A DNA stretch of 45,192 nucleotides from the NCBI GenBank assembly GCA_017460915.1, contig JAFUAA010000030.1, forward strand, positions 1 to 45,192, given 5' to 3'. Positions 1 through 45,192 of this stretch are shown here, piece after piece (positions within the stretch are counted from its first letter, which is position 1; each line of letters opens with the position of its first letter). The translations under genes and the position numbers were made by a program. The notes under the pieces are model-generated. The model did not search any database and had not been told where the DNA came from. It was given only the letters and a program-made list of their open reading frames with translations. This DNA is from Bacteroidales bacterium. GTDB taxonomy: Bacteria > Bacteroidota > Bacteroidia > Bacteroidales > F082.

Positions 1-445
1 CGAAGACGATGAAAAGATACTCAGTGGCAGGCTTCACACCCACTTGGGCGCCCATGCCGATGAGCAGCGGACGGATGTAGAGCGAAGCGCCCGTCTCATA
101 CGGAGGAATGAATTCGGAGTTGAGTTTCACCACCTTGATGATGGCTTCCTCGAACTTTTCCATGGGGAACTTGGCCATCATGATGCCGTCGCAGGAGCTT
201 TGCAGGCGCTTGCCGTTCTCGTCGAGGCGGAAGATGCGCACCTTGCCGTCTTTGCCACGGAAGGCCTTCAGGCCTTCGAAAGCCTCCTGACCATAGTGCA
301 GGCAGGTGGCGGCCATGTGGATGTTGATGGTGGTTTCGGAGCTTACTTCGAGTTCGCCCCATTCGCCGTTACGATAGTAGCAGCGGACATTGTAATTCGT
401 TGGATAATAACCAAATGACAAGTTGGCCCAATCGATGTTTTGCAT
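1..445 (-). CDS. ilvE: Branched-chain amino acid aminotransferase, 5' part (runs off left edge)
   Basis: The minus-strand frame opens with ATG at 445-443 (MQNIDWANLSFGYYPTNYNV) and stays open to the window edge, giving about 148 residues. It matches the N-terminal half of class IV PLP-dependent aminotransferases of the branched-chain type: the segments HYGQEAFEGLKAFRGKDGKV, IFRLDENGKRLQ and ASLYIRPLLIGMG are typical of the BCAT group. The enzyme transfers the amino group between glutamate and the 2-keto acids of leucine, isoleucine and valine in the cytoplasm. The PLP lysine lies beyond the edge, so catalytic competence cannot be judged. A weak -7-like TATCTTCG lies upstream at 493-500. Family assignment is secure. 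Confidence 0.93.
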   Translation of the reverse strand, partial: MQNIDWANLSFGYYPTNYNVRCYYRNGEWGELEVSSETTINIHMAATCLHYGQEAFEGLKAFRGKDGKVRIFRLDENGKRLQSSCDGIMMAKFPMEKFEEAIIKVVKLNSEFIPPYETGASLYIRPLLIGMGAQVGVKPATEYLFIVF

Positions 446-584
446 AATTCTTATTTTTTAGATGATTAAATTCTGTTGTTTTCAAAAAGTCCACGAAGAT
501 ACGAAGAATTTTTGAATGCTGAACAGTTTTTCTTCGAAAAACATTCTTTTATTCCATTTTGCTTTCAAGCACTAGGCTTCCAAC

Positions 585-626
585 AAAAAAAGTCTGCCAA
601 AATGTGGAATTCTGGCAGACTTTTTC
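585..626 (-). terminator. Intrinsic terminator of the 648-1094 gene
   Basis: AAAAAGTCTGCCA (587-599) pairs perfectly with TGGCAGACTTTTT (613-625) around a 13-nt loop. It sits just past the stop of the minus-strand lipoprotein gene and is followed by T residues in that direction. The symmetric A and T runs could let it work in both directions. Confidence 0.85.
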
Positions 627-647
627 TTATTCTAAAAGGAATAAGGA

Positions 648-1094
648 TTACTGTCCAAACAGCTCCTCCGTGACCAGCAAATTGTAAGTCACGAAATGAG
701 TGTCAAACTCCCAATCGACAGAACAATCAAAATCTTCGGATGCGTCGTAGTATTTCTTAGGTAGGTATTGAATGCTGTCGCCTATTTTTCGATAAATTCT
801 TAAATGATTCATTCTTTCGGTGACAAACTCCTCGGCTGGCCATTGATCGGTTTGTGAGCCTTGATATTCACCGATGTTGAAATACCAAATGCTATCAGCA
901 TAGAGGGATATCGTATCAACGGCATCATAGGATTCAAAAGTGGCAATTATTTCACCATCTGTATAATTATTGATACACACTTCGCTTACAAACTTACCAC
1001 TCCAAAAATAATCCACTTTTTCTTCGTCATCGCAACTCACAAACGCAATTGACATAGCAATTAAAGCCAGGGATAATTTAATTCGTGCTTTCAT
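648..1094 (-). CDS. Small hypothetical lipoprotein (148 aa)
   Basis: The start MKARIKLSLALIAMSIAFVS is a lipoprotein signal peptide with a lipobox ending in the cysteine of AFVSC, so the mature protein should be lipid-anchored in the envelope. The remainder is acidic and aromatic-rich (YFWSGKFVSEVCI, DSIWYFNIGEY), with no recognised domain. It begins 13 nt after the end of the broken DUF6973-like gene and was probably co-transcribed with it; the terminator at 585-626 closes the unit. A partner or immunity-like role for its upstream neighbour is conceivable from position alone; nothing in the sequence shows it. Confidence 0.75.
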   Translation of the reverse strand: MKARIKLSLALIAMSIAFVSCDDEEKVDYFWSGKFVSEVCINNYTDGEIIATFESYDAVDTISLYADSIWYFNIGEYQGSQTDQWPAEEFVTERMNHLRIYRKIGDSIQYLPKKYYDASEDFDCSVDWEFDTHFVTYNLLVTEELFGQ

Positions 1095-1107
1095 GTCTTA
1101 TTCTATT

Positions 1108-2278
1108 TTAGTTTTTCCAATAGATGTATTTTGTATCACTCGCTTTCTTTTCTTGTTTTTTCACCGTAGCCTTAGGTGTTGATGTGTTCCAATTCATCTT
1201 GATTCCATTATTGCTATTATCAATGAAATTCTTAACTTTCACTCCCCAAGTCTCCCAATTTGTGGAAATCCTAAAATCATCATACTTTGTTACTCTTCCC
1301 ACATAGTTATTGTGCCAATCCATGTATTTATCGCATGGAGCATTGGGATTGCTCGTTTCATAATAAACATCCATAATCAGTCAAGCCCATGTACGCGACA
1401 AATCATATCGTAACATTACATTTACAAATGCGTGCCTATAAGCATCTCCTTTTTGGCCAGAATTATGATTACTAGGATAGTAAACTTCAGTTTTCGCAAT
1501 AGCCCTTTGTGCACACAGCAAAGCTCTATTATAAATATACGAAGCCACTTTATATGCAATTAGAGCAAACTGAACCCAATTAAAATTGGCTTCCTGATAG
1601 TTTTTTGAATATCCAATTTTAAGGATATCATCTAAAGTTTCAAAATCTTCCATACGCGCAAGTTCGTTCATAGCTTTGAACTTTACTATTTCTTCACTTG
1701 TCATTTCAAGAATCTCAATCTCATTCTCGTCAGATACGTATTCCAATTCCTCATCTTTACCTTCTGCATAAGAAAAACTACTTTTACTACCTAATGTGTC
1801 AACAGAAAAGCCCCATCCATAAGGATATGAATTGTATATTGCTACTGCAGAATCATAAAAACTTTGAGTAGCATCCACCATGCCTAAATAAGCATCATTT
1901 GGATACAAATCAATCAATCGTGACTCCATGTATTCAGCCTTTGAATACGACGTAACATGCCTACCTCTATAAGTCGTTTTTTGGCTTGTTCCATCCTCAA
2001 CTGACTCATATTCCTTGGTTACAACATAAAGTGCCTCCAAAGGAAATGTAGGGCAACTCAGTAGATAGAAAAGGCGGCATAATCTCAGCAGAAAGAGTAT
2101 CGCTACTGAAATCACCACCTTCTATTTCATCTGATCTGTAAACTACTTCTTGCGAAGACGTTCGTTCCTGCAAATTCTCTTTCTTGCAGGAGCCCAATGA
2201 TATTGATACCAATATCACCATAGCTACAAAAACCAGCGGCAACTTTTGAATGAATTTACTTTTGTTTTTGTTGAACAT
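1108..2278 (-). pseudogene. DUF6973-like lipoprotein, broken by a frameshift and a TGA
   Basis: The gene starts at ATG 2278-2276 (MFNKNKSKFIQKLPLVFVAM) with a lipobox ending in SLGSC. Near 2048-2060 the frame is lost: the N-terminal frame reads FLSTELP then drifts, and the continuation PTFPLEALYVVTKEYESVED is one base out of register. The second frame reads HNSGQKGDAYRHAFVNVMLR, the GDAxRHAF...HNN signature region I associate with DUF6973, then meets TGA at 1383-1381 after RTWA. The same frame resumes with LIMDVYYETSNPNAPCDKYM and DWHNNYVGR to 1108. Both halves of the conserved core are thus present but separated by a stop. Family naming is from memory of the motif. Confidence 0.7.
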
Positions 2279-2311
2279 AATTAATTTGATTTGGTTTGCA
2301 TATTTCGGCAC

Positions 2312-2319
2312 CAAAATTA
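2312..2319 (-). promoter_or_regulatory. -7 box of the DUF6973-like gene
   Basis: TAATTTTG on the minus strand fits the Bacteroidota -7 consensus TAnnTTTG and lies 34 nt upstream of the ATG at 2278. No clear -33 TTTG was found. Confidence 0.5.
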
Positions 2320-2408
2320 CAACAATTTTATCATTGTTTTACACAAAAAAAACGGGATTTTTTTTATAAACTATCTAACAAACCATGTCCCAATCCAATA
2401 CAAATAAA

Positions 2409-3571
2409 TCATTCACTTTTCAAGTCCAGCATAGTCTCAAGATAATGCTTCTCAATGCCATACTGCGCTTTCAACTCAGCGATTTGCTGCGCAATTTCCG
2501 TTTTTTTCGGTTCTTTCGATGTCTTCCTACCTACAAGGAGCACGTTTTTCGGCGTGTGTTCCATCTCAATGAACTCCATCACTTGGGTCTTGTAGCCGAA
2601 ATATTCTAAGATCAAGGCGCGAATGGTGTCTGTAATCATCACGGCCTGGCGCTCGAGGAAAATACCGTAGCGCGTGATGGCGTCGAAGCGGCCCGAACGT
2701 TCCATCTCCTGCCTGATTTGCTTGTGGCAGCACGGGGCGCACACAATCAGGTCGGCACCCGCCTTGATGCCCGGTCGTCGGTGGCGGTGTTGCAGGCGTG
2801 AAGGGCAATCAGCACGTCCAGTTTTTCGGGACGATAGGCTTCGATGCTGCTCTCCACAAACTCCAGACCTTTCAAATGGTCGGATTGGATGATCTCGTTG
2901 ATTTTCAGCACCAAGTCGGGACGGATTTCCACGCCTTTGATATCGACATCAAGGTTGAGGCGTTGTGTCAACAACTCGTGGAGGGCGAAGGTGAGATACC
3001 CCTTCCCTGCCCCCATATCAGCAATGTGCACCGTATCATCAAACTTCATCGGCTTGACGAGGCTTTCCACAATTTCGGCGTACTTGTAAATCTGCTTGAA
3101 CTTATGCTGCATGTCCGCCGTGATTTTCCCCTCGCGCGTGGTGAGGCCGAGCTGGTACCACCACGGGTTGGCTGGATTGAGGAGGCGGTTTTTCTGCTTG
3201 TCGTGGTCGAGGTTCTGCTCACGGCTTTCCTGCACTTTCTTGGTTTGGATGGTGGCCTTGCCCTTGCTGGAAACCAACAAAGTGATATCCTCGCTGACCG
3301 TGAAAAGCACGGCATTGAAGAAACGCTCGGGAAGCATTTCTCGCAGTGTTTCAAGCATTTGCGCAGCATCGTAGTTCTTCACCTCGTCGCGACGCTCGTA
3401 ATGGTAAGTGAAGGCGAAGAGAAGCTTCTCCTTAATTAATACGGGCTTCACATAGATGTTGCGCAAGTCGTCGTGTTTGCTGGCAGGCTTGCTCAGCGTC
3501 ACCTTCACAAGAGTGCTCTGCTCAGCGGCCTCGCCCACTCGGTTCAGGAATTTTTCAATGTTTTCTGCCAT
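2409..3571 (-). pseudogene. Class I SAM-dependent methyltransferase, one frameshift
   Basis: The first 275 codons (3571 to 2747) carry SAM-binding motif I (IADMGAGKGYLTFAL) and then LIALHACNTATDD, typical of the Methyltransf_32 type. The frame then ends in a non-homologous tail. The rest of the protein (AGADLIVCAPCCHKQIRQEM and a C-terminus ending LETMLDLKSE) continues in another frame to 2409. The shift lies at about 2770-2776, where a short G run (GGG on the coding strand) could have lost one base. Restoring it gives TDDRGIKAGADLIVCAPCCH, about 388 residues. The gene starts 12 nt after the thioesterase gene, so the two form one unit. Substrate unknown. It could be a real mutation or a homopolymer sequencing error. 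Confidence 0.82.
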
Positions 3572-3583
3572 CTTTTTCGACCT

Positions 3584-3982
3584 TTATTCTCTTTCCTTGA
3601 TTGCCTTATACAGCCCAGGAAGGCGTTTTGAGATGGCCACGGGGCGACCATTCTCGGTGAAGCAATGCGTGCTTTGTCCAACGCAGACCAACCTTTCGCC
3701 CACGCGCATCGTGTAGGAAAACTCGAATTTCAGTTCACTGAGTTTGCTGATAACGACTTCAATGTCAACAACATCCTTAAACGTTGTCGGGCTCTTGTAA
3801 TTGCATTGGATGGCCACCACGGGCGAAACCACGCCTTCGGCCTCAATCCTGTCGAAGCCATAGCCCAGCTGGTCGAGGTAGTCGACGCGAGCCTCCTCCA
3901 TGAAACGGACATAATTGGAATGGTGCGTGATGCCCATGCGGTCGCATTCGTAATACTTCACTTCGTGTTTGTAGGTATGCAT
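3584..3982 (-). CDS. Acyl-CoA thioesterase, 4HBT hot-dog family (YbgC/FadM-like)
   Basis: This 132-residue protein has the usual length of a single hot-dog domain thioesterase. The N-terminal KYYECDRMGITHHSNYVRFM matches the 4HBT active-site helix, with the catalytic Asp in CDRMG, followed by EEARVDYLDQLGYGFDRIE. Later strands (FTTFKDVVDIEV-like segment, FEFSYTMRVGERLVC, GQSTHCFTENGRPVAI) complete the fold. It should hydrolyse acyl-CoA thioesters in the cytoplasm; the chain-length preference cannot be read from sequence. It is the first gene of a two-gene unit with the downstream methyltransferase. Confidence 0.9.
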   Translation of the reverse strand: MHTYKHEVKYYECDRMGITHHSNYVRFMEEARVDYLDQLGYGFDRIEAEGVVSPVVAIQCNYKSPTTFKDVVDIEVVISKLSELKFEFSYTMRVGERLVCVGQSTHCFTENGRPVAISKRLPGLYKAIKERE

Positions 3983-4006
3983 AGCGATGATGATTCAATT
4001 TGGCTG

Positions 4007-4014
4007 CAAAGGTA
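4007..4014 (-). promoter_or_regulatory. -7 box upstream of the thioesterase gene
   Basis: TACCTTTG on the minus strand matches TAnnTTTG, 25 nt upstream of the thioesterase ATG at 3982. A -33 element is not obvious. Confidence 0.55.
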
Positions 4015-4037
4015 CGGAAATATCTCACGCAGAAACT

Positions 4038-5195
4038 TTATTTCTCCAACCATCCCAAACCGAAATTATAAAACACCATCGAATAGCCCAATGTGTCGCC
4101 GTCGGATTCCTCCACATAGAAGCCGATGCTGCGGTCGGGCAGGATGCAGAGCGAAGAATAGGCGCCATCATAAGGCACAATGCAGTTGCTCACAGGCCAA
4201 GTCTGGCCTTCGTCGTAACTGACATAAACCGTCACGTTTTTGCGGCCTTCGGCGCAAGGCAAGGAATGGAGTAAAACGTTCTTTCCACCTTCGTTTTCAG
4301 TGGAATAACGGATAATATCGCCATTGCAGGCCGTGGCTACGAGGTCGGGCCAAGCGGAGGTTTCGGGCCGCCAAATGATGCCACCGTCTTCGGAAATGTT
4401 GTACCACCGCTCGCCTTCGTGGCGGATGCTCATCAGGATGCGGCCGTCGGCCAACTCCACCACCTTGGCCTCGTCGCCACGTTGCGAGGCGCGCCCTGAA
4501 ATCTGCCAAGTCTCGCCATTGTCGTCGGAATAGACCACATAGTTGCAGGCCGCCCATTCCTCCGTGTCGCGCACGGCGAGCACAAACATAATGCGACCCG
4601 TCGAGGTCAGCAGGCCGTTGCCCGAGGCGAAAAAGGCCGACCACCATGTGCGGCTCACCTCGTTTTTGCAATTGGCGCCATAAAGTTCATCGGTGATGTC
4701 TTTCGGCTCCGTCCAAGTCTGACCGTTATCGAAGCTCCGCGCGATGTAGGTGCGCAACGGGTTCTCTCGTCGGCCTTGCCAAAAGCCGCAGCCGCCCACG
4801 AAAGCCGCCAAGAGGCCGCCTTCGTCGTGGGTGCGCACCAAGGCGCAGTCGCCGAAGCCCTGCCCCACCCCTTGGCCTTCGGCCAGCGTGTAGGGTTCGC
4901 TCCAAGTGCGACCGCCGTCGGTGCTTCTATTGATAAGGATGTCGATGTCCTCAGGCAGGTCGGAGTCGTTGTATTTCCGCTTGTCGGTGGCCACCACCAG
5001 CGAACCGTCCTTGGCCATGATGATGGCCGGAATGCGGTAGTTCGTCGAGTTGTAGTCGCCCGGGCGATAGAGCACCGTACGCGTGATGAGGGTGTCGGCT
5101 GCGGGTTCCGTAACAGCCTCAGGTTTTTCGCTATTGCCGCAAGAAATCATGCCGAGGCAAAACGCGAGAACAATCCATGGTAAAACGTGCTTCAT
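4038..5195 (-). CDS. Exo-alpha-sialidase, GH33-type lipoprotein
   Basis: This 385-residue protein starts with a lipoprotein signal peptide (lipobox LGMISC), so it is an envelope or surface enzyme. It has the YRIP motif carrying the first arginine of the sialic-acid carboxylate-binding triad, an Asp-rich RKYNDSDLPEDIDI segment with the likely acid/base aspartate, and Asp-box repeats (STDGGRTW, SFDNGQTW, SDDNGETW, SYDEGQTW and a degenerate SEDGGIIW). The AKVVELADGRILMSIRHEGE segment supplies the conserved Glu and a second Arg, and YDGAYSSL the likely nucleophilic Tyr. It should release terminal sialic acid from host glycans. No sialic-acid catabolic genes lie nearby, so it is an isolated scavenging enzyme here. 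All key features are present. Confidence 0.9.
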   Translation of the reverse strand: MKHVLPWIVLAFCLGMISCGNSEKPEAVTEPAADTLITRTVLYRPGDYNSTNYRIPAIIMAKDGSLVVATDKRKYNDSDLPEDIDILINRSTDGGRTWSEPYTLAEGQGVGQGFGDCALVRTHDEGGLLAAFVGGCGFWQGRRENPLRTYIARSFDNGQTWTEPKDITDELYGANCKNEVSRTWWSAFFASGNGLLTSTGRIMFVLAVRDTEEWAACNYVVYSDDNGETWQISGRASQRGDEAKVVELADGRILMSIRHEGERWYNISEDGGIIWRPETSAWPDLVATACNGDIIRYSTENEGGKNVLLHSLPCAEGRKNVTVYVSYDEGQTWPVSNCIVPYDGAYSSLCILPDRSIGFYVEESDGDTLGYSMVFYNFGLGWLEK

Positions 5196-5230
5196 TTTTA
5201 TTCGTTTTTGTGATTTTCAAAGAAGACAAA

Positions 5231-5289
5231 TGTTCGGATAGCGGGCTAAAAGTGTGTTTTTTTTGCGGTTTTAGCCCGTTATACGAACA
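5231..5289. repeat. Imperfect palindrome, copy 1 of a pair flanking the DUF234-type ATPase remnant
   Basis: The left arm (5231-5251, containing TCGGATAGCGGGCTAAAA) pairs with the right arm (5269-5289) with about two mismatches over 21 bp. The same 18-bp core recurs at 6332-6349. This copy lies between the 3' end of the ATPase remnant and the sialidase start, so it could also serve the sialidase promoter. Confidence 0.75.
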
Positions 5290-5290
5290 T

Positions 5291-6293
5291 CTATTTATAC
5301 ATATCATTAAGATTAACAACATTTTGAGCAATATCAGAATATTCATTTTCAGACAATCCAAAAGTGGTAATCATAACCACATGAATCCCCTTTCTTGTCG
5401 CTGTCTCTTGGCAGAAAGTCTCCACTCGATTCCCTATCTTCTTGTATTCGGCCTTCGACAGCGTATATTCATTACGGGAGTATTTCACCTCGCAAATGTT
5501 CAGCATATCGTCGGCGCGGTCGATGATGAGGTCGATTTGTGCACCATCATCCGACTTATAAGAGCGCCAAGAATAGCACTCGGTCAGCACACTATCCAAA
5601 TGCAAAGCATTCAGAATCTGTGGTATATGTGACAAACAGACCCGCTCGTATGCCAAGCCATACCACGTGTTCTGCAACGGTGTGTTCAGGGTTTTCGACC
5701 AATAATGTGGGTCCTTCCGCCGTTTGCCATCAACGAAATGGAGGTAGAACGACGTGAAAAAATCCATAAGTTGATAAATCGAGCCATTCGATTTGACCCG
5801 TACACCCGCCACATCATAACGCCTGATGAAGTCGCAATTGATCAAGTCGTCCAACAAACTGCTCAGATGCCCGTTGTTGGCAATGTGCAACTTCTCGGCA
5901 ATTTCCTTTCGTGTAAGCCCTTTTTTATTGTTTGACAGCACTTTAATCACATCCATATACCGCTCGGGATGGGCGAAAAGCGACTTGTAAAGTCAGCCGT
6001 GCTCTTTCTTCAACTCGGCATCTTCGGAGAAAAACAACTAATCAACGTCTTGGGCTTTTTCCTTGATAACCATAATGTTGCAGAGCCGTGTGAAAAGCCG
6101 AAAGTTCCTCGTCTTTCCGGCCTCCGATGATACCCGTCACGTCGAAATCAAACCTATTCTTGAAATAAGAGGTCACCAAAAAAGTCTTCCCCACTTTACG
6201 GCGGCCGTACAAAGCGATAAACTCCGCCTTGCCCGATCGCAGGCATTTGGTCATCTGGCCGATTTCCTTCGTTCTGCCAATAATCGTTTCCAT
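5291..6293 (-). pseudogene. DUF234-type AAA ATPase with a large internal deletion
   Basis: The N-terminal part starts at ATG 6293 (METIIGRTKEIGQMTKCLRS) and includes Walker A (YGRRKVGKTFLV) and FHTALQHYGYQ. It is out of register after about 6045. The C-terminal part (from about 6030 down to 5291) reads FFSEDAELKKEHG, then an in-frame TGA, then LYKSLFAHPERYMDVIKVLS, a winged-helix segment (GLTRKEIAEKLHI) and the DUF234 nuclease-like domain with QIDLIIDRADDMLNICEVKY. Full-length homologues are around 470 residues, so roughly 190, including Walker B, are missing. The TGA stands where an Arg is usual, consistent with CGA to TGA. The gene is non-functional as an ATPase. Confidence 0.8.
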
Positions 6294-6313
6294 ACTTCTG
6301 TTTTTTTTCGGCA

Positions 6314-6384
6314 CAAAGATAAGAAAAAGATTCGGATAGCGGGCTAAAACCGTAAAAAAATGAAGTTTTAGCCCATTATCCAAA
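6314..6384 (-). promoter_or_regulatory. Promoter of the DUF234-type ATPase with palindrome copy 2
   Basis: The -7 box TATCTTTG (6314-6321, minus strand) is followed upstream by an imperfect palindrome. Its left arm (6331-6349) contains the same TCGGATAGCGGGCTAAAA core as the copy at 5231, and the right arm (6366-6384) pairs with three mismatches. The palindrome covers the expected -33 zone, so it looks like an operator. Confidence 0.65.
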
Positions 6385-6503
6385 TGGCAAAAACACGATA
6401 AAAAACTGTATTTCAACAATATAAAAATTCTCCATTTTCCAAAATCAGACAATCCAATTTATGAAAAATGGAGAATTGTTTTCGATGACTCTCACAGTCA
6501 CTC

Positions 6504-8281
6504 TCAATGCGTCACCACGACGCGCTGGCAGCTTACCTTGCCGTTGCTTTCCACAACGTTGAAGAGATAAACGCCATTGCTGAAGCGCGAAAGGCTCACA
6601 TTCAGCGCATTGCCGTTGGCAGAGAAGGTCTGCACAAGGTTGCCCAACACATCGTAAACCTTCACGACATTGATGTCGCTTTCGGCTTCGATGCACACTT
6701 GGGTGTTGGCCGGATTGGGAAAAACCCTGCACGAATAGGCCTCTTGCTCCGTCACAGCATCGTAGTTCATCAGTCCTGCAACCTGTTTCACCGAAGTCAG
6801 GCCATCGGGATAGACGGCTTGCACCTCAACGACATTGTATTTGTCGGCCACAGCGGGGAAAGCATAAGTCGATTCCGTCGTGTTTTCCACGGCCAACGCT
6901 CCATTGACGAATACATTATAGCCCAAAGGAGAGCCTTGCGCGGGAGCGTCCCAAGCAGCCAACAGGTTGCCTCTATTGACTTCATCCGTCAAAGTGAGGT
7001 TCTCAACCGGATAAGGATGAAGGTCTGTATATTCGTAAGCGAAACGGCTATTCAGCACTTCCCTTGTGTCCTTTTGCACCCAGATGGCGACTTCAAGGTC
7101 GGTCATTTCCTCGATATGAGTGCTCGACATATCATACTCATACTCAAAATATTGAGCCTCTCCAGCCACAAAAGAGGTCGGAATGCCATTGGCATTGGGG
7201 AGCATCTTCATCATGACATGGAAGAACTGCGTCTCACCGTTGAACCCCACGTTACCTTCCGTGACTTTCTCGTTCACCGAAATGAACACCGTGGCCTCCT
7301 CGTCGATATACGGCATAATGTCTGCCTTCACGCTGATTTGCGAACCGTTCAACGCAAACGAGCCCCTGATGTCCATGAAAGCAGGCCTTCCATGATGTTC
7401 GGCAAAAGATGCCGCCGTCACTGGGTCGAAGCCCTGGTTCTCGCCATCGAGATAATCCTGCGGGACGCCCAACACATTATAATACGAAGAACGCGTTTGG
7501 CACTCCGATGTGCAATAGGCATCGCCAGTGGTCGAAAACTTTGCGAAGGTCCACACGCCAGGGTTGGCAGTGCACAACTCCTGCAAGATGGCGTTGCTCT
7601 GAACGCATGGGCCACAGGTCGAAGACGAGAAGTTTTCAATCATCACAAAACGGTCGGCCGAACCGACAGCCACGGTGATGTTTTTCGTGACGACATCGTT
7701 ATCGGGATTGTCGTCCTCGGTGCCGTTCACCAAACGGACCCTGACCGTCACGTCATAATTGCCAGGCATGACATTGACGGGCGTGGTGAATTGCAGGTCC
7801 TCCTTCTCCAAGGAAGGAAGGTCGACCGAAAACATTTCCACTACAGGAGCCTGCCCCGCAATCTCATATTCAGCCTCGACAGAGGTTATCGGCGTAACAC
7901 CGTAGTTGAACACTTGCATACTGACATTTAAGCCAGAGAAAGGAATCACCGAAGGGAGATTGATGGTGCTGATGCCAAGGTCGAAGTTTTCCATGGTATA
8001 CGCCTCGATATCATCAAAATACCAATTGTTAATATCGTACGAGTTCCCGCTAAAAAACACGCAGAACAGCACATTGGGCTTTCCCATGTCGGGTATTTGG
8101 ATTTCTTCCCGCACCTGATAGGCCGATGTTTGGGAATAGTTTTGCGACCAAGCCTGGTTCCACGTTGTTCCTCCGTCCGATGAGGTCGCGATGCCGAGGG
8201 CACAAATACTGCACGCTGTTGCGCTTGCACTGCCGTTACGAGCACCACGGCGAGTGCAAAAAGTAACAATGGTTTTCTCAT
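6504..8281 (-). pseudogene. T9SS-exported Omp28-like protein, N-terminal deletion and frameshift
   Basis: A Sec signal peptide begins at ATG 8281 (MRKPLLLFALAVVLVTAVQA), but its frame has no homologous continuation. Two bases out of register, the frame reads GIATSSDGGTTWNQAWSQNY and NNWYFDDIEAYTM, the tail of a choice-of-anchor J/MAM-type domain whose first hundred or so residues are absent. Next come Ig-like segments, an Omp28-type thioredoxin-like region with CGPC (MIENFSSSTCGPCVQSNAIL), and a 75-residue type A T9SS sorting domain (CRVFPNPANTQV, VYDVLGNLVQ, FSNGVYLFNV) ending at 6504. The protein would be exported by T9SS if intact. As drawn, the signal peptide is uncoupled from the mature part. 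Confidence 0.8.
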
Positions 8282-8386
8282 AGGAAATTAATTCTGTTTT
8301 GTCAGATGATAATCTATTTGTTTTGGTGCAGGAAACAAGGAGAAAATAACGCTGGTGCGCGAATTATCCCCATGCAATCGACAGAA

Positions 8387-9244
8387 TCATTTGAAAATCA
8401 AAGCGAAAATCGTGACGTTGTTGTCGCTTTGGACAAGGCTCAGGTTGCCGTTGTGCTTGAGCATGATTTGGCGCGAGAGGCTCAAGCCGATGCCCGTGCC
8501 GTTGGGTTTGGTGGTGTAGAACGGCACGAAAATCTCGTCGATTTGGCGCAAGGGAATGGCCTTGCCGTTGTTGGTCACGCGGATGATGGTCTGATCCTCC
8601 GCATTGAGTTCGGAGGCGATGCGAATGGAGTTGGCTCCAGCTTGCACGGCGTTCTTAATCAGGTTGTTGAACACTTGCATAATTTGGCCCTCGTCGGCAT
8701 AAATCAGCAAGTCGGGCGTGTTGGCTTTGTAAGTCAAGGTGACGCCCTGCTCTGCCACCTTGGCCTTGTTGAGGCTCAGCACTCGCCCTATCAAGTCATC
8801 GACCATCACGGCCTTACGCACGGGCGGCGCCACTTGGATGAAAGTGCGGTATGAGTCCACGAAGCGAATCAAGTCGTTGGACGAAGCCGCGATGGTCTCC
8901 AAGCCCGCCTTCACATCGAGGTCGTCCGACTTGGAGAGCGCGTCGCTCAGCGAAGCGATAGGCGCAATGGTGTTCATGATTTCGTGCGTCATCACACGGA
9001 AGAGCTTGCTCCACGAGGTGGCCTCATCCACCGCCGTGCGCCGCTCGAAAATGCCACGGATGCGGTTGAGGGCTCGGTTGAGGGCCGAATTCTCCTTGAA
9101 ACGGAAGTTCAGCTCGCCGTCCTCCAAGGCGTCCATCATGAAAGAGACGTTGTGCGCATCGTGCCGCCGCACCAAAAAGGCGGTCAGCACGACAGCCAAA
9201 ATGATGGCAGCCAGCAGAATCCCAATCCAAGCCCAAGTGCTCAT
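8387..9244 (-). CDS. Sensor histidine kinase of the sigma-54 two-component system
   Basis: The start is the ATG overlapping the regulator's TGA stop (ATGA at 9244-9241), giving 285 residues. One N-terminal membrane helix (WAWIGILLAAIILAVVLTAF) leads straight to a short linker and the phosphoacceptor motif FRVMTHEIMNTIAPI with His at about residue 87. The N box (NNLIKNAVQAG), FVPFYTTKPNGTGIGLSLS (F and G boxes) and C-terminal ATPase strands follow. There is almost no extracytoplasmic domain, so it senses through the membrane or cytoplasm. It is translationally coupled to the upstream sigma-54 response regulator, its obvious phosphotransfer partner. Confidence 0.92.
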   Translation of the reverse strand: MSTWAWIGILLAAIILAVVLTAFLVRRHDAHNVSFMMDALEDGELNFRFKENSALNRALNRIRGIFERRTAVDEATSWSKLFRVMTHEIMNTIAPIASLSDALSKSDDLDVKAGLETIAASSNDLIRFVDSYRTFIQVAPPVRKAVMVDDLIGRVLSLNKAKVAEQGVTLTYKANTPDLLIYADEGQIMQVFNNLIKNAVQAGANSIRIASELNAEDQTIIRVTNNGKAIPLRQIDEIFVPFYTTKPNGTGIGLSLSRQIMLKHNGNLSLVQSDNNVTIFALIFK

Positions 9245-10593
9245 ATCCCGTATTCTTTGAGGCGTTTGTACAAGGTCGGGCGGCTGATTCCCAAGGCTTT
9301 GGCCACGAGGGAAAGGTTGCCGTTGTGCTTCTTGAGCGCGGCGCGGATGACCTCTTCCTCGGCTTTCTCCAAAGACTCGGCGGACTTGACGGGCTTCTCC
9401 TCCATCAGCTCGGAGGCGCGAATTTGGATGTCCTCGGCCCGGATGAGTTCCGTCTCGGAATAGATGACCGCCTTCTCGATGCAGCCCTGCAACTCGCGGA
9501 TGTTGCCGCTCCAACGACAGCGTTTCAGGAGGCGTTTCGCCTCGGTGGAAAGTCCCTTCGCCTGACGGTGGTATTTCTCCGCATATTGCTTCACAAAAAG
9601 CTCTGACAATGAGACGATTTCGTCCTTCCGCTCACGCAAAGGCGGCAGGTGCAGCGGCATCGTGTTGATGCGGTAGTACAAATCCTCGCGGAAACGCCTT
9701 TCGGCGACCATCGTGGCCAAATCCATATTGGTGGCGCAAATCAGGCGGATGTCGACGGGCACGGACTTCATGTCGCCCACCTTGGTGATGCTGCGGTTTT
9801 GGATGACGCGCAACAGTTTGGCTTGCTGGCTCAACGGGATGTTGCCGATTTCGTCGAGGAAGAGTGTGGTGCCGTCGGCCTGCTCGAACTTGCCGATATG
9901 GTCGGCGTGGGCATCGGTGAAGGCCCCTCTGACGTGGCCAAACATCTCGCTCTCGAACAGCGTCTCTGTGATAGCGCCCATATCCACGCTCACCATCGGC
10001 TTGCGCGAACGCATCGAGAGACGGTGTATCTCGCTGGCCAACACATCCTTACCCGTTCCGTTCTCGCCCGTTATCAGCACTGTGACATCGGTCGGGGCGA
10101 TGCGTTCCATTTCGCGGCGCAGTTGCTTCATCGCCTCGCTCTCGCCCCATTGCATCAGCGGTGCGGCACTGGTGTAGGGCGGACGCATTCGATGCGTCCC
10201 TACTTGGTGTTTCTTGCAGGCTTCTTCGAGGATGCTGAGCAGTTTGGCATTGTCCCAAGGCTTCACCACGAAGTCGAAGGCGCCGCGTTTCATCCCCTCC
10301 ACCGCAAGGGCGATGTCGGCGTAGGCCGTGAAGAGCACGACCTCCACCTCGGGGAAGTCGCGTTTCAGTTCCGAGAGCCAAAAGAGGCCTTCGTTGCCCG
10401 TGTTGATGTCCGCCTCGAAGTTCATATCGAGCAGCACCGCGTCGGGCTTGAAGCGGCGCATCGTGTCCATCAGTTCCTTGGGCGAGGCGATGAGTTCCAC
10501 CTCGGCAAAGCGCATCGGCAGCAGCAGTTTCAGCGCCGAGCGGATGCCCGCGTTGTCGTCGACGACTAGGATTTTTGATTTGAGTTTTGACAT
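9241..10593 (-). CDS. Sigma-54-dependent response regulator (NtrC/ZraR type)
   Basis: This 450-residue protein has a receiver domain (DD at 12-13, phosphoacceptor D56 in AVLLDMNF, K111), a linker with an inserted VGTHRMRPPY (131-140), an AAA+ domain with Walker A GENGTGKD (176-183) and Walker B TLFLDEIG (243-250), the sensor region FREDLYYRIN, and a C-terminal Fis-type helix-turn-helix (GNLSLVAKALGISRPTLYKRL). The sigma-54-contacting loop reads GAFTDA (223-228), not the canonical GAFTGA. It should form a phosphorylation-driven oligomer that remodels sigma-54 polymerase. The paired palindromes upstream of the tolC-like gene and of the 15237 permease are the natural candidate binding sites. The kinase gene overlaps its stop. 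Confidence 0.94.
   Translation of the reverse strand: MSKLKSKILVVDDNAGIRSALKLLLPMRFAEVELIASPKELMDTMRRFKPDAVLLDMNFEADINTGNEGLFWLSELKRDFPEVEVVLFTAYADIALAVEGMKRGAFDFVVKPWDNAKLLSILEEACKKHQVGTHRMRPPYTSAAPLMQWGESEAMKQLRREMERIAPTDVTVLITGENGTGKDVLASEIHRLSMRSRKPMVSVDMGAITETLFESEMFGHVRGAFTDAHADHIGKFEQADGTTLFLDEIGNIPLSQQAKLLRVIQNRSITKVGDMKSVPVDIRLICATNMDLATMVAERRFREDLYYRINTMPLHLPPLRERKDEIVSLSELFVKQYAEKYHRQAKGLSTEAKRLLKRCRWSGNIRELQGCIEKAVIYSETELIRAEDIQIRASELMEEKPVKSAESLEKAEEEVIRAALKKHNGNLSLVAKALGISRPTLYKRLKEYGI
10174..10203. repeat. Palindromic element inside the response regulator coding sequence
   Basis: On the coding strand GTAGGGACGCAT and ATGCGT plus CCCTAC form a 12-bp stem with a CGA loop and a 3-nt bulge. 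It covers exactly ten codons (VGTHRMRPPY) in the linker between receiver and AAA+ domains, so it is tolerated in frame. It resembles the dispersed GTAGGG...CCCTAC palindromes known from bacterial intergenic regions. Confidence 0.75.
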
Positions 10594-10609
10594 TGGTTTT
10601 CAATTTTTT

Positions 10610-10643
10610 GACGCGAGACTTCGGGACGCGAGACGCGTGACCC
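10610..10643. repeat. GACGCGAGAC repeat cluster upstream of the response regulator
   Basis: GACGCGAGAC occurs at 10610-10619 and 10625-10634, followed by GCGTGACCCCGAGTCACC. The same decamer recurs at 18170-18179. The cluster lies in the 64-nt gap between the ATPase gene end and the regulator start. Confidence 0.5.
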
Positions 10644-10657
10644 CGAGTCACCGTAAT

Positions 10658-11794
10658 TCAGACTTTTTTTCTATCCAACCAAAGTTTCATCAGTGGGTCA
10701 GAAATAAAATAAACCTTTTCTTTTCGTGTAACAAGGTCATATTCAAGCAGTTTCAGTGCCGCAGATTGTGTTGAACTCGGTGAGCGCAGACGATATTTCT
10801 TGTTGAACGCAATGGAAGTAATACCTTGCACCTGTTTTTCTGCATGGATGGCATAAAGCAACTCCTTTTGCGCCTCGGTAATATAGGCAAGTTGTTCGCG
10901 CAACCGTGAATCGTTCTCGTCGATATAAGCCTCAACCAGTTGATTTACAGCCTCTACATCGCAGGTTTGTCCTTTGGGCGTTTCGGCAAATGCATCTTTC
11001 ATAATGCGCTGCACATAGAATGTAACACCCATGAAGATCTCGTAAACATGGGCGAAGGCCTCTTTTGCAAGGTCTTTCCCCGCTTCCTGAAAATGGCGCG
11101 TTGCGAAATCCAAATATACATCGTATGCAATCGGTTCCAATCGAAGTGATTTCGCGCTTTGGAAAAACGGCCTTTTGGACGAGAAAAACATCTCCTCCAT
11201 AAGCCGTCGTTGGCTACCCGAAAAAATGAAATTGGCATTGGTAAGTTTCTGAATGTGCGTTCTTAACAAAGCTTCGATATTCTTTTCTGGATAGCGTGTG
11301 ATTTGCTGGAACTCGTCTATGACAACGATGCAACGCTTATCCACTTTTTCAAGATAACCAAAAATCTCCGCCAAAGTGTATTCGGGGTTCTGCACATCGC
11401 CCAGCTTGACATCGAAAGTGGGCATGTTTTGGATGGTGTCGTAGCCGAAACTCGCGCTGAGCGACCTCAGAAAAGTGACAAACTGCTTGCGCAGCTTCAC
11501 ACTTCGCGTGGCCACACTGTCGAAAACTGCCGTTCCAAAGGCAAGGATAAACTCTCGGAATGTCGTGGTATGGAGAATGTCAACCGAAATGGCGACATAA
11601 TCATCCTTGATTTCCGGCTTGTCGAAAACAAAGTCAACCAACGAAGTCTTTCCCATTCGGCGTGACGAAGTCAGCACCACATTCATCTGATTATGAATTG
11701 CTTTCTCCAATTGCAATGCTTCATCAACTCGGTCGCAGAAATACTCTGGAGCAATCTTGCCTGAAACTATAAACGGATTGATATTCTTAACCAT
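10658..11794 (-). CDS. Orphan AAA ATPase (archaeal-type ATPase, COG1672-like)
   Basis: The preferred start is ATG 11794 (MVKNINPFIVSGKIAPEYFC), giving 378 residues; the longer reading frame has no homologous N-terminus and would cross the -7 box. Walker A is SSRRMGKTS (about 43-51) and Walker B is CIVVIDEFQQI. A sensor-1-like FIFSGSQRRLMEEMF and a C-terminal winged-helix-like segment (EKQVQGITSIAFNKKYRLRS, then TQSAALKLLEYDLV and KVYFISDPLMKLWL) complete it. No nuclease domain follows. These STAND-like ATPases have no agreed function. The gene sits alone between the regulator and the broken permeases and carries two 14-bp direct repeats at its promoter. Confidence 0.85.
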   Translation of the reverse strand: MVKNINPFIVSGKIAPEYFCDRVDEALQLEKAIHNQMNVVLTSSRRMGKTSLVDFVFDKPEIKDDYVAISVDILHTTTFREFILAFGTAVFDSVATRSVKLRKQFVTFLRSLSASFGYDTIQNMPTFDVKLGDVQNPEYTLAEIFGYLEKVDKRCIVVIDEFQQITRYPEKNIEALLRTHIQKLTNANFIFSGSQRRLMEEMFFSSKRPFFQSAKSLRLEPIAYDVYLDFATRHFQEAGKDLAKEAFAHVYEIFMGVTFYVQRIMKDAFAETPKGQTCDVEAVNQLVEAYIDENDSRLREQLAYITEAQKELLYAIHAEKQVQGITSIAFNKKYRLRSPSSTQSAALKLLEYDLVTRKEKVYFISDPLMKLWLDRKKV

Positions 11795-11813
11795 AGTACC
11801 TTGATTTCGGAGG

Positions 11814-11862
11814 CAAAGATAATGCTTTTGCACAAATTACCGAAAAAAAATTACCGAAAAAA
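11814..11862 (-). promoter_or_regulatory. Promoter and paired direct repeats upstream of the orphan ATPase
   Basis: The -7 box TATCTTTG (11814-11821, minus) lies 19 nt from the ATG. Two copies of ATTACCGAAAAAA (11836-11848 and 11850-11862), with a 14-bp period, cover the -20 to -45 region. The position suggests an operator. Confidence 0.6.
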
Positions 11863-11875
11863 CATAATTTGCTCA

Positions 11876-13094
11876 TCACCCATTCTGCAACACCTTCGTA
11901 CTCCTTTTGTTGCAGATGGATTCCACCACGCCAGAGATAATCAGCGAGGGGAGCAGGAACGCGCCGAAGAACGACAACAGCGCCACCGCCAGCACGACGG
12001 GGAAGGAAATATGATAGGCGAAGTTCTGCAGCCATCGCATTGAGTAATAGAACGAGAGGATGGTTCCCAAAAGTATGGGCAGCACATACATCCACAACCT
12101 GGTCTTCAGGTAGTAGGCCATCACTTCACGAGTGGTGGCGCCATATACTTTGCGCACGGCCATATTGAGCGACTCTTGGTTGAGATGGTAGGAAAAGACC
12201 CCGAAAAAGCCGAACAACGACAGCAACATCGCGGCAAGGAAATACAACAGCGACAGATGCCCACGATGATAATCCACACATACGAGGCGTTGCCGTTGCT
12301 CACGCTAGTTGGGTCAACGAAATCGGTGTGCAGGTGGATGTCGTACAGAGGCTGGAACTGCAACCAAGCCTGCTTGTCGTATTTCTCCTTTTGGATGTTA
12401 GCCAAACGCTTCATCTCCGCCTTGCTGAACAGCGCGTTATCCTTCAGTTTGACATAAATCGGATGGGTTTCGGTGATGTTTCGATAGAGGTTCAGTTCGC
12501 CACTGCTCAACGGCACCACCACCTCGAAAGGCAGGTGCGTGTTGGAAGGCACATCCACCACCAAAGCGACGGTGTATACGGTCTCCTGGCCCATATACGA
12601 ATAGGCCAAAGGCTTCCCCAAGGCCGAGCCGTCATAGAGTTTTTGCGCCATCTCCTTGGAAATGGTTGCTTCGTTGGGTTGCAGGATGTGATACGGCTCG
12701 CCTTCCACAACGGGAAAGTGAACACCTTGAAGAAATTGTCGCTGGTAGTCAAGGACTTCACTTCGATGGATTCGTTGCGCTCCATATCCCTGACAGTGCA
12801 AGGGTTTTGGATGGTGCGGTATTGCGAATATGCGGCCACACATTCCTCTACCTGCGACACGGCGCCAGGCAAGTCCTCGCGCAACTGGCAGACGGCGCCA
12901 GGATATTTCGTGCCCGTGGCCTTGTCCACCGAGACCAAACGGTAGATGCGGTCGCCGTCCTCAACGAAACGGTTGTAGGAAAGCTCGTGCAATACCCACT
13001 GAAACAGCAAGGTAGCAGCGGTAATGCCCACCATCAGGCAGAAAGTGCTGATGAGGAAATGCTTGTGTTTGGGTTTTAGGATGGTGTTGTTCAT
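11876..13094 (-). pseudogene. Half-size FtsX/MacB-like permease with two frameshifts
   Basis: From ATG 13094 (MNNTILKPKHKHFLISTFCL) the protein shows a first membrane helix, then ELSYNRFVEDGDRIYRLVSV, the usual MacB periplasmic start. Near 12725 the frame shifts: NFFKVFTFPL continues as VVEGEPYHILQPNEATISKE in another frame. Near 12255-12270 it shifts again: ASYVWIIIVG continues as HLSLLYFLAAMLLSLFGFFG. The last part has two more membrane helices and AVRKVYGATTREVMAYYLKT, ending at 11876. Reassembled it is about 405 residues with the four-helix MacB/FtsX layout. No deletion is evident, only two single-base shifts. It lies 35 nt downstream of the 13130-15237 permease and belonged to the same unit. 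Confidence 0.8.
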
Positions 13095-13129
13095 TGCGAT
13101 GATTTTTTGATTTGCAAAGATAGTTATAT

Positions 13130-15237
13130 TCACTCTTTCTTCAGCGCCTCGGCGGGATTCGTACGGGCGGCGCGCAAGGTTTGCCAAAGGACGGATCCGA
13201 AAGCCATCAAAACAGCGACGACGACCGCCACGACGATAATCCAGCCGTAGTGGGCAATGCGGTAGGCGAAACGGTCCAGATACTTGCCGCAAACCCAAAC
13301 GGCCACCAGGACGCCGATGAGCGCAGCGATGCCGACGAGAACCATATAGTCCTTCACCGTGCGCCACAACTCGCGCCGCACATTGCTTCCGAACACCTTG
13401 CGGATGGCGATGCTCTTCGTGCTCTCGCCGCTGTAGTAGGTGCTCATCGCGATGAGGCCGAGCAGCGAAATCAGCACCGAAAGCACCATAAACAACTCCA
13501 GCAGGCGCATCGCCATCTTTGCAGGGCGCAGCAACAAGTTGTTCAAGTCTTGCACATAACCGTTTTGTGCAGCCTCCACAAACGTGCCGTTCTGTTGCTC
13601 AGAATAGTCGCGATAAGCCTCCATAATGGCCTTCTCTGTTTCCTTGTAATCGCCTGAAACATCAACCATTACGCCATTACCCCAAATCAAGTCTTCGGCC
13701 TTGGCGATGATGATTGCAGAAAACTGGTTGGGTTCGGAAGCCGAGGCCGACCGTGTCGGGACGTCCTCGTAGATGCCACCCACGGTTTCGGGATTGCTGC
13801 CGTTGATGTGCATCCGACGCGCATAATATGATGCCGTCGTGTCATTCACCGAGAGTTTGTTGGCCAAAGCCTTCGACATCCAGACCGAATTGGTTTTGGG
13901 CACGCCGAAATCCTCAACGACCTGAAAACCAAGCATATTGAAATAGGTTTCGTCGCAAAGGATGAGTTGCATGTTCACCGTTTCGCCGTCGGGCGTTTTG
14001 ACGCTGGTGCCCATATTCAGCTAGCCTGCAAAGCCGCGACCGTAACCCACAGCACGCACATTCGGAATCTGCTCCAAGCGGTCGATGAGTGGCTGCACAT
14101 CGGCGTAATCCCTCACCCACATCTGCAACGAATACAGGCCCTCGGAACGCGAATGGATGGGACGGTTCAGCATGTGGCGCATCTGCACTTCCATCAGCAG
14201 CGCCAAGGCAATCAGGATGACAGTGATGGTGTTTTGGAACACGATGAACACCTTGCTGAACACCATCTTGCTCCTGCGACGATAGGTGCCGCGAACAATG
14301 TCGATGGGCGCAAAACGCGAGGCGATGGCAGCCGGCGCGATGCCCGCCAACACGCCCAAAAGCACGATGGCACCAAGATAGGCCGCCACGATGCCCACCG
14401 ACCACTCGAAACGGATGGGCACAAACTGCTCAAACGGCGCATCGATGCCCATTTCGCCGCCCGAAACGCCTCTCAACAGGTTGTTCAGCATCGGGAAGAA
14501 AGCGTAGGCCACCAAAAACGCCAAGACGAAACACACTTGGACAAGTCCACATCCTCCACTTTCTTTGCAAACTCCTCACGGTCAGTATTTTCGTACACCT
14601 TTATCAAAGTCATATACGAGCCGATGGAACTGAAAGGCACCTGCTTTTCAGGCTCGTACAATTCATCGAACTCGGGATTGAGAAGCACATCGGTGTAAGG
14701 CACCATCGAGTTCTCGGAATCCTTGAAGATACCGCAAACCATACTTTCCATTTTATCGTCAAAAAAGGTGATGGTGACGGACTTGCCGATGACATCGCCG
14801 TCGAAGGCACGATGGGCGAGCGACTCGGAGATGAGGCAATGCCCTTTGAGGCGGAACTCGTCCAAACTGCCATCGACAAGGGTAAGACTTGGGAAAAGGT
14901 CAAAAAGTTCGGGGTCGGCCTCGGTGACGGTTGCACTGATATGCTCGTCGCCAAGGGAGATAAAGCCCGCATCATCGGCGTTGGAGATACGACAGACGGC
15001 CTCCGCCTCGGACAGTTCGGACTCGAAGACGGCCTTATCCCACCACGATAGCGACAGATAATCCTGGTTCCCAACGGCATAACACCTGTTTCGATAAGGG
15101 TTGCCGTAAGCCACGGAATACTGCTGATAGACATAGTTGCCAATCAGGATGACGAAGGCGATGGAAACGATGAGGCCGATGGCCTCGATGATGCTGAAGA
15201 ATTTGTTTCTACTTAAGAATTTGATGTAACTGCTCAT
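13130..15237 (-). pseudogene. FtsX/MacB-like ABC permease, internal deletion and nonsense codon
   Basis: It starts at ATG 15237 (MSSYIKFLSRNKFFSIIEAI) and resembles the intact 778-residue permease at 28186-30522. After KKVEDVDLSK (about 14540) the frame shifts directly into FVLAFLVAYAFFPMLNNLL. By comparison with the intact paralogue about 105 residues are missing, including the second membrane helix and the conserved cytoplasmic loop. An in-frame TAG at 14023-14021 interrupts GRGFAG-LNMGTSVKT. The remaining C-terminal part, with RKVFGSNVRRELWRTVKDYM and ending LRAARTNPAEALKKE, is well conserved. A sigma-54 promoter and paired palindromes lie upstream, so this was the first gene of a separately controlled permease unit. 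Confidence 0.85.
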
Positions 15238-15277
15238 TGCTGTTGATTGTTGATGTGTTTAATTGCCGGAAATCGTA

Positions 15278-15296
15278 TAGCATTATTCGTGCCAAA
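15278..15296 (-). promoter_or_regulatory. Sigma-54 (-24/-12) promoter of the 15237 permease unit
   Basis: On the minus strand TTGGCACGAATAATGCTA has GG and GC separated by exactly 10 nt (GG opposite 15293-15292, GC opposite 15281-15280), with the canonical TGGCAC. It lies about 43 nt upstream of the ATG. It has the same layout as the promoter of the tolC-like gene. Confidence 0.82.
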
Positions 15297-15349
15297 ATTG
15301 CAAAACAATATAAATCAACAAGATACAATTTCAACCCCTCTTGAAAAAG

Positions 15350-15385
15350 TGTAAAGATTCTTTACAGGTGTAAAGAAACTTTACA
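15350..15385 (-). promoter_or_regulatory. Paired palindromic upstream activating sites
   Basis: TGTAAAGATTCTTTACA (15350-15366) and TGTAAAGAAACTTTACA (15369-15385) are perfect 7-bp arms around 3 nt, with centres 19 bp apart. They begin 57 bp upstream of the -24 GG, a normal enhancer distance for an NtrC-type activator. Confidence 0.8.
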
Positions 15386-15409
15386 GTCGGCAGCAAACAT
15401 TTCCCGTTA

Positions 15410-16768
15410 TCATTTCAATCCCGTCAAATCAAAATGATAGGTCAGGTCTTCGTTTTTTTCATATTGGAGGAACATAGTCATATAAATGGGCAAATAAACC
15501 AAGCGCTCTTTGACTTGAATGTTCTCTTGACAGAAGACCACCGCCTTCGGAATGGCATATTCTTCGTTACCCATAATGTTGGCGAGCGCACGATGCCGTT
15601 CAAAATCTTTCCCCGACTTCACCTCGATGGGCAACACTTCGCCTTGATGCTCAACCACAAAGTCAAGCTCACCTTGTTTCTTGCTATTGAAATAGAATAG
15701 GTCGTGATCGATGGCGAAACCATGGGCGTAAAGTTCTTGGGCGACCAGATTCTCAAAGGCCGCTCCATAGTTGACATTCAGGTTGTTCAGCAGTCGGACT
15801 TGAATGTCGCCTCCATACATGGCAGCCAACAGCCCCACATCGTTGAGAAACAACTTGAAAAGGTTGCGTTGCTTGTTGAGCAGCAAAGGCATCTTCGGAG
15901 CTTCCACATTGTAGGTCGGAAGAGCTACGCCAGCATCCTTCAGCCAAAGGAAACCGCTCTCGTAGCGGGCAAAACGGGCCTTTTCGCTCAACTCCTTCAG
16001 GATGAAACGCTTGTTCTTGGCATTCAGTTCCGAAGGAATCAAATTATAGATTTCCTCAATCTGAAGTTTGCGCTCTTTCTCATACTTTGTGATGTCACGT
16101 TTGTAGGTTCGGATAATGTCGCGTTGTTCGTTGAGGACATTACGCAAATTATTGGTGTCCAAGTATTTTTGCACTGCGGCCGGCATTCCGCCTACAATCA
16201 TGTAAAGCGTGACCAATTCCAGCATCCGTTGATGGATGAAATTGTCAACGGGCTGTTGCTTTTCATAGCAGTCTTTGAGATGATCCAACACCTCTTCGCC
16301 GATGCCAACGGCTTTGGAAAACTCTTCCAAATCTAGCGGATACATCTCCAACTCACCCATATAGCCCACTGGGACGCTGCGCAAGTCCTTCAATTCAACC
16401 CCAAGGAGAGAACCGCTCATGACATAGCGGTAGCTGCCCTCGTCCACAAGGAACTTGATGGCCGTCACCATCTCGTCGCATTCCTGGACCTCATCGAAGA
16501 AGATGAGCGTCTTGCCTGGAACCAGTTTCCTTCGGATGAATGCCGTGAGGCGCATCAGGATGTCTTCGGCGCTTTTAGGTTGGCTGAACAGTTCCACGGC
16601 GTCAGGCTGCTCGATGAAATTGATTTCGATCACTTGCTCAAAGACCTCTTTGGCAATGGTTCGAATGGTAAAGGTCTTGCCCACTTGTCTCGCTCCAGTC
16701 ACCAACAAGGCACGCTTTTCGTTGGCAAAAAACTCCCTTAGAAAGTTGTATGCTTTTCTGTTTATCAT
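15410..16768 (-). CDS. AAA ATPase with DUF4143 C-terminal nuclease-like domain
   Basis: The start at ATG 16768 (MINRKAYNFLREFFANEKRA) gives 452 residues, the usual length for the AAA_14/DUF4143 family. Walker A is GARQVGKT (25-32), Walker B TLIFFDEVQEC, and YRYVMSGSLLGVELKDL is the sensor-1/loop region. The C-terminal domain carries the PD-(D/E)xK-like residues ELDFVVEHQGEVLPIEVKSG. The family is common in Bacteroidota and archaea, with function unproven; a nucleic-acid-directed nuclease or mobile defence role is often suspected. It is intact and interrupts the efflux locus between two damaged permease regions. Three directly repeated motifs sit upstream. Confidence 0.9.
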   Translation of the reverse strand: MINRKAYNFLREFFANEKRALLVTGARQVGKTFTIRTIAKEVFEQVIEINFIEQPDAVELFSQPKSAEDILMRLTAFIRRKLVPGKTLIFFDEVQECDEMVTAIKFLVDEGSYRYVMSGSLLGVELKDLRSVPVGYMGELEMYPLDLEEFSKAVGIGEEVLDHLKDCYEKQQPVDNFIHQRMLELVTLYMIVGGMPAAVQKYLDTNNLRNVLNEQRDIIRTYKRDITKYEKERKLQIEEIYNLIPSELNAKNKRFILKELSEKARFARYESGFLWLKDAGVALPTYNVEAPKMPLLLNKQRNLFKLFLNDVGLLAAMYGGDIQVRLLNNLNVNYGAAFENLVAQELYAHGFAIDHDLFYFNSKKQGELDFVVEHQGEVLPIEVKSGKDFERHRALANIMGNEEYAIPKAVVFCQENIQVKERLVYLPIYMTMFLQYEKNEDLTYHFDLTGLK

Positions 16769-16789
16769 AAAAACTTGTATTTCAATGTG

Positions 16790-16883
16790 CAAAGATACAA
16801 CTTTTTACATTATCCAAGAAAGAAAGCATACATTTTTTACACTTTTCCAAGGGAATTTTGACGATTTTTGACACTTTTCCAAG
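16790..16883 (-). promoter_or_regulatory. Promoter of the DUF4143 ATPase with three direct repeats
   Basis: The -7 box TATCTTTG is at 16790-16797 (minus). The motif CTTGGAAAAGTGT (minus reading) occurs at 16839-16851 and 16871-16883, with a diverged copy (CTTGGATAATGT) at 16807-16818. The copies are about 32 bp apart, close to three helical turns, and the nearest one overlaps the expected -33 zone. Confidence 0.65.
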
Positions 16884-16885
16884 AT

Positions 16886-17030
16886 TACTCATTCCGTAAC
16901 GATTTCACTGGATTCACCGTGGCTGCACGCAACGAGCGCAAGGTGACCACAGCCACCGTGACACCCAAGACCGCCAGCAGCGCCTAGGCAAACACCCACC
17001 AATGCAGCGTCACGCTGTAGGCGATGGAAG
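16886..17030 (-). pseudogene. C-terminal remnant of an ABC permease
   Basis: The minus strand encodes SVTLHWWVFA, then TAG, then ALLAVLGVTVAVVTLRSLRA and ATVNPVKSLRNE, stop at 16886. This is the last roughly 45 residues of the permease family seen at 18312-20669 and 21766-24183. The TAG stands where the paralogues have Leu (TTG). Sequence above 17030 is not permease-like, so only the tail remains. Confidence 0.85.
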
Positions 17031-17076
17031 TTGGCGCAATTCCCGTAAAAGGAAGGGACTTCCAAACTCAGGTAAT

Positions 17077-17116
17077 AAAAAAGGTGCCCAAATCAAACAT
17101 GACTCAGGCACCTTTA
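17077..17116 (-). terminator. Intrinsic terminator of the 17137-17781 gene
   Basis: On the minus strand AAAGGTGCC (17115-17107) pairs with GGCACCTTT (17088-17080), followed by a T run. It lies just after the lipoprotein stop. Confidence 0.85.
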
Positions 17117-17136
17117 CATTCACAAGAGTATCATTC

Positions 17137-17781
17137 TCACTTGATATACTCTATTTGCATCGAGCAATTGTCGCTTTGACAGCTACATCTTGCTTCGTTC
17201 GTGTAGAAATTGTAAACTTCAACACAATCCTCCGTTGGTTTTGTGCATGACCCCATGCATTTCACGACTACCGTTACAGGAGGCTCTTTTGATTCATTAA
17301 ACTTGGTAACATACAACGCACTCTCAGGACTACCGAAATCGTGATTGATGACATACTCAACCTGAAACACTTCGGCATCATTCAGATAGAACGTCTCAAA
17401 GCAGGTAATCAGATAATCATCTGTGCCGTGGATACGATTCACAAAGTCAGGGAAATGCTTCGCCAATTTTTTGGCATCAGTTTGGGTCTCATGCTTGCCC
17501 TTCAGAGTGGACACACTTCCAATGTGGCCATTGTTGCTGTTCTTAAGCGAACCATCTTCAACGAAGACCATTCCACTTCCATTGCCATCGTCGCTAATGG
17601 CGTACAACCTCATAAACTCAAACTGACTGAGGTTGGTAGAGTCAATCGCTTTAGCGAAAGCTAATGCATTGTCCTTAGTTTCTGCATTGTTCTGGGTTTT
17701 CTTGCATGCCCCAATGCCAAGCATACAAATGACAGCCGCCAACATGGCAGCTGCACAGATTTGTTTTCTTTGCTTTGTCAT
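17137..17781 (-). CDS. Hypothetical lipoprotein with cysteine-rich C-terminus (214 aa)
   Basis: It starts MTKQRKQICAAAMLAAVICM with a lipobox ending LGIGAC followed by KK, a clear lipoprotein signal. The middle (AKAIDSTNLSQFEFMRLYAI, DAKKLAKHFPDFVNRIHGTD) has no domain I recognise. The C-terminal 50 residues carry a cysteine cluster: CMGSCTKPTEDC, then CSCQSDNC, suggesting disulphides or a metal site. It sits between permease remnants, has its own promoter and terminator, and is intact, so it appears to be a separate transcription unit inserted in, or spared within, the decaying end of the efflux locus. Confidence 0.78.
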   Translation of the reverse strand: MTKQRKQICAAAMLAAVICMLGIGACKKTQNNAETKDNALAFAKAIDSTNLSQFEFMRLYAISDDGNGSGMVFVEDGSLKNSNNGHIGSVSTLKGKHETQTDAKKLAKHFPDFVNRIHGTDDYLITCFETFYLNDAEVFQVEYVINHDFGSPESALYVTKFNESKEPPVTVVVKCMGSCTKPTEDCVEVYNFYTNEARCSCQSDNCSMQIEYIK

Positions 17782-17824
17782 AATAACTCATTTTTTAATT
17801 ATGTACTCAATATCAAGTACGCTG

Positions 17825-17832
17825 CAAAAATA
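17825..17832 (-). promoter_or_regulatory. -7 box of the cysteine-rich lipoprotein gene
   Basis: TATTTTTG on the minus strand fits TAnnTTTG, 44 nt upstream of the ATG at 17781. The surrounding 17830-17900 is an A/T homopolymer-rich stretch. Confidence 0.5.
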
Positions 17833-18017
17833 ACAAAAAAAACGAAATAAAAAAAGAAAAAAATGCATTTTTATAAAAAAAAGCGGATTTTTATAAAGGA
17901 TGAATTCAATTTGTATTCTTTGTCTATTGGAGAAAAAGTCACTTATTCACTTGATTCCGTTATCGTTAAGATCAGGGAATGAAGACGCATTGGACAAGTA
18001 TTGCCATAGGTTCTCAT

Positions 18018-18136
18018 TCAATTTCTCGTTGGCGCAGCGACACCATGGCGAAGAAGAAGTTGACGAAGGCGATGGAAACGACGAAGCCAATGGCTTCGAT
18101 GGCGGTGAAGAACTTGTTTCTTGACAGGAATTTCAG
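18018..18136 (-). pseudogene. Chimeric N-terminal remnant of an ABC permease
   Basis: The minus strand reads LKFLSRNKFFTAIEAIGFVV then SIAFV followed directly by NFFFAMVSLRQREIE and a stop at 18018. The first part is the N-terminus of the 13130/28186 permease type. The second is the TM2 segment (INFFFAMVPIRLRN) of the 21766 type. The start codon is missing; TAA stands in its place at 18139-18137. The junction falls at ATCGCCTTC plus TCAAC, shared by both parents. From 18140 to 18300 I see only the repeat at 18170 and a GTTGTTGaatt-type leader. Confidence 0.8.
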
Positions 18137-18169
18137 TTAAGCAGATGAGCAAATTCAGTTTACATATTG

Positions 18170-18230
18170 GACGCGAGACACGAGACTTCCGTTTTTCAAG
18201 GAATAAAAGTTCCGCGTCCCGTGTCAAATC
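18170..18230. repeat. GACGCGAGAC/GCGTCCCGTGTC inverted repeat element
   Basis: GACGCGAGACACGAGACTTCC (18170 onward) faces a partly complementary arm with CCGCGTCCCGTGTC (about 18212-18226). It shares its decamer with the cluster at 10610-10643. Confidence 0.5.
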
Positions 18231-18311
18231 ATTATGCAGTTTAATTTTGAACAGTTACTTAGCTGCTCATTGTTGTTGATCGTTGAATTGTTGTTGGCTA
18301 TAGCCAATGGC

Positions 18312-20669
18312 CTATTCATTCCGTAACGACCGCACCGGATTCACCGTGGCCGCCCTCAGGCTCCGCAAGGTGACCACTCCCACCGTGACGGCCAGAACCG
18401 CCAGCAGCGCCAAGGCGAACACCCACCAATGCAAAGGCACCTGATAGGCGAAGCCCTCCAAATAACGCCGCATAATGACGATGCTCAACGGCACAGCAAT
18501 CACGAAGCAGGCCAGCACAATCTTCACGAAACGCGAGTTGAACATCGACAGGATCTGGCCCACCGTGGCGCCGTGCACGCGGCGGATGCCGATTTCCTTG
18601 CGGCGGTGCTCCGTCTCGAACATCACCAAGTCGAACACACCCATCAGCGAGATGACGATGGCCAACACCGTGAACAAATTCACCAACTTGGAAAGACTTT
18701 GCTCATTATTGTATTGGCTCTCAATGGTTTGCGAGAAAGGTTGCACTTCGTATGACATCCCTTCGCCCAAGTCGGGGTCGAGGTCGTTGAGGGTCTTGGT
18801 GATGCGTTCCATCAAGGCGGGGACATCCACGCCGGCCTCAGTGCGGATGAACAGCCTTTGGCAAAGCCGACCTGGATCCTTGCCGGCAACATAAAAGGCA
18901 AACGGCATAATGCTTTGGCGCAGTGAGGCAAAGTTGAAATCCTTGCAGAAGCCAGCCACCCCTACGGGTTGGTCGTGCCATCCTCCAATTTGGTCCTCAA
19001 GAGTGATATTAAACGCATCACGCGCCGCTTCATTGAAGATATACACGCCATCCGACTGCTCGTCGGCTTCGGTGAAATCGCGGCCTTCCACGATGTCAAT
19101 GCCCATAAAACGCAGGAAGTTCCACGAAACGGGATAGACCTGCCAACCGGCTTCTTCGCCACGCACTCGCCGCCCCCAACTCATTCGTGAATCACGCACA
19201 AATGCGCTGTCGCCCCAAGCAATGTCCTTGATGGCGGCATCGGCAAGCAACTGACTCTCAACGGCTTCGCGGTCAGCGGCAAGGTTCCACGACACCTGCG
19301 ACTGCAACAGACATTCCTGATTGAAACCCATTTCGTGGTTCATCATATACAGGCGTTGCTCATGGACGAATATCGCACAGATAATCAGCACGATGGACAC
19401 GGTGAATTGGAAGCCAATCAAGCCAATGCGGAAGGCCTTGCCCTTTTGGGTGGTGCCGAGTGTACCCTTCAGGGCGAAAGCGGGATTGAACGAGGTGGCG
19501 AACAAGGCCGGATAGAGGCTCGCCGCAACGGAAATGAACAAGCCCGAGCCGACAACCAAGGCGACAAGGCCCCAGTTTTGGCTGAAATCGAGCGAGGTGT
19601 CAATCAGCGAAGCCAAAGTGGATTGGTGGAACAGCGTGACTACGGCCACGGCCAAACCCAAGGCGAGGACGACCATCGTCACCGACTCGCCAACGAACGA
19701 CATCACCAATTGGAAACGGCTGCTGCCCAATATCTTGCGCGTGTTGATGTTGCGCAGGCAGACGGGCACCATCGCGAAAAAGAAGTTGATGTAGTTGATG
19801 AAGGCAATGACCACCACGAGAATGGCGATGACGAGCAAGGTCATCGTCGTGGTCTTGTTGCCCGACTTGCCAACGGGGACGCCATCGACGGGGAAAAACA
19901 TATCCGTCAGCAATATCGGAGGAATCCAAGATGTAACCTCATCGTCATTGGCCGCAGGGTTGTTTGCCTCTATCAGAAACTGCCGCCAGAAAGGTTTCGA
20001 AATCTCATCGATTGCATCGGGGTCGGCACCCTTGCGAAGTTTCACGAAGTAATGGGAAGAGAACTCTTTCCAATCGTCGATGAAACGGTCACCATAGTTG
20101 TAAATCATATCGAAAGTGCCGAGGTCGCTGTTGAGAGGCATATCCTTGTAAATAGCCACCACGGTGGCATCGCTCCATACCGTTCCGGCTTCGTACTGGA
20201 AAGCGTCGCCCACTTGCAGCCCGAACCGCTTCGCCGCCGATCCAGAGAGGGCACAGGCTTCGCGCATCCAGTCATCCCAACTGCCAGAGACGAGTTCGAA
20301 GCCGAACACTTCGATGGTTGGCAGCGTGAAACGCGCCATTGCAGCCTCAACCAGCGGCTGGTCGCTGCCCAGACGAATGTTCCGATATTCGCCATCAAGG
20401 TCGGCATAGCCACCCACTTCGATGTCGGGCGAATTGGCGACCACTGCTTCGCCGATGGGGCGGCTGAGAAAAGGCATATACCCAGTATATCCTTTTGCTT
20501 TCTGTGCAAGGCAATAGATGCGATCGCTGTCCTTGAGTGCCTTGTTGTAGGTGAGGTCGTGGCGCACCTACACGAGGATGATATAGAGCGCGGCGAAGGC
20601 GGCGGTGAGACCAAGCACATTGAGCACCGACGACGCGAAGGTGGTTTTTCCTTTTTTGAATAATCGCAT
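18312..20669 (-). pseudogene. FtsX/MacB-like ABC permease with an early amber codon
   Basis: The family start is ATG 20669 (MRLFKKGKTT), matching the paralogue at 24183. TAG at 20570-20568 replaces the Gln of LYIILVQVRHDL, at about codon 34, inside or just after the first membrane helix. The rest (751 residues) is open to 18312 and has the full double-domain layout: NFFFAMVPVCLRNINTRKIL after TM2, the central TM3-TM5 block, a second periplasmic domain, and RRKEIGIRRVHGATVGQILS near the C-terminus. A GTG follows the stop, so a truncated product lacking TM1 is possible in principle. The last part is roughly 90% identical in DNA to the 21766 gene, so this is a recent duplicate. Confidence 0.85.
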
Positions 20670-20749
20670 TGTTGTTGAATTGTTGATTAACCACGTTGAA
20701 TTTTCGATTTGTTGAATTGTTGTTGACTATGGCCAATAGCCTATGACTA

Positions 20750-20798
20750 TGGCAGCTTCATTAGAAGGGAGAGTTTCCAACCTGGGTTGAAGCGGCCA
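20750..20798. repeat. Dispersed inverted-repeat element, copy 1
   Basis: TGGCAGCTTCA (20750-20760) faces TTGAAGCGGCCA (20787-20798) across about 26 nt. Related copies lie at 30583-30632 and 41037-41087. Flanks on both sides are runs of ATGGCCAATAGCC-like words. Confidence 0.7.
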
Positions 20799-20825
20799 TA
20801 GTCATTAGCCATAAGCCATCGGTCA

Positions 20826-21509
20826 TCAAAGTTGCGACAGTACTTCCTCCACGACTTTACCGTCGAAGAGGTTGATGATGCGGTCGGCGTAGCCGGCGTC
20901 GCGCTGCGAGTGGGTCACCATCACGATGGTGGTGCCTTCCTTGTGGAGGTCGGTGAGCAGGTCCATCACCTCGCGGCCGTTTTTCGAATCGAGGTTACCC
21001 GTAGGCTCGTCGGCGAGGATGAGCTTCGGGTTGGCGACCACGGCACGGGCGATGGCCACGCGCTGCTGCTGACCACCGCTCAACTGCTGCGGGAAGTGGT
21101 CCTTGCGGTGACGGATGTCCATACGCCCCAAGATGGCATCGACACGCTCCCTACGCTCGGCGGCGGGGATGTTCATATAGCGCAGCGGCAGTTCGATGTT
21201 CTCGTACACATTCAACTCGTCGATGAGGTTGAAGCTTTGGAACACAAAGCCGATGTTACCCTTGCGGAACTGGGTGCGGTCCTTCTCCTTGAGGTCGCCG
21301 ACCTGCTGCCCGAGCAGTTCGTAGTTGCCCGAGGTGGGGTTGTCCAAAAGGCCGAGGATGTTGAGCAAAGTGGACTTGCCGCAGCCCGAGGGGCCCATAA
21401 TGGCGACAAACTCGCCTTCGTTGATTTCGAACGAAACACCGTTCAGTGCAGTGGTTTCGATTTCTTCCGTGCGGAAGACCTTTTCTAGATTTTCTGTTTT
21501 GATCATCAT
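20826..21509 (-). CDS. ABC transporter ATP-binding protein (MacB/LolD-like)
   Basis: This 227-residue stand-alone ATPase has Walker [10 protein letters not shown] (39-47), the Q loop (VFQSFNL), the ABC signature LSGGQQQ (143-149), Walker B LILADE (163-168) with D loop GNLDS, and the H loop VTHSQ. Length and motifs match the LolD/MacB/FtsE group. It is the only ABC ATPase in the efflux locus, so it presumably energises every intact permease here (21766, 24196, 28186) by mechanotransmission from the cytoplasmic face. It lies between two closely related permeases, separated from each by repeat-containing gaps. Confidence 0.95.
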
Positions 21510-21574
21510 AGCTTTAAGATTTTAATTGTTTAACTTGTTGTTTATTGGTATTAGTATGATTTGTTGCTTTTTGA

Positions 21575-21765
21575 TGGAGCAGGGGTTGACACCGCCTGCT
21601 TATTTGCTGTCGCCCCTTCGGGGCTGATCGATGCCCGACCCAAGCTACGACCCAAACCTTGCGCCGCTTTGCGCTTCCCCCTCTGAGAGGGGGGCAGGGG
21701 GGGGAGAGTCCGAAGACCCGCTTCGCGCCATTCCAAATTCTGCATTCATCATTCCTCATTTTTCA
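21575..21765. repeat. Composite intergenic repeat, copy 1
   Basis: This gap between the ATPase and the 21766 permease contains, in order, GGGGTTGACACCGCCTGC, GTCGCCCC-TTCGGGGCTGA, CCCAAACCTTGCG, a CCCCTCTGAG/GGGGGGCAGGGG segment, and GAGTCCGAAGACCCGCTTCG with CGCCATTC. The same blocks in the same order recur at about 26705-26850. Confidence 0.7.
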
Positions 21766-24183
21766 TCATTCATTCCGTAACGATTTCTCTGGATTCACCG
21801 TTGCCGCACGCAGGCTCCGCAAGGTGACCACGCCCACCGTGACGGCCAGAACCGCCAGCAGTGCCAAGGCGAACACCCACCAATGCAACGGAACACTGTA
21901 GGCGAAGCCCTCCAGATAGCGCTTCATAATGACCACGCTCAATGGCACGGCAATCACAAAGCAAGCCAGCACAATCTTCACGAAACGGGAGTTGAACATT
22001 GACAGAATCTGCCCCACCGTGGCGCCATGCACGCGGCGGATGCCGATTTCCTTGCGGCGGTGCTCCGTCTCGAACATCACCAAGCCGAACACGCCCATCA
22101 GCGAGATGACGATGGCCAGCAGCGTGAACAAAGTCACCAACTTGGAGAGGTTTTGTTCTTTCTTGTATTGGCTTTGCAGCGTTTGGTCGAAAAGCTGCAC
22201 GTCGTAATCCTCGGCGGCGATGTCGGGGTCCAACTCGTTCAAGATGGTTTGGATGCGCTTCATCACGGCGGGAACGTCAACGCCAGCCTCGGTGCGGACA
22301 AAAAGCTGCATGCAAGGCCGCCACGGTTTCTTGCCGAAGACATACAAGGCAAACGGCCCAATCTCGTTGCGCAAGGCGGAATAGTTGAAGTCCTTGCAAA
22401 TCCCTGCCACCTCGGCCAAACCGTTGGTATGACCCTGAATCTGGTCGCCCAAATGAATGTCATACATCTTCTGAGCCGTCTCGTTGAGAATGTACACGCC
22501 ATTTTCCGATTGCTCGTCGGAAGGGGTGAAATCGCGCCCCTCGGCCAATTCGATGCCCATGAAATCCAAGAAGTTCCACGAAACGGGATAGCATTGCCAA
22601 TGCACCTTGCCGCCCTTGAAATCACGGTTCCAGCCCATGCGCTCGTCCTTGATAAACGGACCGTCGCCCCAAGCCAGGTCCTTGATGGCGGCATCGGCCT
22701 TGAGACGGTTTTCGGCAGCTTCGTGTTCCAAGTAGCCTAATTTCGCCGTGGTCATCACCGTGAGCAGTTGTTCCTTGTCGAAGCCCATGTTGCGGTTGAG
22801 CATGAACTGGCACTGCTCGCGAATGAATATCGCGCAGATAATCAGCACAATGGACACGGTGAACTGCAAGCCAATCAAGCCGATGCGGAAGGCCTTTCCC
22901 TTTTGGGTGGTGCCCAATGTACCCTTCAAAGCGAAAGCGGGATTGAACGAGGTGGCGAACAAGGCCGGATAGAGGCTAGCCGCAACGGAGACCAACAAGC
23001 CCGAGCCGACGGTCAAGGCGACGAGGACCCAGTTTTGGTTGAAATCCAAGGTGGTGTCAATCAGCGAGGCCAAGGTGGACTGCCTGAACAGCGTCACGGC
23101 GGCCACGGCCAAACCAAAGGCGAGGACGACCATCGTCACCGACTCGCCCACAAACGACATCACCAACTCGAAACGGCTGCTGCCCAAGATCTTGCGCGTG
23201 TTGACGTTGCGCAGGCGTATCGGCACCATCGCGAAGAAAAAGTTGATGTAGTTGATGAAGGCGATGACGACCACTGCAATGGCGATGGACAGAAGGGTCA
23301 TCGTCGTGGTGCGGTTGCCCGTCTTGCCCGATGCGTTGATGTTAGGGGCGAAATACATGTCGGTGAGTTTCATCAGGTGGAGTTTGATGTTGCTGATGGC
23401 CTCGTCCCATTGGGCCAATTCCTCCTCCGAAAGCGAAGTGGGGTCAACGCCGTTCATGCGCATATTAGCCTCCTTCATGGCAGGTTTGGCGGCCTCGTCG
23501 AAAGCCTTGGGGTCAGCGCCTTCGCGGAGTTTCACGAAATAGTTGTAGCCCCATTCACTCCAATTCTCCAAGCCCTCTTTGCCGATGTTGTAGAACAAAT
23601 CGAAAGTGGCGCAGTCGCTGTTGGCGGGCATGTCCTTATAGATGGCGACGATGTTGGCGTCTTCAATCGAGATGCCGCGCCAGTCCTGCTTGCGCAGCTT
23701 GGCCACATCGCCCACCTGCACGCCGAGGCGCAGGGCCGCCGATTCCGAGATGGCGTAGGTGATGCCGTTGATCCAGTCGTCCCAGTTGCCAGCGACGAGT
23801 TCGATGCCGAACACATCCCTGCCGCCCTCGCTGAAGGCCCCGATTCTGACGCTCATCTGCCGATTGTCTTCGAGGATGATGTGGGCGGTCGCGCAGTTCT
23901 TGCCCACATAGGCGCAGCCGCCAGCCTCCACATCGGGCGAAGCCGCTATCACCGCCTCGGAAATCGGGCGGCAAATCCAACTTGATGCGCCATAGTCGGC
24001 AAACTGGTCGCCGACCATCATACAATAAATTCGTTCGCTGTCCTTGAGCGCCTTGTTGTAGGACAGGTCGTGGCGCACTTGCACGAGGATGATGTAAAGC
24101 GCCGCAAAGGCGGCGGTGAGACCGAGCACATTGAGCACCGACGACGCAAGCGTGGTTTTCCCTTTTTTGAATAGTCGAGTCAT
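21766..24183 (-). CDS. FtsX/MacB-like ABC transporter permease (805 aa)
   Basis: The protein starts MTRLFKKGKTTLASSVLNVL with TM1 (LGLTAAFAALYIILV), followed by the conserved VRHDLSYNKALKDSERIY and a large periplasmic domain. A central membrane block (LLSIAIAVVVIAFINYINFF, RKILGSSRFELVMSFVGESV and two more helices) leads to another start-like helix and a second periplasmic domain. The C-terminal three-helix unit has RRKEIGIRRVHGATVGQILS and ends PEKSLRNE. This double MacB_PCD-FtsX layout is typical of Bacteroidota multi-permease efflux loci. It is intact and very close to the broken 18312-20669 copy. The periplasmic parts differ most between the two. Substrate unknown. Confidence 0.93.
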   Translation of the reverse strand: MTRLFKKGKTTLASSVLNVLGLTAAFAALYIILVQVRHDLSYNKALKDSERIYCMMVGDQFADYGASSWICRPISEAVIAASPDVEAGGCAYVGKNCATAHIILEDNRQMSVRIGAFSEGGRDVFGIELVAGNWDDWINGITYAISESAALRLGVQVGDVAKLRKQDWRGISIEDANIVAIYKDMPANSDCATFDLFYNIGKEGLENWSEWGYNYFVKLREGADPKAFDEAAKPAMKEANMRMNGVDPTSLSEEELAQWDEAISNIKLHLMKLTDMYFAPNINASGKTGNRTTTMTLLSIAIAVVVIAFINYINFFFAMVPIRLRNVNTRKILGSSRFELVMSFVGESVTMVVLAFGLAVAAVTLFRQSTLASLIDTTLDFNQNWVLVALTVGSGLLVSVAASLYPALFATSFNPAFALKGTLGTTQKGKAFRIGLIGLQFTVSIVLIICAIFIREQCQFMLNRNMGFDKEQLLTVMTTAKLGYLEHEAAENRLKADAAIKDLAWGDGPFIKDERMGWNRDFKGGKVHWQCYPVSWNFLDFMGIELAEGRDFTPSDEQSENGVYILNETAQKMYDIHLGDQIQGHTNGLAEVAGICKDFNYSALRNEIGPFALYVFGKKPWRPCMQLFVRTEAGVDVPAVMKRIQTILNELDPDIAAEDYDVQLFDQTLQSQYKKEQNLSKLVTLFTLLAIVISLMGVFGLVMFETEHRRKEIGIRRVHGATVGQILSMFNSRFVKIVLACFVIAVPLSVVIMKRYLEGFAYSVPLHWWVFALALLAVLAVTVGVVTLRSLRAATVNPEKSLRNE

Positions 24184-24195
24184 AACTGCTGATTT

Positions 24196-26538
24196 TTAAT
24201 TGTTCTTCAATGATTTCACTGGATTCATCCGCGCGATGCGCTCGCTGCAAAGCACCACCACGACCGTCACGACGAGAAGGACAGCCACGGCACCAATGAT
24301 GAAATAGAGCGGCGACAAGGCGATGCGCTCGGCAAACTGCTCCAGCCATTTGTGGGCCGCAAAGTAGGTAGCCACGCAAGCCAGCACCGCCATCACCGAG
24401 GCGAACTTCAGCACATCGGAAACGAACACCTTGAGGACATCGGCCGCCGTCGCACCATTGATTTTGCGGATGGCCATCTCCTTGCTCCTTCGGTTCGACT
24501 CGTCGCGGACAAAGCCAATAAGCCCCACCACGGCAATCAGCAGGGCGAAGATGGAGCCGATGGCCACGGTGTTGCGCATCTTGCGGTTGCCGTCGTAGGC
24601 CGAACTCATTTTGTCGGCGTAGGCGTGCAACTGCACCTCTTTCCCGTCAAGGGCTTCGGAAACGACAGCGGTCAGTTTTGCCATCGTGGTCTCGTCCATT
24701 TTGTTCACCTTGAATAGGATATGCGGCATAAAGGACACGCCGTCGTCCAAACTGCCGTAAAAACGCACGCTCGGGCGGGTGTCCATACTCACGAGGCTGC
24801 CGATACGGATGTCGCGATAGACGCCAGTGATGGTGAAAGGGAAAAGTCCCATTCCGTCCCTGCCGTGACCAGTTATCTGCACCTGCTTCCCCACCGCGCC
24901 GTCGCTCCAGTCGGCGAAGTCGGCCATCCGTTTCACGAAACTCTCGCTCACCACCAATTCAGTGGAATCGGCGGGCGCGCGACCGTCCACAAACTCCATC
25001 CCAAAAAGGTCGTAGAAACCCGTCGTGGCTTCGTATTGGTCGGCCACATTGAACAGTTCGCGGTCGTCGCCGGGCAGATAGACATTGTCGCCACTCGCGC
25101 GTTGATAAGGCAGGTCATAACTCGCAGCGATATGCGTCACCTTCGGCACTTGCCCAAGGGCATCCACCACACGCTGTTGGGCAGCTTGGTTTCTGTCGTA
25201 CATATCCACAAACAGCACATTCTCATAATCGTAGCCTGGGTCGTCGTTCATCATTCGCCGATATTGCGAGGCAATCACCAGCAGCATCGACACGATGAAG
25301 ACATTGATGAACACCTGAACGCCAAGCAGTCCGATTTTCCAGCGACGCGAGTTCTCGGTGTAGTTGCGGAACGCCACCGAAACGGGAATGCGCATAAAGA
25401 GTTGCGTGGGCACAAAGACCGAAACGAGCAACACGAAGAGCAGCACCGCCCCGATGACCCACAGGCTTTGCGGGACGAGCAAATCCTCAAACGGCACGGC
25501 CACCAACTGCTCGATGAGGCCACGCGCGGCAAAGATGATGGCCGCCGACAACGCCAAGGCCAACAGCAGGTGCATCGAGGCCTCGCGCGCCAACAAGGTA
25601 TGGATGTTGAACGCACTCGCGCCATAGCACTTGCGCACCCCGATTTCCTTCGCCCGCCGCACCATCGACGAGATGACAACGAGGACATAGTTCAGCAAAC
25701 TAATGAGAATCAACAGTGTAGCCACAATCGTAAGCAAAAGCACCATCGAGCGCACCGAAGTGTCTTCCAAGTGAGACTTGCCGAAAAGCGAAAGATAATA
25801 CTTCAGGCTCATTCCATTCTCTTCCCACTCCTCCAAAGGCTGATGTGCCTCCTGCATCTTGCGGATGGCGACATCAAGCAATTGAGGGTCAACGCCTTGC
25901 TGCAATTTCACGAAAGCCTTGTAACGGTCGTTGCCGTTCCAGTTTTCGGTGCTGGTTTTGGAGTAACTCACCATCGACAGCAGCATATCGGCATCGAAAG
26001 AGCCGTTTTTCGGGAAGTCCTTGAACACGCCTTCGATGGTCATTTTCAACTCGGGGACATCTTCGTTGCAGATGGTTCTGCCGATGCATTCCTCCACGCC
26101 GCCGAGTTTGTTGGCGAAGGATTCCGACACCATCAGGCACAGCGGCTTGGCAAGCACCGTGGCGGGGTCGCCGACCAAGATGGGCTGGTCGAAGACCTTG
26201 AAGAAACACGAGTCGGCCAAACGGAAATTGCCCGTGATGACACGGCCATCTTCGTCCAAATAACGGTCGTTGCTGAAATAAAAAGTGATGCGCGTGGCTT
26301 CCTCCACGCCTGGCACCTCGGCCTTGAAGCCCGGGGCCACCGCGCCGCTCACTTGTGGGAAGTCATGGGCCTCGCCTTGCCGTTCATAGTTCGTTTTGAT
26401 GCAGTAGATGCGATCCACATCCTTGTAGAAACTATCGTAGGACAATTCAAAGCACGCCTTGGCAATCAGCACAATGCCGATGGCGAGACCTATCCCGAGG
26501 GAGAGGATTTTGCTGAGGTTATCGGTTAATTTGTTCAT
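24196..26538 (-). CDS. FtsX/MacB-like ABC transporter permease (780 aa)
   Basis: It starts MNKLTDNLSKILSLGIGLAI with TM1, then ELSYDSFYKDVDRIYCIKTN as the periplasmic start. Central helices surround VVISSMVRRAKEIGVRKCYG, and a second half ends with SNRRSKEMAIRKINGATAAD and IARMNPVKSLKNN. It is the most divergent of the intact permeases in the locus. Its stop lies 12 nt from the start of the 21766 gene, so the two are co-transcribed and may form a hetero-permease pair with the single ATPase; that pairing is inference. About 315 nt of repeat-rich sequence separates it from the adaptor gene upstream. Confidence 0.93.
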   Translation of the reverse strand: MNKLTDNLSKILSLGIGLAIGIVLIAKACFELSYDSFYKDVDRIYCIKTNYERQGEAHDFPQVSGAVAPGFKAEVPGVEEATRITFYFSNDRYLDEDGRVITGNFRLADSCFFKVFDQPILVGDPATVLAKPLCLMVSESFANKLGGVEECIGRTICNEDVPELKMTIEGVFKDFPKNGSFDADMLLSMVSYSKTSTENWNGNDRYKAFVKLQQGVDPQLLDVAIRKMQEAHQPLEEWEENGMSLKYYLSLFGKSHLEDTSVRSMVLLLTIVATLLILISLLNYVLVVISSMVRRAKEIGVRKCYGASAFNIHTLLAREASMHLLLALALSAAIIFAARGLIEQLVAVPFEDLLVPQSLWVIGAVLLFVLLVSVFVPTQLFMRIPVSVAFRNYTENSRRWKIGLLGVQVFINVFIVSMLLVIASQYRRMMNDDPGYDYENVLFVDMYDRNQAAQQRVVDALGQVPKVTHIAASYDLPYQRASGDNVYLPGDDRELFNVADQYEATTGFYDLFGMEFVDGRAPADSTELVVSESFVKRMADFADWSDGAVGKQVQITGHGRDGMGLFPFTITGVYRDIRIGSLVSMDTRPSVRFYGSLDDGVSFMPHILFKVNKMDETTMAKLTAVVSEALDGKEVQLHAYADKMSSAYDGNRKMRNTVAIGSIFALLIAVVGLIGFVRDESNRRSKEMAIRKINGATAADVLKVFVSDVLKFASVMAVLACVATYFAAHKWLEQFAERIALSPLYFIIGAVAVLLVVTVVVVLCSERIARMNPVKSLKNN

Positions 26539-26572
26539 ATCTGTTTAATTGTGATTCGTTTAATTGTTTAAT

Positions 26573-26885
26573 TGTTTTGCCTGCCGGGGTCTTCAGACTC
26601 GCCCGCCCTTTGGGCATCCCCTCTGATTGCCGCGCTTTGCTCGCAATGACAGGGGGAAACCTGCCGGACGCGGGCCTGCCGGGGTTGGCGTACCCGATGC
26701 TGGCAGGGGTTGACACCGCCTGCCTAATATCCGTCGCCCCTACGGGGCTGAGCCTGCCGGACGCAAATCCAGGCCCAAACCCTGCGTCGCTTTGCGCGTC
26801 CCCCTCTGAGGGGGGGCAGGGGTGAGTCCGAAGACCCGCTTCGCGCCATTCTACATTCTACATTCCACATTCAACATTCCGCATT
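26573..26885. repeat. Gene-free gap with composite intergenic repeat, copy 2
   Basis: This gap holds no gene. The stretch 26705-26850 repeats the block order of 21575-21750 (GGGGTTGACACCGCCTGC, GTCGCCCC-TACGGGGCTGA, CCCAAACCCTGCG, CCCTCTGAGGGGG, GAGTCCGAAGACCCGCTTCG). Before it stand several CCTGCCGG(A/G) words (26580, 26660, 26686, 26754). At the end are degenerate CATTCTACATTC-type short repeats. Confidence 0.7.
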
Positions 26886-26887
26886 CA

Positions 26888-28159
26888 TTAAAACACTAAC
26901 ACATCGCTGTCCCCGAAGTTATCATACGACGAAACAATCACCTTCTCGCCAGCCTCCAGGCCTTCCACGACCTCGTAATACTGCGGGTTCTGTCGCCCAA
27001 TCTTGATGTCGCGCTTCACGGCCTTGGTGCCGTCCTTCGTGACCACATAAATCCACTTGCCGCCCGTCTTTTGGTAGAACGCGCCACGCGGCACGAGCAC
27101 CGCCTCCACGGGCTGACCGAGTTGCAGGTTGAGGTAATAGGTCTGGCCGCTGCGGATGTTGTCGGGCTGCGCGTCGGCAAACTTGAAGTCGGCCTTGAAC
27201 TTGCCATCGCGCACCTCGGGATACACTTTGCGAATTTGCGCCTGATAGCGCTCGCTCTGCCGCTCGAAGGTGGCCTTCAAGCCCGCCGTGACGCGGTCGA
27301 TGTAGTGTTCATCGATCTGTGCCTCAATCTTGTAACTGTCGAGGTTGTTGATTTGCCCGATTTTGGTGCCCGCGCCCACCGACTGACCCAGGACGACATC
27401 GAGCAAGCCCAGTTCGCCGTTGATGGGCGCCTTGATGGTGAGGTTTTCCTTGTGGTGGCGGATCATCTGCATATTGAGGCGCATATTGTCGAGGCTCTCG
27501 CGCATCTGCGTGATTTCCACCGAGCGGTAGAGGCTGTCCTGCTTGGCGCGGTTCTCCACCAGTTGGAGGCGGTTGTTGGAGAGTTGGTAGTCCTCCTCGG
27601 CTTTCAGGAAGTCCTCGCGGGCGATGAGGCCGTCGTCGTAGAGGGCCTTCTGCGCCTCATAAGTACGACGGTTGCGGCGCACATCCATCTGCAGTTGCAG
27701 TTTCTCCTGTTGCAGCGTCAGTTTCTGTTGTTCCATCTGGATCATCGTGTTGCGCAGGATGTTCTCCTTCTCGGCCAGCTCGGCCTCGGCGTTGAGGATT
27801 TGCATATCGAGGTTCTCGTTGCTCAAGATGAGGATGACATCGCCTGCGCTGACGCGGATGCCTTCCTCGGCCACGATTTGCTGCACCACGCCGCCTTCCA
27901 ACGGGCTGATTTGGACGGTGGTCATCGGGGCCACCTGACCGCTGATGCGGATGTAGTCGTTGAACTCGGCCCAAATCGCCGTCCCGACGGTGATGTTGTC
28001 AGCATCGACGCGGAGTTTCTTCGAGTCGTCGCGCAGGACGAGCCAGAGGATGAAGATGAGGAGCAAGCCTCCCAGCCAAAACGGGATGGCTTTCTTGGTG
28101 AAGGCACGACGAATGCCTTTTTTCTTTTCGATTCTACGGTCCATTGTGTTTGTTTCCAT
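26888..28159 (-). CDS. HlyD/MacA-like periplasmic adaptor of the efflux system
   Basis: This 423-residue protein has an N-terminal cytoplasmic tail rich in Lys/Arg and one membrane anchor (FWLGGLLLIFILWLVLR). The first lipoyl half (GGVVQQIVAEEGIRVSAGDV) is followed by a long coiled-coil hairpin (about 120-225, with EQQKLTLQQEKLQLQMDVRR) and the second lipoyl half (LTIKAPINGELGLLDVVLGQ). Then come a beta-barrel with the EAQIDEHYIDRVTAGLKATF segment and a membrane-proximal domain (GLEAGEKVIVSSYDNF). Such adaptors link an inner-membrane ABC permease to a TolC channel. It starts 26 nt after the 28186 permease and is the only adaptor in the locus. Confidence 0.94.
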   Translation of the reverse strand: METNTMDRRIEKKKGIRRAFTKKAIPFWLGGLLLIFILWLVLRDDSKKLRVDADNITVGTAIWAEFNDYIRISGQVAPMTTVQISPLEGGVVQQIVAEEGIRVSAGDVILILSNENLDMQILNAEAELAEKENILRNTMIQMEQQKLTLQQEKLQLQMDVRRNRRTYEAQKALYDDGLIAREDFLKAEEDYQLSNNRLQLVENRAKQDSLYRSVEITQMRESLDNMRLNMQMIRHHKENLTIKAPINGELGLLDVVLGQSVGAGTKIGQINNLDSYKIEAQIDEHYIDRVTAGLKATFERQSERYQAQIRKVYPEVRDGKFKADFKFADAQPDNIRSGQTYYLNLQLGQPVEAVLVPRGAFYQKTGGKWIYVVTKDGTKAVKRDIKIGRQNPQYYEVVEGLEAGEKVIVSSYDNFGDSDVLVF

Positions 28160-28185
28160 ATTCTAAAGATTTAAAATTCAAAGAT

Positions 28186-30522
28186 TCATTCCTTTTGTAA
28201 AACATCCACCGGATTGGTCTTCGCCGCACGAAGCGTCTGCCAAAGCACCGAGCCGAAGGCCATCACGAAGGCGATAAGCACGGCCAGGACGAAAATCCAG
28301 CCGTAGTGCTCCAGTTTGACGATGAAGCCCTCAAGGTAGCGTTGCGCCGCCCAAACCGCTATCGGCACGCCGATGACGCAAGCCACGCCCACCAGCAGCA
28401 TATATTCCTTCACGCTGCGCCAAGTCTCGCTCTGCACCGTGCCACCAAACACCTTGCGCACGGCGATGCTCTTGGCGTTCTCGCTCGCGTAGTAGGTGCT
28501 CATCGCGAGCAGGCCGAGCAGCGAAATCAGCACGGCGAGCAGCATAAAGATTTCCAAAAGGCGCATATTGTTCTTGGCGGGCTTCAGCGCGTCGCGGTAG
28601 AAGTTGTCGATGTAGTCGTCGGCGCTGACCCAAAAACTGGTGCCTTTGCCCCAATTGTCCACCACCTCGCGGATGGCTTTGCGCGCCTCTTTTTGGTCGC
28701 CCGTGGTCTCGATGAGGAAACCTGCATATTGTCCGCCCCAGCCGATGTCCTCTGGCTTCATCACACTGACCACGATGTACTCCTCCTCGCCCATGTTGCT
28801 CCGATTGACGTGGAAGTCGCGGATGACGCCTCCAACTTGTTCACAGCCAATGGTTCTCTGCGACAAGGTCTGGCTGATATCGTGGAAGTCATCATCAAAA
28901 CCCGTGGCGGAAAAGGCGGCCTCGCCAAACCACGCCGAGTTGAACACAGGCGCACCATAATCACTTACCTTCTCAAAACCAAGCATTTGGAATGCAATAG
29001 TATCCATACGGAACATTCGATAGGCAATCTCCGCACCATCGCGGGTAAGGCTATACTGACCATAGCCTGGCCATCCTGGAACGCCTTTGCAAGCGCCCAT
29101 CCGCTTCACGCAGGGCAGTTGCTCCAGCGCATCGCTCAAGGCCTCTCTTGTCTGGAAGCCGAACACGTCCAAGTAAAGCAAATCCTTTGTGTTGCAGTGC
29201 ATTGGGCGTTTCATCGAAATGCGGTATTGCGCCTCCATCACGAAAGCCATCGCGATGAGGAAGACCGCGAGGGCGTTTTGTATGATGATGAACACCTTGT
29301 TAAACAGCATCTTCGTGTTGCGGCGGAAGGTGCCTTTCACCACATCGATGGGCTGCACGCGACTAGCAAACCACGCGGGAATGATGCCATTGAGCACGCC
29401 AAGCACCACAATGACTGCGAGATAAGCCAACAGATATTGCGGCTTCATCTGGATGGTGATGGGCACATCGGGGTCGTTGAGCAAGGCATTCACCGAGGGC
29501 GCCAAGGCGTAGGCCAACAGCAGCCCAAGCGCGAAGCACGCCGCCGTAAACGCCAGCGATTCAGCCACATACTTCCACATAATCTCCCACTTCTGCGCCC
29601 CGAGCAGTCGGCGCGTGGCCATCTCCTTGGCGCGTTTCCCCGTGAGGGCAAACGAGAGGTTGATGTAGTTGAACACCGCCGAAAGCAGCAACAGCAGCCC
29701 TACGAGGGCCAAGAGTTTCAAGGTCTTAAGGTCGCCATGGCGGGTTTGGTCGTTGGGGCGGTCGTATTCCTTGAAATACAGTTGGTCGAAGCGGCTCATT
29801 TCCAACTTCTTGAAGAACGCCTGACCATAAAAATCGGGGTAAATCTCCTTGCAGACGGACTCCACCTTGTCGTAAATCACTTGCGGGTCGGTGCCTTCGG
29901 CGAACTTCGCAAAGGTGATGGCCGAGCCGTAATGGTCGTAAGGGTCTTCGTAGGAAACCCAGTTGATGGGGTCGCGCTCGTTGACAATCAGGTCGGCGAA
30001 GTTGAAGACCGTCTTTTGGTCGCTGGCGAGGATGCCCGTGATGACATATTCGCTGTTCAATGCGTTTTTGATGGTTTGGCCCAATTTGAGGTCGTATCTC
30101 CGTGCAAAGTCCTCTGTAACAATGACATTCGAAAGCGACTCAAGGCCTTCGGGACCGCCTTCCGCAAAGCGCAGATACGGAAACATCGTGAAGAAATCCT
30201 TGCCCACGGCGTTCACCGTGACATTGACTTTTTCCTCGCCAACAGGCACCGTCGAGGCCATACCGTCGCAATAGCGCACGGCCATTTCCACCTCGGGGAC
30301 GCGGCTGGCGATTTCGTCGGCGAAGGCCCAAGTCAGGCCGAGGTAGTCGGGCATTCCAAAGGTGTAGATGTTTTTTCGGTCTGGGCTTTCGCGCGTGATG
30401 CTGTACTGCTGCCACGCATAGCTGCCGATGATGATGACGAAGGCCAAACTGACGGCCAGTCCCACCGCCTCAATGACGGTGTAGAGTTTGTTTCTGCTTA
30501 AGAATTTGAGGTAAGTTTTCAT
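28186..30522 (-). CDS. FtsX/MacB-like ABC transporter permease (778 aa)
   Basis: It starts MKTYLKFLSRNKLYTVIEAV with TM1, has a periplasmic domain beginning after QQYSITRESPDRKNIYTFGM, and central helices around INLSFALTGKRAKEMATRRL. A second unit starts at RNTKMLFNKVFIIIQNALAV, and the end reads NAKSIAVRKVFGGTVQSETW ... RAAKTNPVDVLQKE. It is the intact representative of the type found damaged at 13130-15237 and as a chimeric scrap at 18018. It lies between the tolC-like gene and the adaptor gene in the promoter-proximal position. Substrate cannot be inferred from the sequence. Confidence 0.93.
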   Translation of the reverse strand: MKTYLKFLSRNKLYTVIEAVGLAVSLAFVIIIGSYAWQQYSITRESPDRKNIYTFGMPDYLGLTWAFADEIASRVPEVEMAVRYCDGMASTVPVGEEKVNVTVNAVGKDFFTMFPYLRFAEGGPEGLESLSNVIVTEDFARRYDLKLGQTIKNALNSEYVITGILASDQKTVFNFADLIVNERDPINWVSYEDPYDHYGSAITFAKFAEGTDPQVIYDKVESVCKEIYPDFYGQAFFKKLEMSRFDQLYFKEYDRPNDQTRHGDLKTLKLLALVGLLLLLSAVFNYINLSFALTGKRAKEMATRRLLGAQKWEIMWKYVAESLAFTAACFALGLLLAYALAPSVNALLNDPDVPITIQMKPQYLLAYLAVIVVLGVLNGIIPAWFASRVQPIDVVKGTFRRNTKMLFNKVFIIIQNALAVFLIAMAFVMEAQYRISMKRPMHCNTKDLLYLDVFGFQTREALSDALEQLPCVKRMGACKGVPGWPGYGQYSLTRDGAEIAYRMFRMDTIAFQMLGFEKVSDYGAPVFNSAWFGEAAFSATGFDDDFHDISQTLSQRTIGCEQVGGVIRDFHVNRSNMGEEEYIVVSVMKPEDIGWGGQYAGFLIETTGDQKEARKAIREVVDNWGKGTSFWVSADDYIDNFYRDALKPAKNNMRLLEIFMLLAVLISLLGLLAMSTYYASENAKSIAVRKVFGGTVQSETWRSVKEYMLLVGVACVIGVPIAVWAAQRYLEGFIVKLEHYGWIFVLAVLIAFVMAFGSVLWQTLRAAKTNPVDVLQKE

Positions 30523-30582
30523 ATTGTTGAAGTGTTGAATTGTTTAAATGTTGAATTGTTGGTCAAACTATGGCCCATGACT

Positions 30583-30632
30583 ATGGCAGCTTTAACTAAA
30601 GGTATGGAGTACATTTTTTCGTGAAGCTGCCA
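30583..30632. repeat. Dispersed inverted-repeat element, copy 2
   Basis: TGGCAGCTTTA (30583-30593) faces TGAAGCTGCCA (30622-30632). It lies between the tolC-like gene and the next permease gene, within the same transcript, so it would form a stem-loop in the mRNA. Confidence 0.7.
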
Positions 30633-30649
30633 GAGGCCATAAGCCATGG

Positions 30650-32053
30650 TCATTGTAATAAATACGGCGTTCCCCCATAATAAGTTACAACGCTGTTTTT
30701 AATAAAGTATTGAAGCCTCGCGTTCAATTGTTCCGCCAAGGCGTTGAGGTAGTTGTTCGATGCGGTTTGGTACTCGATGGACGAAATCAAGCCCTGCTCG
30801 AACTGCTTGGCATTCAGCGTATAGGCTTCCTGCTGCAACGAGGCGCGGGCCTCGGCCTGAAGCAAGGCATCGGCGGTGCCGTCGCGATCGGCCACGGCGC
30901 GGCGCACCTCAGCCTCGACGGTCTGAAGCGTCTGCTCATACTCGGCTTGGGCGCGCTCATAGACGTTCTTTTTCTTCGCGATGTTGGAATGTGACGAAAG
31001 GCGGTCAAAAATGGGGATGCTCAGCGAGAGCTGGATGTATTCGCCTCCGTTGTTCTTGATTTGGTCCATAAAGGGTGTAGGCACATAGTCTTCCCGCCCC
31101 GGATAGGTGAAATAACTCGACGACCAGCCACCATAAAGCGCCAGCGTGGGCAGCAATTGCCAACGCGCCGTTTTCAGCGATAGGCGGGCGTTTTTCATCC
31201 GGCCTTCGGCCAAAAGGATCGAGGGTGTGTTGGTTTTGGCAAATGACAACAATTGCGAAATTTCTTCCGATTCATCCATTCGGCTGCCACGGTGTGACAG
31301 CCCTACAGCCGTTTCGTTTGTAGGGCTGTCGCATTGCGGCAGCTGCGAAAACGATTCATCAATTTTCAACGGCACCTCAATCGGCCAAAACATCACATCC
31401 TTCAGGGTGATGAAAGCGTTGGCGAGGTTGTTGCGGCAGGTGGTCAGTTGGTAATGACGGTCGGCGAGGTCAGCCTGCATCTGCACCACGTCGGCGTGCG
31501 ACTTCTGGCCCAGTTGTTCCTGTCGCTCGGCTCGTTGCACGGCTTTTTCCGCTGTCGCCACTTGGTTTTGCAGGGCTTTCTCCAATTCGTTGTAATACAA
31601 CACATTGCAGTACACCTCCATCGTGGCGAGGCAGATTTGGTCCTCCAGTTGTTGCGCTTGGGTCAAGCCCATCAGTTGCGCGGTCTTGGTGATTTTCAGG
31701 TTGTTCACTGCCTGAAAACCGTTGAAGAGGTACATCCCCGCCGAGAGGCTGTAGCCGTTGTGGAACGAGGTCGTCCGGATGTAGGTGTTGGTCTCGGGGT
31801 CGATGCTGCGGCCGAAGTTGGAATAGGCGTAGGTGCTGCCGCTCACCTGCGGCGTGAAGGCGGAGAGGATGGCGTCGCGGCGGTCGATTTGCGCGTCGCG
31901 GTTGTCGGCCTCTTGGATGCGCACCTTCGTGGAATGCTCCACGGCATAGCGCATACACTCTTTCAGGTTCATCGTGACGGTGTCCTGCGCCGACAGCGAA
32001 GCCACGGCAAGGAAAAAGACGGAAGTCAGGGTAAGGATTCGAGTTGCTTTCAT
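30650..32053 (-). CDS. TolC-like outer membrane efflux protein
   Basis: This 467-residue protein has a signal peptide (LTLTSVFFLAVASLSAQD), then the TolC family start MNLKECMRYAVEHSTKVRIQ, repeated helical hairpins (YNELEKALQNQVATAEKAVQ RAERQ-type), the second OEP repeat with SILLAEGRMKNARLSLKTAR, LYGGWSSSYF, YIQLSLSIPIFDRLSSHSNI, and the closing EAYTLNAKQFEQGLISSIEY. It should form the trimeric outer-membrane exit duct. A palindromic DNA element (31283-31343) is embedded in frame and adds about 20 residues (DSPTNETAVGLSHRGSR) in the inter-repeat region. It is the first gene of the efflux operon, behind a sigma-54 promoter. Confidence 0.94.
   Translation of the reverse strand: MKATRILTLTSVFFLAVASLSAQDTVTMNLKECMRYAVEHSTKVRIQEADNRDAQIDRRDAILSAFTPQVSGSTYAYSNFGRSIDPETNTYIRTTSFHNGYSLSAGMYLFNGFQAVNNLKITKTAQLMGLTQAQQLEDQICLATMEVYCNVLYYNELEKALQNQVATAEKAVQRAERQEQLGQKSHADVVQMQADLADRHYQLTTCRNNLANAFITLKDVMFWPIEVPLKIDESFSQLPQCDSPTNETAVGLSHRGSRMDESEEISQLLSFAKTNTPSILLAEGRMKNARLSLKTARWQLLPTLALYGGWSSSYFTYPGREDYVPTPFMDQIKNNGGEYIQLSLSIPIFDRLSSHSNIAKKKNVYERAQAEYEQTLQTVEAEVRRAVADRDGTADALLQAEARASLQQEAYTLNAKQFEQGLISSIEYQTASNNYLNALAEQLNARLQYFIKNSVVTYYGGTPYLLQ
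31283..31343. repeat. 61-nt palindromic element inside the tolC-like coding sequence
   Basis: Two 25-nt arms (31283-31307 and 31319-31343) pair with four mismatches, three of them clustered, around an 11-nt loop. The distal 13 bp of each arm (GACAGCCCTACA and its complement) are perfect. The reading frame passes through without a stop. The element is like REP/RPE-type palindromes that can sit in genes. Confidence 0.8.
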
Positions 32054-32085
32054 ACTTTACACATATTTAAATTATGCGTAGGGGA

Positions 32086-32104
32086 TGGCATATCTCGTGC
32101 CAAA
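32086..32104 (-). promoter_or_regulatory. Sigma-54 (-24/-12) promoter of the efflux operon
   Basis: On the minus strand TTTGGCACGAGATATGCCAT has GG and GC exactly 10 nt apart (GG opposite 32101-32100, GC opposite 32089-32088) and the canonical TGGCAC. It lies about 35 nt upstream of the tolC-like ATG. Confidence 0.85.
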
Positions 32105-32156
32105 TTTGCAAACAATTAAAAATCAAATAATTGCAAAATCTCGCCTTTCAAAAAAG

Positions 32157-32192
32157 TGTAAAGTTTCTTTACAGGTGTAAAGAAACTTTACA
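32157..32192 (-). promoter_or_regulatory. Paired palindromic upstream activating sites of the efflux operon
   Basis: TGTAAAGTTTCTTTACA (32157-32173) and TGTAAAGAAACTTTACA (32176-32192) have perfect arms and centres 19 bp apart. They start 56 bp from the -24 GG. The second site is identical to the one at 15369-15385. Confidence 0.82.
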
Positions 32193-32289
32193 CTGGAGGG
32201 TTTACAGATCTCTTACTTCAGACAAAAACAAATCTATCCGTTTCCGAAAAAATGTATAATTTTGCCCTCGGAAACTATACGCAACTATT

Positions 32290-32520
32290 ATGGGACAATT
32301 AACCGCCATTTCACCTGCACAATATGAAGTGCTCAATATGCTCTCCTGCCTTACGCAAGAAGAGGATATCACCGCCTTGAAGAATGTCATCGTGCAATTC
32401 CTGAACTCCCGCCTACAAAACAAAATCGATCGACTTTGGGAAAACGGCAACTTGACAGAAGAAAAAGTCGCCCAATGGAGCCACGAACACATGAGGACAC
32501 CTTATAGGCAAGTGCCATGA
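32290..32520 (+). CDS. Small antitoxin-like protein (76 aa) upstream of a PIN toxin
   Basis: The protein MGQLTAISPAQYEVLNMLSC ... is short, helical and mildly acidic, with the centre LTQEEDITALKNVIVQFLNS RLQNKIDRLWENG-like. It ends 4 nt before the PIN-domain gene, the usual arrangement of a type II toxin-antitoxin pair. I do not recognise a named antitoxin family, so the call rests on size and position. It is divergent from the tolC-like gene, and its start lies only about 100 nt from the paired sigma-54 activator sites. Confidence 0.65.
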   Translation: MGQLTAISPAQYEVLNMLSCLTQEEDITALKNVIVQFLNSRLQNKIDRLWENGNLTEEKVAQWSHEHMRTPYRQVP

Positions 32521-32524
32521 ACCG

Positions 32525-32942
32525 ATGATCGTGCTCGATACCAATTGTTTGCTCCAGTCTTTGTCAAGGCGAAGCCCCTACTACAAGGTTTGGGAAGACT
32601 TTGTTATGGGCAAATACACACTCTGCATCTCCAACAGTATTTTGGAGGAATACGAGGAAATCATCGCGTCCCACATGTCGCCTCTTGCCGCCAACATTGC
32701 CGTGGAAACTATTCTTCGTGCAAACAATGTCGTCCGCGTTGATGCCCATTACCAATTCCACCTCATCACGGCCGCCCCCCGACGACAACAAGTTTGTGGA
32801 CTGCGCCATTGTTTCCAACGCTGAATATATCGTCACCGAAGACAATCATTTCAACATCCTCAAAACCACGCCTTTTCCGCCTGTCGAGATAAAAAGATTG
32901 CACGAGTTTTACGAGGAACTTTGCGAGGATGACAAGTATTAG
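32525..32942 (+). pseudogene. PIN-domain toxin (COG1569-like) frameshifted at a C6 run
   Basis: The N-terminal part MIVLDTNCLLQSLSRRSPYY carries the first PIN aspartate (LDTN), and ISNSILEEYEEIIASHM the conserved Glu. After YQFHLITA the frame is lost in a run of six C at 32775-32780. With one C fewer it continues PDDNKFVDCAIVSNAEYIVT EDNHF-like, with the remaining PIN acidic residues, and ends LHEFYEELCEDDKY at 32942. The restored protein is about 139 residues, normal for this RNase toxin group. The shift could be a real inactivation, slippage-based switching, or a homopolymer error. Confidence 0.8.
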
Positions 32943-32943
32943 G

Positions 32944-32960
32944 TGTAAAGATTCTTTACA
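32944..32960 (+). promoter_or_regulatory. Single TGTAAAG-N3-CTTTACA site
   Basis: TGTAAAGATTCTTTACA is identical to the first site at 15350-15366. It lies 104 nt upstream of the lipoprotein ATG at 33064. No -24/-12 promoter is visible downstream of it; the promoter there looks like the ordinary TAnnTTTG type. Confidence 0.6.
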
Positions 32961-33030
32961 GTCCGTCCGTCACAGAGACAGCCAATTTTGAATAATTTTC
33001 CAAAAAGGTATGCAGTTGTCTGATTTTTAC

Positions 33031-33038
33031 TATTTTTG
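33031..33038 (+). promoter_or_regulatory. -7 box of the 33064 lipoprotein gene
   Basis: TATTTTTG fits TAnnTTTG and lies 26 nt upstream of the ATG at 33064. Confidence 0.6.
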
Positions 33039-33063
33039 TGGCGCACTTAAATCTATCAACACC

Positions 33064-33423
33064 ATGAAAAAGACCCTAATGATCACCCTCGCGGGCATGA
33101 TGATGTTTGCCTTCACTCAATGTGGCGGCAACGGCAACGCAAACACTGGCAGCGTGAAAGGCACCAAGCAATTCACGGAAACAAAGAAAATGTATGATGA
33201 GCTTGGAAAGATGATCAAAGACGCCAAGACCTGCGACGAATTGCAGGAAGCCGCTTTTGGTCTGGTGATGGGCAGCTTGGCCAGCGGACTCGGCGACAGC
33301 AAATACGCCGACGACGAAAAGATGACTGGGAAGGAACAAGAGAAGATTGAGGAAATCGCTGAAAACCTCCTCAAGGACGCCGAGAAGAAAGCCGAGAAAT
33401 TGGGCTGCGACTTGGATGATTAA
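33064..33423 (+). CDS. Small hypothetical lipoprotein (119 aa)
   Basis: The start MKKTLMITLAGMMMFAFTQC is a lipoprotein signal with the lipobox cysteine at 20. An upstream in-frame ATG at 33010 is rejected because it precedes the -7 box and hides the signal peptide. The mature part is Lys/Asp/Glu-rich and probably helical (KQFTETKKMYDELGKMIKDA, KEQEKIEEIAENLLKDAEKK), with two more cysteines (KTCDEL, KLGCDLDD). No domain recognised. The TGTAAAG palindrome at 32944 lies upstream, so it may belong to the same stress regulon as the efflux genes; that link is inference. Confidence 0.82.
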   Translation: MKKTLMITLAGMMMFAFTQCGGNGNANTGSVKGTKQFTETKKMYDELGKMIKDAKTCDELQEAAFGLVMGSLASGLGDSKYADDEKMTGKEQEKIEEIAENLLKDAEKKAEKLGCDLDD

Positions 33424-33440
33424 CAATTCCTTTGGCAAAC

Positions 33441-33474
33441 AAAAGGCGGCAAGGCACTCACCTTGCCGCTTTTT
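33441..33474. terminator. Bidirectional intrinsic terminator between convergent genes
   Basis: GCGGCAAGG (33446-33454) pairs with CCTTGCCGC (33461-33469), with an A run before and a T run after. It serves the plus-strand lipoprotein and the convergent methyltransferase ending at 33474. Confidence 0.9.
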
Positions 33475-34283
33475 CATTTCCGCGCCACCACCAAGAAATG
33501 TGGGCTCATACCCATCATCTCAGGCTCCGATTCGGTGATGCGGACGATTTCCAAGAGGCGCTCGCGGCTCGCCTCGTCCTCCCATTTCTCTGCAAGATGC
33601 GGCGTGAACCAAATGCAACCTTCCACGGCTACGGCCTTCTCCACAGAGAAACTGACTTCTGCTATCTCAGTTTTCATCTCCTCCGAAGTGGTGAAATACG
33701 ACTCCGCAACGAACTTCGGATATTCCGTCGGTCGGATATGGTCGCCTGTGGTCATCTCGCCGAGAATCATATTGAAAAACACAGGGTCGTCGATAAAGTC
33801 GTTCTTCTCGCCATAGACCGACAGCGCCCAAGTCATGGAACCAAACTTGGAGATGCCCGCCGCCACCATAAGTCCGCTTTTCTTCAGCACCCGACGCGCC
33901 TCGCTGAAGGCTTGCAGACGGTCTCCCCTATCGCGTAAATGATACAACGGTCCCATGAGCAGCACGACATCCGCACTCTCATTCGGCCGATTGACTTCAA
34001 GTGCGTTGCCCATCTCGGCGATGAAATGGCAATCCTGCATCATATTGGCCTTGGCATATTCGACGGCGTTCTCCGCCAACTCGATGAGATGCACCTCATT
34101 GCCCAACTTGGCTAACCAAGCCGCATACATCCCGATGCCGCCGCCAATGTCGTAAATCACCTTGCCGCCATTGATATACCGCGACAGGATTTCCTTCGTC
34201 CGATGGAACTCCACGATGCCCAAGCCACGTTCAAGTCGGCCTATTTCCGCGCCGTTGTTGTAGAAGTCGTAGATTTCGTTCAC
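33474..34283 (-). CDS. Class I SAM-dependent methyltransferase (269 aa)
   Basis: The protein starts MNEIYDFYNNGAEIGRLERG and contains SAM motif I (VIYDIGGGIGMYAAWLAKLG), motif II (VHLIELAENAVEYAK), the NALEV acidic region and post-II VVLLMGPLYHLRDRGDRLQA typical of Methyltransf_11/25 enzymes. The C-terminal half (FIDDPVFFNMILGEMTTGDH, SPHFLVVARK) probably shapes the substrate pocket. Small-molecule methylation is likely; the substrate is unknown. The gene is intact. The TTATCGAC repeat array lies directly upstream of its start. Confidence 0.9.
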   Translation of the reverse strand: MNEIYDFYNNGAEIGRLERGLGIVEFHRTKEILSRYINGGKVIYDIGGGIGMYAAWLAKLGNEVHLIELAENAVEYAKANMMQDCHFIAEMGNALEVNRPNESADVVLLMGPLYHLRDRGDRLQAFSEARRVLKKSGLMVAAGISKFGSMTWALSVYGEKNDFIDDPVFFNMILGEMTTGDHIRPTEYPKFVAESYFTTSEEMKTEIAEVSFSVEKAVAVEGCIWFTPHLAEKWEDEASRERLLEIVRITESEPEMMGMSPHFLVVARK

Positions 34284-34304
34284 TTTGCTTTTTCTTTTTA
34301 ATTT

Positions 34305-34386
34305 TTATCGACAATTTATCGATGAAACTCGATTCGTCGGCCAGTTATCGACATTTATCGGCCACTTTATCGACATTTTATCGACC
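34305..34386. repeat. TTATCGAC repeat array
   Basis: TTATCGAC or one-base variants occur at 34305, 34316, 34345, 34356, 34368 and 34379. Neighbouring copies are about 11-12 bp apart, about one helical turn. The array fills the gap between the methyltransferase start and the 3' end of the AlbA_2 gene. Confidence 0.75.
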
Positions 34387-34388
34387 AT

Positions 34389-35977
34389 TCACTTTTTCGA
34401 CACACTCCAATAGCCTTTCCTCGAAGCACCAACCCATTCAATATTGTATTGTTTTCGGAGGCTATTCAAAACTCTACTGATTGTAGGTCTCGACACACTA
34501 ATCCTTTTAGCAATTTCATTTTTACTAATAGAAGGGAACTCTAAAATGATACTCAAAACAGCCATTTCATTGCTTTGAGGATCAAATCGAGAGTCGCTTC
34601 TTTTGGGGTTCATGAACCATGAATTGGGTATCAAACTCGCCATTTTGGGGGTCAAATTCGCCATTTTGGGGGTCAAATTCGCCAAAAGTCAGTTCTTCGG
34701 GGTCATCATACAACTCCATCATGGCAGCAATGTCCTGCTCGTGACCCTCATTGTTCAACCTCAGGACAACACGCTCAACGCCCATTTCCTCTGAAATGGT
34801 CGCCGAAGCATGAAAGACCTTATTCCAAACATAAACAATACTACTCAAGCCACTACCCGCCCGCTCGCCGTAATTGACAAGCGAGAAAATATTCAGCATC
34901 AAGCTGTTGCGTGGGGTCGGAAACGCCTCCCTCAACCGCTACGCTACGCGGCACGCGCATACTCCCCGGATTGGCAAACACAAACCCATCAGCATTCTTG
35001 GAAACCACCACACCGCGCCGACCATAAAAATCAGCATGGACACAAGCATTCGTCACGGCCTCGCGCAAAATCTTGTGAACGGGTGTGTCGTCAACACGTT
35101 GCACCCCTTTCAACACGAAAGGCACCTTCAAGTCGGCAGTCAATTTGGGAATCACCCTAAAAACGAAATCAAACACATTCCCGCTCCAATCGCCCGATGA
35201 CGACACAATCCTATCCGTCCAACGCGTTCCCAACATTTGTCGGTTCTCTTGAAAATCAAGGAAATATTGCGGAAACTCACGGGTAATCTCATATTCATAA
35301 CCGAACATCAGCAAACCCGCCGCCGTGGGATGATACGAACCATCGTCAGCCAACGCCATCGCACCAATGCGACGAAGAAAAACCTCGTCTTCCAAATTGT
35401 TCCAGATATGGCTCGGATGCGTATTGCGAAACATCTGCCTATAACCACGTATCGTCTCCGTGCAAAACACCGTCATATCCATCTCTTTCAGCACTTTGGC
35501 GTCTTGTGGCACCAAAGCCGCGTCGCGGAACAAAGCCGAGACCTCCTCCAACGAACAACGGTAATCGCCCGAACCATTCCTGCGGAAAGTGCCATTACGT
35601 GGGTCTTGACCACGAAACACCGGACGCGCAGCCCTATCCGCACGCGGCACCTCAAGCACCAAAATATCCTTTCCCTCGACCAACTCAATGCGCACACGCT
35701 GTTCCGTCATCAGATTCACGCTGATTTTCTGGCGGTTGTTCACGGCGTTCCAGAAACCCGTCTTCAACTTCTCCGCATTCTTCACCCCGACGGCATACAA
35801 CGAGCCATCGGCGCGTTCCTTCACGCCAAGCAAAATGCAACCGCCGTCCGTGTTGGCGAAGGCGGAGTAGGTATCCCACAGCGAATCAGGCAAACCGCCT
35901 TGCGCCGCCTTGACTTCCAACTGGTTATCCTCGCGATAGGCACCAAGTCTCCCAAACCCAAAAACGCTTTTCTCCAT
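34389..35977 (-). pseudogene. AlbA_2-domain transcriptional regulator with two frameshifts
   Basis: The start ATG 35977 (MEKSVFGFGRLGAYREDNQL) is followed by an AlbA_2 domain (EVKAAQGGLPDSLWDTYSAF ANTDGG-ILLG) and the HATPase_c_4-type region (KILREAVTNACVHADFYGRR). At a G4 run (34913-34916, plus strand) the frame shifts: GGVSDP must continue as RNSLMLNIFSLVNYGERAGS. A second shift near 34600-34620 splits VHEPQKK from SDSRFDPQSNEMAVLSIILE. The C-terminus is a winged helix (SISKNEIAKRISVSRPTISR VLNSL). Reassembled it is about 530 residues, the COG2865 layout. Between the shifts lies a 7-residue tandem repeat (NGEFDPQ). It is likely inactive as drawn. Confidence 0.82.
34639..34680. repeat. Two perfect 21-bp tandem repeats inside the AlbA_2 gene
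   Basis: The 21-bp unit GCCATTTTGGGGGTCAAATT(C) occurs at 34639-34659 and 34660-34680 without mismatch and encodes NGEFDPQ twice, flanked by partial units. Copy-number change would keep the frame. Confidence 0.9.
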
Positions 35978-36023
35978 AGTAAATCTCCTCTTTATTTGTA
36001 ACGCACTCGATTGGTTTTCACGG

Positions 36024-36110
36024 CAAAAATACACATTTCCGTCATTATCAGCAAAAAGCGAGGCAAAACCTGCTTTTATTTTTCTTGAACGACACAAAAA
36101 GCATCGTTCA
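36024..36110 (-). promoter_or_regulatory. Promoter region of the AlbA_2 gene
   Basis: The -7 box TATTTTTG is at 36024-36031 (minus). Farther upstream TGAACGA (36086-36092) and TCGTTCA (36104-36110) form a spaced inverted repeat that could be an operator. Confidence 0.5.
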
Positions 36111-36148
36111 CAGAGGAATAAACGCATGTTTTTCCTCATTGCAATGCT

Positions 36149-37444
36149 TCAGTTTCTCAAACATCCAATAGGAACCACTTTCACCCCGTCATTACGAGTG
36201 TAAGCCATCTCGCCTCCTGTCAGCACCATAAGAAGGTCGGGCAAACGCAATTTGGGTTGGTCGTTCTCCTCGTTCTTTTTTTCAACCAGTTCTTTGATTT
36301 CCAACAAGTGCTTTGCACCGTCATCAATCTGCCTGCTTCCGAGTTTGCATTCAATCAAAGCATAGCGCCCATCGGCAAGATGTAGCACCGCATCAGCCTC
36401 AAGCCCTGTCCTGTCGTGATAATAGGAAAGATGGCCTCCCATCGCTTGGGAATAGGCTTTCAAATCCCTCATACACAGACATTCAAAAATGAAGCCGAAA
36501 GTGTTCAAATCAAGTTCCAGCATTTCAGGCGACAATCCCAATGCGGCTACAGCGATTGACGGGTCAACAAAGCAACGTTTCTTGCCAGTACGAATAACCG
36601 TCTTGGAGCGTATCGACGGACTCCACGCCTCGATGTCATTGATGACATACAACTTCTCAAAAGCAGCGACATAGTCGTCGAAGGTTGACATGGCAGTGCC
36701 TTCCATCTCCACGGAAACATCGGCGAGCATATTGGTCTTCTTGGCCATCGTGCAGAGATTCCTCGCGTATGAGCGCAAAACCAGCCGTGCAAGGGCAGGG
36801 TTGCGCTGACGCTTGTCAACTCTTGAGACATCCTCATTGCACACAATGTCAACATAATCTCTCGCAATCAACAGTTTTGCCTCATCACTCATATCGTCGA
36901 GTGAAGCTGGCCAGCCGCCACGACAAGCCGCGAAGATGAGTTGTTCTATCTTCAATTCCGACATACAACCGTCAACATCAAGGTTTGGGTCATTGAAAAG
37001 CTCCGTCAACGAAATATTTCCATTCGATTCTTTCGATTCGAAAAGGCTCATTGGGAACATCGCCATCTGCGAGATGCGCCCCGTGCCGGAATGCATGATT
37101 TCGCCTCGCTCGTCATCAACGACCGTCGAACCTGTGAGGATGAACTGTCCTTTCAGCCTCCGCTCATCCACCGCGTTGCGCACGGCATCCCACAGCACTG
37201 GTGCCACCTGCCATTCGTCAATCAAACGCGGCGTGTCGCCTTTAAGCAAAAGTGATGGCTTTGTGCGGGCTGTAGCCAAATAGCCCTCACGCGTATCGGG
37301 GTTCTGCATCTTAATGACGCTTTTAGCCTGCATTTCAGCAGTTGTCGTCTTTCCACACCATTTCGGACCTTTTATTTGCACTGCGCCGAAAGCCTCAAGA
37401 CGAAGTTTCAGTTCATCGTCTGTGATTCGGGGTAAATATTCCAT
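36149..37444 (-). CDS. AAA ATPase with DUF4143 C-terminal nuclease-like domain (431 aa)
   Basis: The start ATG 37444 (MEYLPRITDDELKLRLEAFG) gives the family length. Walker A is GPKWCGKT (26-33), Walker B PRLIDEWQVAPVLWD, with GQFILTGSTVVDDERG as sensor-1 region. The C-terminal DUF4143 domain has NTFGFIFECLCMRDLKAYSQ and the nuclease-like GLEADAVLHLADGRYALIEC KLG. It is the actinobacterial/Bacteroidota subtype (MEYLPRI start), distinct from the ATPase at 15410. Function is unknown. It is intact, next to the broken AlbA_2 gene on the same strand (about 172 nt gap with its own promoter), and carries a 3 x 23-bp tandem array upstream. Confidence 0.9.
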   Translation of the reverse strand: MEYLPRITDDELKLRLEAFGAVQIKGPKWCGKTTTAEMQAKSVIKMQNPDTREGYLATARTKPSLLLKGDTPRLIDEWQVAPVLWDAVRNAVDERRLKGQFILTGSTVVDDERGEIMHSGTGRISQMAMFPMSLFESKESNGNISLTELFNDPNLDVDGCMSELKIEQLIFAACRGGWPASLDDMSDEAKLLIARDYVDIVCNEDVSRVDKRQRNPALARLVLRSYARNLCTMAKKTNMLADVSVEMEGTAMSTFDDYVAAFEKLYVINDIEAWSPSIRSKTVIRTGKKRCFVDPSIAVAALGLSPEMLELDLNTFGFIFECLCMRDLKAYSQAMGGHLSYYHDRTGLEADAVLHLADGRYALIECKLGSRQIDDGAKHLLEIKELVEKKNEENDQPKLRLPDLLMVLTGGEMAYTRNDGVKVVPIGCLRN

Positions 37445-37467
37445 AGTATCATCCTGTTTTTCAGCCG

Positions 37468-37569
37468 CAAAAATACGAATATTTTTCTATTGCGCAATAA
37501 TCATCGGTCGTTTTTGAGCATTTTCATCGGGTGTTTTTGATAGATTTTGCACTGTGTTTTTGACTTTTT
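37468..37569 (-). promoter_or_regulatory. Promoter and 3 x 23-bp tandem array of the ATPase gene
   Basis: The -7 box TATTTTTG is at 37468-37475 (minus). Upstream, three 23-bp units start at 37501, 37524 and 37547, each with GTTTTTGA at the same offset (37510, 37533, 37556); units 1 and 2 both begin TCATCGG. The array begins about 26 bp upstream of the -7 box. Confidence 0.7.
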
Positions 37570-37605
37570 CAGTCATTAAAATCTTCGCGATTCATTCAAA
37601 AACAT

Positions 37606-37658
37606 GCTTTTATCCAGCGGCGAACAGGGTAAAATGGCGTTTCACCGCTGGATAAAGC
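37606..37658. repeat. Palindrome between the ATPase gene and the TlpA-like gene
   Basis: GCTTTTATCCAGCGG (37606-37620) pairs with CCGCTGGATAAAGC (37645-37658) around a 24-nt loop. It lies in the divergent intergenic region. Its composition resembles the GATAGCGGGCTAAAA palindromes at 5231 and 6331 without being the same sequence. Confidence 0.65.
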
Positions 37659-37721
37659 ACCTTTTTTCTATATTAAGATAGCATTAAGGTTCATAATCTC
37701 AATACAATACAAGAATTCTTC

Positions 37722-37729
37722 TATTTTTG
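37722..37729 (+). promoter_or_regulatory. -7 box of the tlpA-like operon
   Basis: TATTTTTG fits TAnnTTTG and lies 27 nt upstream of the ATG at 37756. Confidence 0.6.
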
Positions 37730-37755
37730 CAGTTCATAATTCAAACATTCGTATC

Positions 37756-38949
37756 ATGAAAAAGACAGTTTATCTTATTGCAGCATCACTTTTCGTTGCA
37801 GGGTGCCACCATCCAAGCGTTGAGGAAATGATGAGAAAATCTTACCAGAAATGCCAATCCATTGAAAGCGGGCACTATGAAATGACCTATTTGATGAAGT
37901 ACATGTCGAAACCTGATACCACCATCACTCAGTACGTTTGCGAGTTCCTGAAACTCCCCGACGACACCTTGTTTGGATTCGCTTTCCATTCGCAACTCGA
38001 AAACGACAACGGCACTGTGCGTAGCACCCTATACACGGGCAACGAACTCGTCAGATACGATGACAGCGCGGGGACTATCACTTCATGCGCGCTTTGGATG
38101 GACCACCTCCAAAACATCCAACACAACTTCCTGTTTTTCGACCCACTCGTCAGAAAAAACAGCCGTCCGCTCAAAAACGACGAAAAACTTGCCGACACCG
38201 CTTATGCCTATTCAATGAGCACGGACAGGCTGAATGGAAGAACTTGCTATCGCGTGAACATCATCGGCCCAACGTGGGAAAACAAGATGTTGGGCATGAA
38301 AGGCATCCGTCAGGAAACCGACATCTGGATTGACAAGAAAAGTTACATTCCCATTCGATATGCACAAGCAGCAGACATCGTCCAGCAAGGCGACACCTTA
38401 TATCAATACGAGGAATGTCGTCTCAACAATCTCAAAGAAGACGCCAACTTGACCTTGTTAAACCTTGAATCCATTCCCAAAAACGTGATACTCAAAGATT
38501 ATACCCCTACCAAATCGCCAGAACCTTTGAAAGAAGGCGAAGTCGTTCCGCAATGGACCTTGGAATCGCTTGATGGTGACTCTGTCAGTTTAGCCGATCT
38601 GAAAGGCAAAGTCGTGCTTCTCGATTTCTTCTACAAGAGTTGTGGTCCGTGTGTAGCAGCCATGCCCTATTTGCAACGTCTTCATGAGCAATACAAGGAC
38701 AAAGGCTTTGTCGTGGTCGGCATTGACCCTTTTGACACCAAAGAAGAATTATTTGAATTTTTGGAGAAACGAGGCATCACCTATACCATTTTGTTTTGCA
38801 ATAAGGAATTGCCCACCCAATATCATGTTGATGGCTACCCCAACCTTTTCCTCCTTGACCGTGAGGGCAAGCTCATCCAACTGTATTCGGGTTACCGCCA
38901 AAAGTTGAACGAATGGATTGAGGAAGAATTAGTGAAACAACTGAAATGA
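37756..38949 (+). CDS. TlpA-like thioredoxin-fold lipoprotein
   Basis: This 397-residue protein has a lipoprotein signal (MKKTVYLIAASLFVAGC, lipid Cys at 17). The first 250 residues are an outer-membrane-lipoprotein-like domain (HYEMTYLMKYMSKPDTTITQ, DIWIDKKSYIPIRYAQAADI), a layout common in Bacteroidota. The C-terminal redoxin/AhpC-TSA domain has VSLADLKGKVVLLDFFYKSC with the active site CGPC (296-299) and the cis-Pro region VDGYPNLFLLDREGK. It should act in periplasmic thiol-disulphide exchange. Its stop overlaps the kinase gene start by 4 nt (ATGA), forming a three-gene operon with a two-component system, so it may be a sensed output or signal partner. Confidence 0.9.
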   Translation: MKKTVYLIAASLFVAGCHHPSVEEMMRKSYQKCQSIESGHYEMTYLMKYMSKPDTTITQYVCEFLKLPDDTLFGFAFHSQLENDNGTVRSTLYTGNELVRYDDSAGTITSCALWMDHLQNIQHNFLFFDPLVRKNSRPLKNDEKLADTAYAYSMSTDRLNGRTCYRVNIIGPTWENKMLGMKGIRQETDIWIDKKSYIPIRYAQAADIVQQGDTLYQYEECRLNNLKEDANLTLLNLESIPKNVILKDYTPTKSPEPLKEGEVVPQWTLESLDGDSVSLADLKGKVVLLDFFYKSCGPCVAAMPYLQRLHEQYKDKGFVVVGIDPFDTKEELFEFLEKRGITYTILFCNKELPTQYHVDGYPNLFLLDREGKLIQLYSGYRQKLNEWIEEELVKQLK

Positions 38950-40279
38950 TGAAAAAAGCCATCCACCTTACCGCTCTAAGCACTTTTATAATTTCAATAA
39001 CACTTTATATATCAAATAGTTACAAATCATACCAACAAGAAATTGCCAACCAATTGGAAAAGGAACTTCTTGACAACCGCATCAACTCTTTCCGAGAAAC
39101 GATATTAGCCAATCCCTTCTTGATCAAGGCTTTGGCCGATTCGGAAGTGTTTTACGATGACAAAGAAATCCTTGAAATCACAAAAAACAACAAGGCAAAC
39201 GTAAAAACCGTTGAATTTGAAGGCGCTAGATACCAAAACAAATCGGATACTTTATATTCCGCTCTATGCCGCCAAATGGAAGCCGTCTTCAACCGCGACC
39301 GCACCGACAGCATCCATTTTCTGCCCTAAGTTCAAGATAGAAGTGCGAAAATCAGGTGTTCGGTCGGTTATCTAAGTGGCGATGCAGAGCAGCAAGCCCT
39401 TTTCCCTAAGGTTTTGAACCAGGAGTGCGTTGGGGAAATAGCAATACGGATGAAAAAAGGGAGGCCGTTGCCGACGCAAGTCCTACGCGAATCTTTAGGA
39501 TGATATGGAAGGAACTGGTTTTCTGTATGGTTTTCATCTTGACCTTCATTGCTACCTACATCAGCATCCACAAGATGTACCGCGAGCAAAAACGGAAGAC
39601 AGAAAGCAAGAACCAGTTCATCAATTTCTTCACACATGAGATGAAAACACCATTGGCCACCATCCGTGCCTGCAGCGACAGCCTTAGCATCCTCCACTCC
39701 GACGCGGATACGCGAGGCATCATCGGCACAAGCAACGAAAAGGTGGAAAACATCAACAAAATGCTTAACAACATGCTATTGGCGCAAAAACTGAACCTGG
39801 AAAAGATGCGGCCCGTGTTTTCAGCAACCGACCTAATCGCAACACTTGAAAAACTGATACAAGAATTTACGCAAAGCCACGCCACAGTTTCCTTCAGCGA
39901 CAATTCGGACGGCTTTGCCCGAAATTTCATTGCCGATGGAAACATTGTGGCGCAAATCGTCCGGCAACTGATTAATAACGCCATCATCTACTGTGAGCGG
40001 ACACCTGAAATCTGCCTCACGTTGTCCAAAACCCAACACGGCATCTGTCTCTCCGTGCATGACAACGGCATCGGCATTCGCCCCGAAGACCAAGACCGCA
40101 TTTTCGATGTGTTTTTCAGGGCTTCCAACATCAACCGTGGCAACGGCACTGGCTTGGGGCTTTCCATAGCCAAACAATTGGCCAACCTCATCCACGCAAA
40201 ACTATTCCTGAAACAAAGTGACAAGAACGGTTCCGAATTTGTCCTTGAGATTCCCTATCCAACGCACCCACAATCATGA
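38946..40279 (+). pseudogene. Sensor histidine kinase split by frameshifts in the periplasmic domain
   Basis: The N-terminal part (38946-39329) has TM1 (HLTALSTFIISITLYISN) and a periplasmic start ending TDSIHFLP. Beyond this TAA the homologous reading changes frame at least twice: KFKIEVRKSGVRSVI is one base off, then LSGDAEQQALFP returns, then GFEPGVRWGNSNTDEKREAV opens the frame of 39425-40279. That last part holds TM2 (ELVFCMVFILTFIATYISI), the His box FFTHEMKTPLATI, the N box RQLINNAIIY, DNGIGI and GNGTGLGLSIA. The kinase core is complete and could be made from GTG 39425. The gene as annotated is broken between about 39325 and 39410. It overlaps the regulator gene (ATGA). Confidence 0.82.
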
Positions 40280-40953
40280 TAAAAATCCTGTTTTTCGAAG
40301 ACGACGCCGAACTTGCAGCGCGTACAAAATTCAACCTTGAACGACTTTGCGATTGCCAAATAGAATGGCAAGCCGACGGTAACGATTGTACCAAAACGGC
40401 AAGAAATCTCCAGCCCGACATTTGTCTCATCGATGTAATGCTGCCTGGCAAAGATGGTTTTGAAATCTTGAAAGAATTGCGACAAAACGGATTTACTGCA
40501 CCATCCATTTTCCTCACCGCCAGAACCTTGCCAGAGGATGCTGTCAAAGGATTCCGTTTGGGTGCCGCCGACTATGTACGCAAGCCCTTCGACGCGTTTG
40601 AGCTTGTGGAACGCATCAACAGAGTTTTGGGATTCCAAAGTGCGACAAAGCAAAGCATTTTGGAAATCAACAAAATAAAATTTGATTTCGAGCTGAACAA
40701 GGTAAGGTTTTCCGAAAAGGAAGCTGAACTTTCACCTTACGAAGCCGCTTTATTGCGCGTTCTGCTGAATCATAAAGACGAGATTGTTGATTACGACACT
40801 TTTGCTACCGAAATTGGAAAACGGGATTTGCATATTTACCGCAACAGCTTTTATGTCACCATTTCCACGCTTCGGTCAAAACTTGCATTCATCAACACAC
40901 TGAAAATCAAAACTTTGAAAAACAGGGGATTCTTACTCCAATTTGAGGTATAG
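40276..40953 (+). CDS. OmpR-family response regulator
   Basis: This 225-residue protein has a receiver domain with ED at 8-10, phosphoacceptor D53 in CLIDVMLPGKDGFE, the conserved Thr in FLTART and Lys in YVRKPF. It is followed by a winged-helix DNA-binding domain (ELSPYEAALLRVLLNHKDEI, then YRNSFYVTISTLRSKLAFIN and LKNRGFLLQF). It is the partner of the kinase whose stop it overlaps by 4 nt. Homologues of this kinase/regulator type (RprX/RprY-like) occur widely in Bacteroidota. With the kinase broken, its phosphorylation state may depend on another kinase. Confidence 0.9.
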   Translation: MIKILFFEDDAELAARTKFNLERLCDCQIEWQADGNDCTKTARNLQPDICLIDVMLPGKDGFEILKELRQNGFTAPSIFLTARTLPEDAVKGFRLGAADYVRKPFDAFELVERINRVLGFQSATKQSILEINKIKFDFELNKVRFSEKEAELSPYEAALLRVLLNHKDEIVDYDTFATEIGKRDLHIYRNSFYVTISTLRSKLAFINTLKIKTLKNRGFLLQFEV

Positions 40954-41036
40954 TTCACCTTCCCATTGCCAAAATGTCAGTTTCCGCCATGGCACGCAAT
41001 TTGACTATCGGCGGCTGGCTCTTAGCCTCTGGCTTC

Positions 41037-41087
41037 TGGCAGCTTCATCTAATAGTATGAACTTCTCCATCTCGGTTGAAGCTGCCA
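41037..41087. repeat. Dispersed inverted-repeat element, copy 3
   Basis: TGGCAGCTTCA (41037-41047) and TTGAAGCTGCCA (41076-41087) face each other across 28 nt. The best preserved of the three copies. Flanks contain GCCAATAGCCAGTGGCC-like words. Apart from it, 40954-41157 shows nothing recognisable. Confidence 0.8.
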
Positions 41088-41157
41088 AAAGCCAATAGCC
41101 AGTGGCCAAAAGCCAATTTTAAATCTGAAATCTTGAAATCATAAATACAAAATCAAT

Positions 41158-43080
41158 ATGCAACAAACAGGTAACATTGGAGTAAAGACAGAAAACATTT
41201 TCCCTGTCATCAAGAAGTTCCTCTATTCGGACCAGGAAATCTTCCTGCGCGAAATCATCAGCAACGCCGTCGATGCCACGCAAAAACTGAAGGCCTTGGC
41301 CTCTTCGGGCGAGTTCAAGGGCGAGCTGGGCGACCTCACCATCAAGGTGGAAATCGACAAGAAGAAAAAGACTCTCACCGTCCGCGACCGTGGCATCGGC
41401 ATGAACGCCGAAGAGGTCAACAAGTACATCAACCAAATCGCCTTCTCGGGCGCCGAGGAGTTCATCGCCAAGTTCAAGACCCAAAGCGAGGCCGAAGCCG
41501 CCAACATCATCGGACATTTTGGCTTGGGCTTTTACTCCGCTTTTATGGTCTCCTCGAAGGTCGCGCTGATTTCCAAGTCGTGCAAGGACGAAGGCCAGAA
41601 CGGTGTCATTTGGGAATGCGACGGCAGCCCCGAGTACACGATGAACGAAATCCCGAAGGGCGACCGCGGCACCGACGTCATCCTCTACATCTCTGACGAC
41701 GCACAGGAGTTCCTCGAAGAAGGCCGCATCCGCGAACTGCTCAACAAATATTGCAAGTTCCTGCCCATCCCGATCCAGTTCGGCACACGCAAGGTGCAGG
41801 AGGAAATCGAAGGCGAGACCGACAAGGACGGCAAACCCAAGACCAAGGAAGTGGAGAAACCGTGGATTATCAACGACGTGGCACCGCTGTGGAAGAAGTT
41901 GCCCAACGACATCAAGGACGAGGAATACAACGACTTCTACCACACGCTCTACCCGATGAACTTCGGCGAGCCGCTGTTCCACATCCACCTCAACGTGGAT
42001 TACCCCTTCAACCTCACGGGCATCCTCTATTTCCCGAAGGTGAAGAACCGCTACGAGTTCCAACGCAACAAAATCCAGCTCTACTGCAACGAGGTCTTCG
42101 TCACCGACTCGGTGGAAGGCATCCTGCCCGAGTTCCTCTCGCTGCTGCACGGCGTCATCGACTCGCCCGACATCCCGCTGAACGTGAGCCGCTCGTTCCT
42201 GCAAAGCGACCAGAACGTGAAGAAAATCTCGACCTACATCACCAAGAAGGTGGCCGAGAAACTTGAGGAACTCTTCAAGAAAGACCGCGAGGCCTACGAG
42301 AAGAACTGGGACGACATCCGCGTCTTCATCGAATACGGAATGATGAGCGACCCGAAGTTCTACGAGCGCGCCGAGAAGTTCTTCCTCTTCAAGGACACCG
42401 ACGACAAGTACCACACCATCGAGGAATACAAGGCCTTAATCAAGGAGAGCCAGACCAACAAGGACAAGGCGCTTGTCTATCTCTACGCCACCGACAAGGA
42501 CGACCAATACGCCAACATCGAGGCGGCCAAGTCGCGCGGCTACAATGTGCTGATGATGGACGGCATGCTTGACGCGCACTTCATCAGCGCCTTTGAGCAA
42601 AAGGAAAGCGAGAAGGGCGATGACGGCCGCACGATGTTCGCCCGCGTCGACTCCAACACCATCGACAAACTTATCGTGAAGGACGACAAGGAAACCGCCT
42701 CAAAGCTTGACGACAAGCAGCGCGAGACGCTGAAAGCTGCCTTCGAGAAGGTCATTGACAAGGTGAAGTTCAACGTGGAGTTCAGCAACGAAGGCGAAAA
42801 CGATGCCCCTGTGGAGGTCACCCAAAACGAGTGGATGCGCCGCATGAAGGAGATGGAGCAGATGGGCGGTGGCCCGATGTCGTTCTACGGCTCGATGCCC
42901 GACAGCTATACCTTGATGCTCAACACCAACAGCCCCGTCATCGTCGGCCTCTTGGACAAGGACGAAGCCGCACAAGAGGCCGCCATCCGCCAAATCTACG
43001 ACCTCGCATTGCTCTCGAAGAACTTGCTGAAGGGCAAGGATTTAAATGAGTTTGTGAAGAGGAATATGGAGAAGCTATAA
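41158..43080 (+). CDS. htpG: Molecular chaperone HtpG (Hsp90)
   Basis: This 640-residue protein has the GHKL ATPase N-terminal domain: KKFLYSDQEIFLREIISNAV DATQKL with the catalytic Glu and Asn, DRGIGM, and the GHFGLGFYSAFMV lid/phosphate loop. The middle domain contains NDFYHTLYPMNFGEPLFHIH and the catalytic-loop Arg segment NVSRSFLQSDQNVKKIS. The C-terminal dimerisation domain follows. It lacks the MEEVD tail of eukaryotic Hsp90, as expected. It is an ATP-dependent cytosolic chaperone for stress-damaged proteins. It is intact and monocistronic, with a terminator at 43128. Confidence 0.97.
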   Translation: MQQTGNIGVKTENIFPVIKKFLYSDQEIFLREIISNAVDATQKLKALASSGEFKGELGDLTIKVEIDKKKKTLTVRDRGIGMNAEEVNKYINQIAFSGAEEFIAKFKTQSEAEAANIIGHFGLGFYSAFMVSSKVALISKSCKDEGQNGVIWECDGSPEYTMNEIPKGDRGTDVILYISDDAQEFLEEGRIRELLNKYCKFLPIPIQFGTRKVQEEIEGETDKDGKPKTKEVEKPWIINDVAPLWKKLPNDIKDEEYNDFYHTLYPMNFGEPLFHIHLNVDYPFNLTGILYFPKVKNRYEFQRNKIQLYCNEVFVTDSVEGILPEFLSLLHGVIDSPDIPLNVSRSFLQSDQNVKKISTYITKKVAEKLEELFKKDREAYEKNWDDIRVFIEYGMMSDPKFYERAEKFFLFKDTDDKYHTIEEYKALIKESQTNKDKALVYLYATDKDDQYANIEAAKSRGYNVLMMDGMLDAHFISAFEQKESEKGDDGRTMFARVDSNTIDKLIVKDDKETASKLDDKQRETLKAAFEKVIDKVKFNVEFSNEGENDAPVEVTQNEWMRRMKEMEQMGGGPMSFYGSMPDSYTLMLNTNSPVIVGLLDKDEAAQEAAIRQIYDLALLSKNLLKGKDLNEFVKRNMEKL

Positions 43081-43127
43081 TTTCAAGAATTAGAGAATTA
43101 TAGAATCAGAAAAATACAGAAAACAAT

Positions 43128-43170
43128 AATCCCCGCAACTCCATTGATTATTGGTATTGCGGGGATTTAT
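43128..43170 (+). terminator. Intrinsic terminator of htpG
   Basis: AATCCCCGCAA (43128-43138) pairs with TTGCGGGGATT (43157-43167), followed by TATTATTG. It lies 48 nt after the htpG stop. It could also end the convergent FISUMP gene. Confidence 0.85.
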
Positions 43171-43187
43171 TATTGTCGTTAATAGAA

Positions 43188-43905
43188 TCATTCAGCCGAA
43201 TGCACAGGGCGAATCGTTAACCCAAGATTTCGGGTATCAAAAGACATACTATACTCGCTCCCTTCATTGAAAAAAAAGCCAAGCACATTCAGAGTGGTCA
43301 GAGTGTTCAGAAAACAAAGAACTTGACCAATAATAGCCATGGTAATCTGATACGTTCGATTCTTCCTTATAACCCGAGAAAGGCAAAACAAGCCGATTTC
43401 CATTCGGTCCGACAAAAGCCCAATCATTTACCCCATTAATATGAGGCCCATCAAGGGGGCAATTAATGATTAGTTCACGCCATTCCGTATAGGTTGGAAT
43501 ACGCCATCCTCCACCCCATTGAACCGACGCAGCATCATCGCATTCCTCCAAAACCGTTAGATTATCTGAAAATCCTTGGTAACCTTCAAACGGACTCAAA
43601 AAATATTTCGTAAAGCCACTACCCCACCTGCCATACTGATAGGTATCTCAAGAATAAACCTCTTTAGGACTAGTTTCGCCCCAAGCGAAATACTCTCCCC
43701 GGTCTTTTGGCATATCTGCTCCAATATTACAAGTGGCCCACAAAGTGCCGCTCGGCAGACCAAGGTCAACATAATCATGACCATTAATGTTTCCGCTGAC
43801 AGTCAAATTGTTTTCACTGCCATTCGGCTCGTCAGGTTTTGTGCATCCCACCGCAAAAACCACCATCAGCACTATGACTGCTAAAGCCTTCACTATCTTT
43901 TTCAT
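43188..43905 (-). pseudogene. FISUMP-domain lipoprotein with a TGA and a frameshift
   Basis: The start ATG 43905 (MKKIVKALAVIVLMVVFAVG) gives a lipoprotein signal with the lipid Cys in AVGC. The FISUMP domain follows: YVDLGLPSGTLWATCNIGAD, GEYFAWGETSPKEVYS, then TGA at 43650-43648, then DTYQYGRWG in the same frame. The stop replaces the Trp normally found there (TGG to TGA). The domain continues with GGGWRIPTYTEWRELI, NGVNDWAFVGPNGNRLVLPF and YYWSSSLF. In a run of eight T (coding strand, near 43270-43277) the frame shifts; the true end FFFNEGSEYSMSFDTRNLGL TIRPVHSAE-like lies in another frame to 43188. A surface lipoprotein of unknown role, inactive as drawn. Confidence 0.82.
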
Positions 43906-43982
43906 ATTATTGAGTCTTTATGTGTTTCACTTTGCAAGGAAACAAAAAAATCCATTTCGATGGCATTCCGGAGTAAAATTGT

Positions 43983-43990
43983 TATTTTTG
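43983..43990 (+). promoter_or_regulatory. -7 box of the TPM-domain genes
   Basis: TATTTTTG fits TAnnTTTG, 19 nt upstream of the ATG at 44009. Confidence 0.6.
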
Positions 43991-44008
43991 CACTCAAATC
44001 AAAGCACA

Positions 44009-44452
44009 ATGTCCAACGCCATCAACATACTGAACCGCGAGGAAGACCGCCGCATCGTGGAGGCCATCAAGCAGGCCGAACTGAACACTTCAGGCGAAAT
44101 CAAGGTGCACATCGAGAACCATTGCAAGGGCGATGTGGAAGAACGCAGTCTGTTCGTCTTCAAGAAACTGAAAATCAACGAGACACAGCTAAAAAACAGC
44201 GTGCTGATTTACCTCGCCGTGAAGGACCGCAAGTTTGCCATCCTCGGCGACGAAGGCATCAACAAGGTGGTGGAGAGCGGTTTCTGGAACGATATCAAAG
44301 ACTTGATGCTCAGTCATTTCAAGGAAGGCCGTTTCGCCGAAGGGCTGGAACAAGGCATCCAACGCTGCGGCGAGAAACTGAAGACCTATTTCCCCTACCA
44401 ATCCGACGACATCAACGAAATCCCCGATGAAATTTCCTATGAAAACAATTGA
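44009..44452 (+). CDS. TPM-domain protein (147 aa)
   Basis: The start ATG 44009 (MSNAINILNREEDRRIVEAI) is chosen because it follows the -7 box; the longer frame to 43787 has no family match. The TPM_phosphatase-type domain (PF04536) is seen in AIKQAELNTSGEIKVHIENH, SVLIYLAVKDRKFAILGDEG INKVV-type and FKEGRFAEGLEQGIQRCGEK L. There is no signal peptide, so it is cytoplasmic. In Bacteroidota this gene usually precedes a membrane TPM protein with a glycine-rich tail, as here; LemA often accompanies them but is not in the window. The biochemical role in bacteria is not settled. Confidence 0.88.
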   Translation: MSNAINILNREEDRRIVEAIKQAELNTSGEIKVHIENHCKGDVEERSLFVFKKLKINETQLKNSVLIYLAVKDRKFAILGDEGINKVVESGFWNDIKDLMLSHFKEGRFAEGLEQGIQRCGEKLKTYFPYQSDDINEIPDEISYENN

Positions 44453-45192
44453 TAGACAACAGCACTTTTTCCTATTGGCATTGCTCTTTGCCCTGCTGGC
44501 TTTCAGTTCGGCACTGAAGGCTCAATTGCCCTCGCCGCCCAATCCGCCGCGTTTGGTGAACGACTACACCGGCACTTTGTCTGCCCACCAAATTGACGTT
44601 TTGGAAAGGAAACTCGTGGCCTACAACGATTCGACCTCCACCCAATTCCTCGTCCTCCTTGTGGACGACCTGCAAGGCTACAGCATCGAGCAATACGCCA
44701 CCGAAATCGGGCATTCCTGGGGCGTGGGGCAGCAAGGCAAGAACAACGGCGCGGTCATTTTGGTCAAGCCGAAGAAAGGCACCGAATCGGGCAAGGTAAC
44801 CATACAAACAGGCTACGGCATCGAAGAATACGTCACCGATGCCACGGCCAAAACCATCGTCGAGCGGGAGATGATTCCCGCTTTCAAGGAAAACGACTAT
44901 TACACCGGCATTGATAACGCCGTCAACGTGATGATGGACCTCTGCTCGGGCAAGTTCACGCAGGACGAATACACTGAAGGCGACGGCATCCCTGGTTGGC
45001 TTACCCTTCTTTTCATCATCGCCATTATCCTCATTTTCATCAAGTTTTCCAAAGACGGAGGCCAAAACTATTCCGGCGGCGGCACCCGAACCATCTGGAT
45101 TCCGATGGGCGGAGGTGGCTTCGGTGGTGGAAGTTTCGGTGGAGGAGGTAGCTTTGGAGGAGGTTTCGGCGGCTTCGGCGGCGGCAGCTTCG
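44439..45192 (+). CDS. Membrane TPM-domain protein with Gly-rich tail, runs off right edge
   Basis: ATG 44439 overlaps the previous gene by 14 nt, so translation is probably coupled. The protein has a signal peptide (FFLLALLFALLAFSSALKAQ), a TPM domain (RLVNDYTGTLSAHQIDVLER, IQTGYGIEEYVTDATAKTIV), a membrane helix near 190-205 (WLTLLFIIAIILIFIKF), and a glycine/serine/phenylalanine-rich tail (MGGGGFGGGSFGGGGSFGGG) still open at the edge. This is the YgcG-like architecture. About 251 residues are visible. Confidence 0.9.
   Translation, partial: MKTIDRQQHFFLLALLFALLAFSSALKAQLPSPPNPPRLVNDYTGTLSAHQIDVLERKLVAYNDSTSTQFLVLLVDDLQGYSIEQYATEIGHSWGVGQQGKNNGAVILVKPKKGTESGKVTIQTGYGIEEYVTDATAKTIVEREMIPAFKENDYYTGIDNAVNVMMDLCSGKFTQDEYTEGDGIPGWLTLLFIIAIILIFIKFSKDGGQNYSGGGTRTIWIPMGGGGFGGGSFGGGGSFGGGFGGFGGGSF

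Follow-up and report, generated by a model that had tools for sequence, protein, structure and literature searches.

Palindrome pairs set at a near-constant distance from two sigma-54-type promoters in the window (the whole 45,192-nucleotide stretch of Bacteroidales DNA analysed here) are very probably enhancers of the NtrC-type response regulator encoded at 9241-10593, a prediction from sequence comparison that places them within an envelope-transporter regulon. The regulon is new and of an already known kind, that of an NtrC-type activator with sigma-54. Its predicted control elements in the window are the following:

15280-15294, minus strand: sigma-54-type -24/-12 promoter 1, TGGCACGAATAATGC, a string match, serving the permease unit
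15301-15325, minus strand: IHF-like symmetric element 1 (YAANNNNTTGATW overlapping WATCAANNNNTTR) in the gap between enhancer and promoter 1, with a putative role
15350-15385, no strand assigned: enhancer pair 1, TGTAAAGATTCTTTACA-GG-TGTAAAGAAACTTTACA (palindromes 15350-15366 and 15369-15385)
32088-32102, minus strand: sigma-54-type -24/-12 promoter 2, TGGCACGAGATATGC, a string match, serving the tolC operon
32109-32133, minus strand: IHF-like symmetric element 2 in the gap between enhancer and promoter 2, with a putative role
32157-32192, no strand assigned: enhancer pair 2, TGTAAAGTTTCTTTACA-GG-TGTAAAGAAACTTTACA (palindromes 32157-32173 and 32176-32192)
32944-32960, no strand assigned: single palindrome, an apparent remnant of a third enhancer pair at that place

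Both minus-strand promoters were located where a preliminary description of this DNA had placed them, with GG-N10-GC and the common string TTGGCACGA, and each differs at one position from a TGGCAC-N5-TTGC-like -24/-12 pattern. A pattern search likewise bore out the paired palindromes described there. All four are exact TGTAAAG-N3-CTTTACA, their centres lie 19 bp apart in each pair (a lineage-specific spacing), and the distance to the first G of the -24 GG is 57 bp for pair 1 and 56 bp for pair 2. That description had overlooked the fifth exact palindrome (32944-32960) and a third pair with its promoter elsewhere in the genome. Found via its palindromes, this third pair has the same geometry and promoter distance (G000:C12:4934-5039, G000 being the window's genome) and precedes a CarboxypepD/TonB-plug outer-membrane gene outside the window. 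In the sister genome G066, the place matching 32944-32960 is occupied by a complete pair together with a sigma-54 promoter and a DUF2807 gene, and the promoter 1 element also occurs in G066 (L031 9921).

With up to three mismatches allowed, the palindrome matched the window five times, each match being exact, while shuffles averaged 1.5 matches and 3 of 100 reached five. These five are the only exact copies across the whole 2.98-Mb genome. AT-rich palindromes might simply happen to fall near TGGCA strings: single palindromes with up to two mismatches showed no genome-wide enrichment (14 sites, compared with 22 when the pattern was reversed), and strings within two mismatches of a -24/-12 element were common (1895 and 1778 on the two strands; control, 1406 and 1457). 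The signal therefore lies in the exact sites, their pairing and the fixed promoter distance. Reversed controls for pairs and for modules (pair plus promoter) gave zero in every such comparison, which rules out a chance origin and leaves it a vanishingly small probability.

The preliminary description had held that the sequences between the elements were otherwise unrelated, which proved wrong: the pair-to-promoter spacers of the two window promoters are identical at 38 of 56 aligned positions, a score reached by none of 500 shuffles. This likeness is what would be expected if the two promoters were recent duplicates whose geometry reflects copying rather than selection. Yet the same distance recurs across lineages with differing spacers (38 promoters remaining after collapsing at 80% identity) and is kept where the palindrome itself reads TGTCCA. 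Cross-lineage conservation thus largely refutes duplication as the sole cause of the geometry, and we regard recent copying as very improbable. Over the same 38 promoters, the IHF consensus score at offset -31 averaged 6.61 of 9, as high as in none of 1000 shuffles; this consensus is that of E. coli IHF and was searched for only after the alignment had been viewed.

The NtrC-type regulator and kinase reported earlier for this locus are both present:

8387-9244, minus strand: sensor histidine kinase of 285 aa, its frame overlapping the stop of the regulator, with a matching start in G066
9241-10593, minus strand: NtrC-type response regulator, 450 aa, with Response_reg, Sigma54_activat and HTH_8 domains, a GAFTDA loop and the recognition helix ISRPTLY

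The receiver (PF00072), sigma-54 AAA+ (PF00158) and Fis-type HTH (PF02954) domains all exceed the gathering score. The sigma-54 contact loop reads GAFTDA, against the GAFTGA expected for the class. Among 142 regulator copies (overlapping loci included), 121 have GAFTDA, 14 GSFTDA and 3 another form, with no loop found in 4; GAFTDA is a conserved variant of the GAFTGA loop. Judged by eye, the kinase has a single short hydrophobic segment at its N terminus and lacks any evident periplasmic domain. Searches with PF04552 and PF04963 gave no match to rpoN in the G000 assembly, whereas each of 21 other genomes searched has exactly one. An assembly gap is likely because asnS, the neighbour of rpoN in G066, is also unmatched in G000.

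The host is a relative of rumen and gut Bacteroidales. The full module was found in 60 of 173 genomes of the family, every one in the window's genus, and the reversed pattern in none. An apparent restriction of the sites to only two genomes was rejected as an artefact of an over-strict pattern (spacer 2, arms TGTAAAG). Some relatives' promoters have GT or GA instead of GC at -12, and requiring GC missed these. Among exact pairs, 51 of 117 orientation-rows had TTGGCA 40-75 bp downstream, 49 of the 51 at 51-54 bp from the proximal palindrome, where rows count each site in both directions and most loci were chosen for the regulator or the pair rather than sampled at random. The preliminary description had set its reading against random placement of pairs relative to sigma-54 promoters, and in this non-random sample it was not refuted.

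The scan for co-occurrence of site and regulator that it had proposed gave the TGTAAA module in 49 of 61 genomes with a window-type regulator (class A, including 4 partial proteins, in G112, G114, G123 and G134), 0 of 16 with a divergent regulator (class B, 50-57% identical to the window type) and 11 of 22 without an ortholog at the cut-off, the class A/B/C limits having been set post hoc after the table of regulator matches had been viewed. Four of these 11 genomes have regulator fragments (three at contig ends) and seven have none; in G116, which is 97% complete, the module is present and neither regulator nor fragment was found. Conversely, the exact module is missing from 12 of the 61 regulator-bearing genomes, five of which are at least 90% complete. 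Outside the family, 7 genomes have pairs alone, at 18 sites; the 8 of these sites that were read all precede the same classes of gene or the gene of the regulator. In two other families pairs immediately precede the regulator gene, in one case with a MacB/FtsX permease in divergent orientation; towards the regulator, the pairs in L185 and L186 showed no TTGGCA promoter. Searching named and distant loci de novo for palindromes returned six matches, comprising four TGTAAA pairs and new candidates at L157 and L159.

Class B genomes have a second type of site. TGTCCA pairs were present in 8 of 16 class B genomes, 0 of 61 class A genomes and 0 of 74 of other genera (control 0); the pattern was derived from G044 and G085, so that the blind result stands at 6 of 14, in the other class B genomes. 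The recognition helix reads RQTLY in this class (5 of 16 class B HTHs read) and RPTLY in the window type. TGTCCA and TGTAAA sites agree in the types of their targets and in promoter distance: ten proteins downstream comprised 3 OEP/TolC proteins, 4 MacB/FtsX permeases and 3 ABC ATPases by Pfam, from 13 promoter rows all selected for TTGGCA 45-60 bp off (L225 was left out of Pfam, and L219 and L220 have no open frame).

Across 104 regulator loci, TGTAAA pairs with up to two mismatches accompanied 24 of 40 RPTLY helices and 2 of 64 others (reversed control, 0 of 104), and exact pairs 20 RPTLY helices and no other; this comparison left out short duplicates (L036-L063, L024, L034, L035), L025, L203, loci below 3.5 kb, and L185 and L186, whose sites are identical to those of L202 and L195. 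Sixteen of the 40 RPTLY loci have no near pair in the DNA examined, 12 of them with more than 10 kb examined. L105 and L177, both RQTLY, have near-TGTAAA pairs with two mismatches, that of L105 preceding a sigma-54 site. When the HTH is left out of the tree, RPTLY requires at least four changes. In three independent helix contrasts the site moves with the helix in 2-3 and against it in none, too few for 0.05; in 8 of 10 independent contrasts the site varies while the helix stays unchanged, the sign tests being underpowered. These patterns may reflect a rewired-enhancer series in one genus (RPTLY/TGTAAA, RQTLY/TGTCCA and perhaps RTTLY/TGTWCA in other groups), in which regulator and enhancers changed together with distance, spacer element and targets fixed; the balance of probability for this seems to us even.

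The genes downstream of the two window promoters are as follows:

30650-32053, minus strand: TolC-type outer-membrane factor (PF02321)
28186-30522, minus strand: MacB/FtsX-type (ADOP-like) permease, from profile search
26888-28159, minus strand: periplasmic adaptor, HlyD/RND_mfp type, best NCBIfam match DarC, below cut-off
24196-26538, minus strand: MacB/FtsX-type permease, from profile search
21766-24183, minus strand: MacB/FtsX-type permease, from profile search
20826-21509, minus strand: ABC ATPase, best NCBIfam match DarD, below cut-off
18312-20567, minus strand: MacB/FtsX-type permease, from profile search
11871-15237, minus strand: two permease genes under promoter 1, frames interrupted in G000

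Outer-membrane factor, adaptor, MacB/FtsX permease and ABC ATPase, the set of a tripartite exporter, thus stand in one gene run. The earlier term "efflux regulon" was roughly right, but CarboxypepD-type outer-membrane proteins are among the targets too, as is a DUF2807 protein in the sister genome. For the permease unit, promoter 1 was confirmed as proposed, but its permease genes at 15.3 kb are disrupted in G000; in G066 each counterpart is one uninterrupted frame (813 and 787 aa).

Some other DNA-binding protein, either a repressor or another NtrC-type activator, might bind the palindromes, the neighbouring regulator being incidental. The assignment of the window regulator rests on sequence comparison, the genome has two more strong Sigma54_activat matches, and seven module genomes yielded no window-type regulator or fragment. 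We nevertheless consider such a binder unlikely: site type tracks regulator class both ways (TGTAAA and TGTCCA), pairs adjoin a regulator gene of this type in other families, and every one of the 173 family genomes, even where neither site occurs, has a match to the regulator with an E of 1e-60 or better. Merely having an NtrC-type activator is therefore no predictor of the site. The reciprocal TGTCCA result and the pairs placed just ahead of the regulator gene in two other families tie the site to this regulator and not to another protein, and the predicted assignment of the sites to the neighbouring regulator is well supported.

For regulation by this regulator, we propose that the kinase would phosphorylate it upon a signal and that two regulator dimers would occupy the palindrome pair, some 80-116 bp ahead of the start. 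The regulator would build an ATPase ring, the intervening DNA would bend, perhaps aided by an HU/IHF-like protein bound to the conserved element, and the ring would open sigma-54 polymerase at the promoter. The output would be one regulon of envelope transporters, made up of the TolC-permease-adaptor-ATPase run and the permease pair (broken in G000), with two further outputs, the CarboxypepD/TonB-plug outer-membrane protein encoded outside the window and, in the sister genome, the DUF2807 protein. Export of, or defence against, membrane-active compounds would be our guess at its purpose, from the transporter type.

Classical NtrC systems have paired palindromic enhancers upstream of -24/-12 promoters, with IHF between. 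The window system resembles NtrC, ZraR and AtoC with sigma-54 in its receiver, AAA+ and Fis-type HTH domains, predicted paired enhancers and intervening IHF-like element, and differs in its GAFTDA loop in place of GAFTGA, its TGTAAA-N5-TTTACA site and its kinase without an evident periplasmic domain. The regulator's best NCBIfam match is the PEP-CTERM response regulator TIGR02915, and it reached the curated cut-off of none among the best 25 of 72 families. With MacAB-TolC and DarBCD the locus shares an outer-membrane factor, HlyD-type adaptor, MacB/FtsX permease and LolD/DarD-like ATPase in one run; unlike them, it has several permeases, and its scores fall under the DarB, DarC, DarD and MacB cut-offs. 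The NCBIfam equivalog cut-offs for the darobactin exporter DarBCD proper were missed (DarB 57.1/700, DarC 190.6/450 and DarD 291.4/375 bits).

A promoter matrix predicts COG0577 (MacB/FtsX) permeases as sigma-54 targets in Bacteroidia, Gammaproteobacteria and Opitutia (PMC12316311, PLoS One 2025). The accessible part of that study names no activator or enhancer for the permeases, whereas both are proposed here, together with a site switch and non-permease targets. In Clostridiales, enhancer-binding protein groups were matched to DNA motifs by comparative genomics (PMC6615313); those EBP regulons concern another phylum and other functions, and export systems go unmentioned in its abstract. In the open-access literature searched, a search outside which most subscription papers lie, the activator and enhancer are named nowhere and little was found on sigma-54 regulons of Bacteroidales.

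A specific activator, enhancer sequence, promoter geometry and set of targets are thus proposed for uncultured, mostly ruminant-gut bacteria. The two site classes in one genus offer a natural experiment on how joint change comes about in a regulator and several scattered enhancers. If the rewired series is true, it would offer a readable recognition code for activators with a Fis-type HTH, and also a conserved bend site whose symmetry would suit a homodimeric HU/IHF-like protein.

Two sigma-54-type promoters lie on the minus strand of the window, together with genes for a regulator and a kinase:

8387..9244 (-), kinase, overlapping the end of the regulator gene
9241..10593 (-), NtrC-type response regulator
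15280..15294 (-), -24/-12 promoter of the permease pair (promoter 1)
32088..32102 (-), -24/-12 promoter of the tolC operon
32944-32960, fifth exact palindrome, unpaired

A sequence check found both minus-strand promoters and their four palindromes where the preliminary description had placed them. Counted from the GG, the closest base of a palindrome lies 57 bp away at promoter 1 and 56 bp away at the tolC promoter, and the palindrome centres are 19 bp apart in both pairs. Within the window genome (2.98 Mb in 79 contigs, 95.67% complete; the window is contig C78), the exact palindrome has five copies, every one inside the window. Single palindromes with up to two mismatches showed no enrichment in the genome (14 versus 22 for the reversed pattern), and -24/-12-like strings by themselves are common across it. 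A third target carries a pair with three mismatches (C12:4934-4969) and, at equal distance, the promoter TGGCATGGAGATTGC at 5025; the gene that comes next encodes a CarboxypepD-regulatory domain and a TonB-plug domain. The closest named relatives of the window regulator come from MAGs of uncultured Bacteroidales of the rumen and gut.

In the sister genome G066, whose regulator is 95–96% identical to that of the window, a pair and promoter sit before tolC, before the permease pair and before a DUF2807 gene. Two more occur on another contig, one preceding a CarboxypepD-domain outer-membrane protein (L033 7296-9593; Pfam was run on this one). The unpaired window palindrome at 32944 corresponds to this DUF2807 promoter region: it has the left flank of the G066 pair, and the two sequences diverge as soon as the first palindrome ends. 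This target thus appears to be lost from the window, with half of its enhancer remaining. In the window, the permease genes downstream of promoter 1 (11871-15237) are split over several frames, through either true breakage or assembly error; in G066 each of the two is one uninterrupted frame (813 and 787 aa). A domain search found no rpoN in the window genome assembly and one copy each in 21 of the 21 other genomes searched. Gene order in G066 is sppA-asnS-rpoN-kinase (L215). Of this 12-kb stretch the window genome yielded short repeats, sppA-like matches (82%) and, close to the end of a contig, the left edge of the stretch, with no match for asnS or rpoN; this points to a probable assembly gap. 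An element of ~72 bp just before the G066 rpoN (L215 4895-4970), matched wholly or partially at 27 places on many contigs of the window genome, is an interspersed repeat there.

The module, defined as TGTAAA-N5-TTTACA twice (spacer 2–5) with GGCA-N7-TGC at 50–58 bp, matched 60 of 173 family genomes, all within the window's genus (60/99); the reversed-pattern control matched 0/173. Exact pairs among the loci examined gave 117 orientation-rows, with 57 distinct sites in the final locus set. TTGGCA lies 40–75 bp downstream in 51 of the 117 rows, a non-random sample whose loci were mostly chosen for regulator or pair, and falls at 51–54 bp in 49 of these 51; the distal palindrome end is 72–75 bp from TTGG in 48. 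Since palindrome spacers in these rows vary from 2 to 6 bp (4 and 5 most frequent), the 19-bp centre spacing first described is true of the window pairs but is a version particular to the window's lineage. Pairs alone were present in 12 of 393 order genomes (control 0), seven of them outside the genus, across four families. Eight of the 18 outside-genus sites were read: seven precede OEP/TolC (one), MacB/FtsX permeases (four), an ABC ATPase (one) and a CarboxypepD-type outer-membrane protein (one), and the eighth (in G325) has an NtrC-type regulator directly downstream. One permease site (in G515) also immediately precedes an NtrC-type regulator gene that runs in the opposite direction; no TTGGCA promoter was found on the regulator side of the pair in either genome.

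The sequences between pair and promoter, previously called otherwise unrelated, are in fact similar: the two window spacers are 38/56 identical (0/500 shuffles as high), the 32-kb and C12 promoters 42/56 (0/500) and the 15-kb and C12 promoters 34/56 (1/500). With positions counted from the T of TGGCA, alignment of 61 promoters, collapsed at 80% to 38, revealed an IHF-like half-site YAANNNNTTGATW at -31, mirrored at -19. Mean scores against the E. coli IHF consensus were 6.61 (-31) and 6.16 (-19) of 9, with 0/1000 shuffles as high, for a consensus searched for only after the alignment had been inspected. The symmetry of the element would suit a homodimeric HU/IHF-like protein.

By sequence, the target genes look like MacB/FtsX (ADOP, DarBCD-like) tripartite exporters, with scores under the curated cut-offs for darobactin or macrolide exporters. 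In the kinase, a single short hydrophobic segment forms the N-terminus and no periplasmic domain is evident; sensing through the membrane or the transporter is therefore possible. Sigma-54 has already been linked to COG0577 permeases in Bacteroidia by a promoter matrix (PMC12316311); the available part of that paper gives no activator or enhancer for them, both of which are proposed here, and searches of open-access papers brought up neither. Against these sources, the regulon is therefore new and the kind of system already known.

The genomes of the window's genus were divided, according to which regulator in each matched that of the window best, into class A (window-type), class B (50–57% identical) and class C (neither). 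The module was present in 49 of 61 class A genomes (28/33 of those at least 90% complete), 0 of 16 class B and 11 of 22 class C. Four of these 11 carry window-type regulator fragments, three at contig ends; no such fragment was found in the other seven, including G116 (97% complete). Wherever a locus combines a complete match to the regulator with an exact TGTAAA pair, the recognition helix of the Fis-type HTH reads RPTLY; L203 also has a pair, and its regulator match, a relative with 37.7% identity, is truncated ahead of the HTH. Across 104 loci, TGTAAA pairs (up to two mismatches) occurred in 24 of 40 RPTLY loci versus 2 of 64 with other helices, and exact pairs in 20 versus 0 (reversed control 0). 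The remaining 16 RPTLY loci had no pair at this threshold, with >10 kb of DNA examined in 12. L105, from a Muribaculaceae MAG, is an exception to a simple helix-site rule, combining an RQTLY regulator with a near-TGTAAA pair (two mismatches; 9842-9933, -) before a sigma-54 site.

All class B regulators read (5/16) carry RQTLY, and de novo inspection of the DNA preceding class B promoters found TGTCCA-N5-TGGACA pairs at unchanged distance. Such pairs (up to three mismatches) occurred in 9 of 173 family genomes (control 0): 8/16 class B, 0/61 class A, 1/22 class C and 0/74 in other genera. Those listed with a nearby TTGGCA, 13 pairs, lie 51–53 bp from it, and ten downstream proteins were assigned by Pfam to OEP/TolC (three), MacB/FtsX permeases (four) and ABC ATPases (three). 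At one place (G052 C4 110-170) two TGTCCA-type pairs overlap, forming three consecutive palindromes. Other site types were also seen: at L157 7557 and L159 5448, where related regulators have RAALY or RSAFY helices, sigma-54-like sites are preceded by quite different palindrome pairs (TTCCC...GGGAA; GTCCCATTAATGGGAT), and RTTLY-type regulator loci (L117, L123, L113) have pairs of a third type, resembling TGTWNA...TGWACA.

On a tree of 87 regulators built with the HTH columns removed, RPTLY needs at least four changes. Site follows helix in two to three of three independent helix contrasts and opposes it in none, too few for significance; ten site contrasts gave two with the helix, none against and eight without a helix difference, a test unable to reach significance. 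Of greater interest than the regulon itself is that regulator and enhancers appear to have changed together.
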